NCBI GenBank assembly: GCA_003313425.1
Contig: NHZP01000099.1
Location: 16,985 to 80,984, forward strand
DNA length: 64,000 nt
Source: Pseudopyrenochaeta lycopersici
Lineage: Eukaryota; Ascomycota; Dothideomycetes; Pleosporales; Pseudopyrenochaetaceae
Direction of reading: 5' to 3'
The notes beneath the pieces were generated by a model. The model was given only the letters and a program-made list of their open reading frames with translations. It ran no database searches and was not told where the DNA came from. The first letter of the stretch is position 1, and every line of letters begins with the position of its first letter. Shown piece after piece: positions 1-64,000 of the stretch. The translations under genes were made by a program, and so were the position numbers.

Positions 1-117
1 CGTCTCTACAGACACTACGGAAGAACTCCCTTCCTCTAACGCTTCTAAAAGAGATAAGAAGCTTATAGTAGCATTGGCTCCCGCCATAGCACTGCCCTGC
101 CCAGGCTGCGACCCCAT
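1..117 (-). CDS. Partial family protein, segment 0 (exon 1 only)
   Basis: The ATG at 117 opens 39 codons that run off the left edge of the window. The reading matches the first exon of the segment 16 gene (both contain ISFLSLLEALEEGS), but the two are not identical, so this is a further member of the paralogous family. The intron and second exon lie outside the window. A TATA box at about 183-190 fits this start. Confidence 0.6.
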   Translation of the reverse strand, partial: MGSQPGQGSAMAGANATISFLSLLEALEEGSSSVVSVET

Positions 118-182
118 CGCACTGTAGTAGAAAACAACTACATAATTGACAACACTCCGTGTGTTGGGAGGAAACCCCTTCT

Positions 183-503
183 CCTATATACATATCTGAC
201 TTGTGCACCGCCAAGAGCACCTAGTCCCTAGGGAGCGAGAAAACGCATACTCCCTGTGTCTACAGCCATAGACCAATTAGATCAAAGATCTTGTGAGGCA
301 CAGCAATCGTCAGATGACTCACGCTCCACGTGATGCCGTGCTTACTAGTGCTTATGCCTACACTCTAAAGAGTTTAACACTCCGTTGCGATCTCCAATCG
401 CAGGCAAAGCTTACAGGTAAAGTGTCGAGGGTCTCCAGCGCAAGGCTGGTGACCACTTGACAACTTTCTAGTGAAAGGAATCATATATAGCACTCGAAAG
501 TTG
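183..503 (-). promoter_or_regulatory. Control region and origin hairpin, segments 0/1
   Basis: TATA at about 183-190, CTAGTCCCTAG block at 221-231, CCAAT-type block near 270, hairpin AAACTCT/AGAGTTT, second hairpin CCAGC/GCTGG. Origin hairpin 461-503 has a shortened right arm. Predicted nick 478/479 on the minus strand. Confidence 0.75.
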
Positions 504-603
504 TCGGAGAGGCCTGTGCGCACAATCTGCGCCACAGCAACCCATGTCTGCGCTCTCTCGAGCCACACCCCCAGGTGACTCAGCCTGTCTTCCAGCCACA
601 ACA

Positions 604-622
604 AAATTGGACTTAGCCAATT
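604..622 (-). terminator. Terminator-like hairpin with T run, 3' of each gene
   Basis: An AAATTGG-ACTTAG-CCAATTT type hairpin followed on the plus strand by a T run stands 100-150 bases right of almost every nick, in the 3' region of each gene. Other examples are at about 2175-2193, 3730-3748 and 17920-17938. Variants keep pairing (AAATGG/CCATTT, AATTG/CAATT). Its role is unknown; a 3'-end signal for the minus-strand transcript or a replication signal are both possible. Confidence 0.45.
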
Positions 623-913
623 TTTATTTTTTTTTTGGAGAGATGGTGTTCCATCCTGAGGGCTCCCACCCTTACTGACCGAGCTCCGCACCACGATTTC
701 TTCGTTCTTTTTTTTTTTGGCTTCTGTACAGAACCTACATATCTTAGTTAGTCTAGCTTATACTATGTAGGGTACGTATTTAAGTACATTTGTCTTTGGG
801 AATGCGTGCCTCCTACGTTATAACTCACCCGATCTAGGCTACCGCTCTATCCATATACTAATGCCGTTCCATAAGGTAAACAGGCTACCTCCTCTCTTAA
901 CGATACACCCGCT

Positions 914-1691
914 CTACGAACAACTCAGCCAGTCTGCGTCCTGCGGTTTTCGTATTCCAATAGCGTCGCTGAGTCCAGTAAACCAATCTCCCTCTCCAAA
1001 CGGCCATACACCGTAAAATCGATCTAGTCGATGAAATCGTGGCGGGGAATCGTCTACCGATACACAAGGCTTACACATCTTATCCTGTGTGCACCCACAG
1101 TCCACGCTGGTGCTGTACCACCCATTATCCAACAGGTGCAGCACTTCGTCAACAACAAAAGCATCCACTAACTGGCCTTCCGGCGTTGTGATAAGAGGTA
1201 GAATGCGCCGTATAAGCACATCAAGGGCCTCTACTGAGAGCTCCGCAAATACAACTAGACTCCGCACTGCCCCATACCTGAGGATGTCCACCTTAAGGAC
1301 CAGGAGCGACTGCCGGGTCCCACCCTCTGCAATAAACTGCTCATACTCATCTAGACACGTCCTGTGCTGTTCCTCTACACACTGCCAATGAGGCTGCCCG
1401 CTCTCCTTGGTTACCCACCAGGAACACCTTCCCGACGCATTCATGCTGAGCGTAAGAGACACACCGCGTTCCACTAAACCTGTTACTCCGTGAGTTGGCC
1501 TGACCAACTTCTCCCGTGTTTAGAAGACAAAGACACTGACTGTGCACGTGATCCCTCACCAGCTGCTGTTCCATGGGTGTCCCTACGGACAATGCGGAAG
1601 AACTTCCTTCCTGCAACCCATCTATAAGAGATGGGGACAAACTCATGCTAGAGGCAGCCGCCTGTCTATCGTCCATAGTACACGACTCCAT
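914..1691 (-). CDS. WW-KESG family protein, segment 1
   Basis: Two exons, 1541-1691 and 914-1479, are separated by a 61-base intron (GTCAGT donor, CTCAC branch-like site, ACAG acceptor, phase 1). The spliced product is 238 aa. The start at 1691 was chosen because it is the first in-frame ATG downstream of the TATA box at about 1766; a longer reading begins before the TATA box. Exon 1 ends in the family block VRDHVH. Exon 2 has WWVTKESG, the cysteine cluster CGCTQDKMCKPC and the C-terminal WFTGLSDA block. I do not recognise the family. The cysteine cluster could bind zinc (inference). No signal peptide or membrane segment is visible. Confidence 0.75.
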
Positions 1692-1765
1692 CGGAAAGCA
1701 AAACAAGGAAAAAGTTTCCTTAAGGAATGTAGAACCACTCCATGCCAACAGATCCTCTGTTGTAA

Positions 1766-2107
1766 TTATATAGATATCTACCATGGTCTCCGCCAAGGAA
1801 TACTAGTCCCTAGTGGGCGAAGAAACGCACACTCCCTATGTCTACATTCATAGACCAATCAGACAACTGATTGAAAAAAAAAGTGGGCAAGCAGCGATCC
1901 GATGATCAGCACGCGCCCGTGCTCTGCTATGCTTAGTAAGTGCATTGCCTCTAAACTAATTCTAGTTTAACCCTTCGGTACTCGTTCCACTCGTTGGCAA
2001 AGCTTACATGTAAAGTGACAAGGGTAAGGAGCGCAAGGCTCCTGACCACTTGACAACTTTCTAGTGAAAGGAATCATATATAGGCGGTTCGCCACACTAG
2101 AAAGTTG
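1766..2107 (-). promoter_or_regulatory. Control region and origin hairpin, segments 1/2
   Basis: TATA near 1766, CTAGTCCCTAG near 1804, CCAATCAG near 1855. Second hairpin stem GGAGC/GCTCC. Origin hairpin 2054-2107 with full 13-base arms; nick 2071/2072. Confidence 0.75.
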
Positions 2108-2369
2108 AGTCGGGGTCTGTGCGCACGATCTGCGCCACAGCCAACGTGACTCTGCATGGCCTCCAGCCACTGTGAAATTGGACTTAGCCAATTTTTTTGA
2201 AGGTTCGATGTTCCATTAACCACCCTACGCTAATGTCAGCCTTCGCTTCCCAGAATATTGCACAGTACTATGCCGTACCACAGCCATGCATACCTTAACA
2301 ACAGAATTCTACTACCGCACGTACTAATGCTACAAATCAACCATTCTTCCATGGTCTATCCAACAAAAC

Positions 2370-3265
2370 TCAATCATTCCTAAATATAGTCATCCATAGT
2401 AACTCATCTACAGAACAATTACTAAGTGCACCGTCAATAGACAAAGTAGACGATAACGCAATATGCGGACATGTGAGCCAGTCAAGCGCCAACGGTTGTA
2501 CAATTCCAACCGCATCACTGTACCCAGGAAACCAGCCGTCTGGACCACATGGGAATGGCCCACTGAACATGTCCCATCTCGTGAAACGTTGCCGATTAAA
2601 ACGCAACGACAAACAGGACAGACAATGCTCTCGCAATGTGCACCCGCACCCCACGCTACTGGAAAATCCGCCTACGTCTAGCAAACCAAACAGCGTATCC
2701 ACGTCCTCCGCCTGCACAAGATCCCTATCACGTGTATACACACAAGGCAGCACGCTTTTGATGAATACATCAAATGTATCGGAACAGAGCTTCGCGAACA
2801 CAACCATGCTCCGCACTTGATTGTATTCTCCTACAACATCTGCTCTCCAGACAAGAAATGCAGTCAGGGCATTGTCGGCAGACGCACAATTTCCAAAATA
2901 GCACCCACACACATTGGGCGCAGAACACTGGCGAGGAGCCTGCCCGCTCTCCCGAGTGAGCCATACGTCTAAGGCGCCATCCGGCTTTAGATGAAACGTA
3001 AAAGAGATGCCTTGCTCCACCAACTCTGCTACTCCGTTAGTTGGGGGACCTCCGCCCAACTACTAAAACATCTACAAAAAGAGAACATACTGTCTATGTG
3101 CGCCCGCACACAATGTAAGCTAGATGCACTCGCTGCAATAGCTTCCCCTCGAATTCCTTCTACAAGGCAGTCGATCCCCGACAAAACACGCTCCAGCTGT
3201 ACGCTAGAAACACTTCCATCATGCTCCGTAGAGATGTGCACTCTGGGTGACGACGCCATCGTCAT
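2370..3265 (-). CDS. WW-KESG family protein, segment 2
   Basis: Exons 3091-3265 and 2370-3028 flank a 62-base intron with an ideal fungal layout: GTATGT donor, CTAAC branch site, GTAG acceptor, phase 1. The product is 277 aa. The first ATG in frame after the TATA box (about 3319) is at 3265, with a second ATG two codons later; a short out-of-frame ATG lies upstream at about 3297. Here the usual WW is replaced by VWLTRESG. CGCTLREHCLSC and WFPGYSDAVG are present. The stop is followed by only about 300 bases to the next nick. An identical copy is segment 4. Function unknown. Confidence 0.75.
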
Positions 3266-3318
3266 TTGGAGTAAACCAAAAACATCACTTCCATGGGCGG
3301 GGGAGGCCCTCCCCTGCT

Positions 3319-3663
3319 TATATACCGTGATATCCACGCTGTCTTCGCCAAGAGTTACTAGTCCCTAGTTAGCAGAGGGCTGCCCATTCCATGTTGTCTA
3401 CATTCATAGACCAATCAGACAACTGATTGAAAAAAAAAGTGGGCAAGCAGCGATCCGATGATCAGCACGCGCCCGTGCTCTGCTATGCTTAGTAAGTGCA
3501 TTGCCTCTAGTCTTATTCAAGACTAACACTTCGTTGTTCCCTCCAGTCACAGGCTCTGCTTACAGGTAAAGTGTCCAGGGTAGGCAGCGCGAGGCTGCCG
3601 ACCACTTGACAACTTTCTAGTGAAAGGAATCATATATAGGCAGAACGCCACACTAGAAAGTTG
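3319..3663 (-). promoter_or_regulatory. Control region and origin hairpin, segments 2/3
   Basis: TATA near 3319. Second hairpin stem GGCAGC/GCTGCC with loop GCGAG. Origin hairpin 3610-3663; nick 3627/3628. Confidence 0.75.
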
Positions 3664-3780
3664 AGGATGGGCCCGTGCCCTCTTCGCGCCACACCTCCAT
3701 GTGACCCAACATGGCCTCCAGCCACACGGAAATTGGACTTAGCCAAATTTTTTTGATCTTCGCTATTCCATCCTAGAGCC

Positions 3781-3975
3781 TCACTCCCTGGCCATTTTAA
3801 AAAATTCTGCGCATTCTAAGACTGCATCCCTACAACTACCGTAAGCAAAATGTCTAAAGAGTAGGACATTACCAATACTTCCTGTGTGCAAACCTTTGAA
3901 CAGGTAAAATAATAAACCCATTACTACCAATAACTTGGTTACAAGCATATACCACCGTACAAATAAGCGTCCCAT
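3781..3975 (-). CDS. Possible small membrane protein, segment 3
   Basis: A 64-codon reading starts at an ATG at 3975, downstream of the main segment 3 gene. It holds one strongly hydrophobic stretch (LLVVMGLLFYLF) that could cross a membrane. No other segment has an ORF here, and no promoter of its own is visible, so it may be chance or a 3' exon of the larger gene. Low confidence. Confidence 0.25.
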   Translation of the reverse strand: MGRLFVRWYMLVTKLLVVMGLLFYLFKGLHTGSIGNVLLFRHFAYGSCRDAVLECAEFFKMARE

Positions 3976-4086
3976 ACAACTAACTTTAAACACAACCCAT
4001 GTAAAAACTTATCCCATTGCATTATGGAACATACTCCTACATAATAGCCAAATATGTATCTAACCTACAAGGATGGACGTAAGGGC

Positions 4087-4743
4087 CTACAACTTAACGC
4101 TCGACGCAGAACTCGACGACGCGGCAGACCCTGCATACACAGCACCTAGTGATGCTCGAGTATAAAGAAACACGGAAGCGCATTCGCGAAACATACCCAC
4201 AGTACAAACAAACCACCGCGTACCCGGTTTAGAGACTAAAGGACAAGCAGATACATTGACATACCGCTTCTCTTCTAGAGTAATAGGGACCGTCCGTCCG
4301 ACAGAAGACGATGATACTGGCGCGACCAAAAGGCTACTTTCCGAGATATCCGCCCTGGTGAATGGCCTGACAAAATCCATCTGTTCCTTATCCAAGTCAC
4401 CGAAAAGGACATTGCATGTATCGACCTCTCCCGTGACAACTCGCTCTGCAAGGGCAGCGTCCGCGGCAAACGCAATCACATGCACCATACCTGCCGCCAG
4501 GTGAGCATCCGACGCTCCGCTTACAGCCACATACATGTCCGTAACTAGCAGAAGTTTATCAACATCAGAAGGGATACCGCGAGCGGGAGTAAACTCCGTC
4601 ACAATCATCCCAGTCGACACCTCCGGTAGCTCCCCAATCCGCCATGTCTTCTCAGAAAACCCACGAGACAGTTCCACCACGTGACCACGCAACCGAGCCG
4701 TTGCTAGTAAAGGACCCAACTCCGCCGGGGTAGGGCACTCCAT
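4087..4743 (-). CDS. Orphan protein, segment 3
   Basis: An uninterrupted 218-aa reading starts at the ATG at 4743 (MECPTPAELG). The frame is open further upstream only through a GTG, so the ATG is preferred. The TATA box lies at about 4904, and a short out-of-frame ATG reading precedes the start. The protein is unlike the WW-KESG family: no WW, no KESG and no cysteine cluster. It has an alanine-rich middle (HLAAGMVHVIAFAADAALAE) and a serine-rich tail. The flanking control regions are of the common type, so it is a regular genome segment. I do not recognise it. Confidence 0.6.
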   Translation of the reverse strand: MECPTPAELGPLLATARLRGHVVELSRGFSEKTWRIGELPEVSTGMIVTEFTPARGIPSDVDKLLLVTDMYVAVSGASDAHLAAGMVHVIAFAADAALAERVVTGEVDTCNVLFGDLDKEQMDFVRPFTRADISESSLLVAPVSSSSVGRTVPITLEEKRYVNVSACPLVSKPGTRWFVCTVGMFRECASVFLYTRASLGAVYAGSAASSSSASSVKL

Positions 4744-4903
4744 AGTAGTTTCCCAAAGAAACAAAAGACAATTGTTATGAACACGCAACAATAGTATACA
4801 CACCGCGCCACTCCGTGAGCATAAAAAAGAATAATGTTCAGTCCCTACGAACACAAACTACTTGGCATAACCCATCTCCATGGACGGGGAGAGGGCTCCC
4901 CTC

Positions 4904-5245
4904 TTATATGTTGATGTCCATGCTGCCTTTGCCAAGAGACACTAATCCCTAGAAGGCAGGGGCTGCCCATTCCATGTTGTCTATGTCCATAGCCCAATCA
5001 GAATTTTATTCTGAAAAAGAGTGGGCAACCTGAGGTCATCTGACCCGCGACGTCCGTGCTTCGCGTTGCTTACAGGGGGCAATGGCCCTAAACCCCAGGT
5101 GGTTTAACGCTTCGCTGTTCCCTCCAGTCACGGCCAAAGCCTACAATGTAAAGTGGCAAGGGTAACCAGCGCAAGGCTGGTGACCACTTGACAACTTTCT
5201 AGTGAAAGGAATCATATATAGGCGGTTCGCCACACTAGAAAGTTG
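4904..5245 (-). promoter_or_regulatory. Control region and origin hairpin, segments 3/4
   Basis: TATA near 4904. The CTAGTCCCTAG block reads CTAATCCCTAG here. Second hairpin CCAGC/GCTGG. Origin hairpin 5192-5245; nick 5209/5210. Confidence 0.75.
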
Positions 5246-5507
5246 AGTCGGGGTCTGTGCGCACGATCTGCGCCACAGCCAACGTGACTCTGCATGGCCT
5301 CCAGCCACTGTGAAATTGGACTTAGCCAATTTTTTTGAAGGTTCGATGTTCCATTAACCACCCTACGCTAATGTCAGCCTTCGCTTCCCAGAATATTGCA
5401 CAGTACTATGCCGTACCACAGCCATGCATACCTTAACAACAGAATTCTACTACCGCACGTACTAATGCTACAAATCAACCATTCTTCCATGGTCTATCCA
5501 ACAAAAC

Positions 5508-6403
5508 TCAATCATTCCTAAATATAGTCATCCATAGTAACTCATCTACAGAACAATTACTAAGTGCACCGTCAATAGACAAAGTAGACGATAACGCAAT
5601 ATGCGGACATGTGAGCCAGTCAAGCGCCAACGGTTGTACAATTCCAACCGCATCACTGTACCCAGGAAACCAGCCGTCTGGACCACATGGGAATGGCCCA
5701 CTGAACATGTCCCATCTCGTGAAACGTTGCCGATTAAAACGCAACGACAAACAGGACAGACAATGCTCTCGCAATGTGCACCCGCACCCCACGCTACTGG
5801 AAAATCCGCCTACGTCTAGCAAACCAAACAGCGTATCCACGTCCTCCGCCTGCACAAGATCCCTATCACGTGTATACACACAAGGCAGCACGCTTTTGAT
5901 GAATACATCAAATGTATCGGAACAGAGCTTCGCGAACACAACCATGCTCCGCACTTGATTGTATTCTCCTACAACATCTGCTCTCCAGACAAGAAATGCA
6001 GTCAGGGCATTGTCGGCAGACGCACAATTTCCAAAATAGCACCCACACACATTGGGCGCAGAACACTGGCGAGGAGCCTGCCCGCTCTCCCGAGTGAGCC
6101 ATACGTCTAAGGCGCCATCCGGCTTTAGATGAAACGTAAAAGAGATGCCTTGCTCCACCAACTCTGCTACTCCGTTAGTTGGGGGACCTCCGCCCAACTA
6201 CTAAAACATCTACAAAAAGAGAACATACTGTCTATGTGCGCCCGCACACAATGTAAGCTAGATGCACTCGCTGCAATAGCTTCCCCTCGAATTCCTTCTA
6301 CAAGGCAGTCGATCCCCGACAAAACACGCTCCAGCTGTACGCTAGAAACACTTCCATCATGCTCCGTAGAGATGTGCACTCTGGGTGACGACGCCATCGT
6401 CAT
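5508..6403 (-). CDS. WW-KESG family protein, segment 4 (copy of segment 2)
   Basis: This is an exact repeat, shifted by 3138 bases, of the segment 2 gene (277 aa). The intron is 6167-6228. Identity starts at the left hairpin and ends inside the right hairpin loop; beyond it the neighbours differ. The copy is therefore one unit-length monomer placed in a new context. Confidence 0.75.
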
Positions 6404-6456
6404 TTGGAGTAAACCAAAAACATCACTTCCATGGGCGGGGGAGGCCCTCCCCTGCT

Positions 6457-6801
6457 TATATACCGTGATATCCACGCTGTCTTCGCCAAGAGTTACTAGT
6501 CCCTAGTTAGCAGAGGGCTGCCCATTCCATGTTGTCTACATTCATAGACCAATCAGACAACTGATTGAAAAAAAAAGTGGGCAAGCAGCGATCCGATGAT
6601 CAGCACGCGCCCGTGCTCTGCTATGCTTAGTAAGTGCATTGCCTCTAGTCTTATTCAAGACTAACACTTCGTTGTTCCCTCCAGTCACAGGCTCTGCTTA
6701 CAGGTAAAGTGTCCAGGGTAGGCAGCGCGAGGCTGCCGACCACTTGACAACTTTCTAGTGAAAGGAATCATATATAGGCGGAACGCCACACTAGAAAGTT
6801 G
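6457..6801 (-). promoter_or_regulatory. Control region and origin hairpin, segments 4/5
   Basis: Same control region as segments 2/3, up to the hairpin loop. Origin hairpin 6748-6801; the loop changes by one base (CAGAAC to CGGAAC), where segment 5 begins. Nick 6765/6766. Confidence 0.75.
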
Positions 6802-6888
6802 ACGTGGCTGGAGAGTGACCTCCCGCCCACCCACTACTGGGTGAGGACCATGTACCTCCAGAACCGCGCTAAATCGCGCACAGGGCAA

Positions 6889-6915
6889 TTGACAACTTTT
6901 TTTTTGCGCCACACT
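6889..6915. repeat. Vestigial origin-like copy, segment 5 (also 9, 25, 27, 29)
   Basis: The sequence TTGACAACTTT, a T run, then GCGCCACACT mirrors the start and end of the origin hairpin with its centre missing. It sits in a shared block of about 110 bases right of the true hairpin. Matching copies are at about 13203-13229, 38472-38498, 41635-41660 and 44800-44825. Confidence 0.55.
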
Positions 6916-7147
6916 GTGTCGTACTTAGCCAATTTTTTTTTTGAAAAAATACTCTCTGCAGATACTTACAAGTAAATCCTGCAAACAATGAACAAGCAGC
7001 CACCACTGCACAAAAAACCAAAGGCTGCTAAGGTAAAAACGGTCCCCCACACATATTCCATCGTAAATAGAACCATCTACCAATAATACTCACAAATATA
7101 TATGAGACAACACATATACTGTGCCATACAAGATCTTTGCCTCCGCA

Positions 7148-7943
7148 TCAACAATGCGTACACAACCCTAAGGGCGACGCCCAAACATCTAAACAGGTTA
7201 ACCAGTCAAGCCTCGACGGATGCACCATACCGACAGCATCACTGCACCCAGAAAACCATCCATGGGGCCCATCAGGACACACTCCGCTAAACTTGTCCCA
7301 ACGTGTAAACCGCTGATGCGTAATGGGCAAGCTGCAACAGGGCTGACAAGACGCCTGCAAAGTGCACCCACACGAAAATGATCCAGAAAAGCCTCCGCAA
7401 TCCAACACGGAGAATAATCCATCAATAGTAAAGGCATCCGCCAAGGCCCCTTCCGATACCCAAACACTGGGCAATACGCGATGCCAAAACATCCGCAAGG
7501 TGATCAAGGAGAGTTGCGCAAACGCGACAACGCTCCGCATCTGCATAGCGCTAACAGCAATATCGACCTTCCAGACGAGTAGCGCTTTAGGGGAAACACA
7601 ACCAAAACATGAGGTAGAGAAGGTAGCCGAGCATCCGCACACTACCTTCGAACCACACGTTGGGGGGAGCTGCCCACTCTCCTTGGTGAGCCACCAACAG
7701 TACTCGCCCTGCGACTTGACATGACACGTCACCGACACTTGCTGTTCCACAAGGTATACAACCATGTTAGTTGTTCCCCCAACCAACCCAATGGACACGT
7801 GACTTACAGCAAACGTTACACATTAGCCACTCAATGGCTGCAGCGTCCCCTACAAAGGGAGGGCCATACATGCCCTTACTAAGCCTATCAGCCGTCAAGA
7901 GGAGCGCGTTCTCTGTGCGCTCTGCTACGCGTGGCAACTCCAT
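7148..7943 (-). CDS. WW-KESG family protein, segment 5
   Basis: Exon 1 (7808-7943) begins at the first ATG after the TATA box and ends at a GTAAGT donor. The family's usual acceptor is lost: the AG before the LVEQ block reads AC here. The next AG that keeps the frame is at 7738-7739, giving exon 2 as 7148-7737, a 70-base intron and a 241-aa product lacking LVEQ. Exon 2 has WWLTKESG, CGCTLQASCQPC and WFSGCSDAVG, plus an extra CGCSATFSTSC stretch. An identical copy is segment 25. The splice assignment is inference; the exons are clear. Confidence 0.65.
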
Positions 7944-8038
7944 AGCCTACACAAAACCATGCGGGTCAGAAAACTACCCGATCTGACTGTCCGTTGAGGG
8001 AGTGCACCACCTCCGTGACAACAGAGGAACTGTTGTGG

Positions 8039-8378
8039 TTATATACGTCCCTTCCTTGTGCGCCGCCAAGAGCACCTAGTCCCTAAGAGGCAGAACCATG
8101 CCAATTCCATGCGTCCATATTCATAGACCAATCAGACTAAAGCTCTGAAGTAGAGTGGGCAACCCATGGTCAGATGACCCGCACTGTCCGTGCTTCGTGT
8201 TGCTTACTAAGTGCATGGCCCCTAAACTACTCGTAGTTTAACGCTCCGCTGCCTAGTCCCTAGGCGTGCCCTGCTTAATTGTAAAGTGGCAAGGGTAACC
8301 AGCGCAAGGCTGGTGACCACTTGACAACTTTCTAGTGAAAGGAATCATATATAGGCGGTTCGCCACACTAGAAAGTTG
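8039..8378 (-). promoter_or_regulatory. Control region and origin hairpin, segments 5/6
   Basis: TATA near 8039. Second hairpin CCAGC/GCTGG. A second CTAGTCCCTAG copy lies close to the hairpin at about 8255. Origin hairpin 8325-8378; nick 8342/8343. Confidence 0.75.
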
Positions 8379-8668
8379 AGGATGGGCCCGTGCCCTCCCC
8401 GCACCGCCACGCGAAATTGGACATAGCCAATTTTTGAGAGATGGTGTTCCATCCTGAGGGCTCCCACCCTTACTGACTGACCTCCGCCATACAAATTCTT
8501 CGTTGTTTTTTTTTGGGATTCTATACCAAACCTATACAATGTAATTAGTATAACAATTTGTACTTAAACAATAAACTGTATAAACCAAAATCCTTACTTA
8601 CTGTAATCAAACATACTACATACTGGGACGCCGTCAATGTACTAAGCACATATAACTACCTAGACAAC

Positions 8669-9511
8669 CTAGGTACACATGCAGCGACAAGGCCAGGGAG
8701 ACAGCGTACAACACGCGACATTCGCAGCCTCCGTTACGCCAGTCCACCAGTGCTCTTGGCCGAGAGGAAAAACACCCTCAAAACAATCTTGCCACACGAA
8801 GCGTCGCTCTCCCATACAACGCCCTTCGCACCGCTTACAGGCTCCACCGTAAAAACTGCAACTGCAGCCATCACTACGTGAGAACAGTCCCTGTCCTAGA
8901 GCAGAGAAGAGTTGAACACACTCAGCCGCCAACTCATCCCTTGCGCCACTACACAGCCGTTGTAGATGTTCAAGCACCCGCTCCTCGACAACCACGAACG
9001 CATCCCGCGATAATAAAGCAAATGCAACTGCGCAATACGCACCAGTTACACACATCCTAAGTACAATATAGGCCTGTGGAAATACTCGCGCAAACTCCGT
9101 AGGCAAACAAACAGTACACTGTCCGTCTATTCCAGACGAAGACCTACGTCCACTCTCTCGTACAAGAGACCACTTCACCGTACCATCACCATGAACGGAA
9201 CACGTGACAGACACATCGCACCGTGCGAAAACTGTGACCTATTAGCGACGCTTGTTTAACAACAACGCCTGTGTCTACGCCATGCACTTACCAGCGCAAT
9301 TCTGTCGCACAAAAGAGACCTCCGCGGCCTTCTCAGGCCAATCGTTAACAAACTCACCAGGCAGTAGCATGGAGAGTTTACTACGAAGAAGCCATTGCAC
9401 CCACTCCGCATCATGTTCCACACAGACAGTCCAAAGCTCCGCAAGACCCTGGAGAACAGGGCGCATACGCCGGATACTGCGACGTCCGCCCGGCAAGGAC
9501 TCAATATCCAT
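8669..9511 (-). CDS. Divergent WW-KESG family protein, segment 6
   Basis: Exons 9292-9511 and 8669-9231 flank a 60-base intron (GTAAGT donor, CTAAT branch-like site, CACAG acceptor, phase 1). The product is 260 aa, with the start at 9511 (MDIESLPGG). It belongs to a diverged branch shared with segments 19 and 28: exon 2 opens with a VSVTC block, and KESG has become RESG (WSLVRESG). The cysteine cluster (CSCSFYGGACKRC) and WWTGVTEA are retained. The promoter has a weak TATA (ATAAAG, about 9603-9612). Confidence 0.65.
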
Positions 9512-9602
9512 AGGAACAGCAGCCGCTGCCTCTTGAAACTGTGCGAAGATGAGTTGATTCTCCAAAAAACAACTCCTATCTACATGAGCGGCATCCGCCC
9601 TC

Positions 9603-9937
9603 CTCTCTTTATCCATCCAGGTCATGGCACCGCCAAGAGAAACTACTACATAGTAGGCAGAGGCGTGCCCATTCCATGACTCTATGTTCATAGACCAATC
9701 AAATCACAGATTTAACAGGTGTGGCAACCCAGAGACCAGATGATCTCGCGCTACGTCCGTGCTTCGGCTTGCTTACTAAGTGCAGAGGCCCTAAACTAAT
9801 TCTAGTTTAACACTCCGTTGTTCCCTCCACTCACAGGCTCTGCTTACAGGTAAAGTTGCAAGGGCTGGCAGCGCAAGGCTGCCGACCACTTGCTCAACTT
9901 TCTAGTGAAAGGAATCATATATAGCACTCGAAAGTTG
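9603..9937 (-). promoter_or_regulatory. Control region and origin hairpin, segments 6/7
   Basis: Weak ATAAAG promoter element; the CTAGTCCCTAG block is replaced by CTACTACATAGTAGGC. Second hairpin GGCAGC/GCTGCC. Origin hairpin 9895-9937 with short right arm and CTCAAC instead of GACAAC at its start; nick 9912/9913. Confidence 0.7.
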
Positions 9938-10448
9938 AGAGAATGGGCCCGTGCCCATCACAACCCGTCTGTGCGCAGAACGCGCCACAGCCCCCATCTG
10001 ACTCAGCCTGTCTTCCAGCCACACACAATTGGACTTCGCCATTTTTTTGAGAAGAATGGATGTTCGATATTCCATCCTAAGGGTGGGAGCCCTTACTAAC
10101 CAAGCTCTGCCATACAAATTCTTTATTCTTCGCAATAACCCTACCTTTACTACAGTAGTACTTATTTCCAGGAAAATTAAACGTACAACTATAATTATGT
10201 ATAGATATGTACATCCTATAAAGCAACCTAGTAACATGGTTAAAGCATACTTAATACTAACTACATACCTAGCAGAAGGAATGTTATTACTTACCTTACT
10301 CTCGATAGAACGTTACATACGTACCTTAAACAAATGTACGTGTTCCTACAATAGATACTAACACATAGCATAAAACACATACCATGCCTCACCCAGATCG
10401 TAACGCAGTCCGCGACCACCATAGCAAATAACAAGATCTACAAAAGAT

Positions 10449-11047
10449 CTAATGTGTAGTACTATAATCATTCTCTACCTCTTCGAGATCGTGCACACGA
10501 GAATTACGCCCTTGCGGACTAACAGCGTTTCTTTGCCTTGCCAATACAGCATCTAGGGATAACTCTCCGAGTGGTAAACGCCGACTTCCGTCCTGCACGA
10601 GAGAATCCAACTGGTCTCTCCAAGAAACCGTATACTGCGCATACAGACTACTGCTGCCTACCAACTCTGCAACTCGATCCCTAAAGCCGTTAACACGAGC
10701 ATGCAACCATCTTCTCTCATGATCCTCCAGATATGCACCACATATCGATAAATGCGACAACAAGAGACGAATCCGTCCTCTGAAAAAAACTGTTGTATAA
10801 GCACACGCTCCACTGGCAGGACACTACGTGATACATACCGCCACACACCTAGTCGTGTTGTGTCGAGCACAGACGTGGACGAGTTGCTACCACTAACTGG
10901 ATATACAGCCTGTATAGTTTGCAGCAAGAAACACTCCGTTGTTGTTAATCTTCGATGTGCTTCGCCAAACCGTCGCCACGCTCTCGCCCCCGAACTTGCC
11001 CGGGGTAAACGTAGGCATTCCACGCTGGTGCTGTGCCGTCCAGCCAT
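10449..11047 (-). CDS. Orphan spliced protein, segment 7
   Basis: The first ATG after the TATA box (about 11158) is at 11047. Its frame stops at 10658, but a canonical intron (GTATGT donor at 10833-10838, T-rich TTTTTTTCAG acceptor, 10780-10838, 59 bases) joins it in phase 2 to a second open frame ending at 10449. The spliced product is 179 aa, basic and arginine-rich near the N terminus, with no family motifs. A third frame (10893-11120) is also open over exon 1 but has no early ATG. I do not recognise the protein. Confidence 0.55.
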
Positions 11048-11157
11048 CCGCCCCTCTGCGTACTACAAATGCTGTTTTCAAAGTAAAACAACCTTCAACA
11101 ACTGTCTCCGAAACACGCACTCCCTGCGTCTCAGTACTCTGTGAGCGGGCTCCCCTC

Positions 11158-11519
11158 CTATATAGATCTCTGTCTTGCGCAACGCCAAGAGCACCTAGTC
11201 CCTAGGGAGCAGCGGAGTGCCCATTCCATGAATCTATGTCCATAGACCAATCAGAACTTCAGTCTGACCGTGTTGTGGGGGCAGGGGTGCCTCCCACGGG
11301 TAACCCTGCAGTCATCTGACTCACACGGTCCGTGCTGCGTGTTACTTAAGCGTGCAGCGCCTCTAAACTAATTCTAGTTTAACACTCCGTTGTTCCCTCC
11401 ACTCACAGGCTCTGCTTACAGGTAAAGTGTCGAGGGTCTCCAGCGCAAGGCTGGTGACCACTTGACAACTTTCTAGTGAAAGGAATCATATATAGGCGGT
11501 TCGCCACACTAGAAAGTTG
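11158..11519 (-). promoter_or_regulatory. Control region and origin hairpin, segments 7/8
   Basis: TATATAGG near 11158, CTAGTCCCTAG near 11197, extra GTGGGGGCAGGGGTGCC insert near 11275. Second hairpin CCAGC/GCTGG. Origin hairpin 11466-11519; nick 11483/11484. Confidence 0.75.
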
Positions 11520-11790
11520 AGGGAGGGTCTGTGCGCGAAATCCGCGCCACACCCAACCCATGTGTGCTCTCCCGAGCCACACTGACTCTGCGTGTCTTCC
11601 AGCCACACACAATTGGACTTAGCCAAAAAAATTTCAATGTTTTTTTTTTGGACTTACCGTTTTTTTGATTTTTGTTGTTCCACAACTCGATATACTGAAT
11701 CTGTTTACACACTCTATACAACCATTCCATCAATCAGGCATTCGCCCACTAAATAAACAAAACCTCTGTCCCTTACAATAAAATAAGGCA

Positions 11791-12678
11791 CTACGTACTA
11801 CAACCAGTTCCTTCCGCACATGCACACTGCAACCACGGCGTACAGTCCTCTGTAATACAACCCCTGGCGTCTGTCACGCCATGAAACCATGACTGTGGTT
11901 CAACCTCTTCCAATGCATCATGATGACCCCAGTACGGTGGCAACACACCAAACAACCGGAGCCGTTTTGGGACCGCCTCGCACTCACCACACGGTAAAAG
12001 ATAACCTTCCAGGCCACACGCGCAGTCACGCCTGCTACTAAAGAAACCACGCTCCAACAGGTTCCAATACCCCATATCTCCCAAGTAACGCGCATAACGA
12101 TGATAGGACGCCCCGGGAATTATCCGATGCCGTAACACATACAATGTATCCACAGTTAACATCGCAATCCATGAGGAAATACGTAAACAGCGAGGAGAGA
12201 CGCTCGGGGGGAGCGCGCGTTCATCAACAACTACCAAGTAGGATGACACAGAAGAAGCATCCGCTTGCTCAATACACTCGCACGGGGTAAGTCCACTCTC
12301 CCTGGTAAGCCACCATGTTCGTCGCCTACTCATCCTAACGTGAAGTGTCACTGAAACACCTTGCTCCACAAGAACTGTCCCAGTTAGTAGGGAGTCTCTC
12401 AACTTATATAGAGAGAAAAGAAAGCACTCGCCGTGCACGTGATCCATCACCATATCCAATTCTATATCGGTGCCTGAAAAGGGCTCCAGGCATACTCCCT
12501 CGGGCTGCATCCGCACCCACAGTCTAAAGAAACATTCTTTAAAAAAGTCCATCCGGTACAGGCTGGCCACCAGCTCTGAGAACGTCGACCCCGCGACGAG
12601 TGACTCCATCACCATCAACCAAATATCGCCTGGAAGCCTCCTTCGGCGATCACCTGTAACAAATGTGAAGAACCGCAT
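11791..12678 (-). CDS. WW-KESG family protein, segment 8 (GC-AG intron)
   Basis: The family intron sits at 12375-12431 but has a GC donor (GCGAGT), with TACTAAC branch site and ACAG acceptor. It is 57 bases with no stop, so the gene reads through: 295 aa unspliced, 276 aa spliced. The start at 12678 follows a weak TTAAGA promoter element (about 12746-12756). Exon 2 has WWLTRESG, CACGLEGYLLPCGEC and WFHGVTDARG. Exon 1 carries FSGTDIELDMVMDHVHG, the long form of the family's N-terminal block. Confidence 0.7.
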   Translation of the reverse strand: MRFFTFVTGDRRRRLPGDIWLMVMESLVAGSTFSELVASLYRMDFFKECFFRLWVRMQPEGVCLEPFSGTDIELDMVMDHVHGECFLFSLYKLRDSLLTGTVLVEQGVSVTLHVRMSRRRTWWLTRESGLTPCECIEQADASSVSSYLVVVDERALPPSVSPRCLRISSWIAMLTVDTLYVLRHRIIPGASYHRYARYLGDMGYWNLLERGFFSSRRDCACGLEGYLLPCGECEAVPKRLRLFGVLPPYWGHHDALEEVEPQSWFHGVTDARGCITEDCTPWLQCACAEGTGCST

Positions 12679-12745
12679 CCTGCTACTATTGCTACACAAA
12701 GACACCACCTCCGTGGTAGAGAGAAGAGGCAGAGGGCACACCCCT

Positions 12746-13115
12746 CTCTTAACTACTCGTCGTCCCAAAGACATGGCAACGCCAAGAAGCGTTAGTCCCT
12801 AGCGAGCAAAGACGTGCCCATTCCATGAGGTTATCGCCATAGCCCAATCAGACGAAGAATCTGATAGAGTGTGGGGCCAAGGGTGCCACCCACGTGTAAC
12901 CCAGCGTCATCTGACTCACACAGTCCGTGCTGCGTGTTACTTACAGGGGGCAATGGCCCCAAACTACAAGTAGCTTGACGCGTCCGCTTCTCGTTCCACT
13001 CGAGGCCACAGCTTAGATGTAAAGTGTCCAGGGTCTCCAGCACGAGGCTGGTGACCACTTGACAACTTTCTAGTGAAAGGAATCATATATAGGCTGCGCC
13101 TCACTAGAAATGTTG
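12746..13115 (-). promoter_or_regulatory. Control region and origin hairpin, segments 8/9
   Basis: TTAAGAG in place of TATA near 12746. Second hairpin CCAGC/GCTGG with loop ACGAG. Origin hairpin 13063-13115, right arm altered to TCACTAGAAATGTTG; nick 13080/13081. Confidence 0.7.
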
Positions 13116-13652
13116 ACTGTGGCTGGAGTGTGACCTCCCGCCCACCCACTTCTGGGTGAGCACCATGTACCCCCAAATGACGCTAAATCGCGCACAGGGC
13201 AATTGACAACTTTTTTTTTGCGCCACACTGTGTCGTACTTAGTCAAATTTTTTTGACTACAACACTTGGACACACCAAGTCCAATGTACGCACATACAAC
13301 ACCAACTCCGTGACGAACAACTTACCTAGCATAAAGCCATACTCGCCAAAAAAACACACTGTGTTTAGCAATACGGACGTCCAACGCATAACCAAAATCT
13401 AATCGTTATACATTGGGAACACTGTCTCTGTTAGTAACAGTTCCATGTCTACTCAAATGATCAGAAAAAGTAGAAGCCTCACAAAGTCACTCCGACATTC
13501 AAAAAATGTAAAATCCGCATAGGAAACTACAAAAACCCTATGGAACCTAGGACTCCGAAATTACAGTATCCGTACGTTCCCCCTACTTGAGCTCCTTAGG
13601 TATGCCACTCTACATACCATAGCGTAGTTAGCAAGCTACAGTCCCCGTTCCT

Positions 13653-14121
13653 CTACCACCAATCCATTAACACTGCGAACGTGTTCTCGTCGACTGTGCA
13701 ATACAAAAGGCCCACCTCTGCAAGCTCCTGCATTGCTGTAGCTACACAGTGTACACACATACTACACAAGCCTCGCTCCACCACGTTAATAGCGCAAAGT
13801 CCTTGCTCCTCTTGCTCCTCTTCAGACCCACAATGCTTAAGGGCTTCCGAGTGTACATTCCATAGAACGGTATACACCTTACACAACGGTGAACTAAGCT
13901 ACCGCTCCACAGATCAGTAAACCCAGAAGGGCACTCGCCCCTGTCATGAGCATCCGCTGTAGAATACCACTTACGTTATCTAGAATAGACTGAACGGCTG
14001 GTGGCCATGGCGATTCCACACCAACAGCTACGCCATACGCCGGCAACTCCATACAAACTCGATGCTCCGCACAGCAGACTGCCTCTTTATGCCCCGCTGC
14101 TGCCTCCACAGCCAATGTCAT
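13653..14121 (-). CDS. Orphan small spliced protein, segment 9
   Basis: Exon 1 (13975-14121) starts at the first ATG after the TATA box and ends at GTAAGT. Exon 2 (13653-13898) follows a GTAG acceptor after a CTGAT branch-like site. The intron is 76 bases, phase 0. The product is 130 aa with many cysteines (AVCCAEHRVC, GLCSMCVHC) and an acidic EEEQEEQ run. There is no WW-KESG motif. The 5' leader is about 200 bases, long for this virus. Function unknown. Confidence 0.5.
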
Positions 14122-14344
14122 TGCGAACAATAACCCTTACCAAGCGTATACACGATAACGAGATCCCCTCCGTAGGCGGCCACCTACTAAATAAAGTTAG
14201 CCGTCGCTGCTACCTGCAGCAAAATCGCTTTTGTTGATGACAATAAAGCGATAACTAGTGCACCGCACCCTATCCAGATTTTACGCTGTAAAAGAAACAC
14301 TCTGTGTCTCGTGTAAAGAGGAGGACGGGGGAGAGGGCTCCCCT

Positions 14345-14682
14345 CTTATACATCTCTGTCTTGCGCAATGCCAAGACCACCTAGTCCCTAGCAGGCAATG
14401 AGCTGCCCACTCCATGCTGTCTACGTTCATAGACCAATCAGAAACCTGATCGATAAAAAGAGTGGCAAAACATGAGTCACCTGACAACATATCCATGTTC
14501 TGCTTTGCTTACAGGGGCTTATGCCTCTAGCCTCTAAAGAGCCTAACCCTTCGGTACTCCCTCCAGTCGTGGCAACGCATACGTGTAAAGTGGCAAGGGT
14601 AACCAGCGCAAGGCTGGTGACCACTTGACAACTTTCTAGTGAAAGGAATCATATATAGGCTTTTCGCCACACTAGAAAGTTG
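14345..14682 (-). promoter_or_regulatory. Control region and origin hairpin, segments 9/10
   Basis: TATA near 14347, CTAGTCCCTAG near 14382. Second hairpin CCAGC/GCTGG. Origin hairpin 14629-14682; nick 14646/14647. Confidence 0.75.
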
Positions 14683-15076
14683 AGGGAGGGTCTGTGCGCA
14701 CAATCCGCGCCACACCCAGGTGACTCTGCATGGCCTCCAGCCACTGTGAAATCGGACTTAGCCAATTTTTTTTTGAAATGGTGTTCCATTTTAAGGGTTC
14801 ACGCCCTTACTAACCAAGCTCCGCAACAACGAGAAGTCATTGTTTTAATGGCCCTACCATGACCAAATCAGCAACATTTTCTAATACCAAAAATCCTCCG
14901 CACAAAATAAACTACGCATACTTACAATACCACATGAAAACTACGTATCAAACTACTCTCGCATGCAACCATTAGCATAGAATCTAAAATACAAAGTATT
15001 TCATCCTAACGCACCAATACTATGATCACTCCTTCCGATGTACACTCCACGTACCACAGCGACGGACTACATTGAC

Positions 15077-15880
15077 CTACTCGGGGCATGGCTCACAAGT
15101 CAACCAGTTCCTTCCCGATGGTTGTACTACACCAACAGCGTCACTGACCCCAGTGAACCACTCAAGCTTTCCAAACGGCCATACACCCGAAAATCTATTC
15201 AGCCAAAGAAAACCTTGCCACGAATGCGATCCTAACGCACAAGGCCTACAAATTCCATCTAGCATGCAGCCGCAGCCAGCACCTTTAGGAAAAACCCCTA
15301 AAGAGAATGCATCAAACCATCCCTCGACAGCTAACGCATCTGCAGTCTGACCATCTGACAGCACAAAAAGAGGTAAAATGCGCTGCACAACCACCTCCAG
15401 TGCCTTCGAAGACAGCTGAGCAAACAGAACGTAGCTCCGCACCCCGCCATCGTGAACTCCATCCACCTTGAGGACCAAGAGTGCCTCCTGGGTCCAACCA
15501 TGGCAATCCAACTTCTCATAGTCTCCCAGACAACCTAAATGGACCTCCGTCTCACACTGCCGCGGAGGCTGCCCGCTTTCTTTGGTCACCCACCAAGATT
15601 GTCTCCCCGACAATGGCACATGGACAGTTAGCGACACTCCACGCTCTACAAGCTCTATGACGCTGTCAGTTGGGCATCGGCCAACCTGCCTTCTAAGAGA
15701 GGCAGAAAGAAGACGTATTCACTGACTGTGCACGTGATCCCTCACCACTTGCCGCTCCGCCTCTGTCCCTACAGACACTGGACAGGGCCTCCCTTCCTGT
15801 AGCACATCTACAATAGACGGGAGGCTGTTCTTGGTATCGGCCTCCACCATAATAACCTCTTGCCCAGTACGCGACTCCAT
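15077..15880 (-). CDS. WW-KESG family protein, segment 10
   Basis: Exons 15727-15880 and 15077-15654 flank a 72-base intron (GTCAGT donor, CTGAC branch site, ATAG acceptor, phase 1). The product is 243 aa, starting MESRTGQE. Exon 1 ends VVRDHVH as in segment 1. Exon 2 has WWVTKESG, CGCMLDGICRPC and WFTGVSDAVG. An upstream in-frame GTG was rejected in favour of the ATG that aligns with other MES starts. TATA is at about 15932-15939. Confidence 0.75.
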
Positions 15881-15931
15881 CGCACTATGCTTTAAAAAAT
15901 TCACTCCGTAAAAACAGCTCCACTGTTCTTG

Positions 15932-16252
15932 TTATATACCTCTCTGTCTTGCGCGCCGCCAAGAGAACCTAGTCCCTAGCAGGCAATGTGGTGCCCCGTC
16001 CCTGCGTCTACGTTCATAGACCAATTAGATCAAAGATCTTGTGAGGCACAGCAACGTCAGATGACTCACGCTCCACGTGATGCCGTGCTTACCAGGGCTT
16101 TTACCTCTAAACTACAAGTAGTTTAACCCTTCGGTATTCGTTCCACTCATAGGCAAAGCTTAGCGTAAAGTGTCAGGGGTCAAGGAGCGCAAGGCTCCTG
16201 ACCACTTGACAACTTTCTAGTGAAAGGAATCATATATAGCACAAGAAAGTTG
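15932..16252 (-). promoter_or_regulatory. Control region and origin hairpin, segments 10/11
   Basis: TATATAAC near 15932. Second hairpin GGAGC/GCTCC. Origin hairpin 16210-16252, short right arm; nick 16227/16228. Confidence 0.75.
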
Positions 16253-16900
16253 TCGGAGAGGCCTGTGCGCACAATCTGCGCCACATGTGTGCTCTCTCGA
16301 GCCACAGCATCCTGACTCAGCATGGCCGTCAGCCACAGCAAAAATGGACTTACGCTTTTTTTCTTCAGAAGACGGTGTTCCATCTGAAGGGCTCACACCC
16401 TTACTAAAACAACAACCTCCAACGCCATCAAAGATTACGATGCCACGAAATATCAACAAGTTAAAAGCTACACACTATAAAATGTTTACTTTAAAAAACA
16501 TAAAAAGACACTTCTAGCATATAAGCAACACTTATAAGAATGATATACACAATACTAAGAGTACAAAAAAAACATACATCATGTTCATACCGAGTCCCTA
16601 CACTGGTCAACAACTTGAGCGTTCGATTACGATAATAACGCTCTTCTACGTCGATTCAAGATAAAAGCAGCTTATTCAGGGTTCTACCACTTACTTGAGT
16701 AAGGTCGTACACGTACAGCTGGACCTCCATACTACCGAGAGCAGTGTACTGTTGCGTAGGTACACTGGCAATACGATAGTATTAACTAAAGTCCTTCTTC
16801 AATAAACACAACCTGTTAAGACGCCGTCCCAATGCCTCCAGCATAGCTCTACTGCAACAAAGATAGTATCTCAATAGATACCAAACAATACTACACAACA

Positions 16901-17360
16901 TTAACCATGTCCAGCCGATATCCAGCCGTCAGAATTCTCAGACATCGTTAGGGAAGCCCTAATCAAGGTACCCTTGTGTTTCTCCGAAAACATACGCTCC
17001 AACTCAAGAAGAAGATGTTCCACTGCTTCCCTACGACTACCCCCGTAGCGTGACAACACAATCTCATACCTTCCAGAAGGAGATGTACAACACACACCGC
17101 CATCCGCGGATACAAGCAGCGGGGTTCGAGCGTTTCCTCGAACCATAGATGCAAACACTGTGTCCCCTACTAGAGACCACACCGTGGAAAACAGCCCACC
17201 CGGACTGGCACCAAACAGCAGCATACCCATTGCTGCAACAGAAAGTCAGCCCTGACAAATACAGTGCACATGCACGCAACAAATACATACCATTTGCCTG
17301 CTCCGCAAGCAGGGCTACATCAGCCACGCCCGAGCACTTATCATTGAACCCCCACTCCAT
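16901..17360 (-). CDS. Orphan small spliced protein, segment 11
   Basis: Exon 1 (17291-17360, MEWGFNDKCS) ends at a perfect GTATGT donor. After a CTGAC branch site and TTGCAG acceptor, exon 2 is 16901-17232. The intron is 58 bases, phase 1; the product is 133 aa. The start is uncertain: the frame is open upstream without an ATG, and out-of-frame ATGs lie at about 17450-17475 close to the presumed transcription start (TATA about 17483). There are no family motifs. Its control region lacks the CTAGTCCCTAG block. Confidence 0.5.
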
Positions 17361-17482
17361 GGGAATCAGAGGCGGATCGCTGCCCGCCAAAAGAGGCTCA
17401 CGCAGTTGATGAAAAGATACTACCGTACAATTGTGCTCCACACAAAGTCACCATACATAACATGCTCCACATGTACCCGCAG

Positions 17483-17829
17483 TATACACACGGAAAGAAA
17501 AGGGCATAGAGACACTACCCTTTGCCTACGCCAAGACTATTATTCCATAATGCGCCCACTCCGTTGTGTCCATAGCTATGAACATCTAGTAGATGTGAGG
17601 GCAGGGGTGCTCCTCACGTGCCAACCCAGCGTCATCTGACTCACACAGTCCGTGCGTCTGTTGGCTTACAGGGGGCAATGGCCCCAAACTACAAGTAGCT
17701 TGACGCGTCCGCTTCTCGTTCCACTCGAGGCCACAGCTTAGATGTAAAGTGTCCAGGGTCTCCAGCACGAGGCTGGTGACCACTTGACAACTTTCTAGTG
17801 AAAGGAATCATATATACACAAGAAAGTTG
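17483..17829 (-). promoter_or_regulatory. Control region and origin hairpin, segments 11/12
   Basis: GTATAC near 17483. No CTAGTCCCTAG block (CTATTATTCCATAATG instead). Second hairpin CCAGC/GCTGG, loop ACGAG. Origin hairpin 17788-17829, the shortest type; nick 17805/17806. Confidence 0.7.
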
Positions 17830-18231
17830 AGGGAAGGGGCCCGTGCCCAACACAACCCATGTCTGCGCTCCCCGCGCCACAGCCCCCATGTGACCCAGCA
17901 TCGCCTCCAGCCACACAGGAATCGGACTTAGCCAATTTTGAGACAGAATTGATGGAACATCAACAGGGTCGACACCCCCCACAATATAGCTTCGGTATAA
18001 ATAATAATGCATTGTTCGCACAATCCAATAACACCTACATAATACAGTCAGCACTCATTCCTGCGTACAACTTTTGTCTTAGAAAAAGAAGTTAAGAAAA
18101 CAAAAAGAGCGACAAAATAAAAACATTGCGCACAATCCTCCACATGCTACCGCCCTCCTTGTATATCCATAACTAAAGAACATCCTCTCTACTACTCACA
18201 AATATTACCACTGTTCGTTACAACAGCCAGA

Positions 18232-18932
18232 CTACATCCGTCGTGTTAATGATACAGTATGGTTGGGGAGCGGAGGCGACAATTCCGCGGCCAAAGCTAC
18301 CTCAAAAGCTCGCGCAACGCTCTCTACACAGCGATCACACGCCGTAAACCCACGGGCACCAAGGAAAATGGACTTAGCCATTTTTTTGAGAGATGGTGGT
18401 TCCTCCGATATCTGCGGAGACCCTAGACCTGCCAAGCGTGTCTCAAAAAACTCCATCACCTTGACTGAGTTCCCAAGCAGGGCCCCATCCTGCTGCACAA
18501 GACGCGGCAAAACACCCGTTACAACCGCATCCAGCGCCTCCACCGAAAGATCCCCAAACGCAACCATGCGACGTGGGGTGCCATCCGGTTTTACGGTCTC
18601 CACCTGCAACAAAAGCCGTGAGAACGGCCCACAGATGCGCCCCCGCCTGAGACAATCACAGCTCTCCAAGCCCTCAGAACTGACGCTGGGTGGGACGGTA
18701 AGCCACCAAACCTGTTCACCATCCCGCTTCACATGGCAAGTCACAGAAGTCTTCTGTTCCACAAGATCTACACAACTGTTAGTTGGGGGACCCCAACTCG
18801 GGAAGAGAACATCCACATACGTTGAATGTGCATCCGCACCCCTTGAATTTGGCTTTCTGTCCCTACAAAAGGCTCCGCCTTACTACCAGACACCAACGGG
18901 TCTATACACTCTGCACACCCTTCGAGAACCAT
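18232..18932 (-). CDS. WW-KESG family protein with captured terminator element, segment 12
   Basis: Exons 18821-18932 and 18232-18767 flank a 53-base intron (GTATGT donor, CTAAC, GTAG acceptor, phase 1). The product is 215 aa. The first two thirds are family-like (VWWLTVPPS replaces WW.TKESG, then VAFGDLSVEALD). At 18364-18402 the coding strand contains a copy of the GGACTTAGCC hairpin and the GAGAGATGGTG tract normally found in the 3' region, translated as PPSLKKMAKSIFLG. The protein then ends differently: the WF-x-G-x-SDA block is missing. This looks like a recombinant truncated family member. An identical copy is segment 30. Confidence 0.65.
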
Positions 18933-19074
18933 CTCTCTCTTGGGAACTCACACGTGACGTTACGTGTTCGACCTACCAACGATGGTATCCTTCCCAGGAA
19001 GTACGGCTACCGCAACGTAAAAAAAAAAACTACATTGTGTAGAACACTCCGTTACAACAGCTCCACTGTTCATG

Positions 19075-19414
19075 TTATATACATCTCTGCCTTGCGCAAT
19101 GCCAAGACCACCTAGTCCCTAGCAGGCAATGGGCTGCCCCGTCCCTGCGTCTATGTCCATAGCCCAATCAGAAGCCTGATTGAAAGAAAATGCGGCACAG
19201 CAGCGTCATCTGACACGCCACGTCCGTGCTCTGCTCTGCTTACAGGGGCTTATGCCTCTAAACTAATTCTAGTTTAACCCTTCGGTACTCCCTCCAGTCG
19301 TGGCAACGCATACGTGTAAAGTGTCAGGGGTCAAGGAGCGCAAGGCTCCTGACCACTTGACAACTTTCTAGTGAAAGGAATCATATATAGGCTTTTCGCC
19401 ACACTAGAAAGTTG
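19075..19414 (-). promoter_or_regulatory. Control region and origin hairpin, segments 12/13
   Basis: TATATAAC near 19075, CTAGTCCCTAG near 19111. Second hairpin GGAGC/GCTCC. Origin hairpin 19361-19414; nick 19378/19379. Confidence 0.75.
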
Positions 19415-19757
19415 AGTCGGGGCCTGTGCGCTCCCCGCGCCACAGCAAACGTGACCCAGCATGGCCCTCCAGCCACAGCAAAATCGGACTTAGCCAAAAA
19501 AACTTGGGATTTTTTTTTGACTTACCGTTTTTTTTTGGGTTGTCCTACAACAACACTCCGTTACAACACCCCGTAATGTAAATTCAATACCTGCCGGCCA
19601 TAACAGGTCCACACCTGCATTACCACTATGCTCGCTAATTGCTCTCCACACATATACCTATCGTTTCCTCTGCATCCTTTACAATAAAATCGTTAATAAA
19701 ACTCTACTATGTCTACCTCAATGCAGCTCCTCCAGGCCAGACAAAATACATCGTGCT

Positions 19758-20535
19758 CTACAGAACACGGCTATGGGAACAACTCAACCAGTTTTTTCCC
19801 GACGGGTACACAGTCCCTGCTGCATCGCTGATTCCATCAAACCACCTCCCCAAGCCAAACGGATAAACAGAGGTAAATCTGTGGAGCACGATAAACCTAG
19901 CACGCTCTATCCTCACCGGCGCGCACTTCATACAAATATCAGAACGCGTGCATCCGCACCCTACCGTCGTAGAGTAACACCCGACGTTTAACGAGTGGAA
20001 CAAATCGTCCACAATATAGGTATCCACCGAATTCTCTTCAAGCGAGTAGACACGAGGTAAAACATCCTGCAGGAACACCTCCAGTGTCTCTAAAGAGAGT
20101 TGCGCAAACGCAACATTGCTCTGCAATTCATCTCCTACCAAGATGTCCACCTTGAACACAAGGAGCGCCCGTCTCCTGTCGCCGCCCGCGCCAATCACTT
20201 CGTAATCATTAAGACACGGACTGTGCTGTTCCTCTACACATTCGCGAGAGAGCTTCCCACTCTCCTTCGTTGACCACCAACACCGTGCCCCCCACGGGTT
20301 TACATGACATGTAAGAGAAACACCTTGTTCCACAAACTCTGTCCCAGTGTCAGTTAAAGGATACTAACTTCCCGAGGAGAAAGAAGTACCTACCGGGAAT
20401 GTGACTCCGCACCCATTCCATCTGCTCTTCACTCCCTGCAAACGCTTCGCTCGACGTACCCGCCGGCATCTTGTTACTACACAATATACTACGTTCTCTG
20501 AAAACGCCAACTCCGTGCAACGACTCCATCGCCAT
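19758..20535 (-). CDS. WW-KESG family protein, segment 13
   Basis: Exons 20394-20535 and 19758-20338 flank a 55-base intron (GTAGGT donor, AACTGAC branch site, ACAG acceptor, phase 1). The product is 240 aa. Two in-frame ATGs (20535, 20528) begin MAMESLHG; the first follows the TATA box at about 20644. Exon 2 has WWSTKESG, CGCTRSDICMKC and WFDGISDAAG. An identical copy is segment 15. Confidence 0.75.
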
Positions 20536-20643
20536 AGCTACCGCTACTACTTACGTACAATACGTTCACTATGTAGTGACTACAACTGAACCGAACAAAG
20601 CACACCTCCGTTGATATTAGAGATAGGAGGGCGCTCCCCTCTC

Positions 20644-20985
20644 TTATATATCTCAATCTGTCTCCCAGACCCTTGGCCCCGCCAAGATGTGTTAGTCCCT
20701 AGTTAGCAGGGTCCTGCACACTCCCTGCCTCCATATCCATAGACCAATCAGATAAAAAATCTGAAGAATGTGGCAACCCACAGATCAGATGATCTCGCGC
20801 TACGTCCGTGCGCTGTGTTGCTTACTAAGTGCAGAGGCCCTAGTCTTATTCAAGACTACCGCTTCGCTACTCGTTCCACTCGCCGGCCCTGCTTAATTGT
20901 AAAGTGGCAAGGGTAAGGAGCGCAAGGCTCCTGACCACTTGACAACTTTCTAGTGAAAGGAATCATATATAGCACAAGAAAGTTG
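20644..20985 (-). promoter_or_regulatory. Control region and origin hairpin, segments 13/14
   Basis: TATATAAG near 20644. Second hairpin GGAGC/GCTCC; upper hairpin AGTCTT/AAGACT. Origin hairpin 20943-20985, short right arm; nick 20960/20961. Confidence 0.75.
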
Positions 20986-21325
20986 TCGGAGAGGCCTGTG
21001 CGCACAATCTGCGCCACAGCAACCCATGTCTGCGCTCTCCCGAGCCACACCCCCAGGTGACTCAGCATGGCCTCCAGCCACAACAAAATCGGACTTAGCC
21101 AATTTTTTATTTTTTTTTGAGAGGTTTGATGTTCCATCCCAAGGGCGCCCACACCCTTACTAATGAAGCTCCACACAATAAACAACTACAATGGAATAAC
21201 GTTCCTTACAAAATAAACAGTTCAACCAAACCTGTACACAATGTAAACATATTGACTACACCAATAAAAATCCCAATACTACACAATACTACACAAACAT
21301 ACCTGTATATATCCACCTATCTACG

Positions 21326-22150
21326 CTACACGTATTGAACAAAATAAGGGTCTCCAAGATAACCAAAACCATCATCTAAGCATTTCAGCCAGTTCTTTCC
21401 TGATGGCTGTATTTCTCCTACCGCATCGCTGAGTCCAGTAAACCAGTCTCGCTTTCCAGGCGGGCATACACAAGAAAAATAATTTTGCCAAATAAACCTT
21501 GGTAACTCACGGCTTACCACCAATGCGCAGGGCTCACACCTTATGTACAAGGTACACACACAGTCGACCCGCGTACTATAGTGCCCGAAGCGCAGTCGAT
21601 AGAACAACGCCTCCACAACTTCGATATCCGGCCTCTGCCCCGACGGCGTTGCGATAAGAGGTAGAATGCGCCATATAAGCACATCAAAGGCCTCTACCGA
21701 AAGCTCCGCAAACACAACAGAACTCCGCACTTGATCCCTAACCAACGTATCCACCTTGAGCACAAGGACCGACTGTGCTCTACCGCCTCGTTCACAGAAC
21801 TCCTTGTAGTCTTCCAGACACTCTGTATGGTCCCAAGAAACGCATTCGCTAGGAGGCTGCCCGCTCTCCTTAGTATACCACCAACGTTGTCTGCCATCCG
21901 GCTTTAGATGGCAGGTGAGAGAAGTCAATCGCTCCACCAGCCCTGTAACTCCGTAAGTTGGGGAGAACCCAACCAGACGAGGGAGAAAACAATACTTACT
22001 AGGAATGTGCCTCCGCAGGTATTCAATGTTTGCAACTGTCCCAGGGAAGGGCTCCCCCCTTTGACCCGACACAAGCGTGTCCAGTGACACTACATGACTA
22101 TGATCCATAGTAGAGGCTACGGTACTGCACTGTCCCAGGAGCGACCCCAT
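21326..22150 (-). CDS. WW-KESG family protein, segment 14 (read-through intron)
   Basis: The reading is open throughout (274 aa), but the family intron is recognisable at 21943-21999: GTAAGT donor, CTTAC branch-like site, ACAG acceptor, phase 1. It is 57 bases with no stop, so splicing (255 aa) and retention both keep the frame. Motifs are WWYTKESG, CVCTLYIRCEPC and WFTGLSDAVG. Exon 1 carries EPFPGTVANIEYLRRHIP, the clearest form of the N-terminal block. TATA is at about 22234-22239. Confidence 0.75.
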   Translation of the reverse strand: MGSLLGQCSTVASTMDHSHVVSLDTLVSGQRGEPFPGTVANIEYLRRHIPSKYCFLPRLVGFSPTYGVTGLVERLTSLTCHLKPDGRQRWWYTKESGQPPSECVSWDHTECLEDYKEFCERGGRAQSVLVLKVDTLVRDQVRSSVVFAELSVEAFDVLIWRILPLIATPSGQRPDIEVVEALFYRLRFGHYSTRVDCVCTLYIRCEPCALVVSRELPRFIWQNYFSCVCPPGKRDWFTGLSDAVGEIQPSGKNWLKCLDDGFGYLGDPYFVQYV

Positions 22151-22233
22151 CGCACTGTAAAATAAGGGAATAAAAGAGAATGTTCAGTCCCCACAAACAT
22201 TCACACTCCATGAGCGGAGAGGGAGCTCCCCTC

Positions 22234-22571
22234 TTATACATCTCTGTCTCTTGCATCCTGCCAAGACACACTAGTCCCTAGATAGCAGAGCGCTGCTCCC
22301 TCCATGTCTCTATGTACATAGACCAATCAGATAAGAAATCTGAAAAGAGTGGCAAAGAAGAGTCAGATGACCCGCACTGTCCGTGCTCTGCTTTGCTTAC
22401 CGGGGTCTCTTGCCCTAAACTACAAGTAGTTTACCGCTTCGCTGTTCGCTCCACTCACGGCCAGAGCTTACAGTAAAGTGTCAGGGGTCAAGGAGCGCAA
22501 GGCTCCTGACCACTTGACAACTTTCTAGTGAAAGGAATCATATATAGGCTTTTCGCCACACTAGAAAGTTG
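22234..22571 (-). promoter_or_regulatory. Control region and origin hairpin, segments 14/15
   Basis: TATAAG near 22234, CTAGTCCCTAG near 22271. The CCAAT block at 22317-22344 is the one matched inside the segment 20 gene. Second hairpin GGAGC/GCTCC. Origin hairpin 22518-22571; nick 22535/22536. Confidence 0.75.
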
Positions 22572-22914
22572 AGTCGGGGCCTGTGCGCTCCCCGCGCCAC
22601 AGCAAACGTGACCCAGCATGGCCCTCCAGCCACAGCAAAATCGGACTTAGCCAAAAAAACTTGGGATTTTTTTTTGACTTACCGTTTTTTTTTGGGTTGT
22701 CCTACAACAACACTCCGTTACAACACCCCGTAATGTAAATTCAATACCTGCCGGCCATAACAGGTCCACACCTGCATTACCACTATGCTCGCTAATTGCT
22801 CTCCACACATATACCTATCGTTTCCTCTGCATCCTTTACAATAAAATCGTTAATAAAACTCTACTATGTCTACCTCAATGCAGCTCCTCCAGGCCAGACA
22901 AAATACATCGTGCT

Positions 22915-23692
22915 CTACAGAACACGGCTATGGGAACAACTCAACCAGTTTTTTCCCGACGGGTACACAGTCCCTGCTGCATCGCTGATTCCATCAAACC
23001 ACCTCCCCAAGCCAAACGGATAAACAGAGGTAAATCTGTGGAGCACGATAAACCTAGCACGCTCTATCCTCACCGGCGCGCACTTCATACAAATATCAGA
23101 ACGCGTGCATCCGCACCCTACCGTCGTAGAGTAACACCCGACGTTTAACGAGTGGAACAAATCGTCCACAATATAGGTATCCACCGAATTCTCTTCAAGC
23201 GAGTAGACACGAGGTAAAACATCCTGCAGGAACACCTCCAGTGTCTCTAAAGAGAGTTGCGCAAACGCAACATTGCTCTGCAATTCATCTCCTACCAAGA
23301 TGTCCACCTTGAACACAAGGAGCGCCCGTCTCCTGTCGCCGCCCGCGCCAATCACTTCGTAATCATTAAGACACGGACTGTGCTGTTCCTCTACACATTC
23401 GCGAGAGAGCTTCCCACTCTCCTTCGTTGACCACCAACACCGTGCCCCCCACGGGTTTACATGACATGTAAGAGAAACACCTTGTTCCACAAACTCTGTC
23501 CCAGTGTCAGTTAAAGGATACTAACTTCCCGAGGAGAAAGAAGTACCTACCGGGAATGTGACTCCGCACCCATTCCATCTGCTCTTCACTCCCTGCAAAC
23601 GCTTCGCTCGACGTACCCGCCGGCATCTTGTTACTACACAATATACTACGTTCTCTGAAAACGCCAACTCCGTGCAACGACTCCATCGCCAT
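22915..23692 (-). CDS. WW-KESG family protein, segment 15 (copy of segment 13)
   Basis: Exact repeat of the segment 13 gene, shifted by 3157 bases, with the intron at 23496-23550 and a 240-aa product. Only segment 14 lies between the two copies. The left arm of its first hairpin belongs to segment 14, the right arm to this unit. Confidence 0.75.
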
Positions 23693-23800
23693 AGCTACCG
23701 CTACTACTTACGTACAATACGTTCACTATGTAGTGACTACAACTGAACCGAACAAAGCACACCTCCGTTGATATTAGAGATAGGAGGGCGCTCCCCTCTC

Positions 23801-24153
23801 TTATATATCTCAATCTGTCTCCCAGACCCTTGGCCCCGCCAAGATGTGTTAGTCCCTAGTTAGCAGGGTCCTGCACACTCCCTGCCTCCATATCCATAGA
23901 CCAATCAGATAAAAAATCTGAAGAATGTGGCAACCCACAGATCAGATGATCTCGCGCTACGTCCGTGCGCTGTGTTGCTTACTAAGTGCAGAGGCCCTAG
24001 TCTTATTCAAGACTACCGCTTCGCTACTCGTTCCACTCGCCGGCCCTGCTTAATTGTAAAGTGGCAAGGGTAAGGAGCGCAAGGCTCCTGACCACTTGAC
24101 AACTTTCTAGTGAAAGGAATCATATATAGGCAAAACGCCACACTAGAAAGTTG
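23801..24153 (-). promoter_or_regulatory. Control region and origin hairpin, segments 15/16
   Basis: Copy of the segment 13/14 control region up to the loop. Origin hairpin 24100-24153 has the long right arm because segment 16, not 14, follows; nick 24117/24118. Confidence 0.75.
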
Positions 24154-24502
24154 AGTCGGGGCCCGTGCCCCCCCATGTGCCACATCTCCTGCTGACTCGG
24201 CGTGCCCTCCAGCCACACGGAAAATGGACTTACGCATTTTTTTTTTCTTTGGAGATGGTGCTCCATCCCAAGGGCGCCCACACCCTTACTAATGAAGCTC
24301 CGCACTACCATTGTTCATTTTTTTGTTCTCATCACCCTACCATTACCATGTTAGCAACTATATGTAAAAAAGTAAATACACTTACCATAATATACTTTAC
24401 TATAACATACCATATGGACTTGATACTTTTTGTATCCTACTGAGATATATTATTACCATTACATGGACACAGGGACTACGTACTCTTACCATCACGATAT
24501 TC

Positions 24503-25285
24503 TTACCAAAAACGAGTGCAACTCAACCAGTTCCTTCCCGATGGTAGTACTGCTCCCACAGCGTCACTGATCCCAGTAAACCAATACGACTCTCTACATG
24601 GCCGTACCCCGGAAAATTCATCTACTCGAACAAACCTAGCCTTAAAAAATTGTACATACGCACAAGGCTCACACTTTCTACGCGCCGTACATGCGCAATC
24701 GACACACGTACTGTACCACCCATTGTCCAACGAGTACAACAATATAGAAGACGTCATAAAAGTATCCGCCCTCTGCCCTTCTGGTAGGATGAGAAGGGGT
24801 ACTATGCGTTCCACGACCACATCGAGTGCCTCTACCGAGAGCTGCGCAAAAGCAACCTGGCTCTCGACCACCCCATCCGGGTGGAGTGCATCCACCTTGA
24901 GGACCAGGAGCGACTGCCGGGTCCCACCTTCGGCACTAAGTTCCTTATAATCTTTTAGACAAAATATATGCTGTTGCTCCACACACTGTTGAGAGAGTCG
25001 TCCACTTTCTTTAGTTACCCACCAAGATTGTCTCCCCGACAAATCCAAGAAGATTGTGAGAGACATCCCGCGTTCCACTAGCGCTGCTACTCCGTCAGTT
25101 TTAGAAGACGAGTGGGAAAAAAGACACTGACTATGCACGTGACCTCTCACGCATTGCCGCTCCGCACCTGTCTCTACAGACAATAGGAAAAAACTTCCTT
25201 CCTCCAACGCTTCTAGAAGAGACAAGAAGCTTATAGCAGAAACAGCCTCCGCATTGCCAGTGCCCTGCCCGGCTTGCGACTCCAT
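24503..25285 (-). CDS. WW-KESG family protein, segment 16
   Basis: The reading is open from before the TATA box, but the TATA at 25362-25368 places the start at the ATG at 25285 (MESQAGQG). The family intron is 25087-25131 (GTCAGT donor, CTGAC, GTAG acceptor, 45 bases, no stop); an alternative acceptor three bases further keeps the frame. The product is 245 aa spliced, 260 aa if retained. Motifs are WWVTKESG, CACTARRKCEPC and WFTGISDAVG. An overlapping ATG reading in another frame starts at 25334 and makes the leader ambiguous. Confidence 0.7.
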   Translation of the reverse strand: MESQAGQGTGNAEAVSAISFLSLLEALEEGSFFLLSVETGAERQCVRGHVHSQCLFSHSSSKTDGVAALVERGMSLTIFLDLSGRQSWWVTKESGRLSQQCVEQQHIFCLKDYKELSAEGGTRQSLLVLKVDALHPDGVVESQVAFAQLSVEALDVVVERIVPLLILPEGQRADTFMTSSILLYSLDNGWYSTCVDCACTARRKCEPCAYVQFFKARFVRVDEFSGVRPCRESYWFTGISDAVGAVLPSGRNWLSCTRFW

Positions 25286-25361
25286 CGCGCGGTAATACAA
25301 GAAGAAAACAAACCCTTGAGGAAGTGAAGCACATCCGTGAACACAGATTCTCTGTTCGTGT

Positions 25362-25721
25362 GATATATTCATGTCCATGCTGTCTTCGCCAAGAAATGCT
25401 AGTCCCTAGTGAGCAACCAAATGCACATTCCATGCGTCTATAGCTATAGACCAATCAGACAACTGATTGAGGACGGAGTGGGGGCAGGAGTGCCACCCAC
25501 GGGTAACCCAGCGTCATCTGACTCACACAGTCCGTGCTTCGTGTTACTTAAGCGTGCATGGCCCCTAGGCTTTAAAAAGCCTACCGCTTCGCTGTTCCCT
25601 CCAGTCACAGGCCCTGCTTAGGTGTAAAGTGTCAGGGGTAAGGAGCGCAAGGCTCCTGACCACTTGACAACTTTCTAGTGAAAGGAATCATATATAGGCG
25701 GTTCGCCACACTAGAAAGTTG
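25362..25721 (-). promoter_or_regulatory. Control region and origin hairpin, segments 16/17
   Basis: ATATATC near 25362, CTAGTCCCTAG near 25400. Second hairpin GGAGC/GCTCC. Origin hairpin 25668-25721; nick 25685/25686. Confidence 0.75.
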
Positions 25722-26092
25722 AGTCGGGGCCCGTGCCCCCCCCATGTGCCACACCTCCATGTGACTCTGCATCGCCTCCAGCCACAATTCCTGTGGACTT
25801 AGCCAAAAAAATTTGGGATTTTTTTTTTCGCACTTACCTTACTGAGCCCAACTAAATTCATACGACGTCCCCCGTCTACTACCAATACGATACTCTTGCA
25901 CTACCCTTATTATTATAAGGTATATTCCTAAAAAAATCAAAATAAACTTAAAATGTAATCAAATTTAATCATTCTAGAACACTTACTGTATAAGCGCTCA
26001 CACCCTTATCATGCCAATTCTTAACATCATAGCAAAACTTCGTTTATGTACTGCATTTCTGTACTACAGCAAAAAAAAGCAAACACTCCCAG

Positions 26093-26888
26093 TTAACACT
26101 GAGATGCATCCGCATACCAACAACGCAGCCACTCGGCCCCAAACGGGTACACTGTACCAGGAGCGTCACTGACACCAGCGAACCACGCTGAATCTCTATT
26201 CGGACGCATGCAGTGAAATCTATCCCAACGCTCGAACCGCCGCTGCTTTCTCGTGAGCGCCGCACAGCATGCGCAGTCTTCATACAAGGTACAACTACAC
26301 AACGCGCTGCTAGAAAACCGCCCGTTCTCCAACGCAGCGCACACTGCGAGCAACAACTGCACATCTGCAGCGTGCCCTCCTGGCAACACCACAAGAGGCA
26401 ACACACGTTGCACAAACACATCGAGTGTCTCTTCCGAGAGCCGAGCAAAGAAGACAATGCTCTGCCAGCGACCACTTATCGGGGTCAGGGTATCCACCTT
26501 AAAAACAAGCAAGGCCTGCCGACTATCGCGGAGGGAAATAGAATCAACATAGCCCCTAAGACATCCGTCATGTTGTTCGTCCACGCACTGCTGAGGAGGC
26601 TTCCCGCTCTCCTTCGTGGGCCACCACAATACGCCGCCATCTTCTCTATTATGGCACGTCATCGATATTCCTTGTTCCACAAGCTCTGTCCCAGAAAACA
26701 AAATCAAGTTAGTTAGGCGTCTCTAACTTGTTTACAACGAAAAAGCGCCTACCGTGCAAGTGCTCCCGCACCCACTGTATGTTAACATCAGTCCCTTCAA
26801 ACGGCTCCCCGCGCACACCTGGTTCCAGTGTGTCTATCGACCACCTCTTGCTTCCACCAAGCGAACTCACTCCGGCTTGCGTCTCCAT
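26093..26888 (-). CDS. WW-KESG family protein, segment 17
   Basis: Exons 26753-26888 and 26093-26685 flank a 67-base intron (GTAGGC donor, TAACTAAC branch site, GGGACAG acceptor, phase 1). The product is 242 aa, starting METQAGVS. Exon 1 has EPFEGTDVNIQWVREHLHG. Exon 2 has WWPTKESG, CSCTLYEDCACC and WFAGVSDAPG. TATA is at about 26952. Confidence 0.75.
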
Positions 26889-26951
26889 CGCAGTCAACGA
26901 GGAGTTGATCAAGGAAAGACACCACCTCCGTGGGTGGGAAGCCCTCCCCTC

Positions 26952-27292
26952 TTATATATTCCTCGATACCTTGCGCTACGCCAAGATGTGTTAGTCCCTA
27001 TCAGGCAGCGGAATGCCCCGTCCCTGTGTCTATGTTCATAGCCCAATCATATAGATGATTCAAAGAAAAGTGGGCAAAGCAGCGTCATCTGACCCGCACC
27101 GTCCGTGCTCTGCTTTGCTTACTAAGTGCATTGCCTCTAAACTACTCGTAGTTTAACGCTTCGCTTCTCGTTCCACTCGAGGCCCTGCTTAATTGTAAAG
27201 TGTCCAGGGTAACCAGCGCAAGGCTGGTGACCACTTGACAACTTTCTAGTGAAAGGAATCATATATAGGCGGAACGCCACACTAGAAAGTTG
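26952..27292 (-). promoter_or_regulatory. Control region and origin hairpin, segments 17/18
   Basis: TATATAAG near 26952. Second hairpin CCAGC/GCTGG. Origin hairpin 27239-27292; nick 27256/27257. Confidence 0.75.
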
Positions 27293-27492
27293 ATTTCTGG
27301 CCTGTGCGCTCTCCGCGCCACACCCCCAGGTGACCCAACGTGCCCTCCAGCCACACATGAATTGGACTTACGCAATTTTTTTTCCAAAAATTTAAAATGA
27401 TTTTCCAACACAATGTATATTCTATACCAATCCTAACTCCGTCTATCCCAAAACATAAAAAACTATACTAACTAAGTAAAACACAACCTGAT

Positions 27493-28554
27493 TCAGACAC
27501 GGTAATACACCTTCGCAACAACAGCTTCCAATACACCTCCAACCCAGATCTGCCCTTTACCAGTACCATCGTCGTTTACAACAGAAGTAGGTGTTACCAT
27601 AACCCACAACTGGAAGTGATTGTTATCAACGGGACGATTATCCTCCTCAATCTCAAACTTTAACGCTTCGTTGAGAGTCCAATGAGCTTTAATCCTCTGG
27701 ACACAAGATGTCGCACCCGTCGAAGAGTGCGCACCGAACGCGGGCTGGGGTACACTGATATTTACAGTCGTACACCCCTTAGACTTAACATACCCAGGTT
27801 CACCCCTCTCGCCAATACTGTAGTCCACAGTACCAATAGGCCCACTAGTACCCTTCTTCGTGGAGCACTTAAAAATGGTCCCATCAGGAGAGTTAAGGGA
27901 GTGACTAAAGACAACCTTCCCCTCCATATCCACGCTCTCCCGCTTCGTATTCACTTCGTAGGGGCCGTCCGGGGTATCAAGCCCAGTCTCGTCAAGACGG
28001 TAAAGACGTTGTTGGTCCTGCTCTTTGCAGCCAATGAGAAAGTCACTCGGGACTCTATCCACCCCGGATTCAACACCGGCGAGATGACCTGGGTAACTGC
28101 GACACAGCACCGCGCTGAGCTCGAACCCAAAGGAATATGCGACCTTCAGATTGAGCGTGACACCTGTCACAACCACTTCTCGGCGTTTACGGTACTTGTC
28201 CGACAAGTAAGGCGCTGCCAACATTGGGCCTTGCGGTGGGATCCCCATAGACACTGGCACCGCAAAATAACGCTGCTGATACTGCTCAGTGCTCGTCGGT
28301 GCGACGTAAAAAGGCCGCGCAGGGTACCCCGTCAGAACAACCGTCTGCTTCTGCCCTTGCTCCATTTCTTGGAGCTTCCGCTCCATACGAGCAAGCCGCG
28401 CTGTGCTAACGCCAGACCTCCGCACCTTCGGTCGAAAGGCCTTACTGTACTTCCTCGTACTCCGTCCCGAAGAACCAGGCTTCGCTTTGGCCGAATAGCC
28501 TGAATAGCGCCCCTTCCGGCCATACCCATACTTACGTGATGTAGTGTAACCCAT
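27493..28554 (-). CDS. Probable capsid protein, segment 18
   Basis: An unspliced 353-aa reading starts at the ATG at 28554, about 50 bases after a TATATA box at 28607-28613. Residues 1-60 are dense in Arg, Lys, Tyr and Ser (RKYGYGRKGRYSGYS), as in the DNA-binding N-terminal arm of CRESS virus capsids. A short helical stretch (ARMERKLQEMEQGQK) follows, then a long segment with the alternating hydrophobic pattern expected of a beta-barrel. There are no catalytic motifs. In a genome with a Rep this is the best capsid candidate; I could not match it to a named family. Its control region shares a special block with the Rep segment. Segment 23's arginine-rich protein is the rival candidate. Confidence 0.7.
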   Translation of the reverse strand: MGYTTSRKYGYGRKGRYSGYSAKAKPGSSGRSTRKYSKAFRPKVRRSGVSTARLARMERKLQEMEQGQKQTVVLTGYPARPFYVAPTSTEQYQQRYFAVPVSMGIPPQGPMLAAPYLSDKYRKRREVVVTGVTLNLKVAYSFGFELSAVLCRSYPGHLAGVESGVDRVPSDFLIGCKEQDQQRLYRLDETGLDTPDGPYEVNTKRESVDMEGKVVFSHSLNSPDGTIFKCSTKKGTSGPIGTVDYSIGERGEPGYVKSKGCTTVNISVPQPAFGAHSSTGATSCVQRIKAHWTLNEALKFEIEEDNRPVDNNHFQLWVMVTPTSVVNDDGTGKGQIWVGGVLEAVVAKVYYRV

Positions 28555-28606
28555 ATTGCTCCACAAGCTGTCTGTCCAGACAGAAGAGGCGGGGGGAAGG
28601 ACCCCT

Positions 28607-28899
28607 TTATATATCCACCCATGTAGGACACAGAGTAATCTTTGCCAAGATACACTACTCCGTAGAAAGAGGCACACTGCCCACTCCATGTGTTCCCGCC
28701 TCCACGTGACAAAAAGGCTAGCGCTTACAGGGGGCAATGGCCCTAAACCCCAGGTGGTTTAACACTTCGTTGTTCGCTCCACTCACAGGCCCTGCTTACG
28801 TGTAAAGTGGCAAGGGTAACCAGCGCAAGGCTGGTGACCACTTGACAACTTTCTAGTGAAAGGAATCATATATAGGCAAAACGCCACACTAGAAAGTTG
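28607..28899 (-). promoter_or_regulatory. Core-type control region and origin hairpin, segments 18/19
   Basis: TATATA near 28607. Shorter region without CTAGTCCCTAG or CCAAT blocks; it has instead a CCACGTG-containing block (28680-28735) shared with the Rep segment. Second hairpin CCAGC/GCTGG. Origin hairpin 28846-28899; nick 28863/28864. Confidence 0.75.
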
Positions 28900-29267
28900 A
28901 GTCGGGGCCTGTGCGCACGATCTGCGCCACAGCCAACGTGACTCTGCATGGCCTCCAGCCACTGTGAAATTGGACTTAGCCAAAAAAACTTGGGATTTTT
29001 TTTTTGAAGATTTGATGTTCCATCCCAAGGGCGCCCACACCCTTCATGACGAAGGCTCCGCAAAATTACAAAGTAATATTATACAAACAAGACATACTTA
29101 CTATGTAAAATAGGTAAAACAGCAAAGCATGTAGTACGAAAAAAGATAAACACGACATGAAATAAGCAAACTACTTATACATGTACGTCGCACAATAAAC
29201 ATATAGACCTACCAGTCGCACATACATTACCATAAAAAACTTTTACCATAAAGAAGACAAAAAGATA

Positions 29268-30084
29268 TCATTCTGAGGAACACCTCAACCATAGACTCCG
29301 CGAAGAGTTTACTTCTCCCACAGCATCCGTAACACCGCTCCACCAGTGTTGTACCCCAAACGGCCAAACGCCTTCAAAGGATGATGCCAATACAAAGCCT
29401 TCTGCGACTATATGGACATCGTCAATGCTTATCTCCGTGCTCAGTGGCAACGCACCACGGGAACGCCCACGCTGACGCAACATCTTCAACCGAACGTACC
29501 CTAAATGCCTCCCGCATATAGACCAGAAAACCTCTCGTGCCCTCCAGACAGCATCCTGGGAAAGCCTCGATACAAGCACATCGCATGACTCAGGCAACAA
29601 AGTGTTCTTACCAAACACCTTCAACACCATGTATCCACCAGAAGGGGAAGCACTCCATGACCTAACCCCCTGACAATCACATCCTTTACGTACGCCGCAT
29701 CCGCGAGGCAGTCGACCACTTTCCTTCGTGAGCCACCAGCTACTCTTATACCCTGGAAACGCTTCGCAAGTAACAGACACATTGTGCTCAGCAAGTACTG
29801 TTACCCATTAGCGATCCGAGAGAGCATCCATGCCTCTCTCCACATGCTTCTACAAAAGACGTTACTCCATACGTACTCGGCGCATACCTCGTAACAAACA
29901 AAATGTTCTCCCCAACAGGTCGAAACGCCAGCGCGACGCCAGTAGGCTGAGATGGAAGAGCGCGTTGTAGTGACAGACCAACGCATACTCCGTTGCGCGC
30001 GCTCTCCAAAAGCTCTTGAATCAACAACCCTCCAGGACCAGCACTGCCAGTGCTTCTAGGCAACAACCTACTCCGTGTACGCAT
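29268..30084 (-). CDS. Divergent WW-KESG family protein, segment 19
   Basis: Exons 29877-30084 and 29268-29797 flank a 79-base intron (GTACGT donor, CTAAT branch-like site, AACAG acceptor, phase 1). The product is 245 aa. The start is the in-frame ATG at 30084; a five-codon ATG reading lies upstream near 30177. Exon 2 has WWLTKESG and WWSGVTDAVG, but the central CxC..CxxC cluster is missing. In its place is an early CGVRKGCDC. It groups with segments 6 and 28. The control region lacks CTAGTCCCTAG. Confidence 0.6.
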
Positions 30085-30197
30085 CAGATCCCCTGATGGC
30101 GATATCCGCCAATGCGTGATGGTTGTGCACGCTCCGCTCAACGCACACTGAAAAAAATGCTACGCAAAACCAGCCATCCGCAGGCGGGAAGAAGCCT

Positions 30198-30479
30198 TAT
30201 ATATCTATCCAGACCTTAGCAAATGCCAAGCCACGCTATTCCATAGAAAAAACGAGAGTGGCAAAACATGAGTCACCCGACAACATATCCATGTTCTGCT
30301 TTGCTTACAGGGGCTTATGCCTCTAAACTCTAAAGAGTTTAACCCTTCGGTATTCGTTCCACTCATAGGCAACGCATACGTGTAAAGTGTCCAGGGTCTC
30401 CAGCGCAAGGCTGGTGACCACTTGACAACTTTCTAGTGAAAGGAATCATATATAGGCAAAACGCCACACTAGAAAGTTG
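30198..30479 (-). promoter_or_regulatory. Control region and origin hairpin, segments 19/20
   Basis: TATATAAG near 30198. Shortened region: CTATTCCATAG replaces CTAGTCCCTAG, and the CCAAT block is gone. Second hairpin CCAGC/GCTGG. Origin hairpin 30426-30479; nick 30443/30444. Confidence 0.7.
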
Positions 30480-30919
30480 AGGGAGGGTCTGTGCGCGAAA
30501 TCCGCGCCACACCCCCAGCGCGTGCTCTCTCGAGCAACCGTGACTCAGCATCGCCTCCAGCCACACACAATCGGACATAGCCAAAAAAATTTGCGATTTT
30601 TTTCTTGGACTTACCGTTTTTTGTTTTTGGTTGTTCCACATCTCAATCTACTGACTCTGTTTACACACCCCGCTCCCTGAGCTCCTACAGCCGCAACATA
30701 CTGCAACACAAATATCATGTGTGCTACAACAACTATTCCTAGTTCCCTCTCTACAGACACGAGAGAAAATCATCATCTTTACTGCTAATTCTTAGCAACA
30801 ACCTATACTCGCTTCACGTATACAGAGTACAAAACCTGTCACTCACAGCCCAACGTACAGTATACAACATACACACTTCGTGCAAAATAATTGTCCTACA
30901 TACGAACAATCCCTTCCAT

Positions 30920-31605
30920 CTAAGTCTCCAGCGCCGCCTGATCAGACAAACAACGAGTAGGTCTCAAGACACATTCGCATGTTATATCCATGACACCAAA
31001 CCCCTCTAATAGTACCACTAATACGCTAAACCTGGAACCTTCGACGACTTTATAGACGTTCGGTAGCACACTCTGTACCAGAAAATCAAACGCTGCGTCC
31101 GTCAACGGCACACACATACTAATCTCCCTCATCCCTAACCCAGTCCGTCCACGCCCGTGGCCTGCATACGTGATGACAAGGTGCGACCCCTTCGCACAGG
31201 GTCGGCCCTTACTAACAACCTCAAAGTGCCTATAACGTTGCAAAAACTCTGGCGAAATCTCTTTCTCGTCTTCGTCGGATACACCGCGGCCAGGAACCTG
31301 TTGATCCTTTACAAGGTTCCACTTGACAGTACCAGAAGGCTCCGCCTCGCACCAGACTGATGTGCCTTGCTTCACAAACTCTGTCCCAGAGAACAAGACC
31401 AAATTAGTTGGGGATCTCCCAACTTATATAGAGAGATAAGAGAGCACTCACCGTGCAACTGCGCCTTCAACGTATACACCTCCTCGCTATCCAGCTTCAA
31501 CGCAGTCCCTGGGTCTATCTTCATAGACCAATCAGATAAGAAATCTGAATCCGACTTAGGCGTGCTACCCTTTGTCCAGGACCATGATCCGGCTTGCATC
31601 TCCAT
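30920..31605 (-). CDS. Divergent WW-KESG family protein, segment 20, with captured promoter element
   Basis: Exons 31452-31605 and 30920-31380 flank a 71-base intron (GTGAGT donor, CTAAT, GGGACAG acceptor, phase 1). The product is 204 aa, the shortest of the family. Exon 1 contains, at 31522-31549, a 28-base stretch identical to the CCAAT/hairpin block of the control regions (compare 22317-22344), translated as part of SDFLSDWSMKID. Exon 2 keeps FVKQGTSV and VKWNLVKDQ but has lost KESG and the C-terminal WF-G-SDA block. Function unknown. Confidence 0.6.
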
Positions 31606-31718
31606 CGCAATCAACTACCCGTTGAAATTAAGGAAAGGATATGAAAAATACTACAGAGAAACTGTAGATTTAGATACGCTCACTACCCGTGAGAAGAGAT
31701 GGAGGGCACTCGCCTCTC

Positions 31719-32067
31719 TTATACATCTCTGTCTTCTCAGACCCTTGCCAATGCCAAGCTAAACTATTCCATACTTGGCAGGGTTCTGCCCACTCCATGC
31801 TGTCTATGTTCATAGACCAATCAGACTAAAGATCTGAAAAAGAGAGTGGCAACCCAGCGTCATCTGACTCACACGGTCCGTGCTGCGTGTTGCTTACAGG
31901 GGGCAGCGCCTCTAGCCTACAAGTAGTCTAACACTTCGTTACTCGCTCCACTCGCAGGCTCTGCTTAATTGTAAAGTGGCAAGGGTAACCAGCGCAAGGC
32001 TGGTGACCACTTGACAACTTTCTAGTGAAAGGAATCATATATAGGCTGCGCCACACTAGAAAAGTTG
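31719..32067 (-). promoter_or_regulatory. Control region and origin hairpin, segments 20/21
   Basis: TATAAG near 31719; CTATTCCATA in place of CTAGTCCCTAG; CCAATCAG near 31818. Second hairpin CCAGC/GCTGG. Origin hairpin 32015-32067; nick 32032/32033. Confidence 0.7.
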
Positions 32068-32351
32068 AGGAGTGGCTGAAAAATTTTTCAGCACCCCGGT
32101 AAAACGTGACTCTGCGTGCCCCTCCAGCCACAAGGAAAATGGACTTACGCATTTTTCGAGAGGATTGACGTTCCATCTGAAGGGCTCGCACCCTTAACAA
32201 ATTCAGCTTACGCTAAAAATAAACTCAACCTACGCATAGCTCTACTATAAAATAATAGTAACCAAAAAAAGAACAAACATAGTTCTTACAAGACAACAGA
32301 AAATACAAGACATACCTTACTCTCTGTGCCGATAACACAACTAAAGTAGGA

Positions 32352-33235
32352 TCACAAGCTCTGCCACCCAGAAGCACAACTCAGCCATGGGAACCCACTG
32401 AACAACAACAACTGTGTAGAGTCTGTAACACCAGCAAACCAATGCTGCCGGCCCCGTGGAAACACGCCCTGAAACTGTGGTATACGTAAAAACCGACGCC
32501 GACCCTCCGTTACTGCATCACATGCAGTACACAGTCCTACTAGATAACACTTACATCGATTACCATCTGTAGAATATGCACCGTTATTCAAACGATCAAC
32601 ATAGGTCGTAACTTCCGTTAACGCCCACCGCTGCCGACAGCCATACGTTCCTTCGCCCTGCGCCCGCAACTCTATGAAACGGGGCAACACAGTTGACACC
32701 ACCATGTCCAACGCATCTCGCGTAAGGAGAGCACACACTGCCTCTGCAAACCAGACAGACTCGTTCCACCACCATCCACTGGCCTCCACCACGAGGTAGG
32801 AACGACGCAAATCCTCTCCAGTTGCTTTACACGCAAAACAAGAAGATCCATCCACCCGACTACATTGTGCGGGAAGGGCGCCACTCTCTCGCGTTAAACG
32901 CCAGGACACGCTCTCCGCGGTGATCAACCAACTTACTGAAACACTGTGTTCCACCAGTACTGAAGCTACTCATTAGCTTCAGAAAAACAGTCCACCAAAA
33001 AAAAAGGACTGTGCTAACCATCAAGGTGATTCCTCACCACCTGCAACTCCTCCGTCGTTCCTTCTGACTGTACCAAACATTGCCCTTCCGGCACCTCCGC
33101 AATCCGCGCAGAAAGCAAGGGTGCACAAGTCAACCCGTTCGGGACCACCACTGCTGTTAGCTCCGCAAACCATGACTGAAACTCAGTGTTGCCATACAAC
33201 ATAGGAGAGGGCATCTCTGACACGGCCTCCGCCAT
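32352..33235 (-). CDS. WW-KESG family protein, segment 21
   Basis: Exons 33019-33235 and 32352-32959 flank a 59-base intron (GTTAGC donor, CTAAT, TTCAG acceptor, phase 1). The product is 274 aa. Exon 1 is long (72 codons), beginning MAEAVSEMPS. Exon 2 has SWRLTRESG, the cluster CKCYLVGLCTAC, an early CFAC pair and WFAGVTDS. TATA is at about 33319. Confidence 0.7.
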
Positions 33236-33318
33236 GCCTATTACAACTTCGCTGTCCCTCTACGTAGAACAGCAATGTACCCAAACACACTCCGTGAGCG
33301 GGGGGACGGCCTCCCCTC

Positions 33319-33659
33319 TTATATGTCTTTCCCGACCTCGCGCGATGCCAAGAGAACCTAGTCCCTAGTTGGCAGGGGCCTGCTCATTCCATGTAGTTAT
33401 ATCCATAAGCCAATCAAATGATTGATTGAGAGAAAAGTGGGCAAGCAGTGATCATCTGACCCGCGACGTCCGTGCTTCGGCTTGCTTACAGGGGGCAATG
33501 GCCCTAGGCTTTAAAAAGCCTACCGCTTCGCTACTCGTTCCACTCGCCGGCCCTGCTTAATTGTAAAGTGGCAAGGGTAAGGAGCGCAAGGCTCCTGACC
33601 ACTTGACAACTTTCTAGTGAAAGGAATCATATATAGGCTGCGCCACACTAGAAAAGTTG
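33319..33659 (-). promoter_or_regulatory. Control region and origin hairpin, segments 21/22
   Basis: TATAAG near 33319, CTAGTCCCTAG near 33358. Second hairpin GGAGC/GCTCC. Origin hairpin 33607-33659; nick 33624/33625. Confidence 0.75.
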
Positions 33660-33728
33660 AGTTCTGGCCTGTGCGCGACCCGCACCGCCACCACGAAAAT
33701 GGACATAGCCATTTTTCATTCTATCTAT

Positions 33729-34907
33729 CTACGCTAGATCGTCATCTACATACAGTAGATCCGCCAACTCAACCACAACACAAGGCGCATGCTTCAGATA
33801 CGCCGCAATGTCAGGAACTTTCCGAGGGTCATTATCTGCATTGCACGTTACAATGACTGGAAATCCCCAACTCAAATTCCGTGTTTTCGTATACCGATCG
33901 TGCGCATCAATACAAGCCTGCCCACCAAGTATTTCTCGCCAATACCGGTACTTACCAGACCCAAAATTGCTGAAATCGATGTCGTTTAACACGAGATGCG
34001 ACGCATCCTGGTCATAATTACCAAGGTTCCACTGATTGGACATGGCCATGGGCTTGGGCCCTGCACGCAAAGCCCATTCTGTCTTTCCTAGCCTCGATGG
34101 ACCAACAAGAATGAGGGGGACAGGTCTACCCTTATATGACCCCCCAATGTAACTTTTCCGCCAATCCTCCATGGCGACCGGGACACGCCATTGCTTCAGG
34201 GGTTCCCCAGAGTCTACCCACCCTCGTCCAGGCGTGCCTTTCTTCTCGTTAGCCAGATAGGACGAGTACGCGTTATAAAACTTGATAAATCCCATAGGAT
34301 CCAGTTCCATCAACATCCGTTTCGCTTTAATGTAATCAGGTTCCACCAGCACCTCAGCGAACTTGCGCTTCCGAGACTCAGAACTACTGAGTGACTCGAT
34401 CCTCGTCCCAAAAAACACCGAATCATCATACTTAAAACAGTAATTCTGTGTGTTTTCCAAAAAATCAGACTCCCGCTGATACGGGCGAGGCACCGAGAAC
34501 CGAATAGCCTCTGTATCCACTGTGCCATCAGACAGATAAATTCGAAAATGTTGGTGTGCATCCACCCAATTCGTCCGACGCGTGAACCGAAACACTGCGT
34601 GATAATGAGGCTTCCCATCCTCATGGCGCTCTTGACAACCGTAAATCTCCGTACCAGGAGGCATCCGCTCCTGAAGAAGATTGTAAAATTCGGACGCGTC
34701 CTCCAGACGACTCTGTGACCACGTTACAAGAACAACGTTGACCCTCAACGCGAAAGCTTCCCTTTCCCCACACCCATCCGGGAGGTCATCGACTACGCTC
34801 GACGCACTTCCTTGCGTACTACACGAAAACAAAGACGCAAAAGATGTCCGCCTGGACGACGGTCCCACCGTAGAAATATCGCACGTCTCTACTGTAGGCT
34901 CCGCCAT
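33729..34907 (-). CDS. rep: Replication-associated protein (Rep), HUH endonuclease and SF3 helicase, segment 22
   Basis: A complete, unspliced 392-aa CRESS-DNA-virus Rep that would start rolling-circle replication by nicking the origin hairpin. Motif I is at about residues 57-64 (NVVLVTWS). Motif II PHYHA is at 100-104, with the metal-binding histidines 101 and 103. Motif III has the nicking tyrosine in YCFK at 156-159. The helicase part has Walker A GPSRLGKT at 269-276, Walker B VLNDID at 306-311 and motif C VTCN at 353-356. About 55 extra residues precede motif I. All key residues are present, so the gene looks functional. The ATG at 34907 follows a TATAAATA box at 34951-34959. Motif style recalls geminivirus and genomovirus Reps, but I do not assign a family. 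Confidence 0.95.
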   Translation of the reverse strand: MAEPTVETCDISTVGPSSRRTSFASLFSCSTQGSASSVVDDLPDGCGEREAFALRVNVVLVTWSQSRLEDASEFYNLLQERMPPGTEIYGCQERHEDGKPHYHAVFRFTRRTNWVDAHQHFRIYLSDGTVDTEAIRFSVPRPYQRESDFLENTQNYCFKYDDSVFFGTRIESLSSSESRKRKFAEVLVEPDYIKAKRMLMELDPMGFIKFYNAYSSYLANEKKGTPGRGWVDSGEPLKQWRVPVAMEDWRKSYIGGSYKGRPVPLILVGPSRLGKTEWALRAGPKPMAMSNQWNLGNYDQDASHLVLNDIDFSNFGSGKYRYWREILGGQACIDAHDRYTKTRNLSWGFPVIVTCNADNDPRKVPDIAAYLKHAPCVVVELADLLYVDDDLA

Positions 34908-34950
34908 AATATCGCTCCACGATAGCGCGCTACATATCGGCCAGAGCGCG

Positions 34951-35232
34951 CATATAAATACTACCTACCTCAAGCTCCGCCAAGATACACTACTCCGTAG
35001 AAAGAGACATACTGCCCACTCCATGTGTTCCCGCCTCCACGTGACAAAAAGGCTAGCGCTTACAGGGGGCAGAGGCCCTAAACCCCAGGTGGTTTAACGC
35101 TTCGCTTCTCGTTCCACTCGAGGCCCTGCTTAGATGTAAAGCCGTCGTGGTCCCGAGCACAAGGCTCCTGACCACTTGACAACTTTCTAGTGAAAGGAAT
35201 CATATATAGGCTGCGCCACACTAGAAAAGTTG
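34951..35232 (-). promoter_or_regulatory. Core-type control region and origin hairpin, segments 22/23 (Rep promoter)
   Basis: TATTTATATG TATA element at 34951-34960. CCACGTG block at 35014-35071, as in the capsid segment. Second hairpin is imperfect (GAGC/GCTC, loop ACAAG). Origin hairpin 35180-35232; nick 35197/35198. Confidence 0.75.
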
Positions 35233-35685
35233 AGGACGGGTCTGTGCGCGTCAAATCCGCGCCACAGCTAACGTGACTCAGCGTGTCTTCCAGCCACACA
35301 TAATTGGACTTAGCCAATTTTTGAGACACAAAACTATTGTTCCTCCAAACGTAGTGTACCCACTAACAATATAGCCTACGCTACCATAAGATAATAGCTT
35401 CCGCCATTACCAATACATCAATTCCTAAAACGATACAAAAATATAGTACCTTAATACAAATATGACTGCATGACCAGTAGCATACAAAAAATTGCATACC
35501 GGGCTTGAAAAAGCATACAACGCATACTACCGTAACACATTACGCATAACATGACAAAGCAATAAACCTCTGCGAGCACGCCATAACAAAGGATAAAGCA
35601 GAGCTTGAACAACATCAAAGTACTGATATGGTCAGTACTACCCTATAGAATATTGTTAGCAACCGCCAAAATACAACTCCGTTTG

Positions 35686-36279
35686 CTACACACCTGATGT
35701 ATGTACAGCAGACTCGTCTTGCCTAACGACCAAAGGATCGCGAACGAGCCCCACAAGACCACGCCACCGCTCGATGCGCCTCTGCCACATTGCAACTGAG
35801 GCTAACGCTTCACGATGCCACTGTACGTTCGATCCACGAGTGCCTGGCCGGCCACAAAGTCCTGCAATTATCCCCGAAGACTCCGCAACACGGAAGGGAC
35901 TCTCATGCAGCCAAACCACTGTCCGCACTGACACAGGGCCAAAGTCCACCAAGGCATACACACAGCGTAACCACCTCCGGTCATGCAGTTCCACACGCAG
36001 ACTCGCATAAAACTCAGCCTCCGCAGGTAAAACATTGGACAACTCCTGTTCCACATTGTTGACGCCCCACGGGCCTGTCCAAGGCGCATAGTGGACGAGA
36101 AAGAACCTATCACGGGGCATAAAGACACCCTCAATGCCCCATAACTCGAACCTGGACCGAAAACGACGCGGTTCATGCACACTCTGTAAACCCGATCCGG
36201 GTGGCATGGAAACAGGTTGACCTGATGTGCCTCCAACACGACGGCTCCTACAAGAACGCTGCCTACGCGAGCGGGACAT
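35686..36279 (-). CDS. Orphan basic protein, segment 23
   Basis: A 197-aa open reading starts at the ATG at 36279 with a very basic N terminus (MSRSRRQRSCRSRRVGG), then a mixed soluble-looking sequence (FFLVHYAPWTGPWGVN). It is unrelated to the WW-KESG family. The basic N terminus could bind nucleic acid, as in a minor capsid or transport protein (inference). The leader from 36280 to about 36640 has several other open stretches and possible donors, so an upstream exon cannot be excluded. The segment lacks most of the usual control region. Confidence 0.5.
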   Translation of the reverse strand: MSRSRRQRSCRSRRVGGTSGQPVSMPPGSGLQSVHEPRRFRSRFELWGIEGVFMPRDRFFLVHYAPWTGPWGVNNVEQELSNVLPAEAEFYASLRVELHDRRWLRCVYALVDFGPVSVRTVVWLHESPFRVAESSGIIAGLCGRPGTRGSNVQWHREALASVAMWQRRIERWRGLVGLVRDPLVVRQDESAVHTSGV

Positions 36280-36638
36280 AGGGACGAGCTACCCGCAAGC
36301 CTCCACTATAAACCTGATATGCGATCTTCGCAACCCCACTGACCGTGGTGGAGTTGGTAAGGATAGAACCAACGATCCCGCAGCCTGCTCTTTTTCATTG
36401 GAAAAGACGTCGAATCCCCTGAAGCACTTCCGTGCCAAACAGTCCTGCGTGGTGCCCAGCCCCGCAGACAAGATAAAAGATCAACTACGTTAAGAATGCC
36501 TTCGCAGGCAACGAAAACCAGCCGGTACCTCACCTCCGTTCACAGTAACCCCGCATCCACGTGACGAGAGCACGGCAGCGCCCTTGCCTGCAATGACTCA
36601 ACCATGCTCCACAAGGACCGTATCCACGTCATGCATTG

Positions 36639-36814
36639 CATAAATAGTGCATTGCCTCTAAACTAATTCTAGTTTAACACTTCGTTGTTCCCTCCAGTCA
36701 CAGGCAAAGCTTACAGTAAAGTTACATGGGTCAGGCAGCACAAGGCTGCCGACCACATTGACAACTTTCTAGTGAAAGGAATCATATATAGGCTGCGCCA
36801 CACTAGAAAAGTTG
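36639..36814 (-). promoter_or_regulatory. Reduced control region and origin hairpin, segments 23/24
   Basis: Only the part nearest the hairpin is standard. A TATTTATG element at about 36639-36646 directly abuts it; no CTAGTCCCTAG or CCAAT block. Second hairpin GGCAGC/GCTGCC, loop ACAAG. Origin hairpin 36762-36814; nick 36779/36780. Confidence 0.6.
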
Positions 36815-37200
36815 ATTTCTGCCCCGTGCGCACAATCTGCGCCACACCCCCAGGTGACCCAACATGGCCCTCCAGCCACAACAAAATGGACTTAGCCAAT
36901 TTTCGACGATTGATTTTTCAAAACATCGTCCATCCAACAAAAACATTCCATAGTTACCACGACCATAACATACAGACAACAGCTGAAAAAAACGAGCTTT
37001 CCGATTACTTGTAAAATACGCAGACTGCTCTGCATCACAAACACTTAAAATAAGTATCATTAATACTACACTCTGATATTACATAGGAAGACATTCTACA
37101 TACGTACAAAATTAACACAATAGTAAATTGCATGCCGCCCATACTCATGTCGACACTGTCATAGTGTAAACCTACACAACATAGTGAACACCCTAAACTC

Positions 37201-37946
37201 CTATGGTACTCCATACACAGACCCTGTAGATGTAGTAAAACAACAACTAAGCCACGGGAACTTAGTAATATCTCTCACCTTCGGGATATCGAGCGCATCT
37301 GTAACCCCAGTAAACCACCTCCGCTCTGGACACGGATATACACCTGTAAATCCATTCCGCCACACCCACATCGCTCCGCTTCCTACGTTACTTCGGCAAG
37401 CCTGACAAACAGCGGCTAATGGACTACAGTCACACTCTGTAGACACCCCGTATCCACCTCTTGACAAGAACGACGACATAAGCTGCGCCGCGTCCGCTGA
37501 CGAAGCCACAACATCCCATTGGGGCAATACTCGCCCAAGTAGATTACACACGCTATACGTAGAAAGCTCCGCAAGACAAACCTCCGGTTGTTGGCTGTCA
37601 ATGACAAAAACAACAGCAAGATACGCTGTTGGATAAGGCTGTCGAGCTTCATCCCATACACAACTCGAACATTCTGTCTCCCGACAACGCTGGGGCAGCT
37701 GCCCGCTCTCCTTGTTGAGCCACCACTGTACAGACTCTGCACGAGCTACGCAGGTCACAGACACAGACCGTACCACAAAGTCTGTGACTCCATTAGCGAC
37801 TGGCCAGCCGGCGCACTACGATACAAACCGTTGAGATACACCTCTAACAACTTCAGCGTATCCACTGTGGAAAGCGGCCCTACCGGCACACCTGAAGTAA
37901 TAGATGCCACGCTCCCGCTGCCACAACACTCCGTAGAGCGATCCAT
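37201..37946 (-). CDS. WW-KESG family protein, segment 24
   Basis: Exons 37829-37946 and 37201-37781 flank a 47-base intron (GTTTGT donor, CTAAT, CACAG acceptor, phase 1). The product is 232 aa, starting MDRSTECC. Exon 2 has WWLNKESG, CDCSPLAAVCQAC and WFTGVTDA. Three very short ATG readings precede the start in the leader. The distal control region shares the CCACTCCATGTGTTCCCGCC block with the Rep and capsid segments, unusual for this family. Confidence 0.7.
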
Positions 37947-38090
37947 CGCACCTAAGCTATGTACAACATGTACTGTCGTATGACGCTTATCTAAGCTTCA
38001 TCATATTAACTCCATACCCTTCGCTCCCGAAGAAAAAAAGGACATACCTTAACGCACTCCTTGCGTGATTGCACAGTGGCGCAAACCACT

Positions 38091-38384
38091 TTTATATTGA
38101 AAAGCGTCTATCCAGCAATTGGACTACGCCAAGAGAAGATCATTCCATAACAAGCGATGAACCGCCCACTCCATGTGTTCCCGCCTCCACGTGACAAAAA
38201 GGCTAGCGCTTACAGGGGGCAGCGCCTCTAGGCTTTAAAAAGCCTAACCCTCCGGTGCTATCTCCAATAGCAGGCCCTGCTTAACGGTAAAGTGGCAAGG
38301 GTAACCAGCACGAGGCTGGTGACCACTTGACAACTTTCTAGTGAAAGGAATCATATATAGGCGGAACGCCACACTAGAAAGTTG
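38091..38384 (-). promoter_or_regulatory. Core-type control region and origin hairpin, segments 24/25
   Basis: ATATAAAA near 38091; CCACGTG block at about 38165-38222 shared with the Rep and capsid segments. Second hairpin CCAGC/GCTGG, loop ACGAG. Origin hairpin 38331-38384; nick 38348/38349. Confidence 0.75.
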
Positions 38385-38730
38385 ACGTGGCTGGAGAGTG
38401 ACCTCCCGCCCACCCACTACTGGGTGAGGACCATGTACCTCCAGAACCGCGCTAAATCGCGCACAGGGCAATTGACAACTTTTTTTTTGCGCCACACTGT
38501 GTCGTACTTAGCCAATTTTTTTTTTGAAAAAATACTCTCTGCAGATACTTACAAGTAAATCCTGCAAACAATGAACAAGCAGCCACCACTGCACAAAAAA
38601 CCAAAGGCTGCTAAGGTAAAAACGGTCCCCCACACATATTCCATCGTAAATAGAACCATCTACCAATAATACTCACAAATATATATGAGACAACACATAT
38701 ACTGTGCCATACAAGATCTTTGCCTCCGCA

Positions 38731-39526
38731 TCAACAATGCGTACACAACCCTAAGGGCGACGCCCAAACATCTAAACAGGTTAACCAGTCAAGCCTCGAC
38801 GGATGCACCATACCGACAGCATCACTGCACCCAGAAAACCATCCATGGGGCCCATCAGGACACACTCCGCTAAACTTGTCCCAACGTGTAAACCGCTGAT
38901 GCGTAATGGGCAAGCTGCAACAGGGCTGACAAGACGCCTGCAAAGTGCACCCACACGAAAATGATCCAGAAAAGCCTCCGCAATCCAACACGGAGAATAA
39001 TCCATCAATAGTAAAGGCATCCGCCAAGGCCCCTTCCGATACCCAAACACTGGGCAATACGCGATGCCAAAACATCCGCAAGGTGATCAAGGAGAGTTGC
39101 GCAAACGCGACAACGCTCCGCATCTGCATAGCGCTAACAGCAATATCGACCTTCCAGACGAGTAGCGCTTTAGGGGAAACACAACCAAAACATGAGGTAG
39201 AGAAGGTAGCCGAGCATCCGCACACTACCTTCGAACCACACGTTGGGGGGAGCTGCCCACTCTCCTTGGTGAGCCACCAACAGTACTCGCCCTGCGACTT
39301 GACATGACACGTCACCGACACTTGCTGTTCCACAAGGTATACAACCATGTTAGTTGTTCCCCCAACCAACCCAATGGACACGTGACTTACAGCAAACGTT
39401 ACACATTAGCCACTCAATGGCTGCAGCGTCCCCTACAAAGGGAGGGCCATACATGCCCTTACTAAGCCTATCAGCCGTCAAGAGGAGCGCGTTCTCTGTG
39501 CGCTCTGCTACGCGTGGCAACTCCAT
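38731..39526 (-). CDS. WW-KESG family protein, segment 25 (copy of segment 5)
   Basis: Exact repeat of the segment 5 gene, shifted by 31583 bases (exons 39391-39526 and 38731-39320). It shows the same lost acceptor. The copies lie at distant places in the array with different neighbours on both sides. Confidence 0.65.
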
Positions 39527-39621
39527 AGCCTACACAAAACCATGCGGGTCAGAAAACTACCCGATCTGACTGTCCGTTGAGGGAGTGCACCACCTCCGTG
39601 ACAACAGAGGAACTGTTGTGG

Positions 39622-39949
39622 TTATATACGTCCCTTCCTTGTGCGCCGCCAAGAGCACCTAGTCCCTAAGAGGCAGAACCATGCCAATTCCATGCGTCCA
39701 TATTCATAGACCAATCAGACTAAAGCTCTGAAGTAGAGTGGGCAACCCATGGTCAGATGACCCGCACTGTCCGTGCTTCGTGTTGCTTACTAAGTGCATG
39801 GCCCCTAAACTACTCGTAGTTTAACGCTCCGCTGCCTAGTCCCTAGGCGTGCCCTGCTTAATTGTAAAGTGGCAAGGGTAACCAGCGCAAGGCTGGTGAC
39901 CACTTGACAACTTTCTAGTGAAAGGAATCATATATACACAAGAAAGTTG
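39622..39949 (-). promoter_or_regulatory. Control region and origin hairpin, segments 25/26
   Basis: Copy of the segment 5/6 region up to the loop. Origin hairpin 39908-39949 has the shortest right arm, supplied by segment 26; nick 39925/39926. Confidence 0.75.
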
Positions 39950-40352
39950 ACAGAATGGGCCCGTGCCCATCACAACCCGTCTGTGCGCAGAACCCGCCAC
40001 AGCTAACGTGACCCTGCGTGACTGTCAGCCACAGGGAAATTGGACTTAGCCAATTTTTTGAAGACTCGATGTTCCATCCTGAGGGCTCCCACCCTTACTA
40101 ACCAAGCTCCGCCATACAAATTCTTTGTTACTCTTCCTACTGCCGTATAACCCCTACATTATAACGTTAGTATATATTAGACTAAATAGTAACTCAATTT
40201 TCAAGGAAAATAAATAAAATAAAAGACATATACAACACATACTTGCTATTCAAAAATCTACACCCATAACCATAGCTTTAAAGGCGCCACCGGTCCCTTA
40301 CTAAGACATGACACTGACTGAATACGTCCTCCTATAACAACCTGCCTATTCT

Positions 40353-41137
40353 TCATAGCCGGCACGTTAACCACTGCTCTCCTTCCGGCTGCATTATCCC
40401 TACTGCATCACTGATCCTAATAAACCAATAAAGCTTTGACACCGGCCTTACAGAAGAAAATCCTTCTGAACGATTAAACCGCCGTTTTTCATAAGACACT
40501 GACTCGCACTCTTTGCAACGCTTATCGAGCTTGCACCCGCAGTCCACGGAAGTTCCATAACACCCAAGGTCTAACCCGTAAAACACTGTAGTAACAACAG
40601 AGACATCCGCCGTCTTGCCGGAGGGCAATACGAGAAGAGGTAGGACGCGCTGCACAACCACCTCCAGTACCTCTACCGAGAGCTTCGCAAAAGTAACATG
40701 GCTCCGCACCACCCTATCCTGATGGAGCGCCTCCACCTTGAGGACCAGGAGCGACTGCCGGGTAACCCCCTCTGCACACAGTTCCTTGTGGTACTGTAAA
40801 CACTCCGTGTGCTTCTGAGAAACGCATTCGCGAGGAAGCCGTCCACTCTCTTTGGTCACCCACCAAGATTGTCTCCCCGACAAATCCAAGGAGAGAGTGA
40901 GAGAAATACCGCGTTTCATGAATACTGCACTCATGTCAGATAGGCTCCCCTACTGCCATCGCCAACGACACAAAGAGATCACCTACCCGGCACGTGACCC
41001 CTCACTACGTTAAACTCTGCCTCTGTCTCTACCGACACCGCGCAAGAAGATCCTTCTTGCAGCCCATCTATCGTCGATGGGAGGATAGGGGTGCCAGCGA
41101 AACCCGCCTCAGCCTCTTGCCCAGTGTGCGATGCCAT
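40353..41137 (-). CDS. WW-KESG family protein, segment 26
   Basis: Exons 40987-41137 and 40353-40924 flank a 62-base intron (GTAGGT donor, CTGAC, GTGCAG acceptor, phase 1). The product is 240 aa, starting MASHTGQE. Exon 2 has WWVTKESG, CGCKLDKRCKEC and WFIRISDAVG, so the usual glycine after WF is changed. It is close to segments 1, 10 and 16 in exon 2 (TRQSLLVLKV). TATA is at about 41205-41212. Confidence 0.75.
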
Positions 41138-41204
41138 CGCAGTGTAGAAAAGATGAAACTACACAAAGTAGAACACTCCGTGCGCGGGGAGGGGGCTCCC
41201 CTCT

Positions 41205-41547
41205 TTTATATGTCGATGTCTATGCTGTCTTTGCCAAGAGACACTAGTCCCTAGCAGGCAATAATGTGCCCCTTCCATGCTGTCTACGTTCATAGACCAA
41301 TCACAGTACTGATTGAGAGAAAAGTGGGCAAGCAGTGATCATCTGACCCGCGACGTCCGTGCTCTGCTTTGCTTACAGGGGCTTTTGCCTCTAGCCTCTA
41401 AAGAGCCTAACCCTTCGGTACTCCCTCCAGTCGTGGCAACGCATACAATGTAAAGTGTCAGGGGTCAAGGAGCGCAAGGCTCCTGACCACTTGACAACTT
41501 TCTAGTGAAAGGAATCATATATAGGCTGCGCCTCACTAGAAATGTTG
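41205..41547 (-). promoter_or_regulatory. Control region and origin hairpin, segments 26/27
   Basis: TATAAAAG near 41205, CTAGTCCCTAG near 41244. Second hairpin GGAGC/GCTCC. Origin hairpin 41495-41547 with altered right arm; nick 41512/41513. Confidence 0.75.
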
Positions 41548-41837
41548 ACTGTGGCTGGAGTGTGACCTCCCGCCCACCCACTTCTGGGTGAGCACCATGT
41601 ACCCCAAAACGACGCTAAATCGCGCACAGGGCAATTGACAACTTTTTTTTGCGCCACACTGTGTCGGACTTAGCCAAATTTATTCGAAAATTTTATGAAC
41701 CGCATAACGTACCAATGTCGCCGCAGTACATATATTACCAAAGAAATATAAGACTACCAAAATACTTGCCTTGTCTACGTCAAAAACAGCCCGCACTTCA
41801 CCATCACAGCTATACGCTGAAGGTGTCGCATCATACA

Positions 41838-42661
41838 TTAACACCATAACGCACCATGGACATACCTGCACGATAACCAATCTACCCGCGATGGAAACAC
41901 CAACCCAACAGCATCGCTAAATCCATTAAACCATCTATGCGATGGGAGCGGAAATGCACCGCCAAATACATCAAGACGTGCAAACCCACGCTGCCACCGA
42001 CCTAGCAACAGACACGAAGTGCAACACTTTCCAACTGTGCATCCACAAAGGGCACCACTAGAGAAATGCCCATTCTCTACAGCGCGGAACACCGCCTCCA
42101 CTTCATCCGCCCTAGCAGCATCAGCTGCAATCATAGTAACGAGTGGCAGTACCTGCCGCACAAACACATTGAGCATATCGACAGACAGCTCCGCAAACGC
42201 AACGAAGCTCCGCAGTTGATCGTATTCTCCCACAACATCGACCTTCCAGACGAGACGCGCCCGAGACGCACCATCCAAATCGCCAGAACCCTCATAGCGA
42301 TCTAAGCAGCTACAGTCTTTAAGCCTACCACAAGACATGGGAGGCTGCCCGCTCTCCTTGGTGAACCACCAGACCCGTTCCCCGTTCGCCTGCACGTGAC
42401 ACGTAAGAGAAATATCGTGTTCTACCAACACTACATCAACATCAGTTACTCTGAGTTTCAACCAACTCCACGGAGAAACACAACAGGGTACCCACTGTGA
42501 GAGTATTCTTCAATAATCCCTAACTCGTCTTCAGTCCCTGCAAACGGGTCCCCCTTGCAACCCTCTTCGAGGGCGTCCATAACAAAAGACGTATACTCCG
42601 CTACACTTGGCCGGTCCACAGGCCTCCTAACGATATAAAACTCTCCGGGATGCAACTCCAT
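41838..42661 (-). CDS. WW-KESG family protein, segment 27
   Basis: Exons 42496-42661 and 41838-42430 flank a 65-base intron (GTGGGT donor, AACTGAT branch-like site, GTAG acceptor, phase 1). The product is 252 aa, starting MELHPGEF. Exon 1 has DPFAGTEDELGIIEEYSH. Exon 2 has WWFTKESG, CGCTVGKCCTSC and WFNGFSDAVG. An identical copy is segment 29. Confidence 0.75.
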
Positions 42662-42748
42662 CGCCCTGAACAACGCGTTCAAAAGAGAAAAGAGACGAAA
42701 CTACACATAATAGAGAACACTCCGTGAGCGGGGAGAGAGCCTTCCCCT

Positions 42749-43109
42749 CTTATATGTCGATGTCCATGCTGTCTCTGCCAAGAGCACCTAGTCCCTAGCA
42801 GGCAATGTGGTGCCCCGTCCCTGCGTCTACGTTCATAGACCAATCAGATAAGAACTCTGATAGAGTGTGGGGCCAAGGGTGTCTCCCACGTGCAACCCAG
42901 CGTCATCTGACTCACACGGTCCGTGCTGCGTGTTGCTTACAGGGGGCAGCGCCTCTAGCCTACAAGTAGTCTAACCCTTCGGTACTCGTTCCACTCGCGG
43001 GCCCTGCTTAGGGTAAAGCCGTCGTGGTCCCGAGCGCAAGGCTCTCGACCACTTGACAACTTTCTAGTGAAAGGAATCATATATAGGCTGCGCCACACTA
43101 GAAAAGTTG
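42749..43109 (-). promoter_or_regulatory. Control region and origin hairpin, segments 27/28
   Basis: TATAAG near 42749, CTAGTCCCTAG near 42788. Second hairpin GAGC/GCTC. Origin hairpin 43057-43109; nick 43074/43075. Confidence 0.75.
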
Positions 43110-43379
43110 AGTTCTGGCCTGTGCGCTCTCCGCGCCACACCCCCAGGTGACTCTGCATGGCCCTCCAGCCACAACAAAATTGGACTTAGCCAATTTTTAT
43201 TTTTTTTGATGTTCCATTTTAAGGGCTCACACCCTTACCAACCAGCCTCCGCCATATTATATAATATTATAATATACTGCAAAACACATCCTATACAAAA
43301 AAGATCCCTTAGTTAGCGTCTACACCCCAAATGAAAATTGCAGTCCCTGCACAAAACAAAATCAATAACATACCGTAAA

Positions 43380-44354
43380 CTATCCACTGTCTCTATCTCC
43401 AACGGACTCCCTACTACATATGTTATGGCAAGGACAACGCATCCACGATCCAAAACCGTCTCCAAGATCGCCAACCGCATCCGAAACACCAGACCAATAC
43501 GGCGGGAGGTTGCAAGTGTCAAACTCAGGACACGGGGCATAGCGCCAACTGCGATACCGCACTGCATTCTCATCCTCGCCAGGTCGCAGGGCGCGCGACG
43601 ACATACAAGGTAACCAGTGACAAATATGAACAACTGCCTGCCAGTTCCCCTCACGTACATGCTTGAGCAACACAGGCAAAATTTGATCCTCAAACCACTG
43701 GACGCTTACTAACGTCAGAGGGGCCACAAGAACCTGACATTGTCCAGGTCGGCCTAAGACTTTTACAACAAAAACTGCACTCCGTGCCCTTAACTCAAGC
43801 GCCCCACTCACTTGACCAAGAAGCCTAACGAATCCCTCACAAAGGAGAGGCAAGCAACCGCTCTCCTTGGTCAGCCACCATTGAATGCCCGGTTCCGGAG
43901 AGACCTCACAGGTCACAGACACCTCAGCGCACCTAAACACTGTACTCCGTCAGCGACGTCCGCATGACAGACTCTAAACGAGCAGAGAAATAACACACAA
44001 TCTACGAACCGTTTTACAAACGAGACTGCCCGATCCCCTGCGCGGAACACAACTGGTTGCGCAGGAAACAGAGAAGCTACCCATAGCTGAACAAGCTCCT
44101 GTCCCCAGATTGCAAAGCCCTCCGCGTTATCGCTGTCCGTTACCAAACTTGCAAGAACTACGTCAGGTGGGCGTCCACCCCACCGAAAAGACGGAGCCGC
44201 ACCGGCTGCTGCACGCTTCGCGACTGCGCCCAACGACGGCGCACGGGGAGAAGACGTTGCTAAATAAACTCAGCAATCTGCTCCGCAAACAATCCCTATA
44301 CAGGGCTCACGACCTACCGGACATCCGTGTATCCGGACGTAATGTACCATTCAT
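43380..44354 (-). CDS. Three-exon divergent WW-KESG family protein, segment 28
   Basis: The long second exon has no ATG, but a short first exon solves this. Exon A 44318-44354 (MNGTLRPDTRMS) has a GTAGGT donor; intron 44260-44317 ends TTTAG; exon B is 43999-44259. The family intron 43940-43998 (GTGTGT donor, CTGAC, ACAG) leads to exon C 43380-43939. All junctions are phase 1 and the total is a whole number of codons, giving 285 aa. Exon C has WWLTKESG and YWSGVSDAVG but lacks the usual cysteine cluster. No clear TATA box is seen upstream. Confidence 0.55.
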
Positions 44355-44439
44355 TGCGGGATGCAATGAGAGGAAAGAGGAGGGACAGAAAGGCCTGCCA
44401 GGCCCCTCGATGCCCGCTCGCCAAGCACAAGTCCGTGCA

Positions 44440-44712
44440 CCCAATCAGATGAAAAATCTGACAGCATGTGAGGGCAGGGGTGCTCCTCACGTGCAAAGCA
44501 GCGTCATCTGACCCGCACCGTCCGTGCTCTGCTTTGCTTACAGGGGCTCTTGCCTCTAGCCTACAAGTAGTCTACCGCTTCGCTACTCCCTCCAGTCGTG
44601 GGCAACGCATACAGGTAAAGTTGCAAGGGCTGGCAGCACGAGGCTGCCGACCACTTGCTCAACTTTCTAGTGAAAGGAATCATATATAGGCTGCGCCTCA
44701 CTAGAAATGTTG
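44440..44712 (-). promoter_or_regulatory. Control region and origin hairpin, segments 28/29
   Basis: CCAATCAGATG block near 44440; no clear TATA or CTAGTCCCTAG. Second hairpin GGCAGC/GCTGCC, loop ACGAG. Origin hairpin 44660-44712 begins CTCAAC as in segments 6/7; nick 44677/44678. Confidence 0.65.
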
Positions 44713-45002
44713 ACTGTGGCTGGAGTGTGACCTCCCGCCCACCCACTTCTGGGTGAGCACCATGTACCCCAAAACGACGCTAAATCGCGCACAGGGCAAT
44801 TGACAACTTTTTTTTGCGCCACACTGTGTCGGACTTAGCCAAATTTATTCGAAAATTTTATGAACCGCATAACGTACCAATGTCGCCGCAGTACATATAT
44901 TACCAAAGAAATATAAGACTACCAAAATACTTGCCTTGTCTACGTCAAAAACAGCCCGCACTTCACCATCACAGCTATACGCTGAAGGTGTCGCATCATA
45001 CA

Positions 45003-45826
45003 TTAACACCATAACGCACCATGGACATACCTGCACGATAACCAATCTACCCGCGATGGAAACACCAACCCAACAGCATCGCTAAATCCATTAAACCATC
45101 TATGCGATGGGAGCGGAAATGCACCGCCAAATACATCAAGACGTGCAAACCCACGCTGCCACCGACCTAGCAACAGACACGAAGTGCAACACTTTCCAAC
45201 TGTGCATCCACAAAGGGCACCACTAGAGAAATGCCCATTCTCTACAGCGCGGAACACCGCCTCCACTTCATCCGCCCTAGCAGCATCAGCTGCAATCATA
45301 GTAACGAGTGGCAGTACCTGCCGCACAAACACATTGAGCATATCGACAGACAGCTCCGCAAACGCAACGAAGCTCCGCAGTTGATCGTATTCTCCCACAA
45401 CATCGACCTTCCAGACGAGACGCGCCCGAGACGCACCATCCAAATCGCCAGAACCCTCATAGCGATCTAAGCAGCTACAGTCTTTAAGCCTACCACAAGA
45501 CATGGGAGGCTGCCCGCTCTCCTTGGTGAACCACCAGACCCGTTCCCCGTTCGCCTGCACGTGACACGTAAGAGAAATATCGTGTTCTACCAACACTACA
45601 TCAACATCAGTTACTCTGAGTTTCAACCAACTCCACGGAGAAACACAACAGGGTACCCACTGTGAGAGTATTCTTCAATAATCCCTAACTCGTCTTCAGT
45701 CCCTGCAAACGGGTCCCCCTTGCAACCCTCTTCGAGGGCGTCCATAACAAAAGACGTATACTCCGCTACACTTGGCCGGTCCACAGGCCTCCTAACGATA
45801 TAAAACTCTCCGGGATGCAACTCCAT
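45003..45826 (-). CDS. WW-KESG family protein, segment 29 (copy of segment 27)
   Basis: Exact repeat of the segment 27 gene, shifted by 3165 bases, with the intron at 45596-45660 and a 252-aa product. Segment 28 separates the two copies. Confidence 0.75.
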
Positions 45827-45913
45827 CGCCCTGAACAACGCGTTCAAAAGAGAAAAGAGACGAAACTACACATAATAGAGAACACTCCGTGAGCGGGGAG
45901 AGAGCCTTCCCCT

Positions 45914-46263
45914 CTTATATGTCGATGTCCATGCTGTCTCTGCCAAGAGCACCTAGTCCCTAGCAGGCAATGTGGTGCCCCGTCCCTGCGTCTACGTTCA
46001 TAGACCAATCAGATAAGAACTCTGATAGAGTGTGGGGCCAAGGGTGTCTCCCACGTGCAACCCAGCGTCATCTGACTCACACGGTCCGTGCTGCGTGTTG
46101 CTTACAGGGGGCAGCGCCTCTAGCCTACAAGTAGTCTAACCCTTCGGTACTCGTTCCACTCGCGGGCCCTGCTTAGGGTAAAGCCGTCGTGGTCCCGAGC
46201 GCAAGGCTCTCGACCACTTGACAACTTTCTAGTGAAAGGAATCATATATACACAAGAAAGTTG
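45914..46263 (-). promoter_or_regulatory. Control region and origin hairpin, segments 29/30
   Basis: Copy of the segment 27/28 region up to the loop. Origin hairpin 46222-46263 takes the short right arm of segment 30; nick 46239/46240. Confidence 0.75.
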
Positions 46264-46665
46264 AGGGAAGGGGCCCGTGCCCAACACAACCCATGTCTGC
46301 GCTCCCCGCGCCACAGCCCCCATGTGACCCAGCATCGCCTCCAGCCACACAGGAATCGGACTTAGCCAATTTTGAGACAGAATTGATGGAACATCAACAG
46401 GGTCGACACCCCCCACAATATAGCTTCGGTATAAATAATAATGCATTGTTCGCACAATCCAATAACACCTACATAATACAGTCAGCACTCATTCCTGCGT
46501 ACAACTTTTGTCTTAGAAAAAGAAGTTAAGAAAACAAAAAGAGCGACAAAATAAAAACATTGCGCACAATCCTCCACATGCTACCGCCCTCCTTGTATAT
46601 CCATAACTAAAGAACATCCTCTCTACTACTCACAAATATTACCACTGTTCGTTACAACAGCCAGA

Positions 46666-47366
46666 CTACATCCGTCGTGTTAATGATACAGTATGGTTGG
46701 GGAGCGGAGGCGACAATTCCGCGGCCAAAGCTACCTCAAAAGCTCGCGCAACGCTCTCTACACAGCGATCACACGCCGTAAACCCACGGGCACCAAGGAA
46801 AATGGACTTAGCCATTTTTTTGAGAGATGGTGGTTCCTCCGATATCTGCGGAGACCCTAGACCTGCCAAGCGTGTCTCAAAAAACTCCATCACCTTGACT
46901 GAGTTCCCAAGCAGGGCCCCATCCTGCTGCACAAGACGCGGCAAAACACCCGTTACAACCGCATCCAGCGCCTCCACCGAAAGATCCCCAAACGCAACCA
47001 TGCGACGTGGGGTGCCATCCGGTTTTACGGTCTCCACCTGCAACAAAAGCCGTGAGAACGGCCCACAGATGCGCCCCCGCCTGAGACAATCACAGCTCTC
47101 CAAGCCCTCAGAACTGACGCTGGGTGGGACGGTAAGCCACCAAACCTGTTCACCATCCCGCTTCACATGGCAAGTCACAGAAGTCTTCTGTTCCACAAGA
47201 TCTACACAACTGTTAGTTGGGGGACCCCAACTCGGGAAGAGAACATCCACATACGTTGAATGTGCATCCGCACCCCTTGAATTTGGCTTTCTGTCCCTAC
47301 AAAAGGCTCCGCCTTACTACCAGACACCAACGGGTCTATACACTCTGCACACCCTTCGAGAACCAT
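46666..47366 (-). CDS. WW-KESG family protein, segment 30 (copy of segment 12)
   Basis: Exact repeat of the segment 12 gene, shifted by 28434 bases, with the intron at 47202-47254 and a 215-aa product. It includes the captured terminator-like element (46798-46836). This is the last segment before the telomere junction, and it is full length. Confidence 0.65.
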
Positions 47367-47508
47367 CTCTCTCTTGGGAACTCACACGTGACGTTACGTG
47401 TTCGACCTACCAACGATGGTATCCTTCCCAGGAAGTACGGCTACCGCAACGTAAAAAAAAAAACTACATTGTGTAGAACACTCCGTTACAACAGCTCCAC
47501 TGTTCATG

Positions 47509-47812
47509 TTATATACATCTCTGCCTTGCGCAATGCCAAGACCACCTAGTCCCTAGCAGGCAATGGGCTGCCCCGTCCCTGCGTCTATGTCCATAGCCCA
47601 ATCAGAAGCCTGATTGAAAGAAAATGCGGCACAGCAGCGTCATCTGACACGCCACGTCCGTGCTCTGCTCTGCTTACAGGGGCTTATGCCTCTAAACTAA
47701 TTCTAGTTTAACCCTTCGGTACTCCCTCCAGTCGTGGCAACGCATACGTGTAAAGTGTCAGGGGTCAAGGAGCGCAAGGCTCCTGACCACTTGACAACTT
47801 TCTAGTGAAAGG
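47509..47812 (-). promoter_or_regulatory. Control region with broken origin hairpin at the telomere junction
   Basis: Copy of the segment 12/13 region: TATA near 47509, CTAGTCCCTAG near 47545, second hairpin GGAGC/GCTCC. Only the left arm (47795-47807) and five loop bases of the origin hairpin remain. At 47813 the sequence changes to telomere repeats. Confidence 0.85.
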
Positions 47813-48190
47813 AACCCTAACCCTAACCCTTACCCTCTCCCTTACCCTCTCCCTTACCCTCTCCCTTACCCTCTCCCTTACCCTCTCCCTTACCCTCTCC
47901 CTTACCCTCTCCCTTACCCTCTCCCTTACCCTCTCTCTTACCCTCACCCTAACCCTTACCCTTACCCTCTCCCTTACCCCTTACCCTCTCCCTTACCCTC
48001 TCCCTTACCCTCACCCTAACCCTTACCCTTACCCTCTCCCTTACCCTCACCCTAACCCTTACCCTAACCCTAACCCTCTCCCTCACCCTTACCCTCTCCC
48101 TTACCCTCTCCCTCACCCTCACCCTCACCCTCACTCTCACCCTCTCCCTTACCCTCTCTCTTACCCTCTCTCTTACTCTCTCTCTTACCC
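47813..48190. repeat. Telomere repeats grading into 12-base telomere-variant repeat
   Basis: Two perfect AACCCT units and an AACCC start at 47813. They pass into many copies of a 12-base unit, CCCTTACCCTCT, with some CCCTAA-containing units interspersed, then into looser C/T-rich DNA. The C-rich strand on the plus strand means the chromosome end originally pointed left, towards the viral array. Apparent ORFs here (for example RERV repeats) are artefacts of the repeat. Confidence 0.85.
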
Positions 48191-48994
48191 TCCCTCTTCC
48201 CTTTACCCCCTTCCTAACTCTCCTCTCTTCTTACTCTCTCTTTACCTTTTTACTCTCCTCCTCTACTCTACCCTCCTTCTCTTTCTCTACCTCTCTTTCT
48301 AACCCTTTTTTCTTTCTCTACAACTACTTTAAACCTTTCTAACTCTCCTCTTCTCCTCTTCTTCCTCTACTTAACTAACCCTTTTACCTTTTTTAACTCT
48401 TCCTCTCTTCTTCCTCTTACTCTACTTAAACTTCTCTCTCTTTTTTCTTTTTAACTAACTCTTCTTACTACTCTTTTAACCTTACTTAACCCTACTCTCT
48501 TTCTTTTCTACTACTTTCTCTCCTTTTCTTACTTTCCTCTTTTTCTTTACCCCTCTTACTTTACTCTACTCTCTCTTACTCTTAACTTTCCTCTTTTTTT
48601 TTTACCCTTTCCTTCTTCCCTCCCCTACCCCTTTTTCTTCCTTACCCTTTTCCTTCCTTTTACTCTTACCCTTTCCCCCTTTTAACTCTTAACTTTTCCT
48701 TTACTTTAAACTCCCCCTCCCTCTTCTACTTTTAACTTCTAACCTCTACTCTAACTTTCCCTTCTTCTCCCCTTTTCCTTACTTTCTTCTCTTTTCTTTA
48801 CTTTCTTCTCCTCTTTTCCTTACTTTCTTCTCTACTTCTTTTCTTACTAACCTTTTCTCTCTCCTCTAACTCTTCCTTTACCTCTACTTACTACTCTCAT
48901 CCTTTACTTTTTTCTACTCTTCTCTTTACCCTCCTCTCTACATTTTTTTACTCTTTTCTTTACTCTAACTCTAACTCTAACTCTTACTCTTCTT

Positions 48995-49026
<32 letters not shown>

Positions 49027-50790
49027 CCTTTCTTCCTTACTACTCTTACTCTCTCTTTACTTTCCTACTTCCTAACCCTACTCCTTTTCTTTTCTTCTAC
49101 TCTTCCTTCTAACCTCTTTCTTTCTCTACTCCTACTCTTAACCCTTCTTACTAAACTAACTCTCTTCTTTTTTTTTTCCTTCGTTTTTACTCTTCTACAA
49201 CTCTTTCTTTTTTCTTTCTTCTTTAACTTTCTTCTACTTTTACTCTTTACTCTTATAACTCTACTCTACTTTTTCTTTTCTCCTTTCTCTTTTTTTCTTC
49301 TACTCTACTTACACCTTTACCTCTTTTTCTTTCTTAACTAACTCTTCTTACTACTCCTTCTAACAACTCTTAACTCTACTCTACTACTTTCTACTTTCTC
49401 TTACTACTCTAAAACTCTCTCTCCGTTTTTTCCTTTACTTTTCTTTCTTTCTCTAAACTCTCTACTTTACTTTACTCCTCTTTTCTCTAAACTTTACTCT
49501 TTCTCTTCTCTCTACCTTTCTCTCTACTTTTCTCTCCTCCTCTTTTCTCCCCTCCTCTTTTCCCCCCTCCTCTTTTCTCCCTTCCTCTTTTCTCTCTTCC
49601 TCTTTTCTCCCTTCCTCTTTCCTCTCTTCCTCTTTTCTCCCTTCCTCTTTTCTCTCCTCCTCTTTTCTCCTCTCCTCTTTTCTCTCCTCCTCTTTTCTTC
49701 CCCTCTTTTCTTCCCCTCTCTTTTCTTCCTTCTACTTCTACCCTTCCTCTCCTTAAACTCTTAACCTTTTCTTTACTTTAAACTCTACCTCCTTACTTCT
49801 ACTTTTACTCTCTCTCCTTAACTCTTACCCTCCCTCTGTCTCCTTAACTCTTACTCTCCCTCTCTCTCCCTAACCTTTACCCTCCTTCTCTCCTTTTCTT
49901 TTCTTTACTTCTTCTTTACTCTCTCTTCATTTCTCTTTCTTACTCTTACTTTTCTTTTTTTTTTCTTTTTCCTTCTCTTATAACTTACTCCCTTTTTCTT
50001 CTCCTTTTACTAACCCTCTCTCTCTTTACTCCTTTTACTTCTTTACCTTTTTACTACTTTACCTTTTTACTCCTTTACCTTTTTACTACTTTACCTTTTT
50101 ACTCCTCTTCTTACACTTACTCTTTCTCTTCCACCCTAAAACTTAACTCTACGCTACTAACTTTTCTTCTTTACTTTACTAACTCTTTTCTCCTTTTTCT
50201 CTTCTTTTCTTTTCGCCCTTCCCTCTTCTTTTCTTTTCTCTCTTCTCTCTTCTCTTCGTTTCTTATGTCTTTTAATCTCTTATCCTCCTTATTTTTTACT
50301 ACTCTTATAACTTTACTCTCTTTTAACTCTCTACCTCTTCTTTACTCTACTTACACCTACTCTTAATACTCTTTTTCTCTCTACTAACCTCTTATTTTAA
50401 ACTTCCTCAACTTTCTCTTCTTCTACTCTTACTTTTTAAAAATTCTCTTTTCTTCTATTACTCCTCTTTTTCTCTTCTCTTCTCTTTATACTTTCTTATA
50501 CTTCTATACTCTCTACTACTACTTTCTTCTACTTTCCTATACCTTTCTAACCTTTACTTATAACTTTAACTTTTTTTTTTATATTTACTTACTTTTCCTT
50601 ATCTCTTTTTACTTTTACTTATTATTTAATATCTCTTTTTACTTTTCCTTACTATTAAATATCTCTTTTTACTTCTACTAACTTCTTAAAAACTCTTTTT
50701 ATATTTCTATACTTTTTAAAATATCCTTAACTTATACCTATTAAAAAACACTCTTTTTACTCTTACTAACTTTCTACTTTCTTCTCCTGT
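48191..50790. other. Almost G-free pyrimidine-rich subtelomeric DNA
   Basis: About 2.6 kb in which the plus strand is made of C, T and A with very few G. A is nearly always preceded by T or A, so CA and TG are also rare. No gene is supported. It contains a CTT run at about 48990-49022 and an imperfect repeat at 49529-49735. Confidence 0.8.
49529..49735. repeat. Imperfect CTCCTCTTTTCTCC tandem repeat
   Basis: Roughly fourteen copies of a 13-15 base C/T unit follow one another inside the G-poor tract. Confidence 0.65.
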
Positions 50791-51118
50791 ACTATGCCGT
50801 TTCCCCTTATAATACCTTATCACGACTTACCGCCTACCTCCCCTTCTCTTACCCTCGGATACCTTATCACGGTTCTACCCACCTATCTTTGGGGGCTCCT
50901 TTACGCGCAACTGGGGCTGCTCTGCGGTAAATTTAATGTTAACATCCTCTTTACTCTTAAACGGCTTTATTAATCTAAACACCCCCTATACTATTACACG
51001 GGGTATTACCCCTCTCTTTCTCTCTTCTACTGCTTGTAACCCAAACCTAAATTTAATCCTGCTTACCCTAACCCTGTTATCCTCTATATTTACTCTACTT
51101 TGCTAATAACCTTGTAAT
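50791..51118. other. Transition region without a gene
   Basis: G returns in this stretch. I see no ORF, RNA gene or repeat beyond a duplicated ACCTTATCACG-like phrase at about 50815 and 50860. Confidence 0.5.
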
Positions 51119-54100
51119 CTAACAAAATTCTCCTACCAAATTGTTACTCTTAACTGTCTCTAATGCTCGCTTCTTTCCTAAATACTCAATAACTGTCCGC
51201 CCTGGCCCTCTACCGTCAATCCCAAATCCCTCTAATTGTTGAACCCACCGCCCTGCTACCTCGCTGAATCCTAAACATATCCCTAAAAACCCACCCGTTA
51301 ACACCCCTTGGTATTGACAAACCCCTTCTTGCGATGCCCGATGTCTGCCACGTCCATCTGCCTCCTACGCGTTGCATATCTCCTGCGGTGCCCCACACTT
51401 CCAACACCCTGCGTACATGTCGTACTTAATCTGTGCGTCTAACGCCTTGATCTTCTCCTTAACCTCTCGGCTTTCGACCCGCTAACACTGCCGTACGTCG
51501 TGCCCGCTGTTCTTGCTATCCCTGGCCCCCTCGCATATCCCGCACCGCTTCGCCCACCACGCTAATTGTTGCCGCAACCACTCCACCTCTGTAAACTCTT
51601 GCTGTCGATTCTGCATCAACGTCTGCCGCGGGCCTTGTCGCTCACGCTCTTGCTGCGTAAATACTCGCTGTATTTCTTCTCCTTCGCATCTAACTATGTC
51701 CGTCTCTTCCTCGCTTTCCTCTTTATCTGTCTTCTCTTCTACTCCCCTGCAAACGTCACATCTCTCCTCTCCCTCTTCGCACCCTATCCGCTCTGTCTTT
51801 CGCCTATCCAAATATCCGTCCAACACCACCCGCCTACATCGTGCTGTCCCGCCCTCTCCTTCTGTATATAATTGGACTAACGCCTGCTCTGCCTCGCTCT
51901 GCTGGCTGTCTGCCGCTCGTTGATCGCCTTCCTGTGCGATAATGACTGCCTCGCTTCGCTATCCATCTCGCCCTGCCTTGCCGCTCTCTTGTGCGTAATC
52001 TAACACCGAAAACGGCCAATTAATATGAATAATGCACCGAATGTCGGGTATGTCAACCCCTATGCCTAACGCGCTCGTTGCCACAATCACTTGCTGCTTC
52101 CCTGCTATAAAATCTTCTAACATGCTTGCCTTGCCTATCGCGTCGTGAAAATACGCGTGACATCCTAACTTCTTTGCTAACTCTTTGACCTTTGGCACTG
52201 AATTACCGTATATCACAATCTTGCCTGTCTTGTACTTCTTTAACTTCTGCCGCACCATATCCAACACCATTGCCTCTACCTTATTCTTCTTTACCGCCTT
52301 GCCTACCTTGATTACTCGATACGCTACGTTCGTCCTCGCCGTATCTGCTTGGAACACCTTAACCTGATCCCGCACAAAATGCATCCGTCGAAACAACTCG
52401 TCCTCCTCGCTTGGCGGCAATGTCGCTGTCAACAACACCATCTGTGTCTCGGCTGCTGCCAACCTGCCTAATTGCTGCATCTGCTTACGGAACGTGTATC
52501 GCTAATTTAACACAATGTGACACTCGTCGATCACAATCCAGTCTAATTGTCGTGTTGCTCGCAACTGGTTCAAAAACGTCGCGAATTCCTCTCTAATGGC
52601 TGACTCGGGCGTTACTAATACCACCGCGGCTGCATCAGGCGGACGGCGACTCTCCCACTCGGCACATGATATCCCTAACGTCTTGCACCGCCGCTTCATG
52701 TCTCCTCGCAACGCAATTAACGGGACCACGACGACCGTCGTGCCGCCCTGCTCTGCCCACGCCGGCAACATAAACAATATGCTCTTGCCTGCCCCTGTTG
52801 GCATCACGGCTACCACGGGACTCTCGCCGGCCATAATCGCCTTAATGGCTACTTTCTGCACGCCCTGGAACTTAGCCGTGTTGCCCATTATCCGCTGCAA
52901 TTGCGCTGTCGTGTTCATCTTCCTTAACCGGCCCTATTGATCGATCTTCGCCTCGTTGGCCTCGTTTTCGAACGGTGCCCTCTTCTGCTTCTTGCACCCA
53001 TCCTCCTCCTTAACCCCCGCTTGAAACCCTAAAAATTAATGCTAATTAGTGCTCGAATTGCGGAACAACTGCCTTTGGTTGGCTGTCACCCCTGCCTGCT
53101 CTATAATCCCACGTGCGTATATTAACCCTGTAATATACGCTGTATGCCTGGCTTGCTCGTCTGCAATGGCGGCCCCAATGTTCTCCTCGTTCTACTCTTT
53201 ATTCTTATCCCCTTCGTCTGTCCTAAACGCCGTGGATCCGCGCAAAAATCTCTGACTAATACTAATTATAATTTCGCGGTATGCCGTAATCGTCAACTCC
53301 TGCCCTAATCCTACCCTACTCTCGCGCTTCAATGCTTCCTGCAACCTGTCGCCTGTCCACTTACGTCCGCTTGGGTCGGCCGCCCACATGTGCGACGAAA
53401 TCGCCTCCTTTTCCTACACTATTGCCTCCAACCGCTGCTGGAACGGCAATACTAACTACATATACCACACGAACAACTCGCCTACTTCGCGCGGCAAATA
53501 TCGATAGATGATCTTAACATTACCGCTGACGCTATATCCCTTGTGGTACCTTGTTATAAACGCTACTATACCGTCTTCGATAAATATATTCTGATAGCCC
53601 CCTTTTACTGTGTTGCTGTACCAGATGCTTAAAATCTCCGGACCTCTCGCTGGCTGTCCGCCTGCCATGTGCGTCAACACGATTAACTTCTCTCGAAACT
53701 TGATAACCCGATCTATGTACTGCTCTACTTCTTTTCTATTAATTCCAGAACGGGTTCTTAGCTTTATGAACCTGTCTCTAACCGTGGCTTCTTGACCTAC
53801 CCGCTTAAATAACTACTTTTCTCTATCTACGGGCATGCGGGTCTGATAGTCTTTTAAAAAATTCCACCTAGGCTGCTTGTTGGTCGGGTTGTCGCGCAAA
53901 CCCTCCTACGGGATACTGGGCACTGGTTCCGCGGCCTTGCTGTTGCCAAACAACAACTCCTCTATTAACAACCGCCGGCTCTCGACCGCTAAACCGTGCA
54001 CCATACTGCGGAACTGCGCCATGTTGAAATGCAACCCCTTGTACAACAACTCATCTTGCCCCGTCTATTCGACGTGGCCTCGCGACGTGGTGTTGTAATG

Positions 54101-55800
54101 AATCTTTAACCCGTATGTCCGCAAATCTAACATCCACTGCATCGGCCCGTGGCTGCCTCGTACTATGAACTTGTCTATTATCTCCTGCACGAACTGTAAA
54201 TAACCTTTGCGCCGGCGTCGTGGCCGGCTGCTACCGTCGTCGCTCTCGTATGCGCTGTCGCTGTCAAACTCGTCCTCCTTAAACGGCTCCGACAACTCCA
54301 ATGCTTGCTGCACTACTATGAATCGGGCCACCTTGATGACCGCGGACAAAATGGGCGGGTACTGCTCGGGGCCTTTCTAACTATCCTCCTTCACACCTAA
54401 TACTGCTAATACACATACTAACGGGTTGTCGTACTCCTTGCGGGTGATAGATTAGTTTAATAACGTAATACAAAACTCTAAACACGCTTTCTGGATCTTC
54501 GACAACCTCTTGGGCTTGTTAATGCACTTGGCATGGCATGCTTGATCCTGCTCTTCGTCCGCTTCTATCTCTTCTATCGCCTTGTCTATCTCATCTGGCA
54601 TCTCCTCGTCTATATCTTCGTCCACATCCTCGTCCACATCCTCGTCCACATCCTTGTCTATCCCCTCTTCCGCCTCTTCTGCCTCTACACCCCCCTCTGC
54701 TTCTTTAACTAATGCCTCCTATGCCTCCCGCTGCCGGCGCGTAAATTGGTACTTGGGGCTTTTCTATGTATGCTCTTTCTGTGTCCGCGCAAAAAACATT
54801 AACATCTGCTTCTACGGCCGTGCGTGCTCTATGATCGCCTTCTTATCCATGTACGGCTGCAATAGCTGGAACCGCGTCTGGTGCTTCTCCGTCCGAATTG
54901 CCTCTAACCGCATAAACACACCAATCCGCTTAATTACGGATGCCTGGCTGAACCGCGCCAACCTATCCATGGCTGCCCAAATCGCTGCCTTGACGGGCTC
55001 TAGCTCCTTGTCCTTCTTGGGGTAGGGTTCGGCATTTAGCTCTTCGGTGCATGCTAATAAATTGAGCCTCTCTATACCTACTAAATATGGCAGCCACTGC
55101 GTCCGCTCCAACCACAGATTTACCTTATCCCTCTTACCCTCCTGGATGGTGTTTTGTGCCCGCTTCTCGACGTTGGCCCACGTCCTGGCCATCTCCTCGC
55201 CTACCTGGGCCCACGCTGCCTCGCCGTCAACGGGAACGGGTTCTGGGCTGTCTTCCTGGCCCTGGGCTGGTTCTCGCACTTCGAAATACTGCGAACCCTG
55301 ACCTTGCACTAATAACTGCTGGCAATAAACTGCCCTGTAACCCTCTTTGCTGCGTGTCTGTATTGTCTTCTTCGCCAATCGACTCGGACGACCTCCTTTC
55401 CCTGCTACTGACCAAGTATGGGCCCTTTGCTAATGCTTCCTCATGGTCTCTGCGCTTCGAAACACGCGGCGGCAACAGCTGGAGTCTACATTATACACTA
55501 ACCCGTCTGGGTACACTGGTAACTGGCGAATGGGCTGAATAACTTTACTGGGCACCTCTACTTCGCCGGCATACTGGATCAAACTGGCCTAACGGCTAAC
55601 CTCTTCCTCTACTAACTCGGCCTGCTTACGACTGACCTGGTGGACACGCTGCAAATGACTCTTGATCTGGCTGGGTAAAACCCTATATCTGCACTCCTTA
55701 CAAATGGCTAACGAATACTCCACCAAATGCTTAAAATACTGGCCTGCTATGCTTCTCTCTGCTATTCTCGCTGTATTTAAACTGCACTGGTGGGATTAAA
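51119..55800 (-). pseudogene. Telomere-linked RecQ-type helicase (TLH) pseudogene
   Basis: Reading right to left, one frame carries the whole layout of a fungal TLH protein. First is a C2H2-like motif near 55690 (CKECRYRVLPSQIKSH), then a second H..H motif, WLERTQW, the block GGQPARGPEILS at about 53640-53670, and an SF2/RecQ helicase. The helicase has Walker A MPTGAGKS at 52781-52804, DECH at 52518-52529, TATLPP, SALGIGVDIPDIR and GKAGRDG; the C terminus is cysteine-containing. All open pieces over 4.7 kb share the same frame. The only lesions seen are stop codons, mostly TAG, for example 52502-52504 after DECHIVLN, 51959-51961 after GRDG, and one after VWYM where tryptophan is expected. That is what C-to-T mutation produces. 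Confidence 0.85.
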
Positions 55801-56300
55801 TTAAAATGGATGACAGCAACGGGTTACTAGCTGCTTGACAGGTGCAAAACAATTGCGTGCTATTAATAATACTTTACTGCGGGTCACATATTACTTGTAT
55901 TCCTTGTCCCCTATTTTCTGCTGCGTAGCGAGTTACATATTTATTTTTGTGATTACTCCTTATTATATCGGAACCTGCTCCGATACTAATCTTCTAGTGT
56001 TTGTTGCGCACTAACGGTGTTGCTGCGCACTAATGGCCTCACTAACTTAACCCTAACCCTCAACACGCAACCCTAACAACCTTAACTACATGGGTTACGG
56101 GGATGCAAATTAAACGGAACATAGAACTTGATGCGCTAATTAACATACTTAAATTTGGGGTATATAAGCCAATGGGAACCTAACTGGAATGTGGTTTAAA
56201 GTATACTGGACTCTGGCTACGTGACATAATCTCCCGCAAACCTTAAATATCTGGTCATTAACAAAAAACTGGAATTAGATCTGATTCCAGTTACCGCCAT
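55801..56300. other. Intergenic region upstream of the TLH pseudogene
   Basis: No gene is visible. The stretch holds a short interstitial telomere motif and a duplicated GTTGCGCACTAA/GCTGCGCACTAA phrase near 56000-56035. Confidence 0.5.
56047..56061. repeat. Short interstitial telomere motif
   Basis: TTAACCCTAACCCT at this position, with a further ACCCTAAC about 20 bases on. Same orientation as the repeats at 47813, between the two TLH-type units. Confidence 0.5.
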
Positions 56301-58330
56301 GGGTTAGCGGTTAGCCAAACCCTACTTTCTTTCTCCCTCTATACTATATTCTATCGCTTTGCTCCCCTCTTTCTTGCCCTTATAAAAGCGGTTAGCGAAT
56401 CCCTACTATCTTTCTCTCTCTATACTATATTATATTACTTTACTCTCCTAACTCTTACTCCTATAAAACTAGTTAGCGAATCTCTACTATTTATCTCCCT
56501 TAATACTTTATATAATTACTTTACTCTTCTTTTTCTTTTCTCTATAATACTACTTACGAAAACCTTACTATTTATCTACTTCTATACTATTACTTCTATA
56601 CTATCACTTCTATACTATTACTTTATTTTCTTATCTCTTAACTCTATAAAACTACCTACTAAAACTCTACTATCTATCTCCTTCTATACTATATTAAAAT
56701 ACTAATCTCTTTTTTAACTAACTAAAACTATAAACTATATACCTACTATCTTTCTACTCTTATACTATATTCTATTACTTTACTTTTTTTAACCTTAATA
56801 ACATAAAACTACTTTCTACGTACTGCTATCTACTTATACTAACTTTAAATAATATTTCTTAATAAATTTAAAACTATTTCTACTGTCCTATTTTCTTAAA
56901 ATTCTAAATCTTAATTTTACTACTTCTATTATACTACCTACTCTATTACTTATAACTTACTATTCTTCTCTACTATATTATATTACTTTACTTTTGTTTT
57001 TTTATAAAACTATTTACTACTTAGTCTTTAACTACTTACTACTTACTTTAATTATTCTTATTAACCCTAAAACTATTCCTACTATTTTATTCTTTTTAAA
57101 TTCTAAACTTTTATAATATTACTTCTACTATACTATCTACTCTATTACTTATAATAACTCTATTTACTATACTCTTTTATATTATTATACTATTTTTTTT
57201 TCTAATTAATACTACTTACTTACTATCTATTCTTCTTTAACCTCTATTTTATTACTTTACGCTTTTTAACTTATCTTTTATTACTTTACTCTTTTTAACC
57301 TCTTTCTTTTAATTATAATTACTTATTATTTACTTGTCTTTATACTATGTTTTAATTATTTTCCTTTCTTCTTCTTTTTTCTTATTAATACTACTAACCT
57401 ATTATCTACTTTTACTTCTTTTACTACTACTTTATCTACTTTTATTTTACCTACTTACTTATTAACTACTTTACCTACTACTTTCCTATCTACTACTTTA
57501 TCTACTATATTACCTACTACTATATTATCTACTGTTTTACTTACTACTACGTTAGCTATAATTTAACTTACTATCTTATTTTCTACTATCTTACTTCCTA
57601 CTATCTTATATACTACTATTTTATCTTCTACTTTACTTACTTCTGCTTTACTTACTATAACTTTACTTACTATATTCTTCTTTACTACTATTTTATTTAC
57701 TTTACTTTAAAAACTATTCTTTACTATAATATTATTAATTATTAAGTCTAATACTTTTCTTCTTCCCCCCCTTTTATCTTTTAACTATTATATTTTAATA
57801 ACGTTTTATTATACTACTATAAAAGTTATACTACTATATTTCTAGAATAGTTTTATATAAAATAGCTTCTTACTATTATTATTTATATAGTATTTTCTAC
57901 TAAAACTTATATATAAACTTAACTTTTCTAAAAATTAACCTAATTATAGCTATTCTATATATTATTTAAAGTAGCTAGCTATTCTTAACTTTCTTTCTAA
58001 TATCTTATATTAAATTACTTTACTCTCTTTCTTCTTTTTCTTATTAAATACAGCTATCTATTATTTACTCTCTTTCTAATATCTTATATTAAATTACTTT
58101 ACTTTCTTCTTCTTTTTTCTTGTTTAAACTAGTTAACTATTCTTTTATAAATACTATATAAATTATATCTATTTCTTTCTTTCCTCTTCTAAGATACTAT
58201 ATATAATACTAGCTACTCCTTTACTAGTAATATGCTTAAAAATCCGCCTATCTTGATATACCTCTCCTATCCATCTACCTAGCTCCTCCTTACTATCTAC
58301 CTGCCCTTAATATCCTACCTCCTAAAGCCT
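56301..58330. other. Second G-poor, A/T/C-rich tract
   Basis: Low-complexity DNA with very little G on the plus strand, richer in A and T than the first tract, with many TACTA-type phrases. A GCGGTTAGC(C/G)AA phrase recurs near 56308 and 56390. No gene supported. Confidence 0.7.
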
Positions 58331-59171
58331 ACTATCTTGAATTCCTCTACCTACCTCTAGCTTTGCTTTTGCCTCTGCTGCTACTCGTAGCCTATATAGT
58401 ACTGCTATCGCTACGTTCGGCTATGTATAATCTGCCTGCCTACTACTCTGCTTACAGCTCTGCTTGCTGCTCTGCTTACTACCCTGCGTTCTGCCGCAGA
58501 GATACTCTATTATCCCATACTTCTAGCATGTTTGAACCTCCTTTTTATACTTTACCTTACTCCGCAGCTCCTCTATATCCTGCAACCCCTCCTGCCTAAG
58601 CCGCGGACACTGCCACAGACTATGTACTGCCGCCTCGCGCTCTCTCTGCTTGAGCTCCTGCTCGGCCTGCTGCTTGGCCTGCTGCTTGGCCTGCTGCTCG
58701 GCCTGCTGCTTGGCCTACTGCTTAGTCTGCAGCTTGGTCTGCTGCTCGGCCTGCCGCTTAGCTTACTGCTCAGCTTGCTGCTTAGTCTGTTACTCCGCCT
58801 CTTCCTCCTCTTGCTGCCCTGCCTTATACTCCTCTTCCTCTTCCTCCTGCTGTACTGCCACCTTGCCCTCCTCCCTCCTGAATACTTTATGCAACATACC
58901 CTAGCAGTATGGACACGTCGTCTGTGATAGCTCATCGAGCTTCGCCCGTACTACCTGCTCCTGCCTCGCCTGTAGCTGCTCCTCGTCCTGCTACTGTTTC
59001 TGCCCTCTATACTCCTGCTCCTTACAGTTATCGCAGAACGCTATCTCTGCGCCTTCTGCTGCGCCGTCTGCTGCGCCGTCTACTCCTATATTTGCTCTTG
59101 CCTGTAGCTGTCTGTAAGATAATTGCCTGCCGTCTATATACTAACTTATTACTGCTCTTTAATAACCTACT
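58331..59171 (-). other. Degenerate coding remnant, Gln/Glu/Ala-rich
   Basis: On the minus strand one frame reads TCPYC, a stop, then GMLHKVFRREEGKVAVQQ, an acidic run and QQAEQQAKQQ repeats, interrupted by several TAG stops. The CxxC followed by charged repeats recalls the C-terminal end of TLH-type genes, but the helicase itself is not present. I treat it as a remnant of unknown origin. Confidence 0.35.
58650..58800. repeat. CTGCTTGGCCTG-type tandem repeat
   Basis: Imperfect copies of a 12-base unit built of CTGCT and CGGCCTG or TGGCCTG. Confidence 0.6.
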
Positions 59172-59219
59172 GTGCTAATAAACGCGTCTATCACCTCGCT
59201 ATCGTTCATCGGTTGCTGC

Positions 59220-59327
59220 TCCTCTGCCTCTGCCTCTGCCTCTGACTCTGCCTCTGCCTCTGCCTCTGCCTCTGCCTCTGCCTCTGCCTCTGCCTCTGCC
59301 TCTGCCTCTGCCTCTGCCTCTGCCTCT
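59220..59327. repeat. Hexanucleotide TCTGCC tandem repeat
   Basis: About 17 near-perfect TCTGCC units, with one GACTCT interruption near 59244. Confidence 0.85.
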
Positions 59328-59413
59328 TCCTGCTGCTGCTGCTGCTGCCTCTATTACTATTTTCTCTGCTACCCAATCTGCTACTGCTCTTGCTACTACT
59401 ACTGCTGCCCCTG

Positions 59414-62400
59414 CTACGATAGGTTATAAAGCTGACTTTGCAGCGTCTGCTGTATCCGCTGCCATTGCTGCCACTGCTCCCACTGATGCCTCTGCTGCAC
59501 CTGCTGCATCTGTTGCATCTGTTGCATCTGCTCCCACTGCTGCCTTTGCTGCATCTGCTGCATCTGCTGCCACTGCTCCCACTGCTGTCTTTGCTGTGCC
59601 TCCTGCGCCTGCTGCCTCTGCTGCCTCTCTCGCAGCTCAACACTATCAGTTGGGCCACTCTGATCCCGCTTCCTCTTCCTACTCGCCTCTCCCTGCGGAG
59701 GGAAGCCAAGGAAGGCCTGCCAGGCACGGCTTAACGTACAGAACACGTCAATTGAGCGTACGCTTAGCCCCTGTACTATATCAGCCTGCACGGCATAGGC
59801 TACTATACCTGCTCTCGTCCTACGCCCGCTCTGCAGCTCAAGCGGATCCTCCTTGTCCTCCTCGCCATCACTGCTACTATCTGCCTGGCGCGAACCTTGA
59901 TAGCTACCGCGCTGCTTCCGCTTCTTCTCCTCCTGGCAGTAGCCTACAGCGAACCGCTCTCCTACTACCTTACGTCCAATACCTACAGCTGCGTGCCGGT
60001 ACTCCTGAACTGTCAGCCGCGCGCCTAGTAGCTCAGTCAACTCTAGCGCTAGAGCACGCGTAAGCCTGTCCGTGTCCCAGAGCTTGCTTTTGTCTATCCA
60101 GAGATAATCACACTTAGAGGCAGACGTAGCTTTGCCCTGACTAGCGAGTAGTATAGCCTGTAGTGGCCGAACGTAGAGTAGATACGCAGCAATTAACTGC
60201 CCTACCGCCTCTGGCAGGAACCGCGGTACTACCTTAGGTCGATCCCACTGCGCCTGTGTCTTATAGTAGCGGGTTACTAGCGTTACCTGCCTATTAATTA
60301 TGTAGAGGTTACGATCCTGGAGTACCCCATTACGCCACCGAACGGACAGTAGCTCGGGCCCGCGCGCTGGCTGCCCGCCTGTAATATACACTGCGAGGCA
60401 AAGCAGCTCTAGGAAGCGACCTACGCACTGTAGATACTGCTGTACCCTTTTCTTATGCCACTGCAGAGACGCCTTAGCCTGATCGCCTTCCTGTTCTTCT
60501 CCTTGCTTATATAGCCGCTGTGCAGCTCGCACGCTAGCTAGCCGTGCGAGACTCCAGTTGCTGCCCTCGTCAAGCTGAGCTGGCGATAGGAAGCAGGCGC
60601 CTCGTTCTGCTATAGACACGTCGTCCTGGATTGCTGCTAGGTTAACAAAGCGTCGCTGGCTCTCCTCCTCTATCCAGAGTAGCTGCTCCCATAGAACCTT
60701 CTCTGCCTTAGCTACAATCCCCTGCGCCATAGCGCAAAAGCGCTCTAGCTTAATAGGCCGGCCTTTAAGGAAGAACGTCTGGCGGTCAGGCGACCACCAC
60801 ATGCTACCTGCGATACTGCCTGGCGTACGTAGAGAGATATGCTTAGCGTAGGCAAGTAGGCTGATTATAACGTTCATTGGGCTATGCGAGCTATCAACAA
60901 GATAGCGCGCTCGCTGCTGTAGTAGAGCAGCCGTCGCGGCAGCACCCTGCTCTGTGCGCTGGGCAGAGGGGAGGAAGGCCTCAGTAGCAAGCACGCGTAC
61001 GCAGTAGATAAGGGAGCTAAGAAGAGTAGCAAACTGTAAGGCGTCGCGTAGCCGGTTTGTATCTGGGTTAATACCTAGCGCAGCTAGGAAGTGGATTAGG
61101 CCGCTGTTAAAAGGCTGGTGGTATATCTCCTGGCAGAACAGCGCCTTAGACAGACTTAGGACAGCTCTCTGCTGTTCGCCTGTATTACTGCTGCGGTCGC
61201 TGCCTGTCAGCAACCTCCAGAGCTTCACAGCTTCCTGCTTCTGCCCGCCGTGCCAGGGGAATAGGCGGGCGATATGCTGCAGTCCCCTGCCTGCCTCCTC
61301 CTCCCCCCTCCTCCCCCTCCCTCCTCAGAAGCAATCAGCCGCAGGCAGTAGCAGATTAGTCGTGCCCAGAGCCTTGCCGCGCGACGTTGGCTTGCTGTCT
61401 TCTGCATACGACCTAGCGGGCGTATATCAGACCGCCGTAGACTTGCACTGCGTAGCCAGCGTAGCGTCTCAAGGGATAGCGAGCTGAGTCCCTCAACCGC
61501 CTGCTCCACCACCTCCTCAACGCGGCGGACCGCGCCCTGTAGTGCTGGCTCGTCGTCGCCTGGCAGCCGTACAGCGTAGGCGAGCCGCTTCCAGTCTGGG
61601 TAGGCCTTAAGGTGCTGCTCCTATTGCGTCCGCTTAAACCAGCCAGTGCGGTTGTAGAGAGAAACCTCCTCAGCGATTTGGCTAATAGCTTCTTGGTCCT
61701 GACGCTTAATAGCTGTCCATTCAGCTACTAAGCTAGTAAGCGTCTCCTGGTAATCTGGCTGCTTTCTCTGCTGTTGCTGCGGCTGATCCTGCGGCTGATC
61801 CTGCGTCTGATCCTGCGTCTGATCCTGCGTCTGCTCCTGCTCCTGCTCCTGTGTCTGCTCCTGCTCCTGCGTCTGCTCCTGCTCCTGCGTCTGCTCCTGC
61901 TCCTGCGTCTGCTCCTGCTCCTGCGTCTGCTCCTGCTCCTGCGTCTGCTGCTCGGCCTGTACTACAAAGTACCGGACGTAGCGCCGTTCGCGGAAAAAAG
62001 TCTGCACCTTAACTGGCCTCCATAGCTGCGTGGCGTGCTCCTGGTGCGAGGTCGCAGAGGCAGAGGACCAGCGTGTAAGCTTTATACCGTGCTGCTGGTT
62101 TATATGTTTCTGTATACACTTACGGCTTGTGCTTAGAAAGCCGCAGCGCTTGCTAGTAGTAGTGCTACTACTACTACTGCTACTGCTACTGCTAGCGACG
62201 TGATTACAGCAGAGAAATGCGTCCTGTGGGGAACCTAGCTCCGCGATAGGCGGGCTGTTTGGTTGAGGGAGAGGGACCTCCGCTGGCGGGTTTAAGTTAA
62301 GGCCTTGGTAGGCTGCGAGCAGCTCTCTCCGCTGCGTTGCAGGTATACTATGCTGGCGCTCTAGTGCTGATCTAGGCCGTAGACAGCGCAGGTATGCTGG

Positions 62401-62460
62401 CGGCAGACAAGGACGCTGTAGGATGGGAGAAAGGTAAACATCATAGATACTCTTTCTTTT
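59414..62460 (-). pseudogene. TLH-type N-terminal region, disrupted, helicase absent
   Basis: From about 62460 leftwards the frame reads a cysteine/histidine motif near 62150 (CGFLSTSRKCIQKHINQQH), LWRPVKVQTFFRERRY near 62010, a QEQEQT repeat and RTGWFKR. A TAG stop follows at about 61620, then ARLICYCLRL. The frame shifts in a G-rich tract near 61290 and continues for 604 codons (61228-59414; the first codon is GTG, not a true start). That part includes GGQPARGPELLSVRWRNG near 60370 and ends in a Gln-rich tail. The order matches the N-terminal half of the pseudogene at 51-56 kb, but codon and base use are GC-rich and far less mutated. No helicase motifs follow. The shift could be an intron rather than a mutation. 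Confidence 0.7.
61780..61950. repeat. 18-base CTGCTCCTGCTCCTGCGT tandem repeat
   Basis: In-frame coding repeat giving QEQEQT units in the TLH-type reading, preceded by CTGATCCTGCG units. Confidence 0.8.
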
Positions 62461-62700
62461 TCTCTCTTTTGTTCCCTTTCGCTTTACTCTTATTTATTCT
62501 ATTATATAGAACGCGTAGTTACGCGTCTAGGAACGCGATTTATGCTCTAACGCGTTACGCGTAGGTACTAGCTAATCTAGGTTAGAGAACTAGCTAAGAA
62601 AGGTTTAGTCGCAGAATAAAGGGGGCGGACGCATTCTTCTAGGTGTTCTCCTTCTGTTTCGTAAGATTAGCGAACGCACAGGGCAAGAGAAAAAAGGGGG
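62461..62700. other. Short intergenic region
   Basis: Contains ACGCGT-rich phrases near 62510-62565 and two AGTTCTGGGTGTTC/TTCTAGGTGTTC phrases about 70 bases apart. No gene seen. Confidence 0.4.
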
Positions 62701-64000
62701 AGACCGCATAGTTCTGGGTGTTCATAAGGCCTGACCTTCTCTTCTTCTCGTTAACCTTCTCCTTTACCTCTTTCTTTTAACTCTAACCCTCTCCTACTCT
62801 TCTATACCCCCCTACTTCTACTTTCTCCCCTCCTACCTTTTACTCTCTACCTCTTTCTCTTTCTTACTCTTCTTAAACCTCTACCTTTCCTTCTTTTAAC
62901 TCTTTTCCTTTATACTATCCTCTACTTCTTCTTTTTACTCTTACTACCCTGATAACCTTAAATTCTACTCTCTTCTTCTTTACTCTTTACTTCCTCTAAA
63001 ACCTAATCTTCCCCTCCTCTCCTCTTTTTACTCCTCTTTATACTACTAAACTTCTCTTACTCTAACCCTTTTCCTCTTCTACCTTATTCTTAACTCTAAA
63101 TACTTTTAACACTAAACCTAAATAAATTAAAATCCTTAATCCTACTTTTCTTTTTTCTTTAATAACTCTTTTCTTCTCCTTCTAACTTCTACTAACTCTC
63201 TACTTCTTTCTCTATACACTTCTACTAACTCTCTACTCTTTTCTCTATACACTTTTCTACTCTCTTCTTCTACTTTAAAATACTATACCTCTACCTTAAA
63301 AATTACTCTTTACTAACTTTTAATCTATTAAACTCTAATTCTTATATAATTTCTTTCTACGCACTCTTCTTCTTCTTTAATAACTCCCTATCCTATATAA
63401 TAATCTCTTCTCTATCTACTTTTATTCTCTAAATTCTACCTTATTCTTATATTTTTTTTATTCTTATTTTCCTCCTACTTACCCTTATCTCTACCTACTC
63501 TATCACTACTATACTATTTATGCCTTTCTCTCTATTTAAATCTAACACGTTTTACCTTATCTCTAACCCTTGTACTATTTTATTAATTTATTATTTTTAT
63601 TTCTATTTACTTTTACTTTTACTAATTTACTATACTAATAACTCTACTAATATATTTATCTACTTTTTCTCTTTCTCTTTCTCTTTTCTTTTCTTATATA
63701 TTTTCTTTGTCTATAATTTTATCTTCCTACTATTCTCTTCTTTCTTGTCTTCTTTCTTTAATCTAAGCGGTTGCCTTTTACTATCTTATTTATCTCCTAA
63801 CCTAAGCAGTTCTCTATATACTTCTCTCTTTCTTGTAATACTTCTTCGTGTGATACCTTACGCGTATCTCTCTTCTTCTACAGTGTTATCTTTCTGATTT
63901 CGGTTCTAACTCTAACGGAACTTTATGCTACGTCCCCTTCTTCTACGCTTTACAGCCGCCCTCTCTTCTCTTATAACACCTAACGGGCCTCCACCTACTC
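62701..64000. other. Third G-poor tract to the window end
   Basis: Pyrimidine-rich, nearly G-free DNA up to about 63740, then mixed sequence. The one long open frame (63520-63897, plus) is Phe/Leu/Tyr/Ser low complexity and I do not accept it as a gene. Confidence 0.6.

What the first reader, a model, noticed from the sequence alone, without database searches (positions are those of the whole stretch)
1..47812. A CRESS-DNA virus with at least 25 different one-gene segments
Thirty unit-length segments, each with the same origin hairpin and control region, include one Rep, one probable capsid and more than twenty other genes. Tripartite genomoviruses and nanoviruses with about eight segments are the most divided relatives I know of. 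A genome split into 25 or more circles would be new, and packaging or transmitting them together raises obvious questions.
Basis: partly seen in the sequence, partly recalled or inferred. Interest (0 to 1): 0.97.

Follow-up and report, generated by a model that had tools for sequence, protein, structure and literature searches.

The report
Viral DNA segments on chromosome ends
Chromosome ends of this fungus carry hundreds of copies of many kinds of virus-like DNA segment, joined to the telomere repeats exactly where the virus's own enzyme is expected to cut, which suggests a new way for viral DNA to attach to chromosomes.

Summary
In detail: 1-47812 is a head-to-tail array of 30 whole units (1556-1607 bp; 25 types), each with a Rep-type origin hairpin. 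One encodes an intact geminivirus/genomovirus-like Rep, one a possible but unproven capsid. The reading changes. (1) It is chromosomal and genome-wide: about 900 origins; every listed one lies in an outward-facing array at a contig end. (2) The "20+ other genes" are mostly one orphan, probably spliced, family (18 of 25 types here; 35 of 50 sampled). Sampling suggests roughly 100 segment types. Copies of a type are identical or nearly so; neighbours are shuffled. (3) Arrays meet telomere repeats at one nucleotide of the origin loop, the predicted Rep nick TATGATT|CC: 41 joints on the viral 5' side, 25 on the 3' side. The 30 joints read hold 1-4 exact repeats; nine terminal telomeres measured 29-149 bp. 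Best explanation: Rep transfers the 5' end of a unit-length single-stranded segment to the 3'-OH of a chromosome end; the new viral 3' end then accepts another segment or telomerase. A free virus, the capsid and present activity are not shown. Closest known: segmented genomoviruses BcssDV1 (four segments) and FgGMTV1 (three).

The parts
1..478 (-). Part of a unit cut by the window edge; the array goes on to the telomere at C99:1
479..2071 (-). Unit 1, family gene
2072..3627 (-). Unit 2, family gene; 13 exact copies of a 40-base probe in the genome and 14 of a sibling
3628..5209 (-). Unit 3, orphan ORF of 218 aa (4087-4743)
   Evidence: probe 7 exact copies
5210..6765 (-). Unit 4, identical to unit 2
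6766..8342 (-). Unit 5, family gene
8343..9912 (-). Unit 6, family gene
9913..11483 (-). Unit 7, no long ORF, not in the family
11484..13080 (-). Unit 8, family gene (ORF 327 aa)
13081..14646 (-). Unit 9, no long ORF, not in the family
14647..16227 (-). Unit 10, family gene; an inverted identical copy lies in C101
16228..17805 (-). Unit 11, no long ORF, not in the family
17806..19378 (-). Unit 12, divergent family gene
19379..20960 (-). Unit 13, family gene
20961..22535 (-). Unit 14, family gene (ORF 274 aa)
22536..24117 (-). Unit 15, identical to unit 13
24118..25685 (-). Unit 16, family gene (ORF 291 aa)
25686..27256 (-). Unit 17, family gene
27257..28863 (-). Unit 18, possible capsid ORF 27493-28689 (398 aa, basic stretch near its start); 8 identical copies in the genome
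   Evidence: no homologue
28864..30443 (-). Unit 19, family gene
30444..32032 (-). Unit 20, family gene
32033..33624 (-). Unit 21, family gene
33625..35197 (-). Unit 22, Rep ORF 33729-34907 (392 aa); 9 identical copies in the genome
35198..36779 (-). Unit 23, orphan ORF of 197 aa (35686-36279)
36780..38348 (-). Unit 24, family gene
38349..39925 (-). Unit 25, identical to unit 5
39926..41512 (-). Unit 26, family gene
41513..43074 (-). Unit 27, family gene
43075..44677 (-). Unit 28, family gene
44678..46239 (-). Unit 29, identical to unit 27
46240..47812 (-). Unit 30, identical to unit 12; ends in the loop of a cut origin hairpin
47811..48280 (+). Inner joint: origin loop followed at once by three exact CCCTAA-type repeats, then degenerate telomere-like repeats
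   Evidence: L059

Best explanation
A CRESS-DNA element related to segmented genomoviruses, with roughly 100 one-gene segments of about 1.58 kb, is joined to the chromosome ends of a fungus. Proposed route: Rep cuts the gene-sense strand in the origin loop after TATGATT and holds the 5' end (CC...). It transfers that end to a 3'-OH: usually the segment's own, making a circle, but sometimes a chromosome end finishing in telomeric ...GGGTT. The added segment leaves a new ...TATGATT-3' end, which is either the natural acceptor for the next segment (direct unit-unit joints) or is extended by telomerase ((AGGGTT)n joints or a new telomere cap). Shown from sequence: the arrays, whole-unit spacing in the stretches read, identical same-type copies, shuffled order, joints at one loop position, their polarity, the 1-4-repeat tracts, the intact Rep. 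Inferred: that Rep does the joining, that a pool of unit-length segments exists or existed, that telomerase heals the 3' end, that particles exist.
For: 41 joints GTTCC in the origin loop, 40 of them AGGGTTCC; 25 joints ATGATT-AGGG, control 0. 28 of 30 joints read differ in flank or repeat number. Viral 3' ends are capped by telomere at the nick in 4 of 9 outer ends read. In nine fetched stretches plus the window, 70 of 71 joint-to-joint stretches are single whole units, mean 1579, sd 11 bp; the other is two whole units, one inverted. 0 of 59 neighbour pairs are like-with-like, 58 of 59 distinct; 1 of 20 same-type pairs shares its successor. 9 Rep units and 8 capsid-type units (window's own included) show 0 differences. 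Rep has the rolling-circle and helicase motifs and matches geminivirus-type Rep structures at E about 1e-6. A telomerase gene is present.
Against: No reads: no circle, particle or new addition is shown. The joint patterns favour exact 5' ends, and the inner ends of several arrays (C61, C81, C98, C131, C136, C155, C166) were not seen. One viral 3' end is trimmed by six bases (L047) and 5 of 9 outer caps lie inside a unit, so telomere addition is not confined to the nick. One unit is inverted. Some arrays share joint and neighbours (2 of 30 joints duplicated; one neighbour pair repeated), so recombination between ends also acts. The short tracts need short or newly healed ends, or later shrinkage; unexplained. 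In L059 (this window) and L044 the exact repeats adjoin degenerate telomere-like DNA.
Confidence: 0.6

Rival explanations
1. Old viral integrations at a few telomeres were spread between subtelomeres by ordinary recombination; no Rep activity was needed since.
For: Subtelomeres recombine. 2 of 30 joints are duplicated with both flanks and one neighbour pair recurs.
Against: 58 of 59 neighbour pairs are distinct and 1 of 20 same-type pairs shares its successor; block copying would keep neighbours. 28 of 30 joints are distinct.
Confidence: 0.15
2. A domesticated or transposon-like telomere element: Rep-driven segments lengthen chromosome ends for host or element, with no particle and no infectious virus.
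For: Arrays at many ends with telomere caps; the capsid is unproven.
Against: Unit length is uniform (sd 11 bp) across otherwise unrelated types, which fits size selection by packaging or replication. A telomerase gene is present. A large diversified gene family is not needed for telomere upkeep.
Confidence: 0.17
3. Rolling-circle copying of viral circles onto chromosome ends (roll-and-spread) or integration of concatemers.
For: Tandem arrays at telomeres; circular relatives.
Against: Either would give runs of the same unit; 0 of 59 neighbour pairs are alike.
Confidence: 0.03
4. Assembly artefact: reads of free segments were joined to each other and to telomeres.
For: Arrays sit at contig ends, where assemblies are weakest; Rep copies nearest two contig ends (C99, C166) differ from the intact unit by indels only.
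Against: Varied order over tens of kb, several different subtelomeric flanks met at one nucleotide and one telomere phase, and telomere caps outside. A free many-segment virus would still be implied.
Confidence: 0.05

Closest known systems
[quoted passage not shown]
   Same: One gene per circular segment of 1669-1707 nt; long and short common regions; origin in a stem-loop with TACTCTT^CA, cf. TATGATT|CC; GC 45.8-49.1% (here 49%); a putative intron in Rep; hypothetical proteins without relatives
   Different: Four segments, shown in particle preparations; telomeres are not mentioned in the text held. Here about 100 types in chromosome-end arrays, mostly one gene family
Fusarium graminearum gemytripvirus 1 (FgGMTV1), PMC11708013 (passages read)
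   Same: Circular ssDNA segments for Rep, CP and another protein in a fungus
   Different: Three segments; telomeres not mentioned in the text held
Nanoviridae (abstract starts; otherwise recalled)
   Same: Many one-gene segments with a common stem-loop
   Different: About 1 kb and about eight segments; plant hosts; not known from chromosomes (recalled)
Endogenous fungal geminivirus-like Reps, e.g. 42 in Tuber melanosporum (PMC3198968, passages and section 8 read)
   Same: CRESS Rep copies in fungal chromosomes, recently amplified
   Different: Interspersed transposon with inverted terminal repeats; the words telomere and tandem do not occur in the main text
Terminons of bdelloid rotifers (PMC6431247, passages read)
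   Same: Elements attach to G-rich telomere ends, form head-to-tail arrays with short telomere-repeat stretches, some carry Rep genes
   Different: Reverse-transcriptase elements up to 40 kb attaching by complementary repeats; here a cut DNA origin does the joining (inference)
Telomere integration of HHV-6; roll-and-spread of circles in yeast (both recalled)
   Same: Foreign or circular DNA added at telomeres
   Different: HHV-6 carries its own telomere repeats; roll-and-spread repeats one circle, whereas 0 of 59 neighbours here are alike

Membership tests
CRESS-DNA Rep element | HUH endonuclease and SF3-type helicase motifs in one Rep | tested here: met
   Motifs read in the alignment with 13 relatives (motif names recalled); profile matches 6 PDB Rep chains, E 2.5e-6 to 5.8e-6. 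Pfam Rep models match only below their cut-offs
CRESS-DNA Rep element | Nicked origin in a stem-loop | tested here: met
   Hairpin with loop TATATATGATTCC; nick inferred from joints, not assayed
CRESS-DNA Rep element | Circular ssDNA form | not testable with these tools
   No reads. Five of 13 Rep relatives have a longest contig of 1394-1710 bp, suggestive only
Genomoviridae | Rep grouping with genomoviruses in a tree | not tested
   No named genomovirus Rep was at hand
Genomoviridae | Genome of 1.8-2.4 kb with Rep and CP ORFs on one circle (as stated in PMC10731770) | tested here: not met
   One gene per 1.56-1.61-kb unit; the segmented members also depart from it
Genomoviridae | Homologous capsid protein | tested here: inconclusive
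   No homologue; structure prediction was off
Segmented genomovirus kind (BcssDV1, FgGMTV1) | One gene per equal-sized segment with common region and stem-loop origin | tested here: met
Segmented genomovirus kind (BcssDV1, FgGMTV1) | Free encapsidated segments | not testable with these tools
   Needs reads or particles
Nanoviridae | Segments of about 1 kb | tested here: not met
   1556-1607 bp
Terminon or telomeric retroelement | Reverse transcriptase in the units | tested here: inconclusive
   None in the Pfam scans of pieces of six ORFs and of 33 family members; the remaining unit ORFs were not scanned

The most novel reading that the evidence does not exclude
A roughly 100-segment ssDNA virus or virus-like element keeps a library of its segments at many chromosome ends of its fungal host, adding them one at a time by Rep strand transfer onto telomeric 3' ends. 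The library would spare a highly divided genome from having to co-transmit all its segments. Most segments carry variants of one fast-diverging gene family.
Probability: 0.4. Interest if true: 0.98.

Novelty: categorically new. Interest (0 to 1): 0.95.

Why it matters
I know of no virus or transposon that joins telomeres through the nick of a rolling-circle Rep, and of no DNA virus with anywhere near 100 segments. If right, ssDNA elements have a defined route onto chromosomes, telomere-attached retroelements have a DNA-only counterpart, and the multipartite-virus problem (how to keep many segments together) has a possible answer: inherit them on chromosome ends. The joining step can be tested directly with oligonucleotides. 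The replicon parts are a variant of a known kind (segmented genomovirus-like); the chromosome-end mode is what I rate as new. That rating rests on memory and on ten searches of openly licensed papers.

Tried and rejected
Free relatives: two protein scans and one hairpin scan of IMG/VR gave nothing. Possible capsid: no homologue. Gene family: none of 7999 scored candidates at E <= 0.01; the Pfam scan of 33 members gave only single-member hits, best Fer2 E 0.00026, taken as chance.

Considered and rejected: rolling-circle concatemers (0 of 59 like neighbours). Decayed Rep copies: those at C99 and C166 differ from the window's copy by indels only, 1 and 8 gap columns, 0 substitutions, so assembly error at contig ends is likelier. 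Short family ORFs as pseudogenes: a branch-point-plus-AG pattern precedes the conserved part in 23 of 30 testable types (35 types, 5 lacked the anchor motif), control 4.3%; one type, S27, is in three pieces and may be broken. A 3174-bp stretch in L090 first looked like a missed joint; it is two whole units, the first inverted.

Host not identified. Pyrenophora proteins among the Rep relatives and a subtelomeric helicase ORF suggest a filamentous ascomycete (inference).
Full report
WHAT IS THERE. The window is bases 16985-80984 of contig C99 (80,984 bp) in a 62.7-Mb, 188-contig genome. Beside the array lie DEAD and helicase-C ORFs. From 1 to 47812 there are 30 whole units and one cut by the window edge, all in one direction, bounded by origin hairpins 1556-1607 bp apart. 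Five pairs of units are identical over their full length, leaving 25 types.

GENES. Unit 22 (33625-35197) holds an intact 392-aa Rep with rolling-circle and helicase motifs. Pfam Rep models match only below their cut-offs. A protein search found 13 relatives, E down to 6e-127, among them proteins of Pyrenophora seminiperda and P. tritici-repentis; for five of the 13 the longest contig is 1394-1710 bp. A profile of these Reps matches six PDB Rep chains at E about 1e-6. Unit 18 (27257-28863) holds a 398-aa ORF with a basic stretch near its start, as capsids often have (my reading); no search found a relative. Of 50 sampled types, 35 encode one protein family by iterated profile search; in the window, by my tally, 18 of 25. 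The family shows cysteine pairs and WW.TKESG and SDA.G motifs in many members and no known relative. A branch-point-plus-AG pattern precedes its conserved part in 23 of 30 testable types against 4.3% at random places, so the short ORFs are probably exons; no RNA was seen. A second Rep, 46% identical over 122 residues, occurs in three places.

GENOME-WIDE. The 30-nt hairpin occurs 851 times at up to 3 mismatches; a 21-nt origin pattern 907 times at up to 2: about 1.4 Mb. All 100 places listed lie in runs at a contig end with the gene sense pointing outward; the other 751 were counted but not listed. Hits on C61 spread from about 1 to 265 kb in one orientation; continuity was checked only by spacing to 42 kb. 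One inverted unit was found: in C101 a whole copy of unit 10, 100% identical over 1558 bp, lies the other way round, hinged in the origin hairpins. The direction rule therefore has exceptions.

SEGMENT TYPES. From the window (29 joint-to-joint units) and nine fetched stretches I cut 70 complete units: 50 types. Same-type copies are identical except one pair at 99.87%; the only other alignments covering over 90% lie at 65-69%. A 40-base probe of unit 2 found 13 exact copies and 14 of one sibling with the same three changes, so close siblings exist that the sample lacked. A probe of unit 3 found 7 copies, all exact. Rep has 9 intact copies, the capsid-type unit 8, with 0 differences over the full unit in all, the window's own included; two further Rep copies near contig ends differ by indels only. 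Chao1 is 106, bias-corrected 100; the two extra units would lower it slightly. About 900 units at 7-13 copies per type gives a like number. This is an estimate from 70 units, 8% of the total and not a random sample.

ORDER. Of 59 neighbour pairs 58 are distinct, none is like-with-like, and 1 of 20 same-type pairs shares its successor. Units seem to have been added singly from a mixed pool.

TELOMERE JOINTS. At 47812 the hairpin is cut in its loop; in gene sense ...AGGGTT|CCTTTCACTAG. GTTCC in that place occurs 41 times in the genome, 40 of them as AGGGTTCC; the other listed origins read ATTCC, and unlisted ones were not seen. The other side, TATATATGATT|AGGG, occurs 25 times at up to one mismatch, control 0. 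Pairing the coordinates, 19 of the 41 lie between two units, and L047, whose 3' side is trimmed, is a 20th; 21 remain. Of 30 joints read, the script called 14 unit-to-unit and 16 non-viral; with L047 moved this is 15 and 15. The other 6 of the 21 were not read. Exact repeats number 1-4 in all 30; in L059 (this window) and L044 they adjoin degenerate telomere-like DNA. Nine terminal tracts measured 29-149 bp; four of these caps start at the viral 3' nick end, five inside a unit, and adds two nick-end caps by position (C119, C92). Of 15 contig starts and 4 contig ends looked at, 9 had telomere repeats. 28 of the 30 joints differ in flank or repeat number.

MECHANISM. The cut that these joints predict, TATGATT|CC, corresponds by position to geminivirus TAATATT|AC (recalled) and to TACTCTT^CA of BcssDV1. 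The shared TT leaves a two-base ambiguity (GA|TTCC to GATT|CC). On the strand running outward, the telomeric G strand's 3' end is followed by the viral 5' end: the polarity of a Rep-bound 5' end passed to a telomeric 3'-OH. The fixed phase ...GGGTT suggests that the telomere end imitates the viral acceptor. Once added, the new TATGATT-3' end is the native acceptor, which would give the roughly 866 direct origins (907 less 41), or telomerase takes it (gene present). Shown: polarity, phase, position, whole units, order. Inferred: enzyme and intermediates. Unexplained: the short tracts. Ends may have been worn or newly healed when joined, or tracts may shrink later; short telomere stretches are also described for Terminons.

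WHAT IT IS LIKE. The units work like those of a segmented genomovirus (BcssDV1, FgGMTV1); the placing is like that of telomere-attached elements. Membership in Genomoviridae is not claimed: no tree, no identified capsid, and the one-circle layout is not met. No listing from ten searches of the open library showed CRESS segments at telomeres. One search used the hyphenated form only. Subscription journals and bioRxiv are outside that library.

LIMITS. No reads, so no proof of circles or of present activity. Inner ends of several arrays were not seen. The joint patterns favour exact 5' ends. No date was computed; the lack of substitutions points to recent spread.

Noticed in passing
window 51962-52933 (-): Helicase_C and DEAD-box ORF pieces beside the array, like the telomere-linked helicases of fungi (comparison recalled).
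   Followed up: partly
window 48001-50000 and 56001-58000: Extreme strand bias (GC skew -0.99) next to the joint, and a 25% GC block.
   Followed up: no
window 59414-61324 (-): Long open frame of 636 codons with glutamine-rich repeats; no Pfam match.
   Followed up: partly
L090:4169-5735 (C101): One whole unit, identical to window unit 10, lies inverted, hinged in the origin hairpins.
   Followed up: yes
unit 2 (2072-3627) and C23, C61, C65, C77, C81, C83, C89, C98, C101: Two sibling lineages of unit 2, 13 and 14 copies by a 40-base probe, each uniform; perhaps two strains of the element.
   Followed up: no
units 12 and 30 (18368-19042, 46802-47476, +), unit 18 (27682-28503, +): Long antisense ORFs of 224 and 273 aa opposite the unit genes; may be chance.
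   Followed up: no
L036, L038, L052, L055 and L037, L039, L053, L060: Flanks inside the joints look like at least two subtelomere families, each cut two or three repeats into the telomere.
   Followed up: partly
window 56522 (-): Single reverse-strand match to the origin loop motif with up to three substitutions, in AT-rich DNA; probably chance.
   Followed up: no
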